NCBI GenBank assembly: GCA_003586115.2
Contig: QVOM02000042.1
Location: 35,612,277 to 35,676,276, forward strand
Direction: 5' to 3'
From: Salvator merianae
Lineage: Eukaryota; Chordata; Lepidosauria; Squamata; Teiidae
DNA: 64,000 bases
Shown here in pieces: positions 1 through 64,000 of this stretch (position 1 is its first letter; each line of letters starts with the position of its first letter). A program made the translations under genes and the position numbers. The notes below the pieces were generated by a model. That model saw nothing but the letters and a program-made list of their open reading frames with translations. It made no database searches and was not told the origin of the DNA.

Positions 1-455
1 CCATGCAGACAACATTGTTCTGGCCTAATCGCAATCCGTCCCACCCTTGGGTAGAGGCGTAGCAAGGGGTGGTGCGGGGGGCGCTGCGCACCGGATGGCG
101 CATTGTTGGGGGTGGTGCCCGCCTTTGAGCTGGGCCCTCCCACCTGCCCGGCCGCCGGTTTGCCTTTTCTCGGCTTCACCGGCACGTCCGCCGCTCGCTC
201 GCCCCGCCCGCCGCTCGCTCGCCACTCGCTCGCCACGCTCACCCCGCCCGCTCACTGTGCCGGGTGGCGCGCGCTCGCGGCCATCATCACGGTGGCAGCG
301 GGAGTAGGCAGCTGCAGGGCGGGGCGCCCTGCTCGGCTGCCGCCGTTTGGTCCGCCCTGGGTGGCGGAACGTTTAGCTACGCCGCTGCCCTTGGGATGAA
401 TTGCTTTGTCTGGATTGCTGTTCTGGATCTAATAGGATAAATGCAGAAACACCCT
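1..455. mobile_element. M-type DNA transposon, right end, interrupted
   Basis: The stretches at 1-43 and 396-455 resemble the right half of the M elements seen later (12221-12735 and 43458-44035). They share a phrase around 'gcagacaacattgttctgg' and end in AAATGCAGAAACACCC near 455, a decayed form of the M terminal repeat (TGCAGAAAGGGYCC when read outward). The left end lies outside the window. A GC-rich element is inserted at about 44-395. No open frame of interest is present. The family assignment rests on similarity to other copies here. Confidence 0.55.
44..395. mobile_element. GC-rich non-autonomous DNA transposon (CpG-island-like)
   Basis: About 350 bp of very CpG-rich sequence is bounded by inverted repeats. 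GGGTAGAGGCGTAGCAA at 49-65 pairs with the complement of 374-390 (GGGCAGCGGCGTAGCTA). The interior has a short CGCTCGCTCGCC-type tandem tract at about 187-245. The bases just outside the repeats (CCCTTGGG on both sides) may belong to the ends, so no target-site duplication could be assigned. Open frames here are artefacts of GC richness. It imitates a CpG-island promoter but is best explained as a transposon. Confidence 0.6.
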
Positions 456-479
456 ATGTGAGGGTAGTTCAAGACCCCC

Positions 480-2090
480 CCTTATAACTCTCCTTTCCTT
501 TTTGGATGCTTCCCTGACTTCATTTTCCAAATGCTAATCTCCCTTAGGAGTTTGGTTAGGAGGAAAATAGCATATCTGTAATATTAAGCTTCCTTTCTGA
601 CCTGGTATGCTTACTCACAAAACCTCTGTGGAAGTGTGTGATTCACCTAGACCTTCTAGTTTGTTAGATTGTAATTCTTCTTTACTGGACAAGGCTACAC
701 CTCCTCCAGTTCACCCCTTTCTGTCCTTCCTATAGAGTCTGTAACCTGGGATAACTGTATCCCACTGGTTTTCAACATTTTACCAGGTTTCAGATATGCC
801 AATAATACTATTTTTTCATCCATCCCCAAGCACTCCAGCTCCCCTATTTTGTCTTGGAGGCTTCTGGCGTTAGCATGTAGACATTTCTGTGCACTAACCT
901 CATTGCCATAAGATTGTGTGAAGTCTTAGACTATCCCCCTTTCATCTTTTAGCTTGTATATTGTTGACTAGTCCCCTGTTCCACCCTCATCTGCACAATT
1001 CCAACCTTCCTCCCTCAAATTTGCATTTTCTCAAACTGGATGCTGCCCATGTCCTTTCAGCTCCCCCCCCCCCCCCGGGATCAGTTTAGAAGATGCTCTG
1101 CAACCTTTTTAATGTTGTGCCAGCAGTCTGGTTTCATCTCAGTTCAAGTGTAACTCATTCCTTTTGTACAGATTTGGCTTGTTCCAGAACATTCCCCAGT
1201 GCCTAACAAATCTAAACCCTTCCTCTCAACAGCACTGCTTGATCCATGCATTGAGGTTCCTGAGCTTTGCCTGCCTAACTCATCTTGTGCATGGAATAGA
1301 TAACATTTCTGAGAATGCAACCTTGGATGTCTTGGACTTCAGTCTTCTACCCACCTAACTTCCTAAGTTTGGTTTTCAGGATATTCTACTTCCCCTTCCC
1401 AATGTTAGTGTGCCATTATGCACCAGAACCACTGGCTCCTCCCGAGCACTATCTACCAGCCTATCTAGATGCTGTGTGATGTCTGCAACTCTTGCACCCG
1501 GCAGGAAAGTCATCATGTAGTCAAAACATCTATCACAAACCATCTGTCTACATTTCTAATAATTGGGGAATCCACCATAAGAGGCCCCCTCCCCAACTCA
1601 TGGAGGAGTATCCTTGGTGCAAGAGAATATGGGCACACCAACTAAGGACACCAGCTGTGCCTTCCTCAATCTGGTGTCCTCCCTCCCTGAGACCTCTATT
1701 CTTCAAGACAGCTGGAGGATTGTCTATCATGGAGTGGAATGCCCTTACGGCATCTCTGAAGATTTCATCCACATGCCTGTCTCTCTCTGTATGCTTCTCC
1801 AGGTCAGCTACCTTGGCTTTGAAGGAAGAAACCAAGCAAACACCCATGACTATTGCCTAGTAAGCAGATAACAGTACATGTGCAGAACACAAGGAAGCAT
1901 CCCTCCCCCTGCTGGCTATCTATGTCTATTTATTCTATTCTATTCTGTTCTGTTGTTATTCTGTTTTTGTTGAAATATGTTTGTTTTATTTTTTTACTTT
2001 CTGATCTTTCTCTTCCAGCTGAGGAGTCAGGCTCCTCCATTGGCACCTTTGACTCAGCAGCAACTGTAAGCCCCTCCTCCCTCTGACCAT
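480..2090 (-). mobile_element. CR1-type LINE, ORF1 (SGNH esterase-like) remnant
   Basis: Read on the minus strand, 1545 down to about 1400 encodes a decayed ORF1 of the CR1 type. There is an IIRNVDRW-like stretch after a damaged GDS block, then FLPGARVADITQHLDRLVDS, then VVLVHNGT where intact elements carry VVHMGTNN. That is the SGNH-hydrolase (esterase) domain known from CR1 ORF1. The frame is broken by several stops and at least one frameshift, and GTNN is degraded to GTLT. Sequence at 1010-1400 continues the element. The outer limits are approximate. It is non-functional, and no reverse transcriptase part adjoins it. Confidence 0.8.
1067..1077. repeat. Homopolymer C tract
   Basis: An uninterrupted run of C lies within the CR1 remnant. 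Such tracts are prone to length error in assemblies. Confidence 0.8.
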
Positions 2091-2131
2091 GTGCTCAGCA
2101 AGCCCCTCCTCCCTCAGACCATGTGCTCAGG
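2068..2131. repeat. Tandem duplication, 32-bp unit x2
   Basis: Two adjacent near-identical 32-bp units start with AAGCCCCTCCTCCCTC and end with CCATGTGCTCAG. They differ by about two bases. The duplication sits at the upstream edge of the minus-strand CR1 remnant. Confidence 0.85.
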
Positions 2132-2775
2132 CTCAGCTAAGAAACCAACCACACTTCAGCTACTAAACCAGCCACACATCAAGTGAAAAACAACTCTCTC
2201 CAACACACACAGGATTCATGCTACAAACTCACCACTCACCAGCTGTTGTCCCTTCAGATTTCCCTGCCAAACTGTTCCTCTTGTTTGATTGGGGAAAGCA
2301 ATCTTCTTCACCATCCTTATCATCCTCATAATCCTCCTCCTCTTCCTCCTCCTTCTCTTCCCTTCAATTTATTCCTTCTCTTTCTTTAAAACACTCAAAG
2401 CAATTCAATATAAAATGCAAAACAAACTACATACGTTTCCAAGTACCGTAGCACTCACACTCAGGAGTGCAGCACTATTAATCTCAGGTAAACAGAGAAG
2501 ATTGCCAAAAATATCAGTATTTAAATAAAATATTGCTTGTTTAATAACTGTATCTTTCTAAGGTTGCAGTGAAAAAAGGGCAGCACAGCCATTCCTGCAG
2601 TTCTGTTTAAGTTCCCAGTTCCCTTTTTATTCTTTTCTCTCCCTCCCTCCCTTTCTTTCCCTATTTTAGCATACCCCAGCACCTGTGTAAGTATTAGAAA
2701 ATGTTAAATAATAATTGTGAACACCTGTGAACTGTTGCAAGATTTTTGGATAGGAAGTGGTATGAAAATATTTTG
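2132..2775. other. Unassigned sequence with pyrimidine-rich tracts
   Basis: I recognise no gene or repeat family here. There are C/T-rich runs at about 2325-2370 and 2625-2665. The longer open frames (68-79 codons) are low-complexity translations of these tracts. Confidence 0.5.
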
Positions 2776-2866
2776 AATAAATAAATAAAGAGTGCTGGAC
2801 CTTGGCCCTCCAGATGTTTCTGAACTACAACTCCCATAATTCCAACTGGCACAGAATGAGGGAACC
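2776..2866. mobile_element. Partial palindromic MITE (ACTACAACTCCCAT type)
   Basis: After an AATAAATAAATAAA stretch, 2790-2866 carries CCTCCAGATGTTTCTGAACT followed by ACTACAACTCCCATAATTCC. This is the left arm of a palindromic repeat common in squamates, whose right arm reads GGGAGTTGTAGT. The right arm is missing, so the copy is truncated. The family recall is from general knowledge and was not checked. Confidence 0.5.
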
Positions 2867-3061
2867 TGTGGGTCAATAGAATCTGAGAGCTGCATCTGAG
2901 CACACATGCTGCTTGCAAGAGATGCAGGTTTGGAAATGCCACAAGTTTTGAAAGGTATCTACATAACAAAATACTCTGTATGTCTCAGTCTCTGAATTAG
3001 GAGATGAAAGGATTAAAAAGAAATGGAGACCATCTGAGCCACCTTTGTTTTGCTGATGACA

Positions 3062-3200
3062 TTGGCTGTGTGCAAACAGGACCTATAACCCGGGATTATC
3101 CCAATACAATGTTGGGATTGCCACATGTCCATGAGAATCCCAACATAGTCCTGGGATATTGGATGAAATCCCACAATATAGCTATTGCAGGAAAAACAAC
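3062..3200. mobile_element. H-type palindromic element, partial
   Basis: The sequence has the diagnostic H core in decayed form: CCGGGATTATCCCAATACA, then AATGTTGGGATTGCCACATG, then an inverted partner CCCAACATAGTCCTGGGATA. Better copies of the same hairpin are at 14948-14995 and 53009-53058. Neither terminal repeat is clear. Confidence 0.55.
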
Positions 3201-3734
3201 TCCCAACCCAGATTTTCCCTATTTAGCAATAGGATTTATCTTGCCTGTACACTTGCTCCTGGGATCCACCATCATGGAAATGGCCACCATGCACGTACTG
3301 ATATATATTGCCAATTACAAGTATCTATGCAACCTGGTGGGTGGGATGGAAGGTTGGATATATATAGATTGTGATGGACCAGAAAACACCTGTTGGAACT
3401 AGTGGTTATACTTACATTTGGATTAGGTTCAAAACTGTTGCCTAGCAAATTGATAAATGTCATAATTTGCCTCTTAGCTATTAGGTAAAGCATGAGGTAT
3501 ATTGCTCCACCTTATTTTCTGCTGAAATAGACATATTAATCCTACCTTGGCCAATTTCCAAAAAAGGGAATTACAGTGTTTGCTAGAATTAAATTCTTCC
3601 TGCCTTGAAATGAAACATGATATATGTATGTGTGTTTATATACATTTACTTCCTGCTTTAAGCAGAATTACAGTATCTTGCAGTATTTTGACGCAGATGC
3701 AAGACTTTGAGCCAGGAAAGTTGGAGCTGGTCAA

Positions 3735-3879
3735 TATATAAAGCAAAATTTCATAGTCTGAAATAAATAAATAAATATCTCTGAGATATTTATTTATTTA
3801 AGTATTTGAATTTCTATCCTGCCCTATACCCAAAGATCTCAGGGCAGATTACAGTAAAACTATTGCAATAAAACAATAA
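3735..3879. mobile_element. LINE tails meeting tail to tail (L2-like)
   Basis: A plus-strand tail (AAATAAATAAATAAAT, 3761-3776) faces a minus-strand tail (ATTTATTTATTTAAG, about 3788-3802). The latter continues with TCCTGCCCTATACCCAAAGA and CAGGGCAGATTACAGT, the antisense 3' end typical of reptile L2-type LINEs. The minus-strand element resumes after the inserted C element at 5067. Confidence 0.55.
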
Positions 3880-5063
3880 GGCCATGGTCCGACATCGTAA
3901 ATTTAATCCGTATCAGAAGAGTACAAGGACTGAATTCGTCTTTTGATCGTTCCCACAGTTCCATTTTAACACGGACTCAATTTGTATTTGCTCGTTCCCA
4001 CACTGATGTTTCCCATGCTTGGCATGGAGAAACAGTACCTTTTCTGCCTCCACCCCTCATCAAATTCTCCTCCCTGTGCAGTCCATGATTGGCTGCAGTC
4101 CCAACGTTCAAATCTTGATGTCATGGGGGCGGGAAAGTCAAGCTCCGCTCTCCGTATGTCCCCGCTGCTGCCTCAGAACATGGATTCACTTAGCAGCGTT
4201 ACTATCCATTCGCCATTTGCTCCTTCTCCCCCCTACAGCCTCTGTCTACACAAGCAGAACTTTAAAACCATGTGTACTGCACAATTAAGCTTCTTAAAGG
4301 GCAGATGATGATTTCTGCTCCTTTGCAAGTGCACTTTGCGCAATTGCGCAATTTGAAAGTAGTGCAAAAGCAGGGAGAGGTCCACGAAGAAGGGGAAATG
4401 TGGGGAGGGATCATGGGGGGGCCTCTATTATCGTGATAGTTCAGTTCATGGCCAGCAAATGGACTCTGCCTTATCTCCCCCCAAGATATCCGCAGCGGCA
4501 TATGTTCCCACTGTGTAGCTGTGTGCTGATGACAGCAAAACTGATCTTGAGTGGGTTCTTTGTTGGGACAAGAGGACAGGCACAGTTTCTTTTTTGTTTA
4601 ATCAGCAGTCAGAAGTGGAGGAAGCCTTTAATTTCTTCCTGGCAGTGTTGAACGGGGATAAAGAAAAAGAGAAAGGACCGCAGCTTAGCGAAGTAAAAAA
4701 GAGGACAGTTTTCTTTTCTCTTGGCAGCGACAGAAGGGGGGATAATGGAGGCAGTAGAAACTACTGTGCTTCCTGCCTACCCACAAAGTCTGTCATTGGA
4801 TGGCACGGAATAGGAAGCCCTCCCTCTGCACGCCCTCAAAAAAGTACAGTCCCTTCCAAATAGTCTCCTTCCCTGTTCTCACATTGCAAAGTAAAGCGGG
4901 CTAGCGATCTGGAACGGCTTGAGAACTCATTAAATCCGAATACAAAGTAGTCTGGATTTCTCCAATTTAGTCCAGAAAAACTACAGATCAGCAAGATCAT
5001 GTTGGGCTAGCGGGAACTGAAGACGGCCTGTAAACTGATTAAATGCCATGTTGGAACGTGGTC
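3880..5063. mobile_element. C-type DNA transposon, copy 1 (full length, 1184 bp)
   Basis: The left end GGCCATGGTCCGACATCG and the complement of the right end (GACCACGTTCCAACATGG) form imperfect terminal inverted repeats. Exact TAA duplications flank it (3877-3879 and 5064-5066), inside an L2-like LINE that continues on both sides. The interior is homologous to 5712-6790 and 59125-60700 but in inverted orientation. It contains an ATTGG (CCAAT) box at 4088 and the GC-box-like GGGGGCGGGAAAG. Its ORFs are not conserved between the three copies. The terminal repeats and TAA fit a PIF/Harbinger-like non-autonomous element. Confidence 0.8.
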
Positions 5064-5066
5064 TAA

Positions 5067-5711
5067 AATAACAATTAAAATCCAATAATTTAAAACACAA
5101 CAAAAAGGGACTGAAAGGGGAGGCAGCTACTCTTCAGCCAAATGCTAGGATAAAGTTTCATTATCATACTTTTAAAGGATACAGAAATGGGGCTAGATAC
5201 ACCTAAAAGGGCAGGTCATTCCATAACTTGGGGGCTGTCGCAAAGAAGGCTCTGTTACTTGTTTCCACTGCTATAACTGCTGAGCGTATCTCCAGCAGAT
5301 CTTAACTAACAGGTAGATCTGTACAGGAGTAGGTACTTCTTTAAAAATTTTGGGTCTGATTTATTTAGGGCTTCATGAATCACTATTGGAATCTTGAATT
5401 GGATAGGGTAGTAGATTGACATTTAGTGCAATTCTCTTACAACTTGTGTGATGTGTACCCAGTCAGAAGTAACCAGCAGTAGCCTTAGTGCTGCATCCTG
5501 CACTAATTGCAGCTTGTGAAGCATGCATGATGCATGCCAGATCCTCTCCTTCATCCAGACCCGGCATTAGAAAGCAGCAACACTAAGGCACTGGGCTGGT
5601 TGTCCGGCCTCCCCAAATTCTGCCAGCTGGGAGATATACCAGAAGGAATGATTACTTTAATACAGTTAACAATTCTTCTCCAAATCTGACTCTTCTTCTT
5701 CCTACCACGAA
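5067..5711 (-). mobile_element. L2-like LINE fragment, continuation
   Basis: This continues the fragment that starts at about 3788. Removing 3880-5063 plus one TAA rejoins AAACAATAA with AATAACAATT. Phrases such as CATTCCATAACTTGGGGGCT, GGGCTTCATGAATCACTATT and GCACTAATTGCAGCTTGTG correspond to the antisense 3' region of a widespread reptile LINE. No reverse-transcriptase motif remains. Confidence 0.5.
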
Positions 5712-6790
5712 TGAAGTCTCAAGCCATTCCAGAGCGTTAGCGTGCTTTACTTTGCAATGTGGGAACAGGGAAAGAGACTATTTGGGAGGGACCATACTTT
5801 TTGGGGGGCGTGCAGAGGGAGGGATCCCCATTTTGTGCCATCCAATGACAGACTTTGTGGGTGGGCAGGAAGCGCAGTAGTTTCCTCTGCCTCCATTATC
5901 CCCCCTTCCATCACTGCCAGGGGAAAAGAAACCGTCCTCCTTTTTACTTCGCTAAGCTGTGGTCCTTTCTCTTTCTTTATCCCCCATTCGACACTGCCAG
6001 GAAGAAATTAAAGGCTTCCTCCACTTCTGTCTGCTCTTTAAACCAAAAAATAAACTGCACCTGTTTGGGGTTGCAGTCCTCTTGCTCCAACAACGAAGCC
6101 ACTCAAGATGAGTTTCGCCATCGTCAGCACACAGCTACACAGCGGGGACACATGCCCCTGCGGATGTCTCGGGGGAAGATGAGGCAGAGTCCATTTGCTG
6201 GCAATGGACTGCACTGTCAAGATAGTAGAGCCCCCCCCACGTTCCCTCCCCACTTTTTCCCTTCCTTACGGACCTCTCTCTGCTTTTGCGCTACTTTTAA
6301 ATTGCGCAATTGCACAAAAGTGCACTTGCAAGGGAGCAGAAATCGCCATCAGCCCTTTAAAAAGCCCTTTAAAAAGCCCTTTAAAAAGCTTGTGGAACAT
6401 AGTTTTAAAGTTCTGCTTGTGTAGATAGAGGCTGTAGTGGGGAGAAGGAGCAAATGGCGAATGACTAGTAACGCTGCCAAGTGAATCCATGTTCTGAGGC
6501 AGCAGCGGGGACATACGGAGAGCAGAGCTTGACTTTCCCGCCCCTGTGACATCAAGATTTGAACGTTGGGACTGCAGCCAATCACTGACTGCACGGGGAG
6601 GGGAATTTGGCAAGGAGTGGAGGCAGAAAAGGTACTGTTTCTCCGTGCCAAGCACGGGAAATATCAGTGTGGGAACAAGCAGATATGAATTGAGTCTGTG
6701 TTAAACTGTAACTGTGGGAACGACCAGAAGACGAATTCAGTCCTTGTACTCTTCCGATACGGATTTAATTTACGATATTGGAACGCGGCC
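5712..6790. mobile_element. C-type DNA transposon, copy 2 (left end missing)
   Basis: Homologous to copy 3 (59125-60700) in the same orientation and inverted relative to copy 1. The match begins near 5712-5717 (TCTCAAGCCATTCCAGAGCG) and runs to the right terminal repeat ending GAACGCGGCC at 6790, followed by TAA. The left about 130 bp and terminal repeat are absent. A 12-bp AGCCCTTTAAAA unit is repeated three times at 6353-6388. ORFs of 189 and 129 codons are not shared with the other copies and are considered chance frames. Confidence 0.75.
6353..6388. repeat. Tandem repeat, 12-bp unit x3, in C copy 2
   Basis: Three perfect AGCCCTTTAAAA units occur where the other C copies have one. It is a private expansion inside the transposon. 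Confidence 0.85.
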
Positions 6791-6793
6791 TAA

Positions 6794-7737
6794 GTGGTAC
6801 TATTTCTGTATATGTACTATATTTCATTTTACTGGTGCCTGGAGCTGCAATCCTAGGTCATAAGCCTAACTATGCCTGCCTTACAATAAATTACATCAGA
6901 AGTAGTGTGACTTACTTCTCAATTAACATGAAAATTTCCACAGTGCAAGTGAGTATTCTTTTTCACATGTTTATTAAGAACCATGATAATTGGTAATAAT
7001 AATTAGCCCATTTCTATACTCAGCAGTGAATTACAGAAACCAAAAGAAAATGTGGATAATAAATAAACTCTTACTGTAGTGTTAGTAAAATTGAGAATAT
7101 TCAAAATGTAAATTCCTTTTCTTGCCCCCTCCAGGCTATTATCTCTCACATATCTTAGAACTGTTGACAGAGTCATGCTATGCTTGCTTCAGCTAAAACC
7201 TACTTAATAGATTATTAGTTTTCTTTTTCTCTTGAGAATCCAGATGTTGTTCTTTCTTTTTAGTGAAGGTTTATTTTATTAAGACAAAATAGGTCCACTG
7301 TCACTGCCTAGAAAGTCGTGTGTGTATATATATATATACACACACACATGGGGGGGGAGGCAGAACTAGGAGGAGGAGTAGAACCATAAAAAAGTAAAAG
7401 TAAATTGTAAAAGGAATAACCAGAAAGTCTATCAACAGGCAAATTTATGTTCTTTTCCCAGTCTACCATAAGATGGTTTTTGTTTTTTTGGCATAATATT
7501 TTAGGACTAGACACTGCTTTTTAAAAGAGGTGGCATAAGTGCTGAATGAAAGGTTTATTCTCGCAGACTTTATTGCTGCCTGAAATATTACAAATACTGG
7601 GCTACATATCTAGGTTTTGTTAGACAAGTGAATCCAGCCTTCCAGGTAAAATTATTTGACAACAGGTCTCCCAAGTCCTCAAAAAGCCTTAAAGTTCCAG
7701 CTGGCTCAGTAGCTGATGATGCCAGATACAAAGACTA
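6794..7737. other. Unassigned AT-rich sequence
   Basis: No gene or repeat family is recognised apart from the dinucleotide tract at 7320-7349. It may be a unique host spacer. Confidence 0.5.
7320..7349. repeat. Microsatellite (GT)/(TA)/(CA)
   Basis: A compound tract of GTGTGTATATATATATATACACACACACA, partly self-complementary, is followed by a G-rich run. Confidence 0.85.
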
Positions 7738-7739
7738 AG

Positions 7740-8250
7740 GTTCTTTCTGCATAAGCTCTTAGTGCATTATAGGAAAGGGCCTAGGAGCTTCTCTTCTGCG
7801 TGCTGATGCAGGATAAGAGAGGCCCCTCCTCGTATGCTCCATCCACACAGGACAGAACATACACTGGACTAGGGCATCCACAATGGCATCCTAGGCCCTT
7901 TCTGCACTTGTACTTATTCCAGATTATATCTCAGAATAGGGACCTGCCATCTGCATGCTAGTGCAGACTATGGTAGGCCCTGAGCAACACCTTTCATAGT
8001 TTGCACTAGCATGTGGATAACAGGTCCCTATTCTGGAATATAATCCACAATAAGGCCAAGTGCAGAAAGGGCCCTAGTCTGATTTACCGGTAGACCTCAT
8101 TTTGAGATCTATCAGCATACTGGCGAGTGATATACCAGACCGCAGAGGCATGGTCCAGTATACCACATGGAACCCTTTTTGGCAGTGCAACAAGGCATGC
8201 TACCAAAATGGGCCCCCAGGAGCTCTTTCATTTCAGATTGTTTTCCTGGG
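7740..8250. mobile_element. M-type DNA transposon, interrupted
   Basis: The outer parts (7740-7893 and 8077-8250) align in order with the complete M copy at 30948-31355. A TTCTTTCTGCATAAGCTC-like start is followed by CCTCGTATGCTCCATCCAC, then GATCTATCAGCATACTGG, GGCATGCTACCAAAATGGGC and CCAGGAGCTCTTTCATTTC. A 180-bp m element is nested at 7894-8073. The right terminal repeat is not recognisable. Confidence 0.6.
7894..8073. mobile_element. m-type palindromic MITE, 180 bp, intact
   Basis: The element starts GGCCCTTTCTGCACTTG and ends CAAGTGCAGAAAGGGCC, a perfect 17-bp terminal inverted repeat. The whole element is an imperfect palindrome, with CCAGATTATATCTCAGAATA mirrored by TATTCTGGAATATAATCCAC. 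It is flanked by CTA at 7891-7893 and 8074-8076. It has no coding capacity and is the same length as 42715-42894. It is nested in an M element, so it is younger than its host. Confidence 0.88.
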
Positions 8251-9290
8251 AGGAAAAACAGATAGCCTTTGGCAATAATAATATAACTAAACATATGCAC
8301 CATAACCAAGAAGTACAGAAATTACCAAGTTCATCCTGATACGAGCAGCCTAGATGCAGAAATCTTCTACACCATGGTGTAGTTTGCAAGGCTGCCTGGA
8401 AAGAATTATCTTGTAAGGAGCATTATCTTTCAAGGGAATTACTGTGGATTCTTCATAGCATGGACTGCTGCTGTGGTTGGTGGCAAAGTGAAGGGAACTG
8501 CTGTCTTCATGATCTGGTCTCCATGAGTCTTGGTCAGCATAACCAAGTGGCAGAAAAGTGAAGTCTTCTGAACCCAGAGAGAAGTTCCAATAACTACCAC
8601 CAATGCGGGAATGCTCATTCCAGGCTAGTATTCTGTGCAGCTCAGGTAAGGTTAAAGGAAAAGGTAGGTTCTTTGACCAGGCACTTTGGGGATCATGTCA
8701 TGTGTTTTGTGTGTGTTCTTGTTGCTTGTGAGTGTGGGCAGACAGGCACACTTATTTTTTCTCAGGGTTTTCTTTCTAGACATTTTCCATAGCAAAAAGA
8801 GCAAACTTCAGTGATGTGAAAGTTGTGAAAGAAGAAAACCCTGAGGTATGGGAATCAATTTTCAGTTCAAATCAAACCAAATCAGAAAAAAGTTCCTGTG
8901 TTTCTAGTGGACATAGGTTATGCTTCTTGTTATAGTTTCCAGAATGCCCTGTGAGCAGAATCATGCTCAAACTCCCTTCAGATGTTTGGAATTGGCACTG
9001 GAAATCAGCCACTTTTAGTCCTCTGCCTGACAATCCCCAGACCTTGAGTTGCCTCCTCCTCCTCCTTCCCAGCATTCACACAGGGGGTGGAGGTGATTCC
9101 CACAATCAAAGAGGTTTTGTAGTATTGCAGTCAAAGTGGTCTTGGAGTACTGTAAAATGCACTGCTGGTAGGCTGCTTGGATCTGGCCTTGTGGCAGCTC
9201 AAGGGTGAGTGTGCCTTGATGCCTGGACCCCTGGACCCCCAAGTGCCTGGAAACCCCACCTCCTGGGTCCCAGAGGTGGATGGTGCCTCA
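8251..9290. other. Unassigned sequence
   Basis: I see no convincing gene, RNA or repeat family. Short ORFs (65-85 codons) lack recognisable domains. Confidence 0.5.
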
Positions 9291-9580
9291 GGCCCTTTTC
9301 ACAGTTGCCGTTGTGCCAGAATACGAAGGGGTCCAGGGGTCTGCCATCTGCATGCTAGCATGGACTATGCAGGTCCCACCCCTCCATAGACTGCTTCATC
9401 CACTTTAGACAAATCGGTAGACTGAGATATGACTCCAAAATGGCACTATATCCCAGTCCTGCTAAGGAACTCTTGAAAGAGGTCCACAACTGGGCCAGTG
9501 CCCATATTCCAGACTACAGGATGTGTTAAGACAGCACACTCCTGTAGGCCAGAACATGACAGGGGACCCTTTTTGAACAG
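9291..9580. mobile_element. M-type DNA transposon remnant
   Basis: Starts GGCCCTTTTCACAGTTGCC and contains CCATCTGCATGCTAGCATGG, shared with M/m elements (compare 7949-7968). The right boundary is unclear. It is decayed. Confidence 0.45.
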
Positions 9581-9734
9581 GTTTATCACCATAATGGGTT
9601 TCCTGGAAGTGCCAAAGGCCAAGAATGTTCCCACTTTGGTCCACAATACTATGGGTAGCAGGGGCAGAAACAATTGAAGTTGCTTTCTGTGAGGACATTT
9701 TCTTTTGAGTGCAGATATATTGTGGTTGTAGCTG

Positions 9735-9905
9735 AGTAATAGAGCAAATGGCCTGGAAACCAAGGGTTAGAGACTCAGTCCCTGCTCCATCCCCAGAAGT
9801 ACGCAATGGCAAACCACTTCATTATCTTTGCCAAGAAAACTGCATACCTATGGAGATGCTCATGTTGTCAGTTGGACTCAACTTGATTGTAGAACCCAAC
9901 TTGAT
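9735..9905 (+). mobile_element. tRNA-derived SINE with Bov-B-type tail (Sauria-like), decayed
   Basis: Contains GCAATGGCAAACCACTTC, then TTTGCCAAGAAAACTGCAT, then GTTGTCAGTTGGACTCAACT. These match the 3' part of squamate SINEs that end in a Bov-B-like GTCGGCTGCGACTTGACGG tail. A B-box-like GGTTAGAGACTCAGTCC lies upstream at about 9767. A better preserved copy is at 61830-61975. Confidence 0.55.
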
Positions 9906-12220
9906 GAGGAGTGGGCAACTTTCAGATTTTATCCCTGGAACCTCTTGAAAGAAGGTAACAAGAATCTACTTCTATATATCCCAAGAAAACTGCATGGGTG
10001 TGTTCATGTACGCAGGAAGAGTCAACCCTCATTCGATGGTGCAAAACAGAAGAAAGTAACAGGTGGAGAACTTCCACTGGCCTCCTCACCTTTTGGAGTG
10101 CCAGTGCCACCTCATGAAGTCCTCTCTTCCAGTCTCCTCAGGTGTTGGCCTCCATACACAGGCACTGGCTGCTCCTTAATTCATTTTGTAGCATTTTCAT
10201 GAGGCCCTGAGAGTGAATTAACGGGTTAAAGCTTCCTCAGAGAGGAAAACCTCTGTTCTGATCTTAAAATGTCCTTCCCTCATCCCCAGGGTGTCAACTC
10301 AGATCCCCAGTCACGTCAAAGCAGGGACTTGTGGAAACACTCTGACCCACGCGTGGGGATACATCCCCACTGCAGTAGAAATGTGCCCCTATAATAATCA
10401 ACAATTAGTAACAATGGCAGCAGTTCCAGAAAGATCTGAAGGACCTCAGGATCCCCACATCTTCAAACCAAATGAAATCGTTTACTTTTAAATTTTCAAT
10501 GTAACCAAACCTTGACCAGGCATGTTCTATGTTTTAACAAATGAAACCAAGCCAGACCAAGCCGGCTCTTTTTTGTTTTTTTAATTATGTGGATTTTAAT
10601 CCCTTCCCATGAAATGATTGCCCTCAAATTATAAACACATTTAACCTAACACCTGTTTACAGAGAAGTACATTTCATTTGGTCCTCTTCGCACTTCCCAC
10701 CCACCCCCTCCCCAGTGTGAAATTCTTAAATGATTCATTTCGTTTGCCTGTGTAGATGGGGAAAAGAGGAGGAGGAGAAATGGAAATACAGTGGGCCTGG
10801 TTTGAATTACTTCACCACATGCAAAGTTGTGGTTTGGAGCTGTGTGTCATTGTTACGAGTTGTTTGCTTTGTCTTGGGATATTGAGGAAGTTACGTAAAG
10901 AAAAGGTGAATCGTATTAACACATACCAACAATGCTTGAAAAGAATGGCTTTAGGTGTTTGCTCCACAGTAAATTAATAAATTCTGCTGGATTATTAATT
11001 TTCCCTTCTAAAATGCACCTGTAACAGGGACCAGCAGATTGTAAAAATGCAAGCCTGCCTCACCATAGTTAGGCCAGTAGGTAGTGGGTGCTCTTTAAAC
11101 GTTTACAATGTTTTGTGAGTGGAAAAGAATCTAGCACTTTAAAAAGAGAAAGATTTCTTTTCTTTTTTTTGCTTTTTTTGGTATGCTTTGAAATGTAATA
11201 TTATTAATGTGTTTAAAGTAATGGACTCTAAAGCCCGCCACATAATATTTCTTCTCACTGAGTTGTTATATACACGAAGCACTGCTAAAACTGAGAATGG
11301 AGTTTGGGATGCTCTGGCAAGATTGGACGGCTTGCACAACATTTTGGCAAGAGCTGAGCAGAAAAATGGGGACTGCGGCCTCTCATTAAAAAAAAAAAGT
11401 CTGAGACCTTGGTTTCTAAATGAGCCACAGGATGAATATGAAAACTCTGATCTGGAGACCATTCATCAGGAAATTGCCAAATACTAACAATTCATATTAT
11501 GCTTATAAGCCAGCTGGCTAGATATCTGAGAACCAAGGGGGGGGGGAGCATTTGTTCCCTTTGGGGTATGAAAAAAGGCAGCCATTAAGATATTTGGCTT
11601 CTGCTTTCCTAAATCCACCTTAAAAATCACTTAGAGCCAGTCAGAACTAACCACAGGAGATCTGGCTCACCGTAAGCAGCCTCATACCATTTATGCTGAA
11701 CCACCTCCTGGGGGGGGGGGATGACATGGCATATTTTCCACTCCATCCCTGGACAGGTTTTATGCTCCTGAGCTGTATCAGTGAGGTGGCACCAGCCCTG
11801 CCATGAGACACAGCATGAGTGAGCCATGCATGTCTTCAGGCAAGTTCATGTTGCTGTCTAGACTGTGTCAAGTTACTTTGTGTGCACGTTAGATGTTGTT
11901 CCTCAGGGGCCGGGTGGGGGGTGGGGGTGTTTAATCCTTGCCTTCTCAGCCAGCATGGGGGAATAGGGAAAAGCAATGAAAAGCAACTCTACCTCTGCGT
12001 GTCATGATGAATCCTTTTGGAGACCAAATCATGACATTTGCCAGCTTGCCTTTTTTGAATGGCCAGTTCTGAAAAGCAGATACAGGATTACAGAGGATAT
12101 TGAAGAACTTTGCTTATGAAGTGGTCACTACATCTGATCAGCGCCTGGCAGAAAAAGAGCATGAGTTCTTGATAGTTGAGAACTGGGGTACTTCTTTTGG
12201 CTTTCATAAACGTGAACCTT
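9906..12220. other. Unassigned, possibly unique host sequence
   Basis: No repeat family is recognised. A 99-codon frame at 11188-11487 lacks any domain I know. G runs lie at 11537-11546 and 11711-11720. The segment could contain conserved non-coding sequence, but that cannot be judged without alignment. Confidence 0.45.
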
Positions 12221-12735
12221 GGGCCTTTCCAGGCTTACTTTAGTTCATTACTACAACCCCTTGTAGTCCTCTTCTAGGACTCATCGGTCCATACATTAGT
12301 GTGGATCTGTGAGGTACCATCCCCTGCTGACGTACTCCATCTGTGCTGGATGGAGCAGAATCCCAGTCAAGGAGGCCCTGATTAGGACTACCAGTAGACC
12401 TTGACATTGAGGTGCACCAGTAGACCAACAGGCCCTGGTCCAGAACACAGAGACATGCAGAAAACAACACCTTCAAGACTACCAGGGACCCATTTCAGTG
12501 CATTGCTGAAATAGGTCCCTCAGTGACTCTGAGGCTAGGAATGTTCACTCCTAGCCTTTAGAGGCTGGCTCAAAAGGTTGTGTGAGCGCTGGGTTTGGTG
12601 CAGGGGCTGCTCTGGACAATACCGTCATGCAGACAGCACTGTTCCAGACCATGCCTTTCTGTGGTCCAAACCAGCAGGCCAGGCTGGTCCAGACCCACTG
12701 ATTTGGACCACAGAGAGGTGAGTGCAGAAGAAGCC
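12221..12735. mobile_element. M-type DNA transposon (515 bp)
   Basis: Starts GGGCCTTTCCAGGCTTAC and ends GTGAGTGCAGAAGAAGCCC, an imperfect terminal inverted repeat. Internal phrases such as GACCCATTTCAGTGCATTGC, CATGCAGACAGCACTGTTCC and GGCTGGTCCAGACCCA recur in other M copies (13944-14483, 21335-21600, 43458-44035). The flanking triplets differ (CTT and AGA), so the target duplication is lost or the borders are slightly off. Confidence 0.6.
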
Positions 12736-13943
12736 CAGAACTGGGGAAGGACCAGTGCAGATTGGTGCGTGATAGGAGCGAGGGACAACGCAGTGATGGG
12801 AGAGAGTTATTTTGTCATGCCAAGCTGGGTTTTGGTCCACAATGAAAGGAAGCCAAATGTAGCCAAACAAAAAAACAGTATTTCATTTTGTACTGTCTAC
12901 AAGAAAGTGCTTTCTCAACCTGCTATCCTTATTTCACGTATGGTAGCCCACGCATAAGCTGCACTTCCTGGGTATGAAAGTGGAATGGAAAACTGCTAAT
13001 AGCTTGAAGCGTATACTTTACAAACATGCAAAGATGTTCTAAACTTTGACAAAACACACTTCTCTTATACACGCTTCTTGTTCCTCCAATTCTCCAAAGA
13101 GGTTCGTTTCATGTATTTGCTGTTTATTTCCAGTTTCAAAGTCTAATCCAGCAGCAGTTTAAATGTTTAAAGAAAAGAGGAGAAAAGTCAGTCGATGGCA
13201 CTAAAAGGAGACTCACCTAATTGGAAACTATTAGTAGTACGGACCCAGAAGTTTTTCCTTTTTTCTTTTTTGCAGAATATACAGACAAGCATCTTTTTTC
13301 TAAGCAAAATGCAAACATATGACATACCTGAGTAAGGATAATAAAGTTAACAGGAATATAAATAGGTCAGAAAGAACCCGTAAATAATTATTTTGGCGTG
13401 ATCTTGACTTTGTTATTTACTAATTTGTTAAATACATGGAGCTAGGAGTACAGACATTGCATCAAATGCTCCATCACAATCTCTCCAGCTCTTGGTAAAG
13501 CAGGCCAATAGATGCCTAGGTCTGCCATATGAATTCATGAGGTCATCTGTTCCTTCACTGCTCTGGTTTGCTGGGCCCTGCCCCCCCCCCCAAGTTTGCT
13601 TGTTCTCTCTTTGGCAGAGAAATAACTTGGGCAATTACCTGAGTGAGAAACAGAGTCACTTATATTAATCCTTTGAAGGATTTTGCGTGTGTGATGATTC
13701 CCTCTCCATCTTTTTTATAGGGACCCTGAAGAAATTTCAGTCAAGTTCTGACAGCGAAAGACAGAAGAAGTGAAATTTTGTTGTAGCAGGATTACTTCAG
13801 AATTCAGTATGAGCAGAACAATATGTCTTTAGGAAACTAGTACAGTTACTGGATCTCTTTTCAAGGATATCCCCCTGTCAATGAATGGAAAAGAATTGGC
13901 TCTGTGGTTACTGTGGAATCCTTCACGGTTACTTCCCTACAAA
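12736..13943. other. Unassigned AT-rich sequence
   Basis: No gene or repeat family is recognised. There is a C homopolymer at 13581-13590. Short ORFs are unsupported. Confidence 0.5.
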
Positions 13944-14483
13944 GACTGTTTCTGCACTTGTGGGGAGGGAGTGGTCCGGTTGGAACCACTCCAACTGGAG
14001 CAATTCCAGGCTGGAGTGGCCCACCTGGCCCGGAAAAGGGCTGTCTGCACTTGGCCAGCCTGTTCCAGGGCAGGCTCCGTGCTGCTCCAAAGCTCACGCA
14101 AGCTTTGGAGCCTGACATGAAGATCCTGACAGACAGGAAACTAAAGGTACTGCCCCCAGGGGCCTAGGGGGACCCATTTCAGTGCTGCAATTTGGCACAC
14201 TGCTGAAATGGGTTCCCCCGTTAAACCAGCCCATGGAGGTGTGCGCCCTTCTGCACACGTCCTGGACCAGCCTAGCAACCTCTGGGCTGCTGTTAGACCT
14301 GCTAAAACAGATCTATCAGCATCCCAATCTAGGCATCCATTTTGGCTGCCTAGACTGGGCGAAGCTGTGTCCAGTGTGGAGACAGCAGCCTACCAGTAAT
14401 TGCACCAGAATGCGGAAGAGAGAGGCCACAACGTGGACTGCATGGCACACTGGACCATTCCAGAGGAAAGCACAGAAAGGGTC
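13944..14483. mobile_element. M-type DNA transposon (540 bp)
   Basis: The left end GACTGTTTCTGCACTTGTG and the right end AAAGCACAGAAAGGGTC are imperfect inverted repeats. Flanking triplets are AAA and TAA, so the duplication is imperfect. The centre carries the hairpin-prone pair GACCCATTTCAGTGCTG and GCTGAAATGGGTTCCCCC. The GGGTTCCCCCGTTAAACC phrase is related to the unit that became the minisatellite at 62373-62937. Confidence 0.6.
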
Positions 14484-14614
14484 TAAGCTAAGAGGGGAAA
14501 GGAGCGGAGAGATATTGACCAGGCCAAGCTTTTTGCCTGCACAAAGTACATCTAGCCACTCAAAGAGGTTAGCTATTTTTTACATTATGTGTAACCTATT
14601 GAATGCCTCTCTTT

Positions 14615-15036
14615 GGCTGTCTCCAGATGGTAACTGCAGAATGTAAAAGAAATTCCACATTCGCCTCTCACCATCCCCCGCCAGAAGTGGGAGGCAATTG
14701 CAGGCTCTTGCCTGTGTCTGCCTGCAGCTTCCATGATTGTTCCTCTTGAAAATACCTGGATGCTAGCCAGGTGCCTGCCCGCTTCCCTTTTTTCTCTCAT
14801 GCTTGACTAGCATCCAGTATTTTCAAGAGGAACAAACACAGAGGCAGCAGGAAGATGCAGGTAAGCGCTCACTATTACAAGAAGCTCAGTATCTTTGCTG
14901 GATTTCCCATAATAATGACATTTCCGGATATCACCTCAGTATCCAGCGACTATATTGGGAATATCACAGATACATGTGGTATTCCCAATATAGTCCCAAG
15001 ATAATCATGGGCTTCAGCCCACAACTGGAGATACCC
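14615..15036. mobile_element. H-type multi-hairpin DNA transposon, intact (422 bp)
   Basis: The left end GGCTGTCTCCAGATGG and the complement of the right end (GGGTATCTCCAGTTGT) form a terminal inverted repeat. Identical TTT triplets flank it (14612-14614 and 15037-15039). Two large hairpins lie inside. The arms TCCTCTTGAAAATACCTGG (from 14741) and its partner run to about 14833. The arms GACTATATTGGGAAT (14948) and ATTCCCAATATAGTC (to 14995) form the second. It has no coding capacity. Other copies or pieces are at 3062, 52968, 55797 and 57100. Confidence 0.75.
14948..14995. repeat. Perfect-arm palindrome in H element
   Basis: Arms of 15 bp (GACTATATTGGGAAT and its exact complement) surround an 18-bp loop that is itself nearly symmetrical. 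Confidence 0.9.
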
Positions 15037-15112
15037 TTTGTGTATCGGATTCTGGTGTCTGCCAAGTTGGCTTTCATTTCATTTCAGTAGTAGTAGCAAT
15101 TGTACATGTGTG

Positions 15113-15618
15113 GGGGCTTTTTCACATGTTCCAATTAGAAAGGGATAATTATCCCATTCTAATGTGGAATAGACCACACAGCACGGACACCTTGTGCACT
15201 GTATGGCCGGAAACCTCACCAGAAGCCGGCTACTGGCATTCACTATGTGAATGCTAGTAGCCATGTTTGATCCTCGCCATGGCAGCGGCCAGGAAGCATC
15301 AGGCTACTGCCAAGGTGACCAGCAGGCACATAGGCCCAGTCAGCTGATTGGGCCTGCACAATCAGCAGATCAGGCCTGCACAGTGGGACATGATTGGGTT
15401 CGCTTCCCGGCTGTTGCCATGGCAAGGATCAGGCATGGGCCTGATCCGGCATCACGCAGCCCGATTGCACATGAGCAATCACTGCATCGCACTGGCCTGA
15501 ATACTTTACTACCACCTCCTGGTAAGGTTGTGGAACACTAATTAGTGCTCCACAGGTAGTAGCGATTGGGAGTGGACGTAGCCCGCTTGCTTGCTAGTAG
15601 CAAGTGCGAACAAGCCTT
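15113..15618. mobile_element. G-type hairpin-ended DNA transposon (506 bp)
   Basis: The left end GGGGCTTTTTCACATG leads into hairpin A (ATTAGAAAGGGATAATTATC and its partner, 15134-15163). The right end has GCTTGCTAGTAGCAAGTGCG then AACAAGCCTT. GTG triplets flank it, but the right one lies in a (GT)n tract, so the duplication is only tentative. The interior has the G-family AACCTCACCAGAAGCC, GCCATGGCAGCGGCC and CTCCTGGTAAGGTTGTGGA phrases. No coding sequence. Confidence 0.7.
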
Positions 15619-17072
15619 GTGTGTGTGTGTGTGTGCTCAGTACTGAGTATGCTTTGGGGCAGAATAAATAATTTCAACCACTTAAATCCATAATCTTGTT
15701 CTTTGTGTTGCAGTCTGACAATTCTAAATTTCAGACGGTTTTTATTTTTGGTGAGATCCCCTGCAGAAACTATGCAGAAAACTTAATTTCCTGCCGGTGG
15801 TAATTCTCTGCAGTCACTTGTTGGGTTTTATATCAACATCTGTCATAACGATTGTAAGAATGGGCTTATTTTCATGTCTCCCATAACAGCTGGCGAGTCA
15901 CAGGTGCTGGCAAAGGAAACCACAACTCCATGGAAGCATTCTGGGGAGCAACTTGTTTTGTTAACCCCATGCTTGGAGAGCACTTAATTTGCTCTGATGT
16001 GAAATGTTCCTATGCATAGGGTACTGTGCAAACAGGGCTCCAGAAGTGACTTATGCAAACTTGGATTTTATTTGCAAGCAGGGAGGCTTGCAAACACAAA
16101 AAAGCTAATTACTTAACTGTTTTCCCAAGATGGTGTTACCTGTGTATGCACAGTTAGAACACCCTAGAAAAAAGGGGGTTCACTCCAGTGTAATAAGTGT
16201 ATTGAATGGCATTCCATCTCTTGCGTACAGATAACTATCAAGGCTAGAAGTCGTTTCTTTTAGTCACCTCTGGCCTCAGAACACGGATTTGTAAATAGGC
16301 CTCTTGTGACCAGTCTAACTGCTTTCTTTCTTCAAACGGCCTCTGTGCTTTCAGGCAGCAACTGCACATCCCTGCACCAGGAGCGGCTGCCCCCTACCCA
16401 AAAGGCTGCAATGGCAGGGCTTGCCACGAGAGCTGTATAAACTGCTGTCAGGGCAATTCTTTTGGGCAAAGTCAGCGAAGAGCCGGTGTGCATCATGCTG
16501 TACCATCCCGACGCCAGCTCAAGAGTCAAATTTTCAGACAGCATTTGTTGTCTGCAGATTCTAAAGCCTGTCACTCTCATTTCCACGCTCTTGGGCCCCA
16601 GAGCTGTTGGCCTCTCGTGAAGAGGATCCCTGCTCACAGCCAGAGGCAGGATCTAGACAAGATGGGGGCAAGTGCCCTAATGGAGGAGAGCTTGTTCTCA
16701 CCCCAGGGGAGAAGCATGTGATGTCCATACGCTCTGCACCTTGCCTCGCCTCACCCTACCCCCAACTCGTCTCTCTACAAACCTGAAAAACGTAGAAGTT
16801 TTTCAAGGTCCTTGGCTCCATAGAGAGGGCTTCCTGATTGTGCTGGAAATGGCCCTGTAAATGTGCCACTTACAGCACGATGCCCATGCCAAATGGGCAG
16901 TGCAAGTAGCACATGCAGCCACCACGTGCCTATATGGTGACCACGTGAATGCCAGAGTATGGTGGGCACCCTCAGAATTTTTATCCCATTTCATGGGAAG
17001 GATGTCTCTGAGCACACTTGCTGACAAGAGTTGTGTTCTCATTCTGTTCCTTTTCCCGCCTCTCTACACTTG
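15619..17072. other. Unassigned sequence
   Basis: A short (GT)n tract lies at 15619-15634. At 16332-16637 a 101-codon minus-strand frame overlaps a 77-codon plus-strand frame, and neither resembles a family I know. A TTTCAGGCAG acceptor-like site at 16350 is not enough to call an exon. Confidence 0.45.
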
Positions 17073-17750
17073 GGCAGGATCCACACAGTGCAGATAACTA
17101 CAGCATCTGCATGGACGCCATAATCATTCCCCCCTCCATGTCACCGTATGTGCTCTATAATGACAGAGTGGGATGATGAGCTCTTCATCCTGTCATCATG
17201 ACAGGATGGCTGTAATCCGATACAGGAAATGCCCCATGGTAGCTGTGATCTTAGCAGGTAAAATTGAAGCCAGGGATTCCCAGCTGTGATCTTGTCAGTG
17301 CAGGGAAGCTGCCTTTTCCTCCCACCTCCCATGACAAGATCTACTATGATCTTGATGCAGGAGGGGCTAAGCTACACCTTCCTCCCTCTGTGAGTCCAGA
17401 TTGTAGCTGATCTTGAACTGGGAGGGAGGAGGGAGAGGCAGCTTCCCTCCACCCAACTCAAAATTGAGCTGATGATGATGTAGGGGAGGCAGTCTCCCCA
17501 ACTGTCAAAACCACACCTGGGGTGATCGTGACAGTCGGGGTGGGGGCTGCCTTTTACCTGTCCAGATCACTGCCAGGAAATCCCTGGGTGCAGTTTGAAA
17601 GGGGAGACAGCACACTTCTGCTGTAAGAGGAGCGTTACAAGCATAGCACTCCTCTTACTTTGGCAGGGAAAGAGGGCTACTCTTGTGGCATCCTTCCTTC
17701 TTCCTGTTTAGATATTGCCTTAGGCCACATCCACATGCATTTAAAAAGTA
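17073..17750. mobile_element. Possible decayed DNA transposon cluster
   Basis: GGGCAGGATCCACACAGTGC at 17073 and GGCCACATCCACATGCATTT at 17725 look like two terminal repeats in the same orientation. Repeated phrases lie between them (GCTGTGATCTTAGCAGG and GCTGTGATCTTGTCAGTGC; GGCAGCTTCCC and GGCAGTCTCCCC). No matching inverted end was found. This is tentative. Confidence 0.3.
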
Positions 17751-17966
17751 ACCCAGAAGTGGCTGAGAAGTGGTAGTAAGTGGCAGCTAGTATTCAGGCG
17801 GGATGGGCAATTGCTAAATTGCTCCAGCTATTGAATCCAACAAATTTTGGGAAGAGGCTCCAGTGAACCTGGGAATGGTCTGCAAAAGATATCCTCTTGG
17901 TCTCAGCCAAGTAGGGTGTAATAATTTACAAGACCCTTTAATTTGATACATCACTAAAATCATAAT

Positions 17967-18014
17967 AGAAGAAGAAGAAGAAGAACAAGAAGAACAACAA
18001 CAACAACAACAACA
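17967..18014. repeat. Microsatellite (GAA)n/(CAA)n
   Basis: This is the A-rich trinucleotide tail belonging to the adjacent minus-strand SINE, read as (TTG)n/(TTC)n on that strand. Confidence 0.85.
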
Positions 18015-18292
18015 ACTTGGTTTTTATACCCCGCTTTTCTCGGCCGAAGCTGACTCAAAGCGGCTTACAAGGTTATTTTTTGCCCGAAGGCTTACATCTA
18101 TCTATCTTCCGCATCACACAAGTGATGCTCCCTATTTATCTATTTGCAATTACTTGCTTTTGAATAGCTAGGTTGGCTGGAGCTAGAGGCCAGTAGAGGG
18201 CGCTCATCCCCTCTACACGGCAGACGGGGCCTTGAACTCCAATCCTCCTATTGAAAGATCAGTGCCTTAGCCTTCTGTGCCACCGTGCCTCT
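18015..18292 (-). mobile_element. tRNA-derived SINE with L2-like tail, full length
   Basis: The reverse complement starts AGAGGCACGGTGGCACAGAA (tRNA-like head) and ends in a tail with GCCGCTTTGAGTCAGCTTCG then GAAAAGCGGGGTATAAAAAC and the trinucleotide tract at 17967-18014. The body phrase around GTAATTGCAAATAGATAAAT is shared with copies at 32717 and 55521. The tail suggests mobilisation by an L2-type LINE; this is inferred. Confidence 0.85.
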
Positions 18293-21059
18293 CAACATTC
18301 TCGTCAAATAGCAATTCATTGTGAGTTTCCTCTATAAAGGGAAGGAAGGTTGACTAAATAGTAGGGATAACCCATAAGGTCTAGCCGTTTTAGCAGTGAG
18401 GGGAGTCGGGGTTGCTGTCCATACCAGTAGCCCTTGTGGAACACTGCAGCTGTGCCTTCCAGGGATCAGCCTATCTGCACAACAGTGACTGCTGGCCTAC
18501 TTTCCAGTGCAAAGATGGCACCAGAGAGTGGGCCAATGGGAGACCACTTTGAAGTGGTCTTCCACACCTTCGCCTTGTAGACCAAACCAGTCATCTGTCC
18601 TGGAGATGACTTGGTCAGACCACCCAACTCAAGGAGGCTCGTACCATTTTGCTGGGCTCCAAGAAACAGACCATCTCTGGGTGCCCAGCAAAAGCAGACC
18701 TGGGCAGCAAATTCGCAGGCTAAGAACTTTTGTTTCAAGCCTCTGATTCTGGGCCAGGCTGGGCCATGCCAGAACAGATGGTCTCTGGTGCAGGTCGCCA
18801 GCTACTGCTTCAGTTTCACCCCAGATCCCTCTCAGCAACACATGCTGTGTGAAAATTGCCTTAAGGTCTACCTGAGATATGTAAGGTTATCTTATTCAAG
18901 CATGCCATCAAAGTACAAAAAGTGTTACTTGTGACGGTATACAAGAACAACTTATTGGAAACAACTAGCTAATGAAATTTTAATTCATTTATTTAATTTT
19001 TCTGGCACCCCCAGTGTAGCTTTTGCCCCAGAGGCTGTCTCTATATATGTGCACCATCACCTTGTGATGGGGTGTGAAGGCAGGCTGAAACTTATGCCTG
19101 CGCTCCTGACATTTAGAGTTTCAGTGTGCTCTCTTTCCACCAGTAGCATCCAATGCCGTCTTGGATAGGGATGCATTTTTTTACTGTCACACTGGCTGCA
19201 GGAGAGTTCAGTTGATGCATTGTGAGACTTGCTAAAAACAGGTTTTGTGTTTGGACAGTTACTAGAGCTCTGCCGCTCGGAAACTGGCAGCCTGCGGCTG
19301 TGTAGACACAGCCAGAAGCTCTGTATTTGCCTCTGTGTTTGAAGGATATATACTTTATAGTAAGGGAACAGAGCATTTCATCTACATGCTCTTCTCTGAG
19401 ACATGCAGGGTTGAACTTGAATTGTCTTGGCCTGAGAGGATTTGTCTCTCTCCCTCTCCACTTCCATTTCTGGGTTTTGTAGCTGACAAAAACTTACTTC
19501 TGGACATGTGCTAAGAGTTTAAAAACACTGCAACTGGATTCAACAGCAAAAATATACATCTGTAGATGAAAGCGGCGAAACAAAATCTTGACATATTAAA
19601 GTTGTGCTCTACCTTCCAACAGGGGATAGGGTAGAATAAATCAAATTGTTCCTTCTTTTTTTTTTTTTTTCCTGTGCACCTTTTGTTCTCACAGTACCCT
19701 GTAACCTAAATAGAAAAGGAGAAAATGGAAGAGGTATTAATATAGCCATCTGGAAAGCATAATACAGTACAGAAATATCTGTAGTGCATTACATGGTCTG
19801 GCAAGCGGCTGGTTGAATTCCAGAGAACTAAGATAGACTTCAAAGTCGGGCTGCAGATCAGTGGAACCGTTGATCAGCTCAGATATTTAAAGCTGGTGTC
19901 GATGAATGAATTTATTGCCGTTTTTTATCTGTTGTGTTCTTATGGGAAAACCCAGCTACAGATAGATTCCTCCATTAATTTCATGCTGGTTGACTTGGTT
20001 TTCAACTACATATTCTGTTTCCTAACACTTGTGTCATTTCATTTTGAAACCAATCTTCCCCTTCATGTCGCGTCAAGTGCAATAAAATTTTACAAAGCAG
20101 CAAATGGCTATTTGTTAAATATATATTTTATCTTCATTTATTTCTCCTAGGATTTGACATATGTCTGTATCTCTCACATAATTGGCCAATAAGCCATAGT
20201 AATAAAGATATTTGATTTGAAATAACTAATGGCAAAACTGAGATATACATTTCAGGAATAATGTGGGGATTTGGGTCAGGGCAACGGTTCATGGATATTG
20301 ATGAAGTGAGATCCGTGACTAGATTTCAAACTATTTTTTAACACCTAGAAGAAGATAACAAGCATGGAACAATGAACCTGAGGTCTTTGAGCAGGCCAAG
20401 GAAGAAGCACAACTTGGTTAGAAGTGGCAAAGCCTGTAGAAGCTGCCTAGGTCAGATAGAAACCCCAGTAGGATGCAGTTAGCGAGTAGACTAGAGGTTC
20501 TCCACCCATTCCTTGGGAAATCAAGTGGTTGAATTATGGTATTAAATAGCATGCTTCTCTTTATAGGCAAGCACTGCAGAGATCATGCCTTGAAGACTTT
20601 GGAACATCGTTGCACTTTTGGCTCATAGTGATGGGCAGCCACTGCACTTCAGGTCCACTTTTGGCATGCCGGCTTTAAGTCAGTGTTAGTTTAGAGGGGA
20701 GACCCAATCTACCACATAACCCCATGGCTCCCTAGATGTCAAAACTGCATTGCGGCAAGTTTCAGGGGATCACAATAAATGAAGGAAATTGCATTTTACC
20801 AACCATGCAAGACAAAAGCAGTGCTGTACAAAACAGAGTTCCATGAAGAATTGTACATTTTATTTAATACTTAACTCTAACATTAATACATCCATTAAAA
20901 AAGTGCATAAAAATTATAAAAGTTAAAGGGAAAACCAAACTGTTTCTAGTACACTATGATCAAATCTTGATCGTTGCTATATAATATTTATCTTCCTAAT
21001 GTGACATAATCAGAGAAGAGATACATTATGTAAAAAGTTTACTCAGTCCAACTGAATGG
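18293..21059. other. Mostly unassigned sequence
   Basis: 18440-18850 carries self-similar phrases but no recognised terminal repeats. A T homopolymer lies at about 19656-19670. 19896-20210 is AT-rich and ends AATAAGCCATAGTAATAAAG, which could be a LINE 3' end. No gene is called. Confidence 0.4.
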
Positions 21060-21303
21060 AGTGATAAAATGAGGCACCTACAAGGACAACTTTCGAGTGT
21101 CTACTAAAGACATACTTCTTTGCCAATTATTCTGTGTGTGAATGGCTGTTTTCTCCCTAATCTATCCAATTTTTTATGTGTTTTGATTGCTTCTATATTT
21201 TAAACTGTTTTTACTCATGTTTTCAATTAATTAAATAAATTATTTTGGTTTATATTTCCTCTTGTTATAGGAAGCAGTCTAGAAATGTCTTAAATAAATA
21301 AAT
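21060..21303 (+). mobile_element. L2-like LINE 3' UTR fragment
   Basis: The sequence runs through TTTAAACTGTTTTTACTCAT, then TATAGGAAGCAGTCTAGAAA, and ends TCTTAAATAAATAAATA. The layout and tail match the 3' end of reptile L2-type LINEs. No coding part remains. Confidence 0.6.
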
Positions 21304-21334
21304 ATGATACTTGTGTTTCTTTCTGCTTCTCCAT

Positions 21335-21600
21335 GGGCCTTTATGCACTCATCTCTCTGTGGCCTGAACTAGTGGGTCTAGACCAGCCAGGGACAATGGT
21401 TTGGACCATGAAAGGTATGGTCTGGAGCGTAGTCATCTGCGTGACAGCGCTGGTCCAGCCCCTGCCTCGGCCCCAAAGCTCATGCAAGCTTTGTGATCGA
21501 GCTCTGGGCACTCCAAAGGGCTAGAAACAAAATTCTGTAGCCTTGGAGCCACCAGGGAACTCATTTTGGCAGGGTGCTTTGGTGTGCCATCTGCATTCTT
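21335..21600. mobile_element. M-type DNA transposon, right-truncated
   Basis: Starts GGGCCTTTATGCACTCATC and carries GGTCTAGACCAGCCAGGG and CATCTGCGTGACAGCGCTGG, shared in inverted orientation with 12600-12735. The right end is not found. Confidence 0.6.
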
Positions 21601-22666
21601 TATGTTCTGCTCAACTGTAGAAAGTCATTGTTGAAAACTCCACAAAAGTACGCACAGATGAGTGGAGTTTGTGTTCCAACACTTAAACAGAGTTTAAGCA
21701 CCAAATGTCACTGTGGTAAAGTAGGAAAAACATGAACTGGATTCCAGCTTAGCCATCTTGCTGTCCATATCTACTCCTCATCAAATTGAACCGTTTGTCT
21801 ACCCTAATATTTATGTCCTTCTCTTTTAAGTTATTCAAATGTTCTGTTTCATAGACAACTTTATCTGCTCCTTGAAGCATTTTGTTTCCCTTTTATCTAG
21901 CAACCAGGATTGAATATAAACTTTTATGTTCAATCTGTTCTGTGTTTGAAAACAATTTCAATTTTTTTGCATGAGATCATGCATGTAATATTTAATGGCA
22001 AAAATGGGTGTGTTCCTCATGTTCGTAATTATCTTATGAGGAGAGACAGAAGTCTTTTTCAGAACCACCCTTCATCTTGAGCATGAGTGAATACTGCATT
22101 AGCATGCCAATTTTTAAAATTATTCTTTCAGTGTTACTGGTGATGGAAAGTCATACATATTTTGCCTCACAAATACTGATTTAACATACAGTCCCCTGAG
22201 GAACTGATTTGGAAAGGAGGCCTTAGAGTATGTCTGCTGATCTAGTACAAGTTCTTCTGCAGATTAATAATTATTATAATTTTTTTGGCACAAAAAAGGT
22301 TTTTACAATGTGCATATTTAAACCATTAAAGAGGTCCAATGTGGTTAATTATAGGTCTGTGAGAAAAGAGGAGAATCAGCAAAGTTATAGATAAGACATT
22401 ATAGCGTATTTTGTCAAATCAAGCATCCTTCTCCACAGCTGCATTCTAGATTTATTAACCAACTCATAAAACAAGTCAGAACACCTACAGAATAATTAGC
22501 ATTCAATCCCCTCTCCAATTTCCCAAATTTTAGAATTGATTCTAACACAATCTCATGTTGTAATACCACATTCCTAACCATGATGTATAAGGCAAACACA
22601 CCATAAGGTTAAACATCTCCAAAATTATGACTGGGCAAGGCTCCAGAAGCAGATTAGAAAGTAGCA
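21601..22666. other. Unassigned AT-rich sequence
   Basis: No gene or repeat family is recognised. ORFs are short and low complexity. Confidence 0.45.
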
Positions 22667-22775
22667 GTGTGCAAATTTGGTTCATGTTAGACCACTTTGA
22701 ACTGAACTGAACAGTTCAACCCAAACCAAACCAACCCCCTGTTCAAAAGGGGCTGGTTCGATTCAAACTGAACCA
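22667..22775. mobile_element. hAT-like MITE fragment (GTGCA...GGTTC type)
   Basis: Begins CAGTGTGCAAATTTGGTTC and is rich in GAACTGAAC/GGTTCGATTC motifs, like the complete element at 26746-27098. It is cut off where a G element begins. Confidence 0.5.
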
Positions 22776-23092
22776 GTGGTGCAGATGCTGGCCCGCCTGC
22801 CATGACAGTGGCTGCAAAAACATCTGGTCACTGCCATGGTGAGCCGAGATGTGGCACACGACTGTGCAGCCATGCCACAGACTACAATGTTCGCATCTAG
22901 AAGCAGGTGCAAATGCTGCTGACTGGGAGCAGTCCAGCTGCTCCCAGTCAGACTGTGGACAGCAATTGTCCACGGCTAACAATATTTGGAATGTCTGCAG
23001 ATTCTCCCAAACAATGGGGCCTCTGCAAAGTGTGGACGCACTTGGCTGGTGAGCATCTGGATGCTCACTAGCAACAAAGTGCGAACACCCCT
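22776..23092. mobile_element. G-type DNA transposon, left-truncated
   Basis: Contains the G-family middle (CATGACAGTGGCTGC, GCACACGACTGTGCAGCC, GGGAGCAGTCCAGCTGCTCC). It ends with hairpin B (TGGTGAGCATCTGGATGCTC, 23047-23066) and AAAGTGCGAACACCCC. Confidence 0.7.
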
Positions 23093-23527
23093 ATGATAAA
23101 CTTTATACTATATATGACAATACACAGCATGGACATTTCAAACAGCATACCCAACAGACAATTTGGGGGAAACTGAGTCATATATATTTACCAAACACAT
23201 TTATATGCTTCCCTTCTTCCAAACAGGTTCAGAATGTTATACATAGGCCACCCATTCTCATTCTGTGCCCCAAACAATGTGGACTTGACTGAGAAACAGA
23301 GGGAGATTGTATCAAACCACCTAGCTTGCTATGTATTTGAATAGAATCTGAACCTTGGTTTGTCGCTCAACCAAACAGCTGCCTGGAAAGCAGAGGATCG
23401 CAGATCTTATTCTTGGGATCACCCCAAAATGTATGACAAGCCACTTCCATACCCTTGTCATGGAAACTGCACATTTCAAGGACAGTTGAAGTTCCCTTTT
23501 CCTCCTCCATGACCCATATCTAAAAAA

Positions 23528-24304
23528 CGGCCTGTTCGCACTTTGGCCTAGTAAGCATCCAGCATGCTTGCTAGGCAAGTGCATTCGCACCAGAAGACGG
23601 CTGCAGCAACCTGGAGTGGGCTTCATCCACTCCCGATTGCTACGATCGCTGATGCAGTAATTAGCAGTCTGCAACCTTACCTGAAGCTCAAAGTGAGCTT
23701 CAGGTAAGGTTGCATTTGCACCTACCTGCACCACGGCAGCAGCCATCTTCCAGGCAATGTGCCCATCACGCATGCATGATCCCGCAATCACACACGTGCA
23801 ATGGGGCAATCAGGCCCGATTGCACCTGCAATGCTGGATGGGGCCATGCTGCACCCCATCCCGCATTCTGATGCCTGATTGGACACGACCAGACGGTCAC
23901 TGTGGCAGTGACCAGCAAGTGTTGGGCCACTGCCATGGCAACTGGAAGGCCCATGCACTGCGCAAGCATGATGGCAGAACATGCCTGCGGGCTAGGCCCC
24001 TCACTGTAGTGCGATTGGGCCTACCCCATCGGGCCGTGCAGCGCCCTATTTGGGCCCACACAACCCAATTGCAGCAGCCCGATCAACCCAGTCGGGCTGT
24101 GCTGGCCCGATCGGGGCACTGCGTGCCCCAATCAGGTAGGCCCGATAGCGCTACAGCAAGGTAGCCACCATCAGGTGAGCCATGGTAGTCAACTTCAGGT
24201 GAGTTTTTAGGCTCCGCCATGCAGACAGTGTATGCACGATGGGTCTATTCCACCTTAGAATGGGTTAATTAGCCCACTCTAAGGTGGATAGTGCGAACAG
24301 GCCC
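23528..24304. mobile_element. G-type hairpin-ended DNA transposon, longest copy (777 bp)
   Basis: The left end GGCCTGTTCGCACTTTGGCC and the right end TAGTGCGAACAGGCCC are near-perfect terminal inverted repeats. A hairpin-B variant (CTAGTAAGCATCCAGCATGC) follows the left end. Hairpin A (CCACCTTAGAATGGG and partner, 24250-24287) precedes the right end. Flanking triplets AAA and ATA differ by one base. The interior is GC-rich with repeated CCCGATTG/CAATCGGG phrases. ORFs of 162 and 135 codons are not conserved in other copies. Confidence 0.8.
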
Positions 24305-25430
24305 ATACAGACCTTAAGATAACAATGAAGAGTTCTCCAGATGTCAGTAGACTATAGCTGTCATCATCCCTGACCAAGAACTGTAGATGGGTCTGTAATT
24401 CTTATGGAGAGAATTATCTTGAGTATTGCTACACCATATTATGCAATGTATTGCTTGTATATCAAACCATATTATTAGTGGCTTCCTTCTTCTCCCTCTC
24501 TCTCTCTCTCACACACACACGCACTTGTACTTGAAAGAAGGTGAAATCAGGAATAGAAACCCTAAGGAAAGGTCAGGATATACTCACTAAAAGCCTTGGG
24601 AAGTCTATTCAAGTTTATGCTCTATCTTCCTTCTGCGACATAATTTTGGATAACTCCATAGCCTTGAGCATTTCCTCTGTTCATGTAATTTCTCCCATTT
24701 TCTCCCATGTCACTAATTCAGTTTGACCTAACTAGGCATATTTGTTTATTTTCTTTCCCACTATAGCATCCGTTTTAGGATTTCTCTTGTAGCATTTTTT
24801 TAAAAAAAATTCCCACTGCCAATCATGGGCAAAATGGCATAGCATATGTAATCCATATGAAAACAATTTTTATTGTCTTTCCCATACATCTGCTTTCCAA
24901 CTCATGGTTGATTATCAGGATGGCATTCAAGAAGCTGGATGAAACTAGTTTTGGTTAAATATCTTTCAGCTTCAATAGCTCTGTTCTTTTAAAAAAGGAT
25001 TCACTTTAAAAAGTGGAATGATCCCCCACATATGTGCCTATGTAACAAATATTCTTACATCTTATTCTTATGCAGCTGGTATTACTTAATGTCTGAGTTT
25101 GGTGTACAGATTTGCTAAAATATATGCCAGCCAACGCAATGGCGCTATGCATAATAGAACCTGCACAGGGGTGGGGAGGTGCCAGTTGAAGCCTCATTTT
25201 TGATCTTCCCAAAATTTATTTTGATCCATAACAGATAAAAACACAGTTAAGGAAGTTAAAGATGAGGCTCTATGTGCCACCTCTAAGTGCTACCTCTAAG
25301 TGCCAGGTATGGAGATTCATGGCCTTCAAAGTCCCCAGCCAGGTCTGTATTGGTCATGTGCTGACTTTCAGCCTACAGGGGCATGCTTTCTGCACACCCC
25401 ATAATCCGGAACAGTTGATGTAGATCTCAT
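24305..25430. other. Unassigned sequence with microsatellite
   Basis: A (TC)n(AC)n tract lies at about 24493-24520. Otherwise no recognised repeat or gene. Confidence 0.5.
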
Positions 25431-25735
25431 AAATCATAAGAGGAGCCCTTCTGGATTAGGCCACAGCCTATCTAGTCCAGTGTCCTGTCTCACACAGTGG
25501 CCCACCACTTGCTTCTGGGCATTCTCAAACAGAGATGAAGGCAAAACTCTTACCTGCTCTCAACTCCCTGCAAATGGCCTTTAGAGGCATCCTGCCTGTC
25601 TCTCCAACCAGGAGGCAGTACCTAGGAATCCATTCTAGTAGCCTCCATGAATTTTATCTAACTCTTTTTTAAAGCTATTCAGGCTGGTTGCTGTCACCAC
25701 CTACTCCAACAGTAAATTCCACAGACCAGTGAAAA
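25431..25735 (-). mobile_element. CR1-like LINE 3' region fragment
   Basis: The plus strand shows the antisense sequence GGATTAGGCCACAGCCTATC, TAGTCCAGTGTCCTGTCTCA and GGCATCCTGCCTGTCTC, ending near AGTAAATTCCACAGACCAG. The layout parallels the antisense 3' part of CR1-family elements. A second copy is at 33201-33925. It is truncated where a G element starts. Confidence 0.6.
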
Positions 25736-25982
25736 TCATGCAGGCACGACTGGGTGACCGCACCAGCCTGGATGCTTCACCAACAGGTAGGTGAGAACAC
25801 ACCTTACCAGGAGGTGACTATCACCTCCTGGTAAGGTTGTGGAGCACTAATTAGTGTTCCACAGTTAGTAGCAATTGGGAGCCAATGTAGCCCGCTCCCG
25901 GCCACTCAGGCCTCTGCAAGGTGTGGATGCATTTGAGTAGCAAGCATGCTTGATGCTTGCTAGTAGCAAGTGTGAACAGGTC
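25736..25982. mobile_element. G-type DNA transposon, left-truncated
   Basis: Contains CACCTCCTGGTAAGGTTGTG and GTAGCAATTGGGAGCCAATG. It ends with the hairpin-B variant AGCAAGCATGCTTGATGCTT (25940-25959) then AAGTGTGAACAGGTC, as in 15113-15618. Confidence 0.7.
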
Positions 25983-26745
25983 ACAGCTTTCTTCCAACCG
26001 AATCCATGCTCAAACTGACCTTGGTTCTCCCAACTGCGTAATGTGGCTCCTCCCACTACCTCCTCTGAGTCAGCAGCTACTTGGGTCCTGTGGTATAAAA
26101 TTTCTTTATACTACCTTCCCCAGAAAAGTCAGAGCAGCAAAAGAACTAACTTCACCATGGTATTTAAATAGTATAGAAAGTAGGTGTAAAAAAAAGAAAG
26201 GAATCATTTTTTACCAGCTCTTGGAAACAGCATAAACATCTCTTATTAGCATAAACTATAAATATGAGTGATGAAAAAATATCAAAAGAAGCCACGCAGG
26301 TCTCGGTCTCCACATTTGGGATGTGACTCACTTTTTAAATTAATCACAGTGGCCAACAATTGATCACCAATTTTAAATTACAAAACCTCTTTTAACGTAC
26401 TAATGCTGCCCTCAAGCTGAATGTATTATGAAAATAAATGACAAAAATTATGAGGTTTTTCTGAACTATTTTTATTGCTTTCACCTGTGCATGTGGTAAT
26501 CACCCTGGTAATATGTTTTCCAAGTTCCATACTGCATCTAGGTTTTCCTCTTAATTAAATAAAATACCTCATATTATCCTGTAACTAGGTTTGCCCAGAG
26601 TGATCCCACTGAGAATTTTCCAAATATATTGTTTGGGGAAAGGTTATTTTCCATTTAAGTCATTCAATGCTGTTTTTAAACTAAGCAGACACCAAGCATT
26701 CTCCCCTATTATAGAGCTCCAGAACAGATAAGATTGCTTTCCTGA
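25983..26745. other. Unassigned AT-rich sequence
   Basis: No gene or repeat family is recognised. Confidence 0.45.
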
Positions 26746-27098
26746 CAGAGCTATGCAAAGTTCGGTTCATGTTCAAAAACTCAATTGAATAGTTTGTATT
26801 CACAGATGTTCACATTGAACCAAACGTGATGGTTCGCATATCCAGAATTCAGTCAAACCAAACCAGTCCCCACAGTTGTGAATATGAACAATTAGATTGA
26901 ACAGTACATGTTTACTGTAGTTTTGCCCTTGAAAAGGGCTTTTTCAATGGGAAAAAATGATTTTTTTTTTTATTTTTGAACAAGTTCAAAATGGAGCACA
27001 AACAACTGTTTGTTCAGTTAAATGGTTTGCCAGCGAACCAAACAAATGGATGTTTGATGGTGAGCCAAAGACACAATTTTTGTTCATGCACATCTCTG
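26746..27098. mobile_element. hAT-like MITE, 353 bp
   Basis: The left end CAGAGCTATGCAAAGTTCGG and the complement of the right end (CAGAGATGTGCATGAAC) form a terminal inverted repeat of the CAGNGNTGTGCA type used by hAT elements. The flanking octamers TTTCCTGA (26738-26745) and CTTCCTTA (27099-27106) match at 6 of 8 positions, consistent with an aged 8-bp duplication. Repeated GGTTC/GAACC motifs fill the interior. No transposase. Confidence 0.75.
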
Positions 27099-27106
27099 CT
27101 TCCTTA

Positions 27107-27679
27107 AACATGTGATTTACATATGACTGCTTAAGCACATCCTACCCGTGTTTACTCCAAAATGCTATTGTGATGAGCTGTGCCACTTTATAGCATGGGC
27201 AATTCGTTCTTGGTTCCGCAGCTAAACAGTGTCCTGAATGATATCATCTACTGGCATGTAAGCAGAGGATAACATTGACTAAGGCAGCCTGCTCATTCCC
27301 AGAAAGTTCCAACATGAAAACAGATGACAGATTAAACCTTATACAGTTGCTAAAAAATAGAGCTTTCTATCTAACAGACCAAAACATTATATATATAAGC
27401 ATTGTATGTACGTATGTATGTATGGGTGTGTGTGTGTGTATACACACACACACACACACCTGTAAGAACTGTGATACTTTAAAAGAGCTTTAGCTTAGAA
27501 AATAGAGGAAATATTCATGCTTTTTTTCCCCTGAGATCTATTTACATTCCAAGTGCCCACAAAAAACTTCTAAATTAACACTGGGTTGTTGTTGTTGTTT
27601 TGGGGGGGAATCTCTGTCCTAGGGTTCAAATTCAGTATTTAACCCTTGCTACACTTTCCAGGACAAGACCTATCTCATT
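27107..27679. other. Unassigned sequence with microsatellite
   Basis: A (TATG)n/(GT)n/(CA)n compound microsatellite spans about 27406-27460. The rest is unassigned. Confidence 0.5.
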
Positions 27680-27976
27680 CGCAGTACAAATGCACAGACA
27701 CATTGCACGTGGAGGCTGCACCTGCGCGATCACCCGATTGCACCTGGGTGCTCCTGCATGCTGCACAGTGCTGCTGATTATCATGGCAGCAGTCAGACAC
27801 TTCCTGGCCACTATCACGGTGAGCATTGAGCCAGGACATTCACATTGCAAATGCTGGTATTCTGCTTGACTTTAAGACTAGGGTGATGTGTTGTGGACGA
27901 TGTCCACGCTGCATGGTCAATTCCACGTTAGAATAGGATAATTATCCTGTTCTAACGTGGAAAGTGCAAAAACACT
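27680..27976. mobile_element. G-type DNA transposon, left-truncated
   Basis: Contains ATCATGGCAGCAGTCAGACA and GGCCACTATCACGGTGAG from the G middle. It ends with the best-preserved hairpin A (27921-27962) and a decayed terminal repeat AAGTGCAAAAACACTG. Confidence 0.65.
27921..27962. repeat. 42-bp palindrome (G-family hairpin A)
   Basis: TTCCACGTTAGAATAGGATA pairs with the following half around an AATT centre. The full 42 bp is self-complementary except for one mismatched pair. Confidence 0.9.
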
Positions 27977-29565
27977 GTATGTGTTCCAAGCAGTGTTGAG
28001 GGCAAATTAGCATTTACACAGCAGTCGGGAAAGATTTGCACAGCAGGCGGAGAGGCATGTATCCAAACTGGGCTTTGATCTGTATTGGATCAGAGTCCAG
28101 TCTGGCATAATGGAAGGGGGGGGGGCTCAAACACAGAGCTGCTATCCCTATCCTACTGTCCCACTATCATGGCTTCACTGGCCATCCCAGGAAGATTGAC
28201 TCCAAAAATTATGGCTGGGCAGTCAAGACAATACTTGAAATGGTACCAAGACCTGCTGTTCTTATTAAAAAGGATGGCGGGGGAGAGGAAGGTTCGTGAA
28301 TGAAACCAGCCTTCCCTGAAATTCAATTTATGGGGGATGAATAGTCTTACAGCAACGAGGGTGGGTGGGTGGGGAATATATGGCCGAGCCCTATCACTGC
28401 ATAATTGCCATTTGTGTAGACTCTTGGCATCGTTGTGCAGTCTTTCCTTAAGAAATTGTTCAATCCCCAGCCGAACAAAAGTGCCAAGCTTTGACAAATT
28501 GGACTTGATGCTTTTGCTTTTCCAGTTTGCCATTCTTCGGGTTGCCCTGACATTACCCTGTTATGAGTAACATATTTGTAAGTTCACTGCTCCTGTACCA
28601 GGATTATTATCAGGAAACTGGAGCTGATTAAACGGCTTCTCATTTGCCGCCACCGCCAAGACCTTAATGCTTGGAAGAGATACAAAAGGGCATAGAAAAT
28701 CCATTCTAACGCCAAACAGAATGGTCTGTATTTACAGTAGGTTGAAACAGGCAGTCTTGAATACATAATATTCAAGCAGGTGTCTTTCTCCTGGATTGCC
28801 GAGACAGAGAGAGAGAGAAGGAAAAGAAGGAAGGAAGATTATTCAATATGTTACTGTGTAGTCTTTCCATTTTGTTTCTTTTCTTTTAGCAAGCATTTAT
28901 ATATCATTATCTTCTGTTAAATATGCCACTTCTACAATCCCAGTAATAATGAAAATAGTAGCCAAAACTCACGTCATGTTGCAAAAGGCTGATATGTAAC
29001 AGCAGGAAAAAAATAACTCTGTAAATGGATTGGTTAGAACTCTTCCAATTTTTTTTCCAGTAGAGTAACTTGTTCAAAGAAGCACTGACATTGTATGTTC
29101 AGAAAATGTACTTGATCATCAGCCTGAGTATCAGCTAAGAGGGTTTTTTAAAGGGCTGTCTGCAGTGGGAGAAACTCCCATCCCCCATCCCCACTCTATG
29201 ATACCAAGCCGAGCAAATTCCAGACCATGTTTAATGAGCACATATTTTATACAAATAAGCTCAAAAGAGTGTACCCATCTCTAATTAAAAGAGAAAAGAA
29301 GCATTTGTCCTAATTGGGCAGCATAGCTGAAGAATTAATTGTGAGACTGCTTAGAATTGCAATCTTATGGCCCAGTTGGCAGAGAAATGCTTGCTTGAAT
29401 CCATAGGGTATACAAAACATAATAACTAGATGCTTTCCTCTTTTTTAAACATTCAGGTTCATGGGCAGCATTGAAACTTCATATCTCAATCTATCGTGAG
29501 CATAATATTGTAAGCCATGATTGAAGAAGGCATATCTCTGTTGTTTAACAAGGGGTTTTAATTAA
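27977..29565. other. Unassigned, possibly unique host sequence
   Basis: A G run lies at 28116-28125. The 126-codon minus-strand frame at 28153-28533 has no domain I recognise. A short (GA)n tract lies at about 28805-28820. No repeat family is recognised, so this is one of the better candidates for host-specific sequence. Confidence 0.45.
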
Positions 29566-30027
29566 GGGCCTTTTTGCACTTTCCACCTTGGAATGTTCAA
29601 ATCTGAACATTCTAAGGTAGAACAGTTCCTGCAGTGTGGTGGCTGTCCGCACTGCGAGGGCTGCAACATCCCGGAAATGGGCTTCCAGCACTTGTAGTGC
29701 AAATGCTGGTCCCCCCCCCCCGCCATGACAGCGACTGGGGAAACATCTGGCCACTGCCATGGTGACGGGAGGTAGCACGTGACTGCGCAGCTGCAGTCAC
29801 AGCCACAGCTGCACCATGGCTTGCAGTGTTCACACTAGGAATGCTTCATACCGGGAGCAGTCCTGCTGCTCCTGGTAAAGCTGTGGAGCACAATTTTGTG
29901 CTCCACAGCTAGTAGCCATCAGGAGTGGCTGTAGCCGGCTCCCGATCGTGAGGACCTCCGTGAACTGCAGATGCACTTCTCTAGTGAGCATCTGATCACT
30001 CACGAGAATGTACATGCGAACAGGTCC
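29566..30027. mobile_element. G-type hairpin-ended DNA transposon (462 bp)
   Basis: The left end GGGCCTTTTTGCACTTTCC leads into hairpin A (CCTTGGAATGTTCAAATCTG and partner). The right side has hairpin B in altered form (AGTGAGCATCTGATCACTCA) and ends ATGCGAACAGGTCC. Flanking triplets TAA and CAA differ by one base. It is very similar to 48288-48719, including the GTGGAGCACAATTTTGTGCT inner palindrome. A C homopolymer at about 29711-29720 is private to this copy. Confidence 0.8.
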
Positions 30028-30947
30028 CAAGTCTCTAGAAAACATTTAGAGAGGATTTCTTCAAAATTATGAAAAAAGTAATTGTTATAGTCCCATTAGA
30101 AAGTTATAAAAAGTGCTGGGAAGAATTCATATTTTTTCTGGATGATGCCTGGTGCTGCCAAGAGTAGTCTTGTGGCACAATTTGGAACGTTCTGGCACAA
30201 GTTTTGGGATGCATTCGTTAGTTCTGCTTCCCATTCCCAAGCAGAGATCTCTAGCAAAGAGATTTGGTAGAATTGGTTCTTCCTGTTTTGCTTCTATCTC
30301 ACTTTACCTTGAAGTACCAACAAAAGCATGTTAGGGCGACACTCAAGTCTGCCCAGCCAAGAGTTTGTGCAGCAGAATGTAGTAGATTGTGTTCTGCCTC
30401 AAGCATCATCAAGAAAATTGTCTGCTAAATGGCAGTGCCAGAACCTTTAGAGCTTAAACCTCATGTGCAAAGTAGGAGAAGTGACTGTCAGAAACAGGCT
30501 TGGGCATGTGGCATAACTAGCGCTGCAAAAATCATCACTTCCAGTTGTGCGGCAAAGATACTTTTAGAGACATTACTATGCAAATTACTTAAGACGCAGT
30601 CCAAGGGCTCAGCTACACCTATGTTTTCATTCACCTTTGATCAACCTCTGGACTAGTGAAGGGAACTCAGCAGCAAAGTGACAGGGAATTGGCCTTTGAC
30701 GTTATCTAGCCCAAAAGTGCATTTAGTGAGAAGCGGATAAGGTCCAGTCACAAAGGCTTTTACCACGACAGCAGGTGAAAAGATTTTGGTGTGTTGCTCA
30801 GTTGTCTTTTGGTTAGCTGAAACTTGGGGAAGAAACATTTTTTTTTTTTTAAAAAAAAAAAAGCTGGTGACTGACAAAAAGTGCATCTGCTATGGAAGGG
30901 AGAAGAAGCTGGCAGAGTTACTTGGAATGAGTTGAGGCAGAATATAG
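30028..30947. other. Unassigned sequence
   Basis: A T run meets an A run at 30839-30862. No gene or repeat family is recognised. Confidence 0.45.
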
Positions 30948-31355
30948 GGGCCTTTCTGTACTTACCTTAGAGCTGAATCAGTGCACGCTGTAGTCCTCTT
31001 CTGGGTCTGTTTTGTCCGCATGTTGGTGTAGACTAAAGAAGACCTTCCTCCTCTGGTATGCTCCAGCTGCATGAGTCAGAGTGTATTCTGGATCAGGAGC
31101 CCCAAAATGGCCTCCTCATCCACTTCAGGGCCTGAATACCACTAGGCCTGGAAAACAAGGTCTATCAGTCCACTAGGGCCATGGGGCCCCATGATATGCC
31201 TTGTTGCACCTCCACAATGGGTCCTCCAGGGACTTTCATTTCTGGCCTTCAGAACCAGTACAGGGGCTGGTCTAGAACAAATCAGAACTATCCCTTGCTT
31301 GATCCAGGTCCAGATCCACAGATCCAGACCTACACAGGTAAGTGCAGAAGGGTCC
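30948..31355. mobile_element. M-type DNA transposon, intact (408 bp)
   Basis: The left end GGGCCTTTCTGTACTTACC and the right end GGTAAGTGCAGAAGGGTCC are matching terminal inverted repeats. Exact TAG triplets flank it at 30945-30947 and 31356-31358. It is the reference copy for the M family: its internal order of phrases explains the broken copies at 7740-8250 and 31860-32330. No coding capacity. Confidence 0.85.
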
Positions 31356-31358
31356 TAG

Positions 31359-31859
31359 GCTGTGTTCACATGTGGCAAACAAAATGTGGGTCAAAGTGCC
31401 TTAGGGAGGGTAAGCATGTGGCCCTTGTGTTCTCATTCCACCTCTAATCCTCTTTTTCTAGCCTAAAATATTCATGAGGAGGGGGAGGGACAGACTAATG
31501 TGTGAACAATCCTATCTGTGAACCATCTCGAAGCCACCTCAGAGAATAAATGCGTTTACCGAATGAACACAACCATAAGGTGCTTGTGCTGGAAAGAGAT
31601 GGGAGAAAGAAGAGCTTAAGTCAAGCTAACAGCAATGAATGCGAACATTCATAAAGCAGAATGAAGGGGTTCAGGAATATTGTGTGGGTGTGGACCCCCA
31701 AAACTGTTCCCAAACGCCTGCATATCTTTCTAATTGTAAGACGATTCAGTCAGGGTGCGAGCAACTGCAGAGCCCGTTGAACTGTTTCATTTACTGGAAT
31801 TAAAGAGTTGATGGCTGTCACTGCCCTTTCCAAGTCTTCTTGTGAGAACAGGAGGCATA
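31359..31859. other. Unassigned sequence
   Basis: No gene or repeat family is recognised. Confidence 0.45.
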
Positions 31860-32330
31860 GGGCCTTTTCACACTGGGCAGTAGAACGGACCATGATCCAA
31901 TATAAGTTTCTGCATTTGCACACTAATGCAGACTAGCAGAGGCCGTGCCCCCTCATAATATGCTCTGTCTGCCAAGGACAGAGTGTAGACCGGGCTAGGC
32001 ACCAGCGACGGCTTGTTGCTTTAAGAACGGGGGGTCACAAGCCATGGGAAGGGGAGATCGCTGGCCGTGGGGCCTCCTTAGTGATGCAGCTAGCTGTTGC
32101 AGGACCTGCCCAGGGAGGGGCGTGGTTTTGCATCCAGCGATCTCTCCTTCCCGTGGCTTGCAAACCCCCGTTCTTAAAGCAATGAGCCGTCGCTGCTGGG
32201 CTCTCAAAATGGTGTCCTGATCCAGGGACCATTTAGTAAGATCCAGGAGACTCTTTTCAGTCGTGTAGCAAGGCATTCCACTGAAATGCCCCCCCTACCA
32301 GAAACTCTGAAGGCCAGTTACATTACAGCC
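31860..32330. mobile_element. M-type DNA transposon carrying a nested hAT-like MITE
   Basis: The left end GGGCCTTTTCACACTGG is followed by M-family sequence (CATAATATGCTCTGTCTGCC, GAGTGTAGACCGGGCTAGG). It resumes after the insertion with CTCAAAATGGTGTCCTGATC and GTAGCAAGGCATTCCACTG. The right terminal repeat is not clear. Confidence 0.55.
32003..32195. mobile_element. hAT-like hairpin MITE (CAGYGRCGGC family), copy 1, 193 bp
   Basis: The left end CAGCGACGGCTTGTTGCTTT pairs with the right end AAAGCAATGAGCCGTCGCTG. Pairing extends inward through TTAAGAACGGGGG and the GGGAAGGGGAGATCGCTGG region, so the element is nearly one long hairpin. The flanking octamers CTAGGCAC and CTGGGCTC match at 6 of 8 positions, as expected for an old hAT-type insertion. 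It is nested in an M element. Confidence 0.72.
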
Positions 32331-32716
32331 AGGAGGGAATGTGGGTGTGGCAGCTGTGGCAGCCAGGCCCCCTCACTTCTACTCTAAGTATACTGCTCAG
32401 CACATGCTCCAAGTAAAATACCTGCAGAAAAACACTTGTCTGGTGATTGACAGATGGAACACCAATCACCTCAGGTCCCACAGGGGCTGGGGGTTGCTGA
32501 TGAGCTGTGCTTGCCTGAATGATCCCAGCACTGTAAGCCTTAAACTCTTCATTTTGAATGGGAGTTCAGTGCACTGAACTTTGGCTCCTCTTTAATCCGT
32601 CTCCTCACCAGTGTGTGTAAGCGCAGTTTGTATTTATATTTTTTCCAATACAATGGCGGATGACAGGAGGAAGCAGATGACCATTAATCTCCTGTCCTGA
32701 ACCTTATGAACCTGGT
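32331..32716. other. Unassigned sequence
   Basis: No gene or repeat family is recognised. Confidence 0.4.
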
Positions 32717-33020
32717 GGAGGCATGGTGGCGCAGGTGGCTAAGGCACTGATCTTTCAATAGGAGGATCGGAGTTCGAGGCCCTTGTCTGCCATGTAGAGG
32801 GGATGAGCACCCTCTACTGGCCTCTAGCTCCAGTCAACCTAGCTGTTCGAAAGCAAGTAATTGCAAGTAGATAAATAGGGAGCATCACATTGTGTTGATG
32901 CGGAAGATAGATAGATGTAAGCCTTCGGGCGAAAAATAACCTTGTGAGCCGCTTTGAGTCAGCTTCGGCCGAAAAAAGTGGGGTATAAAAACCAAATTCT
33001 TCCTCTTCTTCTTCTTCTTA
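32717..33020 (+). mobile_element. tRNA-derived SINE with L2-like tail, full length
   Basis: The tRNA-like head has an A box TGGCGCAGGTGG (32727-32738) and a B box GTTCGAGGC (32772-32780). The body includes GTAATTGCAAGTAGATAAAT. The tail has GCCGCTTTGAGTCAGCTTCG then GGGGTATAAAAACC and a (TTC)n end. It is the most complete of three copies, and the intact pol III boxes suggest it was once transcribable. A functional tRNA is excluded by the unrelated body and lack of a cloverleaf. Confidence 0.9.
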
Positions 33021-33200
33021 TCATATTTCTTAAATTACCTCAGCTATTTCTCTTGCTTCTCATTTGTGCTTCAAACAGACAAGCTGGGTGTACGACTGTG
33101 GCATTACACCATTATGACTCTGGCATCACAGCACTTCGGTAACACCTTGTCTACATATGGAACAAGATGGCCACTGGGCCATAATGAGCATAACAATATA

Positions 33201-33543
33201 AGAGAACGTAAGAACATATGAAAAACTATGCTGGATCAGGCTGCAGTTCCAGATGGGATGTTGTATTAAGTCCAGCATCTGAATTCGCACAGTGACAAGC
33301 AATTTGCTTCTGGGCACTCTCAAGCAGAAGACAAAGGCAAAACACTCACTGGCTCTCAACTCCCTGCAAATGGCCTTTAGAGACATCCTGCCTGTCTCTC
33401 CGCTCTGGAGGTAGCATCTAGGCATCCAGACTAGTAGCTATTGAAACATCTATCCTGCACGACTTTGTCCAGCCTCTTCTTAAACCCATCCACCTAGTGG
33501 CCTTCATTACTTCTTATGGTAGTAAATTCCAAAGAATAATGAC
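33201..33543 (-). mobile_element. CR1-like LINE 3' region, first part
   Basis: The antisense repeat is the same as at 25431-25735 (GGATCAGGCTGCAGTTCCAG, CTCAACTCCCTGCAAATGGC, GGCCTTTAGAGACATCCTGC). It breaks at 33543 where a hAT-like MITE is inserted. Confidence 0.65.
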
Positions 33544-33742
33544 CAGTGGCAGTCCATCACTTTAAGGATGGATATTCAGAACCCACGGGAAGGCGGAGAT
33601 TGTTGTTCATGGGGCCTCCTGGCCTCCATACTCTTGCAGCAGCCTGTGGCAACAATACAGAGGTCCGGAGGCCCTGCAAAGAGCGATCTCCCCCTTCCCA
33701 CAGGTTCCGAACACCCGCCCTTAAAGCGACGGGCCGCTGCTG
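33544..33742. mobile_element. hAT-like hairpin MITE (CAGYGRCGGC family), copy 2, 199 bp
   Basis: The left end CAGTGGCAGTCCATCACTTT and the right end AAAGCGACGGGCCGCTGCTG pair imperfectly. The flanking octamers ATAATGAC and CCAACGAC match at 5 of 8 positions. It lies inside a CR1-like LINE whose two halves rejoin when it is removed. Confidence 0.72.
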
Positions 33743-33925
33743 CCAACGACCCTTTGGCTAAAAAGATACTTCCCCTTGTTGGTCTTAACTTTCCTGCCCA
33801 TCAGCTTCATAGAGTGGCCCCTGGTTCTAGTGTTGTGTGACTGAGAATGTATTTTTTCTCGATCCACCTTTTCTGCACTATGCATGATTGTATAAACTTT
33901 AATCAGATCCCCTCTTAAACACTAC
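33743..33925 (-). mobile_element. CR1-like LINE 3' region, second part
   Basis: Continues 33201-33543: AAAAGATACTTCCCCTTGTT, then CCCATCAGCTTCATAGAGTG, GGCCCCTGGTTCTAGTGTTG and ATCAGATCCCCTCTTAAAC. These correspond to the antisense CR1 region that elsewhere reads TCTCCCCTCAGCC. Confidence 0.65.
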
Positions 33926-34564
33926 CTTTGAGCAGTTAATGCCATATTGGTGTTTCTTTTCAAAGAGGCATAACTGCCTCTCATTGCGGCCCAAATGTGC
34001 AACTTCATGTACTCACTCTGCATCTAGATAAAAAGTCTTCAAGAAGCTGTGACACTGGATTCATACGATGTCATGACAAAGAGAACTCCCAACAATAGTT
34101 GCAACAACTGATACTTAAAGGGAATTTGAGACAAAACTTCTTTAACATCAAAAATGTTGCAACCTTGCACAAACTGGAACGTTACTAGTATCACTTATTT
34201 TATTTCTTATGGCATTATAATTTTGTTTCGTATCTGTTTTTTATTCAGTCGGATGTTATTATCATGTGTTGTGGCCATTCTGGTTTGTATTAAAATTGTC
34301 TTCTTTACAAACCTAGCATGAACTTCAGGTTTTTGTGATAAATACATTTATCTGTCTTTCTATCTTTTTTAGGATTCTACATTTCCTTCTTTACTTAAGG
34401 TTTAATAAAAAACACATTTGATACATAGAAACTGAAATTCTATAAGAATCAAGGAATACAAAGCATTCTGAAAGATAAATTTGATACAGGAAAATAATTG
34501 GGACAAACTTCTTGCAAACAAAAGATCAGATGGAGTCAAGAATGGAGTAGTTCACAGAATACAG
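33926..34564. other. Unassigned AT-rich sequence
   Basis: No gene or repeat family is recognised. Confidence 0.45.
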
Positions 34565-34880
34565 GGGCCTGTTCACACTTTCCACAGTGGAATGTTTGTT
34601 AGCGAACATTCCATGATGGAACTGACCACGCAACACAGACACCATCCGCACTGCATGATCCTAATCATGACTATCAGCAGGATACCAGCATGTACAGTCC
34701 GGATGCTGGTATCCTGTGCTCCATCGGAACCATGACAGCGGCCGGGAAATGGCCAGCCACTGCCATGGTGACTAGCAGCATTGTGCAGCACCACGCAGCT
34801 TGCAGGCATGCATAGACACGATTGCTCATGCACAACCATCGCACACAGCATGACCATGCATTCATAGTGCAACACACTTG
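34565..34880. mobile_element. G-type DNA transposon, right-truncated
   Basis: Starts GGGCCTGTTCACACTTTCC, then hairpin A (AGTGGAATGTTTGTTAGCGA and partner, about 34585-34620). Next come GGATACCAGCATGTACAGTC, CATGACAGCGGCCGGG and GCCATGGTGACTAGCAGC. Hairpin B and the right terminal repeat are missing. Confidence 0.7.
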
Positions 34881-35100
34881 GACTGTGAGCAGACTATTAG
34901 TTCAACTCATTTTCTCCCCGCTTCCACAGCAACACAATGTAATTGGTCCTCCATTCTTCCTCACTCCTGGGAATTTAAAGATCCAACCTTCTACAATGTG
35001 TTTGCTTCAAACACCAAAAATCTAAAACTCCTTTAGGACTTTTAAAAAAGCTTTCTGTTTAGAATTTATCCACTTTTTGGAAAGTCCACCTTCCAGTTAG

Positions 35101-35190
35101 ATTGTTTGTTTGTTTGTTTGTTTATAACATTCATATCCTGCCCTTCATTTGAAGGTCCCAGGACAGGTCAAAACATATGATAAAGTACAC
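35101..35190 (-). mobile_element. L2-like LINE 3' end fragment
   Basis: A TTTGTTTGTTTGTTTGTTTA tail is followed by CATATCCTGCCCTTCATTTG and CCAGGACAGGTC, the antisense 3' end layout of reptile L2-type LINEs. Confidence 0.5.
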
Positions 35191-36013
35191 ACATTACATG
35201 TTAATCATCTTAATCTCAGTACTCCTTACCTTACATCATAAAAGGTGATGATCGACTTCTCTTATTGCTAACTGGTTCGTGTTTAAAACCACTTCCAAGA
35301 AATTCCCCAGCATCCTTTTGCAGTCCTGCTGCATGACTTGGCATGAGCTGAAGAAAAAGAAATCATTATACTCCAGAAAGGCCACTGACTCTTATGCTAT
35401 TAAATTACAAACCGTCCTCAGAAGCGCATGCACCAGTTAAAGAGCGATGCTCGAATATGCAGTTCATCTCCTCATGGTCTGAAGATTTCCAGCAGACAGC
35501 CTTTTTACTTCATCAACATGACTTCTGTGAATCTGGAAGACAGGATCACCCAATGCCTACATGAACACTGTTCACTATGCCAGTGAAAGATAACGTGGAA
35601 AGAAACAGCTTGTCATTTTGCTGATGTTTTCTTTTCCTTCTGCAGGTTGACTGACAGTGGGTATAGCTGGGCCCAGATAAGATTTGAATATTTCATACTA
35701 CCTAAAGGACCATAAAATTGGATAGAAGACAAATGCACTGAAAGATGTCATTTAGAAGGCATCTCATGGGCTTGATAGGAAATGTTACATCCGGCCCTCA
35801 GGCTTGAAGTTCCCATCCCTATCCTATCTACTAATAACTTACTCAGAGTTGCATCTTTATGTCCAAAAGAGGGAGATGTCAGACATCAAAAAAAATCCCA
35901 TTGTTTGCAGAAATATTCCTCCCAAAAAAAAATCATTAGGGAAAAATCATAGGGGAGGACTGAGCAGAATATTAATCCACTGTTGCAGAGGATGGGTAGA
36001 AGTCTGAGAATGA
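35191..36013. other. Unassigned sequence
   Basis: No gene or repeat family is recognised. Confidence 0.45.
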
Positions 36014-36300
36014 GGCTGTATCTCTACAGCACAAGAAGTTGCCCTCTGCATGTCTCCATTTGCTCCAGTAGCAGGCACTTTGCAAGGATTATACCACCAC
36101 ATTTTCTGGGCGCAGGTACCAGCACAAGTGCCATATTTGCAGGGCACAGTTTCACACCCTGAAAGAAGGTGCTGCAATCAGCCACTGGAAATGGCACTTC
36201 CATGCACTGAAATGGAGATAAGGAGGCATCTTTTTGAGTGGTGGATCAGGGCGCCTCCCCCATCTGCTCACAACAGAACCATCTAACTTCATAAACAGAG
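36014..36300. mobile_element. P-type DNA transposon, partial
   Basis: Starts GGCTGTATCTCTACAGCAC, matching the outward-read right end of 36990-37688. It shares CATGTCTCCATTTGCTCC-like, GGGCACAGTTTCACACC-like and GGTGGATCAGGGCGCC-like phrases with it. The opposite end is not seen. Confidence 0.5.
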
Positions 36301-36989
36301 ACCCGGCCCGAATGATTGACTGGGTAACCAGAATGCAGAACAAGCACACTCTGCACTGCAACATTTTGCTGCAGTCCTCACTTCTGTCTACTAAGAAGGA
36401 AAAGAGAAACGAAAGGTGCTTTCCGCTAACACCCTAGAAACTGGAAAAAAGATGGTAAGTTGGTAGTGCTTTTGAGAAGGGTGGCTGTTTTGTGAGCATC
36501 AAGATGTTTGGAGAAACAGTGTCTGCACTGCTAATTGAGGGCTAGGCATTCTCATGAAATAACCACACCTTTAACTCTCCAAAACTGCCAGCGTCTCCTC
36601 TGACTCACCTGTCCTGAGGACTTCCAGGTCTACCCACATTACTGTATATGTTCAGCCAACAATCCATCATAAAACACATATAAAACAATTAACATTGTAA
36701 TTAGTTTGTTTTAAAATGAAAACATTTACAAATACAGTAAGCCCTTTAAATTATCTTGATTTAAAGGTGTGCCTCTAGGACTTTCGTTCATAGTCCTTCG
36801 TACCCATTTTTTAAAAAGAGGGAATAAGTCTGATCTTGTCTGAAGAAAAGCTGCAAGAAGTCAGACTCAGGATATATCAATCTTTTCTTTTTTTAAAAGC
36901 AATATGTAGCTATGGAAGCTTATGTCCCCAGATGACCAGATGGAAGGGAGCACAAAGCTCTCATACCTTTTGCTGAACAAAGACTTTAA
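36301..36989. other. Unassigned sequence
   Basis: No gene or repeat family is recognised. Confidence 0.4.
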
Positions 36990-37688
36990 GACCACGTCTC
37001 CACTTACCAACGAAGGTGCCCATCACTGCCTGAGAAAGCCCCGGCTGATGCAGCGTCTCCATGTGCGGAAGGAGCAGGCACCTTGCAGTGTTTGCCCCCC
37101 GCCCCCAGTTCCAGGCATGATCGCTGACGGACAGGCCATTGTTGCAGAGCGTGATTTTGTCCCCTAAACAGAGGTGCTTCCATCTGCCCCTGAAAAGACA
37201 CTTCCTTGCTTGGAAGTAGAGACAGAAGAGGCGTCTTTTCCAACAGCGATCACGAGTGCCTCCCCTGCGTACCTCGTAACAAACCACCTCACCGGGTATG
37301 TGGACACCCAGCCTTGGAAGGTGTTCTCTGCATGACAGGGTGCATCTGTCGGAATTTCTTCGTCAGAGCTAAGTAAAAGTACAGGACTGCTGTTCTGTAC
37401 AGCTGGCCATGCTATATTTGGTGATGTGATCCCAACCATCCACATGTCCCTGCAAATGTCATTTCTAAAGCTTTGTGTGTCCAATTGCAGGCTTGGAGGC
37501 ATCATTTTTAGCAGCCGATCAGGGCTCCTCAATTCAGGGCATGAAATCATGCCCTGCAAAAATGGCAGCTCCAACGGTGACCATTCTTGGAAAGGCACAA
37601 TTGCTGCGAGGTGCCCGCTGCTGCCACAAATGGAGACACGGAGGAAGCAGGTTAGCAGACATCTCTGAACATAAGTGGAGATACAGCC
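36990..37688. mobile_element. P-type DNA transposon (699 bp)
   Basis: The left end GACCACGTCTCCACTTACC and the complement of the right end (GGCTGTATCTCCACTTATG) form a terminal inverted repeat resembling that of the H family. Flanking triplets TAA and TTT do not match, so the duplication has decayed or the border is off. Internal inverted phrases (GAAGTGTCTTTTCAGG type) suggest hairpins. ORFs of 108-144 codons lack domains and are not shared with 36014-36300. Confidence 0.6.
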
Positions 37689-38020
37689 TTTGACACCGAA
37701 GCACCTTCATTCCCCAGCATCAAAGTTAGCACGGGGCAGGACATGCAGACGAAACAGACAGCAGTCCCGTCTGTTCCTGGACCTTAGCAAATCACTCCGA
37801 CCCACGCAAAGACTATCCAGCGCCTGTATGAATCCTACCTAAGACTAGTGTGGCATCATAGCGCCTGTTCGCACTTACAACGGTATAACAGTATAACTAG
37901 CACTGTTCAGGCCGGTAGCGTTCGGGAACAGAGAGAGGTCTTCGCACCTGTCAGTGTTGGAACACTCCGCAAGCCAACCAGCACTGGACACAGTGCGAAT
38001 GGGAGCGTACTAGCTCAGTA

Positions 38021-38080
38021 GTCTGTGTTTGAACTTAGAGGGTCTGTGTTCGAACTTAGAGGGTCTGTGTTCGAACCTGT
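38021..38080. repeat. Tandem repeat, 21-bp unit x about 2.7, in J copy 1
   Basis: The unit is GTCTGTGTTTGAACTTAGAG plus G, repeated with one change and then decaying after GTCTGTGTTCGAACC. It occupies the position where J copy 3 has a different 20-bp tandem array. Confidence 0.88.
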
Positions 38081-38134
38081 GTCCGAAAAGGCCACCAGAG
38101 TCTGGACCCCAAGGTCCAAACCAGGGTGCAAACC

Positions 38135-38188
38135 TGCGCCTGCGCAACCCCGCCGGCCCCGCCCCGCTGCCATTTTGAACCCGGAAAT
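38135..38188. promoter_or_regulatory. Promoter-like motif cluster inside J element
   Basis: Within 54 bp there is an NRF1-like TGCGCCTGCGCA, GC-box sequence, a YY1-like GCCATTTTGA and an ETS-like CCGGAAAT, all in a CpG-rich setting. The cluster is repeated at 43685-43740 and partly at 46080-46110. Binding is inferred from motif form only. Confidence 0.45.
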
Positions 38189-38396
38189 GGTGAGAACGCA
38201 CCTTCCCTGATCCTCATCTGATTGTGCAGGTCGGGTTGGAGACTACAAATTAGTTGACCACAGCTGGTTGGATTCAGGTAAGCATCAGGTGGGCTTTAGT
38301 AGATTTCAGGTCAGCTGGGGCTGTTCGCAAGTGCGGATCCTGCGTTCTAGCATGCGCCCTGAAACATACCACTTGCTAAGTGCGAACAGGCCCATA

Positions 38397-39682
38397 GACC
38401 CTTTTGCTCTTCTTTAGTTAAGCCTTGTATATGTTAGTACTTAAAATACATTATAAACAAATTGCTACAGCATCATTGGCTAATAAATAGAGTAGGAGCA
38501 AAAATGAGCACATTGTCTGTTTGAGTGTGTAAAATCAACTAGTTGAATTTTCTGAGTTGTTTTGTTCTGGAATGGCTGCATGTAAAAAATGGGTTACGCT
38601 TTGCACGGATTTTTAAAAAATCCTTAGAGAAAGAAGAGGTTTGAGGGGGTGCTGATCCAGTGTCATATTATGAAATGGTGGGGGATGAAGCATTCCGAAA
38701 TGTTTCTTGAATGTTGTTCTTTCTGGCCTTGCAGCTCGCCTTTGGCAAGATGTTTGGTGGGCACCTAGACTAAGCCCATCCTCCTTCTGCTAGAAGTTGA
38801 TTCTATGCTCTTCCCTTTGTGAACTTTGCTCTGCTTTTTCCTGGTTCCAGATATGCAGAGACCTCCAGGGGGTTGCAAAAATGTTAAGAGCAAAGTTGTA
38901 CTTTTGGATACTTGTAGTGAAAATCACTTGTGACATCCTGTTTTCCCCCTCAACTTATGAACTGTATTAGCAATAAGATATCCTCTATGGGTTTGGAAGC
39001 ATTTATCCATAGCCTGTTGGCCTAAAGCTTTTTTAAAGATTCCAAATGTTTCCTTTTTTTTGTGCTTGTATTTGTTCCTGTTCTCAAGGCTTTAAACATA
39101 ACCAGGTCTTTGGCTGAGAAAGCTTCCATTGTCTTGTATATGTCTATTAATATATTGGATCAAGGCAGTCGAAGAGTTGCTTAACACCAAAACTATAAAA
39201 AACTCTTTAGGGCACAAAATATATAGCTCTGAGGTAAAAGAAAACAAGTCCGAAAACAAGTTATGGGAAACCAATCAGTTTTAGTAATTGACCCCAAGAG
39301 TAGATTTATGCAGAAGATTCTTTTTTCCGAGAATTTTTTCCAAGATTTTTCTCACTGTCATCCTCTAGAAGAATGTCCTTTTTTTATATCTCTCTCAATT
39401 TTTCCCCACAGTATACTGGGGCAAAATTAGCTGTGATGCAAAATTGTGGTCCCGGGGGACAATAAGAAGGATCCACACGGCACCCTAACAGCACTGAGGT
39501 GCACTAGAAGGGCGCGAGACTCATGTGGCCCTGCACCCACTGAGAAGCGGCCCAGTGTAAGCACTGTAAACATCACTTTAATGGTGGAATGGGAGAAAGT
39601 ACTCCAATAGCTCTTTCTCCTTCTGTTCTGGTGCACCATCATCACCACTGAAGGTACAGACCTAGTTGTTCAGATTCTTTGG
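38397..39682. other. Unassigned, possibly unique host sequence
   Basis: No gene or repeat family is recognised. 39470-39640 has phrases distantly echoed at 40590-40735 (cacatgcac/gtgccc-rich), possibly a decayed repeat. Confidence 0.4.
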
Positions 39683-40190
39683 GTCAAATAATATGGCCCT
39701 GTTTTCTCAAACAAAGGAAATTTTAAAAAGACATTGGCAAACTGGAGCAAGTTCAGAGGAGGGCTACCAAAACGGTAAGTGGCCTGCAGACCATGTTCTA
39801 CGAGGAATGGTTCAAGGATCTAGGAATGTTTAGCCTGCAGAAGAGAAGACTGAGAGGAGACATGATAGCTGTTTTCAAATATCTGAAGGGCTGTCACAGT
39901 GCGGAGGGATTGGCCCTATTCTCATTTACACAAGAAGGAAGGACTAGAAACAATGGGATGAAACTTCAAGGGAGTAGAGTATTAGAAAAAGCTTTCTGAC
40001 AGTAAGGGCAATCAGTCAATGGAATAGGTTGCCACAGGAGGTGGTGAGCTCTTCTTCGTTGGAGGTCTTCAAGGACAGGCTGGACAGACATCTGTCTGGG
40101 ATGGTTTAGTGAATCCTCCATTGAGCAGGGGGTTTAACTGATAATCTATGATTCTATGATCCTATGATCCTATGATCCTATGAAAATGTT
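39683..40190 (+). mobile_element. CR1 LINE 3' end (ORF2 C-terminus, 3' UTR and tail)
   Basis: Classic CR1 3' sequence. GGAGGGCTACCAAAACGG is followed by a coding stretch giving FSLQKRRLRGDMIAVFKYLK, the C-terminal end of the CR1 polyprotein. A 3' UTR then has GGTTGCCACAGGAGGTGGTG and GGTCTTCAAGGACAGGCTGG. The diagnostic octamer tail is at 40145-40182 (ATTCTATGATCCTATG repeated). It is 5'-truncated, as most CR1 insertions are. The frame stays open for 68 codons (39793-39999), implying moderate age. Confidence 0.92.
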
Positions 40191-40789
40191 CCTGGGCATG
40201 AATATAGTGTCACAAGCTTGTAACCAGCTGATCACCCAGCTGGGCATTTTTGATCATCTTGAAGATTTTTATGGTTTTATCTGTTTCGATAGATAAATGG
40301 TGAGGGAGGAAACAACACTTTTCCTTCCAGCCCATCTACAATCAGATTTAGGATGAGAAATAAAGAAGGTCTGGAGAGGATCTTGAAAGGAGCAGGAGGA
40401 GACCAACACCCAGAGGACATCCTCCCCTCCCCGCCCCCAGCAGGTATCCCAAATGGGCCAGAAGTCTCCCAAAGGAAGCAGAGGAGGAGTAGATACGGTT
40501 GGTTAAGCCAAACAGACTGGCACTGGAAAGGCAAAAAAGAAGAAGAAGAAGGGCATTTGGAGGTGTGATCCCTGGGAACCTAGGACTGCTCGAAGCCATC
40601 TTAAACAATGGGTGTTCGTGAGAACATGAAATCGCACTCTCATAAGAAGTGCCCCGTCCACCACTTCATGGGGCACCCACATGCACCAAAATAGATGCCA
40701 GGAAGCACCCAATGACACGGCGGGATGAGCTATGAGGGTCCTAGGGCAGGTTACACACGTAAAAAGATAAAATTTATAAGAGGTAAAAC
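40191..40789. other. Unassigned sequence
   Basis: No gene or repeat family is recognised. Confidence 0.4.
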
Positions 40790-40988
40790 CAGTGGTGGCT
40801 TGTAGCTTTAAGCATGGGTGTTTGCAGGCCTGGGCCAGGTGATTGCTGGCTGTGAAAACACATACGGCCCCCTTAGTGGGTCATGCATTGCAGCCAGGAA
40901 AAGTGCACACATAGACACACACACAGAGCCATCAATCACCTTTCCTGCATCTGCAAACACCTGCACTTAAAGCTACAAACCCCCAATA
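40790..40988. mobile_element. hAT-like hairpin MITE (CAGYGRCGGC family), copy 3
   Basis: The left end CAGTGGTGGCTTGTAGCTTT pairs with the right part CTTAAAGCTACAAACC. GGGTGTTTGCAGGCC pairs with CTGCAAACACCTGC. The last bases of the right end are decayed. A (CA)-rich stretch lies at about 40905-40925. The target duplication is not evident. Confidence 0.65.
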
Positions 40989-41137
40989 TAAAAGACAATG
41001 TGCCCCCAGGTTTGAGTTTAGCTTAGTATGTTTATTTGATACTTTTATCCCTCATCTTTGATAAAACCGTAAAAATGGGGGGAGGGGGAGTAGAACAAGA
41101 ACATAATAATGTACTGGCTACTGTTGAATGCTGTTGG
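40989..41137. other. Unassigned spacer
   Basis: A short AT-rich stretch. TTTATTTGATACTTTTATCC at 41032 may be a LINE 3' end on the minus strand. Confidence 0.35.
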
Positions 41138-41325
41138 GCTAGAAATTAGGAGGCCTGGCTGAAATCCCACTCAGTCACGGAAACTTACTGGATGACCTTG
41201 GGCCATTCATTTCTCCTCAACCTACTTTACCACACAGGGTTGTTGTGAAGATACCATGGAAGTGGGGAAAATGATCTGCAGCATTTTGGGTTCTTTGCGG
41301 GAAAGGCAGGATAGAAATGTATACA
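41138..41325 (+). mobile_element. MIR/L2-tail SINE-like fragment
   Basis: Carries TGGATGACCTTGGGCCATTC, then CTACTTTACCACACAGGGTT and GTTGTTGTGAAGATACC, ending GGAAAGGCAGGATAGAAATG. This order is typical of MIR-like SINEs with an L2-type 3' region in amniotes. The tRNA head is not recognisable. Confidence 0.65.
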
Positions 41326-41804
41326 TGAGAGATGCTGCAGGAAAAAGATTGATCTGAATTTCTGTGAGCTGGAGGACAGAAAAATTAATTTAATGAAAAT
41401 TACATGGATTTGTTGATTGTTCTCAGACCGTAGCAGGGGCCTCTGGCCCTCTTGCATTTTCTTACTGACCTCCAACCCAGCTGTTCCCCCCAGATTTAGA
41501 AGGAATCTCAACAGGCTAATTGAGCCATTTTATTAAAGCATGTTTAAACGAGCAAGTCTTCCAGGACACATAGCCACAGCTGGTGCAGGTTTGAGGGTTT
41601 TTAGGCAACTTCCACATGTGCCAGAGTGCTATCTTTTGACTAGGGACAGGATAGAGGACCACCTGTTCAGGCCATGAATGCCAGCCTATGCAAATTTTGA
41701 GGCTGGGGAACAAAGGGTCTCTGATGTTGAAGTTTCCACTAGGTGAGATTTTGCCAATCTCCAGAAGAGTCCAAAAGCTGGCATTACTTGGGTCCCAGCA
41801 AAAT
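41326..41804. other. Unassigned sequence
   Basis: No gene or repeat family is recognised. Confidence 0.4.
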
Positions 41805-42243
41805 GGGCCTGTTCACACTTAGTGAGTGGAATGTTCCAGGACACTTGCTGGAACAAAGCATTCGAACCTACAAACAGCCCCTGCCGACTGGAAACTCACC
41901 AGAGCCCACCTGACGCTCACTTGAAGCCTACCAGTTGTGGTCAAGAAAACTGTAATCTTGACACTTTCGGGGCAGGGACTGCATGATTGCACAGGTGCCG
42001 TCAGATGATTCAAACCCAGGTTCAGACTTTGGGTCCAGAACCTGGCAGCCGTTCTGGACACAAGTCCAGACACAGCTCCTCTGGGTCCGGACACAGCTAC
42101 CTAACTAGTGCACTCCCATTCACACTGCTCCTCACAAAGCATTCCAGCACTGACAGGTGCGAACACTCCTCACTGTATCCAATCCCGGCCAGCGCGAACC
42201 CTGCTAGTTAGAACATTCTACAGTCATAAGTGCGAACAGACCC
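41805..42243. mobile_element. J-type DNA transposon, copy 2, intact (439 bp)
   Basis: The left end GGGCCTGTTCACACTTA and the right end TAAGTGCGAACAGACCC are terminal inverted repeats with exact AAT triplets outside (41802-41804 and 42244-42246). The interior is inverted relative to copy 1 and shares CTAGTGCACTCCCATTCACA and GGTCCGGACACAGC-type phrases. The CpG-rich promoter-like core of copy 1 is not preserved here. Confidence 0.85.
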
Positions 42244-42246
42244 AAT

Positions 42247-42714
42247 GTGTCCAGGCTCCAGAGTGGTTCATAGGTCGTTCCTTGCCACCACTGTCTTTGT
42301 GTACAGAAGGCAGGAGCAGATCTGGCCAGCACCACAGCTATGTCTATATAGGACTTTCAAACCACATTTGAAGGGCATTAAAGTCTGCCATCTCCACAAC
42401 AACCCACTTGCTGAAGGGGATTGAGGATGCATATATGGGCTTCAGTATCCCTGGGTGATAGCAGTCGAGCTGTCAAGCTCCTCTCTGAGGCTGCCTGAGG
42501 CCACTAGGACAGTCCGATCCAGCAGAGGGGTCAGTGCAGTGGAGACACACCCCATATTTGGAGAGTGGGATTTCCTGCTCTGCAAAGTATTCCTGGGAAT
42601 GGATTCCACCCCCAGAAGTGGCCAGACCCCAGGGATATGCAGTCATCATGTACCGTCACCATGTAGCCAACATCCTACTGACTTGGTCCAGTGGGATAGG
42701 TGAATCCTACATTA
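42247..42714. other. Unassigned sequence
   Basis: No gene or repeat family is recognised. Confidence 0.4.
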
Positions 42715-42894
42715 GGCCCTTTCTGCACTGGACCTTATTCTGGATTATATCCCAGAATAGGCACCTACCACCCACATGCTAATGCAGACTACAACAGGTC
42801 CCACCCGAGGCCTGTCATAGTCTGCACTAGCAGGCAGATAGCAGATCCCTATTCTAGAATATATTCCAGAAGAAGACCCAATGCAGAAAGGGTC
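42715..42894. mobile_element. m-type palindromic MITE, 180 bp, intact
   Basis: Starts GGCCCTTTCTGCACTGG and ends AATGCAGAAAGGGTC. Exact TTA triplets flank it (42712-42714 and 42895-42897). The inner arms CTGGATTATATCCCAGAATA and TATTCTAGAATATATTCCAG pair. Its length is the same as the copy at 7894-8073. Confidence 0.88.
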
Positions 42895-43457
42895 TTAGAT
42901 CCACCTCCCCGAAGTGGTCTACATCCTTGCTGTTGCTACCAGATGCCACTCCTTCTGGGATTAGCTGACATTGAGAAGACAAGTGATATTGTCATGCCTT
43001 TCCCTTACTTCACCTAACACTTGCTCACTTGAAAAAGGCACAGAGAAATACAGCAACATCAAGAAGGAAGAACATAAGGCTCTAGGGACTGTGATGCAAC
43101 CTCCTTCAGGGTGTGGCAGTTTACAGGTGTCCAGCAATGTCAAACCTTGTTGTAAACCCTCAACTTGGTTTGTTCTTTCAACCCCCCGCCCCCACCCCAT
43201 GCCCTGAAAGGGATTCTGGATTAAAAAACAACAAATTACCTCTGAACAAGGAAAAGTGCCTTCCCGTTAACACTTGAATGTATTTTGGACAGAGGAAGAG
43301 ATTGAGAGGCCCCTGCACCCCATAAGTTTCATACTTCTCTGATTACCCATGCCTCCATTTATTCCAAATCTCTGTTCTTGCTTATCTACCTTATGCTGTA
43401 ATCTGCTGGAGGTATGAACAATCTCTGCAGTAGGTAACCAACATGATGCAGTGGCTA
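42895..43457. other. Unassigned sequence
   Basis: No gene or repeat family is recognised. Confidence 0.4.
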
Positions 43458-44035
43458 GGGCCCTTTATGCACTTACATGTACTCTGAAATATATTCTGGA
43501 ATAAGGGCCTGTTGTCTGCTTGCTTGTGTGGACTATGGCGGTTTCCAAATCCCATTATGCTTTGTCTGCATTGGAGGAAGCATGAACCAGGCTAGGACCA
43601 CGAAGTGGGAACCTAGCCTGGTTTAGTAGTAGACTACAATGATGAGATCCACAAGGTCCGAACCAGGGTGCAGATCGGCAGACTGCGCCTGCGCGGCCCC
43701 ACCGGCTCCGCCCTGCCACCATTTTGAACCCGGAAATGGTGCGAATGCACCTTCCCTGATCCTCATCTGATCGTTGGAGACTACAAATTGGTTGACCACA
43801 GCTGGCTGGATTCAGGTAAGCATCAGGTGGGCTTTGGTAGATTTCGGGTCAGCTGGGGCTGTTTGCAAGTGCGGATCCTGCGTTCTAACCTGCGTCCTGA
43901 AACATACCACTTGCTAAGTGTGAACAGGCCCATTGTGCAGACAGCATTATTCCAGCCCAGAGAAATCTGTCCCAGCCTCGGGATTTTCGCTTGTTCCAGA
44001 CTAATTGATCCAGAATAAAACAAGTGAGTGCAAAT
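43458..44035. mobile_element. M-type DNA transposon with a nested J fragment
   Basis: The left end GGGCCCTTTATGCACTTAC is followed by M-family sequence (TATATTCTGGAATAAGGGCC, TTATGCTTTGTCTGCATTGG). After the J fragment the M copy resumes with GTGCAGACAGCATTATTCC and AACAAGTGAGTGCAAATC, a decayed right terminal repeat. The preceding triplet is CTA; the right duplication is lost. Confidence 0.6.
43651..43931. mobile_element. J-type DNA transposon, left-truncated
   Basis: Nearly identical to the right half of J copy 1 (from 38110 on). It includes GACTGCGCCTGCGCGG, CACCATTTTGAACCCGGAAA and the right terminal repeat TAAGTGTGAACAGGCCC. The left half is absent, although DNA transposons normally insert whole, so a later deletion or an aberrant event is implied. 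Confidence 0.8.
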
Positions 44036-45729
44036 CTTCTTTGGAAAGAGCTAGTCTCAGCTCTCCTTCTGACTCCCATCAAAACTGTATATTGAAGTAG
44101 TCCACTCTTTGAGAAGCGCTAGCAAGAAGCAGGACAGCAGTGAACCAGGGGTTAACAACTAATAGTGAATAGCAGTATTTCTTTGTGCAAAAGAACTGAA
44201 TTCATCCATCTGTAAAAAGTCAACCAAAGTGCAGAACTGTAATAACTTGGCATGTTGCTGTTTGGCGGGGGGGGAAAAAAAAAAAAAGTTAACAGAGGGG
44301 GTATGATGCTGCCCTTTTCTGTGAGGAAGCAAGTACTTCTCAAGCAATATTTTTCTTTGGTTTTGAGATTTATTTTTTTATATATATACATGTGTTTTGA
44401 AAAGTGGTTCCACTACAGCCACTCCAAAAGAGGTAAGACATGCGGTTTGTTAACAGGACTGCTTTTAATCAGGATGGATTAGCTCTTGTAATGATATATT
44501 TAGAACGATAACTGCAATTTTGTGTGATTTTTTTTTTTTTCATCAGCCTCAAAGCCAGACAGATTTTATGCAGATTCCTCAAAAAGTCACTTTCCCATCC
44601 CTGGGTTGGCATGCATGTGGAATGCTGTGGTGAGCAGCCTGAAGCTCGAAGACCAGTCTCAGCTTTTGGGACAGATTCTGCTGTTCTTGGGATGATCACC
44701 ATTACGTTTGCTATGGCGTCTGGAATATGCAGTACAAGGTTCACCAATGCCTTCTAGTCTTCCTTCCCCAGCAAAATGGAATTCATCCAGTGTTAAAACT
44801 GCCAGACTTTTGTCAGCATTCGTGTTCATGTTCCTCGGTTGCATAAGCAACCTCATATTCCCAGGGCTTCAGTAGCATCTCTGTACCACTAGCAATTAAC
44901 TAGTGGTACTCACTTTTTAGTCTGAATAATGGTTACATGCATGAAGTCTGTCTATATTTGGGAGGAAGCTAGTAAACCAATATTTATTCAGGTCTCCTAA
45001 TCAACATATCAGTGAAGGACCTCACATCCTCTCATGTGGCAAAGTCCTATAAGCAGCGTTTCATTTCTCTTTCCTCCTTCCCCACCCTCTTAAACCACCG
45101 CAAAGGTCATTCAGACCACATTATAGACCACATATAGATGCTGTCTGGGTTAAGTAAACTGGAAAACATTAGAGTAAACTTAGAACATGTTTTCTCAGAT
45201 AAAGAAGGGGCAAATAAGAGAGGGTCTGGCGGTTAGGCCAAGACCATTTACATTACCTCAGAGGATTTAAATCTTGTCAGTTGAGCTGTCGGCCATATTT
45301 TAAAACAGACGGGCAGTAGGATAGCTTCACCTGTCATATTGCTCCACTCAGCTTGGTCCACAGTGGAGTGGAAGAGTAGTAAAAGAAGCAGATCTCTTCC
45401 TGCTGTCGGAAAGAATAGAGAGCGACCCTGTTGTGCCAGAAGAAAGCCCTGTTTAAGCAAGGAGACTTCAAGGAGAAGTTCGTTGTGCAAGCGTAGCTAT
45501 CAGGTGTGATTCAGATACAGACAATGATAAACCTGTTCTAATAAACCTGCGCTATGGCCAATACCCACTCCCTGGCAAAAGGACATAAAATGGTTGTTTC
45601 TCAGCACGGATCCTGGCAGTTTGGGGTGACCCTCAGGATCCTGCCTTTTGGTCAGCTACAGTCTAAGCAAAACCTATAAACGACTCTCCCTCTGGGCCCT
45701 ATAGGGAGACTCTCATGAAACAATACATC
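44036..45729. other. Mostly unassigned sequence
   Basis: A G run then an A run lie at 44265-44287. A T homopolymer lies at 44528-44540. TCTGAATAATGG and neighbouring sequence do not resolve into a known family. No gene is called. Confidence 0.45.
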
Positions 45730-46324
45730 GGGCCTTTTCACACTAGCTCCATAGTCCGTTCCCAGTAGTTGGCTTCGGACCGGAGGGGTTGGAGAACGCT
45801 GGCTGCCCTTCGCACTCCCAGCCAGAGGAACGGACCCGAAGCCGACCAGCAGAGGGAACAGTGCAAATGGCAGCCGCTAGTTCAATACCACACTCCATAC
45901 CATCGAGCTCCGCTTCGTAACCAAAGGGCTCCTTATGGAGCCGGCTTCGTAACAGCAGCTAGGCTGCCATGCCCAAAGGGCTATCCCGGGACGGAGCATC
46001 GTACCGGAGTGTGAAGCTTCGTACCGGGGTGTGAAGCTTCGTACCGGGGTGTGAAGTTTCGGACCACGCATGTGGAGCCGCGCCACCCACGCCCAGCCGC
46101 CATTTCAAACACCAACGGGAGTGCGAAAGCACCGTGCCCGATCTTCGCTCCATCGCACAGGTCAGAATGAAGACAAGCTTTTACTTGTCTAGCCTTACCC
46201 AGGATCAGGTATGAATCGGGTACGATGTGGTTCAGATCGGGTGAGGCGCATGCCCGTGGCAGTGCGAAAGCTCCGTTCCAGCGAACGGACAAGAATGTTC
46301 CACCGCCGTAGTGCGAAAAGGCCC
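45730..46324. mobile_element. J-type DNA transposon, copy 3, intact (595 bp)
   Basis: The left end GGGCCTTTTCACACTAG and the right end GTAGTGCGAAAAGGCCC are terminal inverted repeats with exact ATC triplets outside (45727-45729 and 46325-46327). The interior has a 20-bp tandem array (45996-46060) and a GC-rich section with CCGCCATTTCAAACACC. This corresponds to the promoter-like core of copy 1. It is strongly CpG-rich overall. ORFs of 81-103 codons are compositional. Confidence 0.88.
45996..46060. repeat. Tandem repeat, 20-bp unit x about 3.2, in J copy 3
   Basis: The unit GCTTCGTACCGGGGTGTGAA is repeated three times with one or two changes, then decays. It is analogous in position to the 21-bp array of J copy 1 but differs in sequence. 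Confidence 0.88.
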
Positions 46325-46327
46325 ATC

Positions 46328-46969
46328 ATCTCTGTGCTATACTAGGCACATCCAATGAGAAAAGCAGCATGTTATGTAGCCTGAGGCTCTTGGGAAAGAG
46401 AACTTAAGGGGACCAACAGTGAGCTTTGAAACCCACGGGCAGAGCCGAGCAGACCCAACACATCTGTGCCCTGAAACCTTGAGGAAAAAGAAGAGTAGGC
46501 ATACCATTTTTAGCATCCAAACCCTGGTCAAAGCATTTTCTAGCTCTCAAACTTGGGGTAAAACTGGAATAAGTAGTCATTGTGTACGCACTGAGCAAAA
46601 CCAAATTTAAAAACAATTAGATGACTTGCAGAATCAAGTCAAACTGAAGTTCTCTGATGTGCACTGCTCATCCTGAGCGTTCCTCTTCATTTTACATTCC
46701 AACGATGAATATATGCAAAATGTGCTCTAGAATGCATACTGCGAAAATGGAGCTGGACAGAGATTCAAATTCCTATCCAGACATGCAGTTTCAGTTCCAA
46801 AATAAATCTATGTTTTACCACAGTTTCTAGTCTCGCGGTTACGAGAATAAAATGTGCATAGCTTTCTGCGGGGGAGGGAAAGGGAGTGTAATTTTGGTGA
46901 CCCCGCTTACAACTGCTTTTCATACCGTCAGCCACCGTATCCTCATAAATTGCTTCTGCAGCCTGGGAA
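46328..46969. other. Unassigned sequence
   Basis: No gene or repeat family is recognised. The L2-derived sequence may start anywhere from about 46860. Confidence 0.4.
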
Positions 46970-48110
46970 TGGAAGGCACTGTTTTGAAATGGTTCAGTTC
47001 CTGACTATGGGACTGTCTCAGAAAGCAGTGTTGGGTAACTGTACCCCTGTGCCTTATGCCCTGGCAGCTAGACTGTGGGTGCTGTTTTGTCACTAATGCT
47101 ATTTAATATCCATCTGAAGCTGATGGGAGCATCTGACAGGAGATTTGGGGTGAGATGTTATAGGTATGCAGGTAATGCTCAACTCTTATTTCTTCATAAC
47201 ATCTGAATCACGGGAAGCTGTGAATGTCCTGAATTGGTCCCTGGTAGCAGTGATGGGTTGAATGGGTAAACTGAGGCTAAATCCTGACAAGATGGAAACT
47301 GTGGATAGGAAGCTCTTACATGCAGAAAATAGAGATTATGCAGTCTATCAGGAGGAACAGCTTGGAGGATTTCTAGAATCATCACTGTCAGTGAAGGTTC
47401 AGGTGGCTTCTATGTTTAGAAATGCTTATTAGCAGCTTCAGGTGCTGTACTAGTGACACCCTTGTTGGTCATGCAGCAGCAAGCTCATCTTTGAATTACT
47501 GCAATGTGCTCTATGTGGGGCAAACTTTGAATGTTACCCAGAAACTACAGAGGCACAAAATGTGATAACCAGGCTACTGAGTGGGGAGCCAGGTTGCACA
47601 TATATTTCACTTACACTTAAGCAGTCACATTGAATTCCAGATTGTTACAAGCCAGATTCAAGACTCTATGCTGGGCATATAAGGCCCTGAACAACTTGGA
47701 ACCAGGGTACTTAACAGTTTGCATTCTGCATTACAGATCAAGGAAATTCCTGAAATCGCTTGGGGAGATTCTGCTGTGAGTAATACTAATTATGGAATAT
47801 CATTTTGTGATGTTCCACAACTGGGCCTTTTCTGTGATGACCCCTACCCTCTGATATGCTCTCCCCTCTGATGTTCATTCGGCATCTTCTATCACATCCT
47901 TTTAGTGGCTACTAAATACTTATTTCTTCACCCAGATATTCCCAGTGTGAATTGGTGCCTGACTATATATTTCAACCAGTTTTTAATATTATTTTTAATA
48001 AATCTATTTTTACTATTTTAAATAGTTTTACCTTGTCTTAAAATTGAGGTTGTAAACCTCTTTGGGATTTTGCATAGAGTAGTTTATATAAATGTCAAAT
48101 AAATAAATAA
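46970..48110 (+). mobile_element. L2-like LINE: degenerate reverse-transcriptase end and 3' UTR
   Basis: In frame from 47093 the sequence reads LMLFNIHLKL and then GVRCYRYAGNAQLLFLHN. These are reverse-transcriptase blocks of L2/CR1-type LINEs, where intact copies have LLFNIYLKPL and QYADDTQLY. The catalytic YADD is changed to YAGN (47165-47176), so the copy is dead. Downstream sequence follows the usual order to a 3' UTR with TGAGGTTGTAAACCTCTTTG and the tail ATAAATAAATAAAA at about 48100. Stops and frameshifts break the frame throughout. It is 5'-truncated. Confidence 0.82.
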
Positions 48111-48287
48111 AATCTGTGTGTTACTCAGTAAGAGTTGCACAGGAAATGGCCCCAGAAGGGGACCATTTTCTGTGCACTGTTAACAAAGACAGGCAGAGAG
48201 TGAGCGAGCTAAATTGTTCATGCTACCATTGTCCCACTACATGGCAGTGGCAGAAGCAAATTAAGGCAGCAAGTGCCAGAAGGGTAG
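48111..48287. other. Unassigned spacer
   Basis: Sequence between the L2 tail and the next G element. Nothing is recognised. Confidence 0.4.
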
Positions 48288-48719
48288 GGGCCTTTTTGCA
48301 CTTTCCATTTTGGAATGTTCACAATCAAACATTCCAAGATGGAACAGACCTTGCACTGCAGTGGCCATCTACACTGCGAGGGCTGAAACAGCCTGGAAAT
48401 GGGCATCCAGCATTTGCAGTGCGAATGCTGGTCACCACCATGCCAGCGGCTAGGGAAATGTCCGACTGCTGCCATGGCGACTAGGAATGTGGTGTATGAT
48501 TGCACAGCCACAGCTGTGCAGCGCAGTGTTTGCACCCAGAAGTAGGTGCGAACATTGCATACCGAGAGCAGTGCAGCTGCTCCTGGTATAGCTATGGAGC
48601 ACAATTTTGTGCTCCACAGCTAGAAGCGATCAAGAATGGCTGTAGACTGCTCCCAATCGCTAAGGCGAAGTATAGGGTCTCTGTGGAGATGCTCACTAGT
48701 GAAAAGTGTGAACAGGCTC
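48288..48719. mobile_element. G-type hairpin-ended DNA transposon, intact (432 bp)
   Basis: The left end GGGCCTTTTTGCACTTTCC and the right end AAGTGTGAACAGGCTC are terminal inverted repeats with exact TAG triplets outside (48285-48287 and 48720-48722). Hairpin A is next to the left end (TTTGGAATGTTCACAATCAA and partner). A shortened hairpin B (GATGCTCACTAG) is near the right. An inner palindrome GAGCACAATTTTGTGCTC lies at about 48597-48614. No conserved coding frame. Confidence 0.85.
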
Positions 48720-48722
48720 TAG

Positions 48723-49567
48723 ATTTTCCCACGCTGCAAAGGGGTCACCTCCAAGAGTGCTTTTTGCCCTTGGAAGTGGACTGCAGACCCAATGGGTACA
48801 GCAGCATGCAGCTACCATCCCCTTGGGCCCTTTCTGTGCAACTATTTTTGATCACATGGATGCTTCCTATAGAAGCAGCTATTCTATCTCTTTGCCACCC
48901 AGACAGAAACAAAGCAAAAAGCACAACTCTTAAACTGCCCAAGACTACAACTTGACAATCCTGGATATTGTGAAATTTACCGTACTTCTGGTTAGTAGTT
49001 AACTGATGCCGAAGATCTGTGCACAAGACCACAATCCTATGCATCTATTTAAGCGATGCGACACTTCCATAAACACGTCCAATGTGCTTTTAGGCACTTT
49101 TCCCTAGGAGCGAATTCAGGTTTCCTGAAATTTAAGTCCCTCAATGAGGTTTGGCTTATTTAATAAAAAAGAAGAAGAAAAATAAGTAAAAAGAAAGAAC
49201 TTTATGTTGCATGAAATGTATCCTGCCTGAGGCTCCAGTAGGCCTTTCTTATGTGTGTGGTGTTATTGCAGATTAATCATCGCAGTCAAAATTTGCAATT
49301 TCATCTAGAATGTTTCCAGTCAGCTTGACCCCAGGATGCCATTCAATACATCAGCACAGTATCCTGACCAGTGTGTCTGAACAAAGCCAAAAGGAAGCAA
49401 ATATTCATTCTCCAGGGAAACAAATTTGTGCAAACAGTGTTTGTGTCCATGTGGACCAAAGCCTAACCATTCATATTCATATGTCCCTTTTTAGTCAGTG
49501 TAAGAGAAAAAAAGCCTAGTGTATGCTTTATTGGCTTGCAGGCATGTTCTAAGAAGTCCTTTCTTAA
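48723..49567. other. Unassigned sequence
   Basis: No gene or repeat family is recognised. Confidence 0.4.
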
Positions 49568-49685
49568 GGCCTGTTCTCACTTTAGTGCTAGTGAACATCC
49601 AGACACTCACTAGCATAGTGCATCTGCATTGTGCAGAGCCCTAGCATCCGGGAGCGCCTTCAGCTGCTCCCAAACGCTACTACCT
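49568..49685. mobile_element. G-type DNA transposon, right-truncated
   Basis: Starts GGCCTGTTCTCACTTTAGTG and carries hairpin B (GCTAGTGAACATCCAGACAC then TCACTAGC). It stops after GCTGCTCCCAAACGCTAC. It is in the orientation of 50594-51045. Confidence 0.65.
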
Positions 49686-49712
49686 GTTGGCAACAAAATA
49701 TTTGTTAAATAT

Positions 49713-49738
49713 TTTAAATTCAAATATTTGAATTTAAA
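49713..49738. repeat. Perfect 26-bp AT palindrome
   Basis: TTTAAATTCAAATATTTGAA plus TTTAAA is exactly self-complementary. It lies within a longer AT-rich stretch (49695-49800) with further CAAATATTT copies. Confidence 0.92.
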
Positions 49739-49813
49739 TTCAAATATTTTTCATATAAAATGCATATTTTGTTATGAAAGATACATATTTCATGAAACTA
49801 ACAAAAATAAGTG

Positions 49814-49880
49814 AAGCCCTTTCTGCACTTACCGTCCATGATCAGAATCAGTGGATCTGGAACAGAGTGAAGAGGAGTCT
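49814..49880. mobile_element. M-type DNA transposon, left-end fragment
   Basis: AAGCCCTTTCTGCACTTACC followed by GATCAGAATCAGTGGATCTG matches an M terminal repeat and subterminal region. The rest is missing. Confidence 0.5.
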
Positions 49881-50593
49881 AAATTATTATTGTAAAACTT
49901 TATCATCATATAGCTTTCTTAAATCAGAGCCACAGCAATTCATTTTTGGAACAAAAGTGTTTTGAGATCCGATCCGTTACATTTGTTTCTGATACAACTG
50001 CCCTTGGGGAATTGTGAAAGCACAGATGTTGTACAAATGGGACTAATTTAGTTGGTTTGTTGTTTTTTAAAAATACCAAATACAAATATGAGTGCTGTCA
50101 TTTTTTTTAAAAAAAGTAATCCCGAAGGAAGAAATTCAGTCTGAAATTCATATTAAAAGGGAGCTAGCCATAAATAATTTTGTTCTTTACTGTCCATAAT
50201 TGGCACATAGGATATTGATTTGTGTATAATGCTTAACATGAAGTAATTTTCTGAAGTAATTTTTACAATGCACGATTCGAGTGAGACTTAAATTATGGGT
50301 GAAGAAGCAAGACTTGATGAAACGTCTTCTCTAATGCTACCTAATACCACAAAATAACATAATTCCTGTTAGGGAAGTGATTATTTAAATTTATTAATCA
50401 CCTTTCTTAAACAAACTCAGTGAGATTTACATGTGGGTATAAAAGCATAAAAAGCTGAAAGAAGAGGAAGGAATAGTGCAATTAATAGGCATAATTAATC
50501 GGCACTCTCCAAGCCAATTTAAGAAGGCCATGTAAATTACCTCCCCAGATGGCAGAGGCACTTCCAGTGATGACTTCCTCCTCAAGACTTCTT
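49881..50593. other. Unassigned AT-rich sequence
   Basis: ATTATTTAAATTTATTAATC at about 50380 may be an old L2-type 3' end on the minus strand. No gene is called. Confidence 0.4.
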
Positions 50594-51045
50594 GGGCCTG
50601 TTTGCACTTTGTTGCTAGTGAGCATCCGGATACTCACTAGCAAAGTGCATCTGCACTTTGCGGAGGCCCCAGCGTTTTGGAGTGTCTGCAGATGCTTCCA
50701 AACAGTACTAGCTGTGGACAGCTAAATTGCTATCCACAGCTTGAAGAGGAGCAGCTGGATTGCTTCTGGTCAGCAGCCTTTACACCTGTTTCCAGATGCA
50801 AATATTGCAGCCCGTGGCATGGCTGCGCAGTCATGGGCCATGTCCCTGGACACCATGGCAGCAGCCGGACATTTCTGCAGCCACTGCCATGGTGGGTGGA
50901 CCAGCATCTGCACTGTGAGTGCTGGAAACCTGTTTCCTGGCTGTTCGAGCCCTTGCAGTGTGGATGGCCGCCGCACCTCTGGGTCTGTTCCAGCGCAGAA
51001 TGGTATAATTAACCATTCTACCCTGGCAACTGCAAACTGGCTCCT
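50594..51045. mobile_element. G-type hairpin-ended DNA transposon, right terminus lost
   Basis: The left end GGGCCTGTTTGCACTTTG leads into hairpin B (GCTAGTGAGCATCCGGATAC and partner, 50612-50643). The right side has hairpin A in decayed form (AATGGTATAATTAACCATTC, 50999-51018), but no terminal repeat follows. It is inverted relative to 29566-30027 and 48288-48719. Overlapping ORFs on both strands (up to 135 codons) are not conserved. Confidence 0.72.
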
Positions 51046-51603
51046 TGAGAGGGGGACATCTGAACACAGTCTAAGTATCACTGATTTCAATGTACCCACT
51101 TCAGACTCGAGGAAATCTGAGTACAATTTATTGCTATCTTCTACCTGACCAATAATACTGTTCTTCTGAAACCTGAATAAATTACCCTCAAGATAATAAA
51201 TTACCAGTTTGTTGTCTAGTTATATTTAAAAGTGACTGGATCAGCCTCAGTGATTTGAGTGCAATATTTGGAGCTTGAATCTGGAACTGGCCTAATTTTG
51301 CACTAGGCTATAGAGGTATGCTGAAGTGTTTCTTTTTATTTAATATTTCATATGACACTGGGGCTTTCGTCAATTTTCCTGTGAATGCGAAGAACCCACA
51401 TCTCGTATTCGAAGGATGAATGTGAAAGTGAAAGAAACGGATACATTTGTTGATTCTTGCAATTTTTGCTAGGCCTGTATTCTTTATTGTGTTCAGCCTG
51501 TGACTATAGTAGTTTTGGTTAGAATTTGAAATTGGTTGCTGTCTTGCCATCAGCGATTGGTCATTGTGTTTGAGTGACTGCTTCACTAGCTTGTTGGCTG
51601 CCT
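51046..51603. other. Unassigned sequence
   Basis: No gene or repeat family is recognised. Confidence 0.4.
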
Positions 51604-52420
51604 TGTATACTATTGTTTGTTCCTTGGTGCCAGGAAAACGGGTATTCTATTCGCAGTTTTGGAAATCTGGATGGGAGGGGGGAGTGAAAGGGACTGTATA
51701 AAAAGAAAGGCCCAGCGGGAGAATGTTTCACCTACTTTTGGTTAGAGCACAAGGACTTTACTTGTTGCTTTGCTTTAGAATCATGATTTGTGTGCTCTGT
51801 GTGGCAGTGGTCTCAGACTCCTAGCCCTGGCTGCTGATGCTGGGTGGTGGGTTCTCCTCTTTGCAAGAAGAGAAGCTCTACTATCTGGTTCTTTCTCTCT
51901 CTCTTGTCTTATTTGCTACAGTTTTGCTTTAATTTGGTTGGGAAGGGTCAGGTCACTGCAGCGGGAGGATATTCTTTTCTCTTATCCTTATTATTCCATT
52001 GAAATTATTGTTCTTCTTCTTATATTTAAATAGTATATTGTTCCCTATCATCTAAATTATTGTTCTTCTTGTTGTTTCAATAGTATATTGTTCCCTGTTG
52101 TTTAAATCATTGTTCTGCATCTGGTGTTGCTGGTGATCTGTGCTACTTGCTATTGAGTACGTGTGTGTACTTGTGGAGGAGGGGGAGGTTTATTTTTGTA
52201 AAAGCTGTGAGTGGGACTTTTCCACATTTGTTGGTGTGTTGTGTTATTGCTTACATTTGAAATCTAGTCTGGTGTGGGCACTGGCAGGGCAGTGCACCTT
52301 TCTGTCTTTTCTGTTGTGGAGGTACTGTTGTAGGGATTTTTCCTGAACTTGAGTTTTTCCTCTTCACTCTGTGCCCTGGATCTAAAGGCTGTCTTTTGTA
52401 ACCAAAAACATGATGAAACT
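51604..52420 (+). other. TATA-containing module with tandem repeats, origin unknown
   Basis: A strong TATA box (TATAAAAA, 51697-51704) is followed by AGGCCCAGCGGGAGAATG. About 300 bp downstream is a tandem array of a 50-52-bp unit (52002-52120). The layout (TATA, short leader, tandem units) resembles an LTR or the 5' UTR promoter of a retroelement, but I cannot name the family. No coding domain is seen in the short frames here. Confidence 0.35.
52002..52120. repeat. Tandem repeat, 50-52-bp unit x about 2.3
   Basis: Units start AAATTATTGTTCTTCTT at 52002 and 52054 and AAATCATTGTTCTGC at 52104. The shared phrase is AATAGTATATTGTTCCCT. Confidence 0.8.
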
Positions 52421-52967
52421 GAAAAGAGGCGGGGAGGGAACAGAACCATGCATATCTCAACTTTTGCATGATCAAGATACAGTTGTGTCATGTAATGAAA
52501 TATATGATTAAGGAAATACAATGCAATTTTCCAGAGCCATTCTTCACTCCTTTAGATGGCATTAAATGTGAAGCACTGGAAGTGTTTATGTGCACTGTGG
52601 GCCAGACCAGACTGGGCCAATCACTTACAGGCTAATCGAGGGAAGCAGCAGCTATTGAGGAGCTGTGGTGCGCAAAGGGAATTTTAAGAATCATAAAACA
52701 CAAAGATTCCTGGAATACAATTTCTCAGAAAGTTTAAAGGAAACTATGAATGCGCCTTCTAAAGGCATTTGCAAGATCACATCCTTTTACTTGGAATTTT
52801 GAGAAAAAGCAAAAGGCAAAAGCAACCATCTGTTTTTGTGATTACTAGCTTGTAGTAGAATCACCTCTTTTGAATTTTGATTGTGTATTTTAAAGTTTTC
52901 AGAGTGAAAATTCCTTCATGGATTTTGTCCACTCTTTGGGTCTCATTATTAGAAGCAGTAAAACTAA
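52421..52967. other. Unassigned sequence
   Basis: No gene or repeat family is recognised. Confidence 0.4.
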
Positions 52968-53347
52968 GGGTGTATCCAAATGCAGGTAAAAACCCACAAT
53001 TCTCTCAGGACTATTCTGGGAATGCCACACATATTTGTGGTATTCCCAATATAGTCCCAGGGTAGTCACTCAAAAATCTGTAATATCACTATTACAGGAA
53101 ATCCAGCAATGATGCCAGACATCTTGTAATATAGATTCCAATCCTGGACTCTTACCTTATCTGCCGGCTCTTTGTGTCATTGTTGCTGTTGAGAAATACC
53201 CAGATGCTAGGAAGCGCTGGGGAAAAAAAACCAAAGGGAGGTGGGCGGGCACTTGCTAACATCCAGGTATTTTTGAACAGCCATGATAATGTGAAGAGTA
53301 GGCAGACAAGATAAGATTCCGGGATCACCTCTTGCCATCTGGACAGT
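52968..53347. mobile_element. H-type multi-hairpin DNA transposon (about 380 bp)
   Basis: The left end GGGTGTATCCAAATGC matches the outward-read right end of the intact H copy. The right side CCATCTGGACAGTG matches its other end. The palindrome GGACTATTCTGGGAATGCC with TATTCCCAATATAGTCC (53009-53058) and the GATGCTAGGAAGCGC / GCTAACATCCAGGTATTTTT arms are present. It abuts and probably lies inside the L1 3' UTR. The target triplets do not match. Confidence 0.65.
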
Positions 53348-53945
53348 GGATTCGTGATTGCTGGATTTGAAGAATGATGAGGAAAGAAGACAATCAGTGG
53401 AAGAAAAGAACTGAAAGTGATCAGGAGGGGCAAGAAACATGAAACATAGAAGAAACTTTGAAAGAAGGAGGAAGTCAACAACAGAAATATTAGTGTATGA
53501 ATGTTTGAGCATAATGTAAATTTTATATGTTTTAAAATAAAATAAAAAACAAATAAAAATAAAAGGTTTCCAGTTTTTATGAAACCCATCAACTGTCTTA
53601 TTTCTCAGTAAGTTAGTCAGTTTGTCCACCTCAGCAAGGTCCATCATTTTGACCAACCAGTCATCCACCATTGGTATTTTATCCCCTTTCCATTTCTGTG
53701 CATATACAATTCTAGCTGCAGTTACCATATTTTGCATTAAAACATTAACATCATCAAACTTATTTTCTGTTATCTTTAATAGGTAAAATTCTGGCTTAAA
53801 ATGAATATTAATCTTTAAGGTCTTCTGCATCCTGTAAATATTTGCACACAATTATTATTATTATTATTATTGCTTTTATACAGGTCCACCACATATGGTA
53901 AAAGGTTCCTTCTTGCTTTTTACATTTCCAACCCTTACTTGACTG
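53348..53945 (-). mobile_element. L1 LINE, 3' end of ORF2 and 3' UTR
   Basis: Read on the minus strand, about 53945-53885 encodes [20 protein letters not shown], the cysteine/histidine motif near the C-terminus of L1 ORF2. After an (ATT)n interruption at about 53850-53870 the frame continues through TAARIVYAQKWKGDKIP, MVDDWLVKMMDLAEVDKL and NWKPF, the terminal block of ORF2. A 3' UTR follows. The 214-codon frame reported here is this ORF2 end, not a host gene. It is 5'-truncated and frameshifted. Confidence 0.9.
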
Positions 53946-54333
53946 CTCCATTCAAAATGTTATTTCAATACCTGGGAACAGTTCATGGACTGGAACCATA
54001 GGGTGATGGAGGAAAGGCAGCCCTCCAGTTCAGAAGTCTCTTTTCCCTCAAAATGCCATGGACAATGTATGATTCCATACTAGCTAGTATATCAGGCCAG
54101 CAAGCGAACTGGTGCAGCCTAAGGGAGGTCCTGGGCAGGCCTTGAGGAAAGAAGCCTCCTAGTACACTTGCTGGTCTGATATATTGGCCCAAGTGGAATT
54201 TCCCGGTACCTGCTCAGGAAAAGCCCAGTTTAAAAATCTAGAAAAGCTACGTCAGAGGAAGAGAGTTGAGTAGAGAAGAGCAATTGAAAAATGTAGCAAT
54301 CTGCATTCTGGTATATGAACAGATACTGATAAT

Positions 54334-54380
54334 CCTGATAATTATCCCATTCTAAGGTTGAAAGTACAAAAAGGTCCAGG
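54334..54380. mobile_element. G-type right-end fragment
   Basis: CCTGATAATTATCCCATTCT then AAGGTTGAAAGTACAAAAAG and GTCC match half of hairpin A plus the terminal repeat of G elements. The rest is absent. Confidence 0.5.
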
Positions 54381-54426
54381 GTCTCTCTCACACTGTTATT
54401 TCTGTTTTATATTTATCGTTTCATAA

Positions 54427-54491
54427 AAGGAAGGAAGGAAGGAAGAAAGGAAGGAAGGAAGGAAGGAAGGAAGGAAGGAAGGAAGGAAGGA
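54427..54491. repeat. Microsatellite (GGAA)n
   Basis: About 16 GGAA units, with one interruption (GAAGAAAGGAAG). Confidence 0.95.
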
Positions 54492-55084
54492 ACTGGAACT
54501 TCAGCTTTGGAAATACTATGTGCTCTCGTGTTAAGGACTCCGACCTGAAAATTAGATATATTTTTAATTAGTTTAACTTTGCTTTAAATTGATTTTAGCT
54601 GTCTTTTCCAGTTTATATTATAAACCATTTCAAGATTGTTTAAATAAAGAAGTTGTATCCATGTGTTGAAATAAAGAGATAAATATTTTCTTCCATACAT
54701 GTCTTTCCACTTTCACATAAGAATGAGGACAAAGTTTGGGGGAATCCAAATTTATTGGATTTATTGGACTCAATCCACCTACATGAACATGTAGATTAAA
54801 CTTCAAGGAAACCCTGGAGTGTGCCCATTGGTGATTCCAGATAAATTCCCTGAGCCCTCTGCATGAGGTGGTTCAAAGGTCTTTCCTCTGCCTCTCCCTC
54901 CATGTACGTATAGGAGTCCTGCCATTCCTCTCCCCGACAGAGGACTGTGGGACTTGTTGACAAGTTTTTTCTTTTTCTGGCAAAACTGGCATTCAGTGCC
55001 CAATTGCCTCTGCATTTGCTGGCAGGCTATCAAACCTCACATTTCTCAGTGGTGAAAGGGACCACATCATTATAATGCTTCAAA

Positions 55085-55250
55085 GATATCATTTATTCTG
55101 TCTATTTATTGAATTTCTATAGCCATCCAATAACCAAAGGGTCCCTGGACAGCCCACAACACGAAGCCCATCTACAAAAAAAAAGTCAGCAATGTATAAA
55201 AATAATGTAATTAAAACATGTTATTTACAAAAAAGTCAATTTAAAAACAA
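55085..55250 (-). mobile_element. L2-like LINE 3' end fragment
   Basis: ATTTATTGAATTTCTATAGC and GGGTCCCTGGACAGCCCACA followed by an A-rich stretch give the antisense 3' layout of reptile L2-type LINEs. Confidence 0.4.
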
Positions 55251-55520
55251 GAACTGCCAGACAGACCTTGAAAATGCCTGAGTGGAGAAGCAGTCAGTGC
55301 AGCATCTATTGCCTCTCGCCACCCCCACCAGACAAGGGGAGCAATCCCGGACTTACTTCAACGACCAGGGAGCAGCTCTGGGAAGTGGGTCAACTAGAGC
55401 TGCCGCAAGCCAGCCAAGAACCCCTCCACATCCTGTTGTTGCCTTTTGTGCACCTGGGTGGCTTCTGTAGCCCCAGCTGCTTCGATTCTGAAAGCTACCG
55501 ACAGTTGTTAAAGCGAGCAG
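55251..55520. other. Unassigned sequence
   Basis: GC-richer stretch with overlapping frames on both strands, none recognisable. Confidence 0.4.
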
Positions 55521-55770
55521 TCCAGCCAACCTAGCTGTTCGAAAGCAAGTAATTGCAAGTAGATAAATAGGGAGCATCACTTTGTGTAATGCGGAAGATA
55601 GATGTAAGCCTTCGGGCAAAAAATAACCTTGTAAGCCGCTTTGAGTCAGCTTCAGCCGAGAAAAGCGGGGTATAAAAACCAAATAATAATTCTTCTTCTT
55701 CTTCTTCTTCTTCTTCTTCTTCTTCTTCTTCTTCTTCTTCTTCTTCTTCTTCTTCTTCTTCTTCTTCTTC
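55521..55770 (+). mobile_element. tRNA-derived SINE with L2-like tail, 5'-truncated
   Basis: Lacks the tRNA head and starts at AACCTAGCTGTTCGAAAGC. It then follows the full-length copy at 32717 through GCCGCTTTGAGTCAGCTTC and GAAAAGCGGGGTATAAAAAC. It ends in a greatly expanded TTC tail. Confidence 0.88.
55690..55770. repeat. Microsatellite (TTC)27
   Basis: 27 uninterrupted TTC units (GAA on the other strand), grown from the SINE tail. The 120-codon frame across it (55641-56003) is a leucine run made by the repeat. Confidence 0.97.
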
Positions 55771-55796
55771 TATTACGTCAAAGCAGGCATCATGGC

Positions 55797-55880
55797 TGCA
55801 TTTCCTGTAATAATGAAGAATCCGGTTTGGGAGTCCTTAAATTGGGACTATATTGGGAATGCCTGGTATTGGGTGCTTAC
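55797..55880. mobile_element. H-type element fragment
   Basis: GGACTATATTGGGAATGCC (55846 on) with CATTTCCTGTAATAATGAAG upstream match the H core. The partner arm is missing. Confidence 0.55.
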
Positions 55881-57099
55881 TGGCTGTGTCGAGTGATAGG
55901 CAGACAGGGACAGAACAGACATATCAGTGCAGAAATGAAATCTAAAAGGAACAGAGCTAAACTATTCTGTTGTTCCCCCCCTCCATTCTCCATGTTCTCC
56001 TAACAACATCCATGTAAGGTAGTCTAGACTGAGAAACTAGCCCCAAATTCCCCAGCAAACCTTGTGGCTGAAGTCGAAGACTTAGCATCCTCATGCCATG
56101 AAACGAGTCATTTCATATTCTGTCCTTGAAATTCTGGACCTGCTTCCCCTTCAAAGGCTCAGTGCCTTCCTTGCCTTTTTGGCACTGTAATGAATCCTCA
56201 GCCCTCTCCCTGGGAATGTTTGCAGCAGCTTCTCAAGACCTGCTTCTGGTTGTTCCTTAAGGCTTAGCGAGAGCAATAAAAACCAAGAAGGTGAAGAGGT
56301 GAAAACTCCTGAAACAGAAGCAAATTTCCAAGTCAGATATTTAGGAGATGCAAGGGACAGTTTCAAAAGAATGAAATAAGAAGTAATGACATGAGGTACA
56401 ACATGGGACCCTGCATACAGTGCAGCCTGAGACCAAAAATACACATGAAGGGCAATTCAAGAAATAAGCATATTCAGCAGCCTGCTGAGCTGAGTGCACC
56501 CAGGAGAGCTGGGCAGCCATAGCTGCTGCTGGAAGCCCTTTGATGATCGGACCCCTGAAAAAAGGCTGCCCCCCCCCAATGGAAGCCACGACCCTCATTA
56601 TTCCAATATAGAAACTGGCACTGAGGGAAGTACTTTCCGAAACAATGACCCTGTGGAAATATCATATTCTCCATGTCACCCAAAGCAATATAGCTTTTAG
56701 TTTGCAAAATTGCAAATCCCCCATGTAAAATTCACAGTGGCAAAGAAATGCCGCTTGCCCTCACGGTACCCAGTGTATTGTCCCTCTTGATTCACAGTGG
56801 CAATATTTTGCAAGAATGTTGTGGGTATCAAAATGCATAACGAGAGACCCAGAAGAGCCTTCTTGTCACCTCACTTCAGCTTCCCAGATCCAGAAAATAG
56901 CAGCTTCCAGATCCCAACTCACAAGTACGCGGGTTTTGATGGGTTTTCCTTCAAGGTAACAAAGGAGTGTCACAAATGTTCCCTTGCAAGCGTAAGAAGC
57001 TCATGAGTTAAAGGACAAGGGACTACATCTGATGTTAATATGATATTGCCATTCCTTCATTCTGCATTGTTAAATCAGAGTGTCTCCAGGCAGTGAGAA
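55881..57099. other. Unassigned, possibly unique host sequence
   Basis: No gene or repeat family is recognised. Frames of up to 97 codons lack domains. Confidence 0.4.
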
Positions 57100-57290
57100 G
57101 AAAATGCAGAATCTTGTTTAGATCTCACAATCGCTTCTCACCACCCCTGCCGAGCTCTTATCTTGTCTGTCATTTCCTCACAGGATCGTTGTCCTTGAAG
57201 AAGTACCTGGATACAGAAAGCACTCACCCACTTCCCTTTGGTTTTTTGCACGCTTCCTACATCCGGGTACTTTTTCAGGAGCAGTGGTTC
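57100..57290. mobile_element. H-type element fragment
   Basis: Contains the second H hairpin: CTTGAAGAAGTACCTGGATA pairs with CATCCGGGTACTTTTTCAGG around CCCTTTGGTTTTTTGCACGC, the same loop seen (inverted) at 53215-53260. CTCACCACCCCTGCCGAGC matches the H left part. Confidence 0.6.
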
Positions 57291-57500
57291 TAGATCAGGG
57301 CTGTTGGTCCCATTGGTAAACCCAATTAATTGGGTATTGAGTCTACCAGTGATCCAGATTAAGGTCTCTCTTATTCTGGATCATACCCTGAAGACAGAGC
57401 AGACCTCATAGATGCACACTAGTGTGAGGATGTATGAAGTCTAGAAGTATACTACATGTACCCTTAATACGGATTAAGGGTCTGTTGAGAAAGGTCCTCA
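57291..57500. mobile_element. M-like DNA transposon remnant
   Basis: TTATTCTGGATCATACCCTG and GGATTAAGGGTCTGTTGAGA followed by AAGGTCC resemble M/m subterminal sequence. The left end is missing. Confidence 0.4.
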
Positions 57501-59012
57501 GTTTCAGTTCTTGCTTCAAGACCTCACCTTAAAAAAAAAAAGACAAAGTTTTCTCAGTTGGAGCTACCCGATAGCTCCTTTCTAACGTTGTTAATATTTA
57601 TACAATAAATAAAATAAAATAAAGTTTTAACTTTACTTTTCTGCCATAAAGCACAAGAGCATTAATCTATATAATGCTGTGCTTAGAAAAGGTACCTGAA
57701 AACTGACTCCTTCACATCAGCCACAGAAGGTTTGGTGCCCCCAGCAAACGTCATGTTTCCGTTGTGGGCAAACCAGCCTTACCTACTGTACTTAATTCAT
57801 GTGGGAATACAGTATTCGCCTTTTGAAGAACTGTAGCTTATTTGTTCCTACTTAACGATTCATTTAATTGCATTGTTGTGTAGATCATCATGCCTTTTTC
57901 AAATAATTTTCAGGCTATGAAAACCATTTTACAAGACAGCAGTTTTTGCTTTTTTTGTTGTTGCTGTATGGAGATTTTGTGCGCTGAATGTTTTCTTTAC
58001 AGAAACTGGCATGTGGCATTTGAGTTGTTTTTGCTTTAGGATCCAAAAATCTAAGGTTGCCTAATTTGCCAAATCAGTGCATCATTGGTTTTTAAAACAG
58101 GAAAAATATCATAGTACCAGTTAGGAACATATTAGTACAACACTAATTATGAAGTGGAATGTGTCAGTATTAAATGAGTTATGATCTGGCGGGGACCTGC
58201 AAACTATAATCAGATACTTAATAAACTCTAGACATGCAGCTGCAAAGACTCCTGGATCTTTGCCACCTTTTATTAGAGTGGCGCCCGGCAATGCGGTGCA
58301 GTTAAGGGTCTGTCAGCATTTCCATTATAAAATTCATTTTTAAGGAACTTCGTAGCTTTCAAATCACATCAAGCCAAAACTTGACATTCAGCTATTGTAG
58401 AAGCTTTTCCTTTTCGTGCAGAATTATTTTTTTTACGTTTTTTCTGGTATTGTTTTTATCCAAGAAGGGTTTGGATAAACAGCTACACAATATGCACAGC
58501 GGTTGCAGCTGGATGGAGTTCATATGGATTACTGGAGCACAAACAAAGCAGAATCAGATCAAAATTTGGATGATTTACCATCCGTAACAGCAGATCTGTA
58601 GTTCGGATACTTCAGGGTTTTAAAAAGGCCTGAAAATACAAGCCAGCCTGGAGTGCATCAGATTTTTTTTATCTCTAGGGTGAAGACTGAAAAGGCCTAG
58701 GAGCCAAGACACAAAATGAAAGAATCGAAAAGGGGTGTGGCCAGAAGACAGGAGGTAACCTGGATAGAAGTAGGGCCATGGATTTTGTTTATAGTAGCTC
58801 TTCCATACTTATCCTCTCGCGCACAATTCATCCAGAAGCGCAGAACTCTTTCCTGGGATTTGCGTATTTTGTATTCTGCATTGTGCAAACTGCACATAAG
58901 TCTCCCATCACCTTGTATAGACTTTCTGCAGCCCCCAGTGTCCATTTTCCAGGAGAGTTGGAGCAGAAATCAAGGAAGGGAAAGGCGGTCCGCAACGCTT
59001 CCCTGTGGCTTC
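57501..59012. other. Unassigned AT-rich sequence
   Basis: An A homopolymer lies at about 57531-57541. Otherwise no recognised repeat or gene. Frames at 58716-59083 overlap in several phases and lack domains. Confidence 0.4.
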
Positions 59013-59124
59013 TGTTATGTCCGAGGCAGGCTGACAAACGGAGTCCACAGCAAGCCTCGGTAACAGAGAAGTCCTTTTATTAACAGTCCGGGTCACAACA
59101 GGGAGACAGTAGATAGCAAACAAA
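59013..59124 (-). mobile_element. LTR-like element, downstream part of LTR
   Basis: On the minus strand this portion contains a polyadenylation signal AATAAA (plus strand TTTATT, 59076-59081) and ends in ...GGACATAACA, a CA end as expected of an LTR. It is cut by the insertion of C copy 3 and resumes at 60701. It would correspond to R/U5. Confidence 0.55.
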
Positions 59125-60700
59125 GGCTGCGTTCGGACACGGCATTTAATCAGTTTACAGGCCGTCTTCAGTTCCCGCTGTCCCGACATGATCTTGCCTT
59201 TCCGTAATTTTTATGGATTAAATAGGCTAAATGCGCATTACTTTGTCTTCGGATTTTATCAATTCTCAAGCCGTTCCAGATCGCTAGCGCGCTTTACTTT
59301 TGCTGTGGGCACGGAGAAAGCGAATCTGTGGGAGGGACCGTAATTTTTTGTGGGCGTGCAGAGGGAGGGATTCCCATTTTGTGCCGTCCAATGACAGACG
59401 TTGTGGGTGGGCGTTCTGCTAGGGAGGCCGGCACGGTCCTCAGGAAAGCTAGCATGGCGTACAGGCAAATTTTTCATCAGCTTCCTGTATTCCCTTCTCT
59501 GCCGCTGCGCGATGAAAGGAGAAGCTGCCATCCCTTCTCCCCATGTCGCTGTGTTCTGCCCACTCCTCCTATTCAGCAGTGCCGTGGGGAAAGTTACGGC
59601 TTCATCAGCAGCCCGCCGTCTTTCTTTCCTCGCCAGCCACTTTTGTGTAAAAGCGCTGTAGCACCGAAGCACAGGAAAAGAAAACGGCAAGATCATAAAA
59701 TCACAATTCTCCTCTACTTTGTGGGCGTGTGTGTCTCCCTCCCTGTGCTTCTTGCTCTGTGTCAGTGGTTGTAGGATGAAAATGGGGGGCTTCGTGGGGG
59801 GCGGATGAGAAGAAGCTTTGTTAGATGTTGTAAATCCTTCGCACGGACATGTGTGAGAAGGAGGAGGAGGAGGAGAAGGCGCCTGCTGTGCTCCACGCTT
59901 CTTAAAAAAATATAAAAAAAATTAAGTTTGCCCGAGTGTTGGAAGAAGAGGTTTTTTATTGCCTCCAATGAATTTTTTAAGCTGCAGTGCTTTCTCTTTC
60001 TTTATCCCCCATTCAAGAAATTAAATTCCGTCTGCTCTTTAAAGGAAAAAATAAACTGCTCCCGATTGTTAGGATCTCTGCAAAATGCAGAAGCACTTGA
60101 TTGTCAAAAGAGTAGAGCCCCCCCCCAATTCCCCTCCCCACTTCTTCCCATTGTTATGCACCTCCCCTGCTTTTACGCTACTTTTAAAAAGCGCAGTTGT
60201 GCTAACGTGAATCAGCAGGATAGCAGAACTCCGCATTTCAAAAACTTAGTTAAAGTGAATCAGCAGGATAGCAGAACTCCGCATTTCAAAAGCTTAGTTT
60301 TTTAAAGTTCATAGTTTTAAAGTGAACGTAGTTTTAAGTTCTGCCTCGGTAGACAGAGGCTGCAGGGAGGAGCAAATGGCGAATGCCTAGTAACGCTGCC
60401 AAGTGAATCTCTGTTCTGAAGTAGCAGCAGGGACATAGGAGAATGGAGCTTGACTTTCCCGCCCCTGTGACGTCAAGGTTTGAACGTTGGGACTGCAGCC
60501 AATCGCTGACTGCATAGGGAGGAGAATTTGATGAGGGGTGGAGGCAGAAAGGGTACTGCCAAGCACGGGAAATATCAGTGTGGGAACAAGCAAGTACGAA
60601 TTGACTCCATGTTAAATTGTAACTGTGGGAACGACCAGAAGACGAATTCACTGCGTGTACTCTTCTATACGGATTACATTGACGATGTCCGACCACGGCC
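59125..60700. mobile_element. C-type DNA transposon, copy 3 (full length, 1576 bp)
   Basis: The left end GGCTGCGTTCGGACACGGC and the complement of the right end (GGCCGTGGTCGGACATCG) are terminal inverted repeats. AAA triplets flank it (59122-59124 and 60701-60703). Promoter-like sites include a GC box, a consensus CRE TGACGTCA (60468-60475) and CCAAT (60499-60503). A direct duplication of about 48 bp lies at 60207-60300. Overlapping frames of up to 148 codons exist on both strands, but they are not conserved in copies 1 and 2. No transposase motif is seen. Confidence 0.82.
60207..60300. repeat. Tandem duplication, about 48-bp unit x2, in C copy 3
   Basis: GTGAATCAGCAGGATAGCAG then AACTCCGCATTTCAAAA and CTTAGTT occurs twice in a row with few differences. 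Confidence 0.88.
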
Positions 60701-61560
60701 AAAGCCGAAGGAGCAAGAGAAGCCGTAGTCAAAGTCCAATCCAAGTTCAAACAGGGTTGTAGTCACCGAAGCAAATAAAGTCCAGGGATTAAGAGAAGCC
60801 AAAGTCAAAAGGCAGTCCAAACAAAGGGTCAAGGTTCTAGAAGCCAGGAGATCAGAGTAACAGGATGCATGGATGGAAAGCAGTTGCTGACCATGCCTGG
60901 GGTGCAGTCCCTGTGTTGTATTTATACTGCAGGATCATCTTCTCCCAGGTGTGAGCTTGGGTGTGGCCGACTTCTGCTAGATTGCTTACACAAGCTCAGC
61001 TGAGCCCTGTGTTTGGCCCTTCTTCTTTCTATGGCTGGAGGTGGGATGTTTGCAGGAACCTCTGATGTTTGCAAAACATCTCCTGCCGATGTTTGTGCTT
61101 CGTCCTCTGGGATGGAGATAAGTTGTCTGGGCTCTGTGCCACCTGGAGCTGCCTGCTCAACATCTACATAGCTCTCAGGCTGAACACCGCCCTCATCCTC
61201 AGAGTCCAAGGCACTCATAACATCTACATCCACAACTGGATATAATGCTGCCCTAGTGTTAGCATCAGCCCTTTCCCTATATGCACCTTGCTTATGTACA
61301 CAAACTCCCTGAGTGCACTCAGACCATCCAGTTGGGAATTCAGAATGCACCAGTATCAAACTTTGAAGGGCGGAGGAACGAGCTTGAGGTTGGAGTGGCT
61401 CAACCGTAGCCCAAAATGTAGATATCCCTGCTGCCACCAGGGCAATGCACCTGCAAAGAGCAGTTTGGGTTTCTCCCTTCCAAATAAATGACCTTATAAG
61501 GCTTTTGTAGATTCTTGGCAAGAGGGGCATAAAAAGTAACATAGGATCCTCATGCAATCA
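60701..61560 (-). mobile_element. LTR-like retroelement end: upstream LTR part and adjacent reading frame
   Basis: Minus-strand reading: a TATA box (plus strand TATTTATAC, 60919-60927) lies about 260 bp from the AATAAA at 59076 once the C insertion is removed, a normal LTR spacing. Upstream, a 211-codon frame (61557-60922) is rich in acidic residues and proline and runs into the LTR-like part. It could be the end of a Gypsy-type polyprotein. No protease, reverse transcriptase or integrase motif is present. The outer LTR border is not determined, and the family name is uncertain. Confidence 0.5.
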
Positions 61561-61829
61561 ATGTAAACTGAACACAAAAACATGCACGAAGTGTAGCCAT
61601 AAACAAAGTGAAGCAGCCAGCCAAACAGCACAGGCCCAAGCCAGTCAGCTAGTGGTTGTACTGGTTTCTATGACCCTTTGGTTTCTGCACCCCTAGCAAA
61701 AAGGCAATCTTGCCCAATAGTGGCTGTATCTGCGGTAGATAAATAGAGGCACACTAAAGATTCTGTTACCTTGTTGGGTGACAGTGCTGGCTTTGAGAAA
61801 ACAATTGTGTCAATATACCAGTTGAGTGA
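61561..61829. other. Unassigned sequence
   Basis: May be further retroelement sequence. Nothing specific is recognised. Confidence 0.35.
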
Positions 61830-61975
61830 GAGGGTTGTAGCTGTCTGGACAGCAGAGGGTTGCAGGTTTGATCACCATCCTCTTCCTGGAAGTAGGCAAT
61901 GGCAAACCACTTCTGTATCTCTGCCAAGAAAACTGCATAGAGAGCAGTCGAGTGGTTGTGTAGCTTATCTGGGTT
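61830..61975 (+). mobile_element. tRNA-derived SINE with Bov-B-type tail (Sauria-like)
   Basis: A B-box-like GGTTTGATCACC lies at about 61865-61876. Next come GTAGGCAATGGCAAACCACT, TCTGTATCTCTGCCAAGAAA and ACTGCATAGAGAGCAGTCGA. This is the order of squamate SINEs with a Bov-B-like end. It is 3'-truncated or decayed. Confidence 0.6.
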
Positions 61976-62250
61976 AAGGTATACAACAAGATAGGAGAGA
62001 GAGGACCCTCAGAAGAAGTGAAGGTGGGATAACGCTCACCCCATTTTCTGCACGTACTGGACTTCTCGCTGTGCAAGCGATGCCCCACATAAATTAGCAC
62101 AGGCTTTCTTGCTATGTGCATGTTTAGCTGCCCTGTGGAGATTGCAGCAAGCAGCCATTGGGGAGCAGGCCAGGGACCTCTTTCCTCTTCCAAACAAAAT
62201 TCAGTTATAGCAAAGTGCCTGACGAGAATGGAGAACAAGAGAGTGAAAGA
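61976..62250. other. Unassigned sequence
   Basis: No gene or repeat family is recognised. Confidence 0.4.
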
Positions 62251-63124
62251 GGCATTTCCTGCACTTACTAATATCCCAGCATAGTGTGGGGCCTCAAACA
62301 CCGCTGAGCCTATTGCTCCACTCTCTGGTGTGGAACAGAAGATGCCCTACCCCCTGCTGGGCTGCTTTATCCACCCATTTCGGCCATCTCCCTAGGGTCC
62401 TTGTGTTGGTTTAGCAAGCGGACCCGTTTCAGCCATCTCCCTAGGGCCCTTGTGTTGGTTTAGCAAGGGGATCCGTTTCGGCCGTCTCCCTAGGGCCCTT
62501 GTGTTGGTTTAGCAAGGGGACCCGTTTCGGCCGTCTCCCTAGGGCCCTTGTGTTGGTTTAGCAAGGGGACCCGTTTCGGCCGTCTCCCTAGGGCCCTTGT
62601 GTTGGTTTAGCAAGGGGACCCGTTTCGGCCGTCTCCCTAGGGCCCTTGTGTTGGTTTAGCAAGGGGACCCGTTTCAGCTGTCTCCCTAGGGCCCTTGTGT
62701 TGGTTTAGCAAGGGGATCCGTTTCAGCTGTCTCCCTAGGGCCCTTGTGTTGGTTTAGCAAGGGGACCCGTTTCGGCCGTCTCCCTAGGGCCCTTGTGTTG
62801 GTTTAGCAAGGGGACCCGTTTCGGCCGTCTCCCTAGGGTCCTTGTGTTGGTTTAGCAAGGGGACCCGTTTCGGCCGTCTCCCTAGGGTCCTTGTGTTGGT
62901 TTAACAAGGGAACCCGTTTCAGCTGTCTCCCTAGGGCACTGAAGCCAAGAACCTTCATCCCTGGTGTCAGAGCCCTTGCAGCAGGTGATGCAGGACCTGC
63001 CCCGGAACAGGCCTCCAAGTGCAGATGGCTTTGTTCTTGGACAGCTGACTGCTCCAGCTGGGAGCCACTCCAGTCTAATGGATCCAGCTGTAGTAGTCCA
63101 GCACAGGTAAGTGTTCAAACAGTC
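62251..63124. mobile_element. M-type DNA transposon expanded by a minisatellite (874 bp)
   Basis: The left end GGCATTTCCTGCACTTAC and the complement of the right end (GACTGTTTGAACACTTACC) form a decayed M terminal inverted repeat. AGA triplets flank it (62248-62250 and 63125-63127). Non-repeat sequence such as CCTGCCCCGGAACAGGCC and GGGAGCCACTCCAG corresponds to 13985-14070 in another M copy. About two thirds of its length is the 49-bp tandem array. Confidence 0.65.
62373..62937. repeat. Minisatellite, 49-bp unit, about 11.5 copies
   Basis: Unit ACCCGTTTCGGCCGTCTCCC followed by TAGGGCCCTTGTGTTGGTTT and AGCAAGGGG. Eleven full units start at 62373 and every 49 bp after, plus a partial unit of about 26 bp. 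Units differ by only a few bases (CGGCC/CAGCT/CAGCC, GGGCCC/GGGTCC), with the outermost units most divergent. 49 is not a multiple of 3, so the open frames across it are not selected. Confidence 0.97.
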
Positions 63125-63127
63125 AGA

Positions 63128-64000
63128 GTCAACTGAGGCTGCAGTGAGGTTAGAGGGAGACGACGGAGTACAGTGTGTCTTCATTTAGGATGTGTTGAAA
63201 AGGGAATTTATTCTAGCGTCTACTCGGTTTGATTTGGGCCTATTTAGAACTGCACAACTTTAAACCGCCTGCAAATTCGTAAGCCTAACAAGTGGACTGT
63301 AGGCATTTAGAAAACCCTCTTATTGCTCCTTTATAGGGACTGTGTGAGTACAGTTACATCATCTGAGAGTGTTCCAGAAAATTAAATGTGAGTACTTTTC
63401 CAGGCAGCGGCTGATCATGTGCAGCCAGATTGGAGTGCAATATTCTTAAATCACGTAGGTGCCAGTGCAAAAATGAGATGTAAAGGCAAACACTTACGCA
63501 GCTGCAGGCCATGCATGAGGCCAGGCTTAAATTAATTCACTTAAATCATTTCTTTTGCCAAAACAAATAGCCTTTATTTGAGTTTGACTGCTCTGTGAAA
63601 GGAGAATGAATCTTTCACATATTGCCAGATTGTTGTTCTACTAACAATCCCTGTCAAAAATTGCATTTTAAATTCTTTAAGCTTAGCAAGCACTTCCAGG
63701 GCTGATTGAGAAGTTGGCCAGCTTTCTTCTTTGCCAGAGAAGAATTGTTTTGCCAGGTAGAAGATAAATTGTTTTAAACTATTTTTGAAATGGAGACAAA
63801 CAAAGCCTAGTGTGGTTTTAAATTTAATTCAAAGGAGCAAAAGAAGAATCTAAGATTTTCCATACTTATGATTCAAAAATAAGATAAGTATTAAAATCCT
63901 GCTCTCTAAGCTCTGGGGACACAAAATTCCATCTGGAAGAATTATTTCTTTCTTTCTTTCTTTTTTTCCTTTCTCCAAAAGGAGAATATTACAGTTAGAC
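63128..64000. other. Unassigned AT-rich sequence
   Basis: A short (TTTC)n tract lies at 63948-63964. No gene or repeat family is recognised up to the window edge. Confidence 0.45.

What the first reader, a model, noticed from the sequence alone, without database searches (positions are those of the whole stretch)
3880..63124. A group of non-autonomous transposons sharing GG...CC ends and exact 3-bp target duplications
Eleven copies from six families (C, G, J, M, m, H) have inverted ends beginning GGGCC, GGCC or GGCTGT. Each is flanked by an identical triplet: TAA, AAA, TAG, ATA, AAT, ATC, TAG, AGA, CTA, TTA or TTT. G, J, M and m also share a GCACTT block about 10 bp from the end. Three-base duplications are known for PIF/Harbinger (usually TWA), Zator and some others. 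The triplets here are mostly A/T-rich but not TWA-limited. One transposase system with relaxed target choice may have driven all these families, and it could be poorly described.
Basis: partly seen in the sequence, partly recalled or inferred. Interest (0 to 1): 0.8.

Follow-up and report, generated by a model that had tools for sequence, protein, structure and literature searches.

The report
Harbinger MITEs with loose insertion triplets
This stretch of a lizard-like genome holds many short jumping-gene remnants that each duplicated three bases on insertion; most look like members of the known PIF/Harbinger superfamily, but the families examined choose sites by an 11-base palindrome around the triplet, not by the usual TTA/TAA triplet alone.

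Summary
In the window 12 of 14 delimited elements with GG...CC ends have identical 3-bp flanks, none identical 4-bp flanks. Copies elsewhere in the same genome agree: exact 3-bp flanks in 16/27 (J), 16/38 (m) and 6/11 (C). Paralogous empty sites show one triplet. A transposase was found: an 11,973-bp element with m/J-type ends and AAT on both sides encodes a DDE_Tnp_4 transposase and Myb/SANT proteins, and family m shares its 3' end (79.6% over 152 bp). So this is PIF/Harbinger, not an undescribed superfamily. The loose triplet is real: sites follow ANAC-NWN-GTNT, with an AWT core in m and J and a YWA core in C, so at least two target specificities are likely. Loose cores (ANT, CWG, CTNAG) are already described for Pangu and Nuwa elements (PMC4482050). 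An ANT-like core together with Myb genes, a 12-kb size and a second, convergent Myb gene seems unusual. New variant of a known kind. Families G and H could not be tested genome-wide; J and C are linked by ends and target only.

The parts
3880..5063 (+). Family C element, whole unit (1184 bp), TSD TAA
   Evidence: Ends GGCCATGGTCC and (inward) GACCACGTTCC; flanks TAA/TAA; collinear with L133 and L134; inserted in another repeat, empty paralogues L137-L140
5710..6790 (-). Second family C copy, inverted, inner end missing; TAA follows its outer end
   Evidence: Self-alignment; C unit length
7894..8073 (+). Family G element, TSD CTA
   Evidence: two paralogous empty sites (L048, L045) with a single CTA
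14615..15036 (+). Family H element, TSD TTT; assignment to PIF/Harbinger not tested
   Evidence: Ends GGCTGTCTCCAG / GGGTATCTCCAG
23528..24304 (+). GGCC-ended element, flanks AAA/ATA (one mismatch)
   Evidence: similar to L004 761-1056 at 72%
29566..30027 (+). GGGCC-ended element, flanks TAA/CAA (one mismatch)
30948..31355 (+). Family K element, TSD TAG
37861..38393 (+). Family J element, TSD ATA
41805..42243 (+). Family J element, TSD AAT; query for the genome-wide set L031-L060
42715..42894 (+). Family G element, TSD TTA
   Evidence: strings printed at its head
45730..46324 (+). Family m element, TSD ATC; 46119-46270 matches the 3' end of the autonomous element
48288..48719 (+). Family M element, TSD TAG
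50594..51043 (+).
59125..60700 (-). Family C element, TSD AAA
62251..63124 (+). Family K element, TSD AGA, with a 49-bp tandem array inside

Best explanation
[quoted passage not shown] Inferred from the superfamily: a Myb/SANT protein binds the GG...CC ends and brings in a DDE transposase, which cuts the element out and inserts it with a 3-nt stagger, so that gap repair leaves 3-bp duplications. Shown here: an about 12-kb element with m/J-type ends, a DDE transposase and two Myb/SANT genes; 3-bp duplications in copies of J, m and C across the genome; paralogous empty sites with one triplet; and a palindromic site preference ANAC-NWN-GTNT that reaches 4 bp beyond the triplet on each side. The triplet looks free because part of the preference lies outside it. 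Two core preferences occur: AWT (m, J and autonomous lineage B) and YWA (C, and the 5' flanks of autonomous lineage A), so at least two related transposases probably supplied the families.
For: Autonomous copy at C682:1689151-1701123 in the host genome, ends GGGCCTTTTTGCACTGAGG... and GGGCCTTTTGCACTG..., AAT on both sides. DDE_Tnp_4 2.8e-33 in this copy and Myb_DNA-bind_4 1.4e-8 in the homologous copy L062 (71% identical over 91 residues here); second Myb gene of this copy 1.3e-19. PF13359: 391 candidates, 150 scored, all 150 over the cut-off. Family m against the autonomous 3' end: 79.6% over 152 bp. A 640-bp element (L004 86-725) with ATT on both sides carries relatives of both autonomous ends. 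5' flanks of transposase-bearing lineage B copies: ATT, AAT, AGT, ACT, GAT (L064-L068) and AAT (L010). Exact triplets 16/38 (m; 1.8 expected if flanks were independent), 16/27 (J; 1.0 expected), 6/11 (C). Target motif by side, C at -4: m 48/76, J 30/54, C 15/22 against 22% background. Empty sites with one triplet: L052 (ACT), L055 (CTT), window G1 (CTA), L077.
Against: 22 of 38 m, 11 of 27 J and 5 of 11 C copies do not have an exact triplet. For m this exceeds what decay explains: 13 of 38 have 2 or 3 mismatches with 0.2-0.9 expected. In the comparison of 13 window elements with 43 autonomous-locus stretches, C, G, H, K and M gave no hit at E 1e-3; J gave only short hits at the edge of L025 that look like a nested J copy; 23528 and 29566 hit only a part of L004 that itself holds nested elements. 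The link of these families rests on ends and, for J and C, on target. C ends were not found beside any transposase examined. G and H genome searches did not complete. No phylogeny with named PIF/Harbinger groups was possible.
Confidence: 0.87

Rival explanations
1. One transposase with fully relaxed target choice drove all families.
For: m, J and C share the outer target motif (C at -4, A at -5 and -7) and GG...CC ends; m and J share ends and core.
Against: C differs from m/J at the core: pooled with autonomous 5' flanks, -1 T/A is 78/35 in m+J+lineage B and 5/26 in C+lineage A, Fisher P about 2e-7. The two sides of one insertion are not independent, so the P is too small; one of the six 'lineage B' flanks pooled there (L004) belongs to the 640-bp derivative. 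C ends also differ in sequence, and two autonomous lineages with different ends exist.
Confidence: 0.12
2. A different 3-bp-TSD superfamily (Zator, Academ, Chapaev3; their TSDs are recalled) or a new one moved some of the families, most plausibly H.
For: H has a different end (GGCTGTCTCC/GGGTATCTCC) and no genome-wide test was possible; one delimited copy only.
Against: For m the transposase is identified; J and C share the target motif.
Confidence: 0.08
3. The matching triplets are chance or end-picking artefacts.
For: Ends were chosen by eye in the window, and A/T-rich flanks raise chance identity.
Against: 12/14 at 3 bp with 0/14 at 4 bp; 16/38 and 16/27 genome-wide against 1.8 and 1.0 expected, with ends set by a fixed score; paralogous empty sites.
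Confidence: 0.01

Closest known systems
PIF/Harbinger superfamily (PMC4482050: abstract, sections 6 and 7 and passages seen; PMC2836001 and PMC9179366: passages seen)
   Same: DDE transposase plus Myb/SANT protein, 3-bp TSD, MITEs. An insertion preference reaching beyond the TSD is reported there for all characterised members, 9 bp in PIF and mPing (PMC2836001).
   Different: Usual TSD is TWA; here TAA/TTA stands on 4/76 m, 1/54 J and 4/22 C flank sides. The motif found here is 11 bp. About 12 kb with two Myb genes, against the typical two-gene element.
Pangu group (PMC4482050 section 6)
   Same: ANT-type TSD (5 of 6 transposase-bearing lineage B 5' flanks are ANT); ends often GG.
   Different: Pangu: about 3.5 kb on average, no known motif in the second ORF, reported from invertebrates, fungi, algae and a heterokont. 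Here Myb genes, 12 kb, a lizard-like host. Phylogenetic place not tested.
NuwaI group (PMC4482050 section 7)
   Same: GGG ends, transposase plus Myb/SANT protein, 12 bony fish among its 16 hosts. The zebrafish Harbinger3 site, as I recall it, has the same outer letters; a full-text search for the recalled string found no paper.
   Different: TSD CWG there; AWT or YWA here.
NuwaII group (PMC4482050, passages seen)
   Same: C|TNA|G target resembles the 5' flanks of lineage A (C at -4 in 13/15, A at -1 in 12/15) and of family C.
   Different: Lineage A's 3' end was not found, so its TSD is not shown.
Harbinger-Snek of sea kraits (PMC8437027, passages seen)
   Same: Reptile Harbinger with many short non-autonomous derivatives.
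   Different: Reported as horizontally acquired in Laticauda; sequences not compared here.

Membership tests
PIF/Harbinger superfamily | DDE_Tnp_4 (HARBI1-type) transposase in a copy with the same ends | tested here: met
   for m/J-type ends; not found for C ends; not tested for G, H
PIF/Harbinger superfamily | Second gene with Myb/SANT domain | tested here: met
PIF/Harbinger superfamily | 3-bp TSD | tested here: met
PIF/Harbinger (strict TWA group) | TWA target | tested here: not met
   TAA/TTA on 4/76 m, 1/54 J and 4/22 C flank sides
Pangu | ANT TSD | tested here: inconclusive
   Transposase-bearing copies 5/6; flank sides m 20/76, J 16/54
Pangu | Second ORF without known motif, element about 3.5 kb | tested here: not met
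   Myb_DNA-bind_4, 11,973 bp
NuwaI | CWG TSD | tested here: not met
   No CWG among the 16 exact m triplets; one CTG among the exact J triplets
Pangu/NuwaI/NuwaII | Position in DDE-domain phylogeny | not testable with these tools
Zator | Zator-type transposase | not tested
   Not searched, because a DDE_Tnp_4 partner was found

The most novel reading that the evidence does not exclude
A squamate PIF/Harbinger lineage forms its own group: about 12 kb, two divergent Myb/SANT genes, and a target read largely through an outer palindrome (ANAC..GTNT) that lets the central triplet drift between AWT and YWA. The second Myb protein might add to end or target recognition and so loosen the triplet rule.
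Probability: 0.2. Interest if true: 0.55.

Novelty: new variant of a known kind. Interest (0 to 1): 0.36.

Why it matters
It moves a set of puzzling MITEs from unknown to PIF/Harbinger and gives a testable rule for where they land. It also warns that sorting elements by triplet alone (TWA, ANT, CWG, TNA) can mislead, because families in one genome share an outer site and differ in the core. A 12-kb element with two Myb genes would be a natural system for asking what the Myb partner contributes to target choice.

Tried and rejected
Considered and rejected: one 2.9-kb C element (it is a 1.19-kb unit plus an inverted partial copy); Tc1/mariner (triplets without TA, and paralogous empty sites with one triplet); chance triplets.

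Led nowhere: Rfam scan of the window at gathering thresholds, 0 matches; 3' end of autonomous lineage A; C-type ends beside transposases; a 476-aa HARBI-like ORF without recognisable ends in the 2.4 kb fetched; the first divergence estimate for m was wrong because copies were not oriented, and was redone; the first C right-end windows missed because the unit length was wrong; the first whole-window TIR-pair scan (161 pairs) mostly returned interior pairs.

Not answered: genome searches for family G and family H.

Rows dropped before counts: J 27 used of 30 loci (3 with weak ends; the 27 include the window copy itself), m 38 of 39 (one weak end; window copy not among them), C 11 of 16 (5 without a recognisable right end). 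Lineage A 5' flanks: 17 loci reduced to 15 distinct flanks. The 'B_aut5' set has six flanks, one of which (L004) proved to be the end of a 640-bp derivative, and lacks L010; I report the transposase-bearing copies apart.
Full report
Setting. The window is G000:C1402:35612277-35676276 of a 2.05-Gb assembly with 1816 contigs. The second Myb gene described below is 89% identical, over 38% of the query, to a Salvator merianae protein, and the best transposase relatives are from lizards and turtles. The host is therefore probably a teiid-like lizard; this is inference.

Observation. Ends and flanks were read directly. Of 14 elements with both ends delimited, 12 have identical 3-bp flanks and none identical 4-bp flanks; the other two differ at one of three positions. 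All 11 triplets in the finding are among the 12. One reading changes: the long inverted arms at 3874-6796 are not one element. Genome copies L133 and L134 show a unit of about 1.19 kb with TAA/TAA and CAA/CAA, so the window has a complete C (3880-5063) and a separate inverted partial copy.

Genome-wide test. With the J copy as query, 40 of 9052 candidates were scored and 30 loci fetched, the window's own copy among them; 27 passed the end score used, and 16 of these have exact triplets against 1.0 expected from mispaired flanks. In one search, with a slightly different end score (28 of 30), one copy (L041) matched at 4 bp in another register and 16 at exactly 3. With the m copy, 40 of 7270 candidates were scored and the 39 other than the window's own were fetched; 38 passed, 16 have exact triplets against 1.8 expected, and 0 of 38 match at 4 bp. 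For C, 40 of 3709 candidates were scored, 16 copies were examined, 11 had both ends, 6 are exact and 0 match at 4 bp. Candidate counts come from a loose first look and are not copy numbers.

Empty sites. Joining flanks with one triplet aligns through the junction to element-free paralogues: L052 (ACT) to several copies of the same host repeat, including window 25538-25641 and 33323-33472; L055 (CTT) to neighbouring units of its own repeat; the window G copy (CTA) to L048 and L045; L077, an m copy inserted in a J copy, to many J copies. C1 aligns to L137-L140 with small indels near the junction, so that case alone does not fix the length.

Target. Counting both flanks inward, m and J share A at -7, A at -5, C at -4, then A-W-T; C shares the outer letters but has Y-W-A. 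Positions -8 to -12 carry 0.05 bits or less in m and at most 0.21 bits in J. The binomial P values treat the two sides of an insertion as independent and are therefore too small. C at -4 is enriched in all three families and at the 5' flanks of both autonomous lineages; A at -7 is not enriched at the autonomous flanks (4/15 and 2/6).

Transposase. DDE_Tnp_4 matches the genome at 150 scored places of 391 candidates, all 150 above the cut-off. By DNA similarity and ends the 30 fetched loci fall into two groups: lineage A, GGGTACGATCACAC... (ends not found in some members); lineage B, GGGCCTKTTCGCACTGAGG. One lineage B element was delimited in full: C682:1689151-1701123, 11,973 bp, AAT on both sides. 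It has two open exon-like frames (252 and 267 residues); the second carries the DDE domain. A Myb/SANT gene lies on the same strand; its domain was scored on the homologous copy L062 and is 71% identical over 91 residues in this element. A second Myb/SANT gene lies on the opposite strand near the 3' end (1.3e-19). An exon that I read as the C-terminus of that gene is 80-87% conserved in two other copies; the Myb exon itself was seen in only one element among the stretches held. Gene models are inferred from open frames; there are no expression data.

Linking families to the transposase. Family m shares 152 bp with the autonomous 3' end (79.6%) and 208 bp (77.9%) with a 640-bp internally deleted derivative, L004 86-725, that carries relatives of both autonomous ends and ATT flanks. 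J shares the 14-16-bp end and the target. C shares only the GG...CC character and the outer target, and its core resembles that of lineage A. G, K and M share the end sequence in the window. H stands apart.

Literature. PMC4482050 (abstract, sections 6 and 7, and passages seen) divides the wider group into TWA (PIF/Harbinger), ANT (Pangu), CWG (NuwaI, Myb-encoding, GGG ends) and CTNAG (NuwaII), besides ISL2EU and Spy. PMC2836001 (passages seen) states that preference beyond the 3-bp TSD is a feature of all characterised members. The finding therefore extends known diversity. I did not see an ANT-type, Myb-encoding reptile lineage in the listings of my searches; the library holds only open-licence papers and I opened few of those listed, so this is weak evidence of absence, and Repbase/Dfam could not be consulted.

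Unexplained. m copies are young (4.7% from the majority sequence, 2.2% outside CpG), yet 13 of 38 have two or three mismatches between flanking triplets where decay predicts 0.2-0.9, while their flanks on average still fit the target better than background. Ectopic recombination, hybrid-end insertion or assembly chimeras are possible.

Verdict. Observation confirmed; interpretation partly supported; PIF/Harbinger with a loose core and an outer palindromic site; a new variant of a known kind.

Noticed in passing
L074-L112 (copies of window 45730-46324): 13 of 38 young m copies have flanking triplets that differ at two or three positions, although their flanks on average still look like genuine targets.
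   Followed up: partly
62373-62937: A 49-bp unit repeated 11.5 times inside a K-family element flanked by AGA.
   Followed up: no
L161 871-2298: A 476-aa HARBI-like open frame without recognisable element ends in the 2.4 kb fetched; could be a domesticated gene.
   Followed up: partly
17964-18291, 32718-33048, 55521-55775: Three copies of a SINE-like repeat ending in simple repeats, about 90% alike.
   Followed up: no
G000:C682 element, positions 6365-6952 and 10960-11589 on the minus strand of the element: A second, convergent Myb/SANT-like gene in a Harbinger element, with an 89% match (38% of query) in Salvator merianae.
   Followed up: partly
25538-25641 and 33323-33472: Copies of a dispersed repeat that serves as an empty site for a J insertion elsewhere.
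   Followed up: yes
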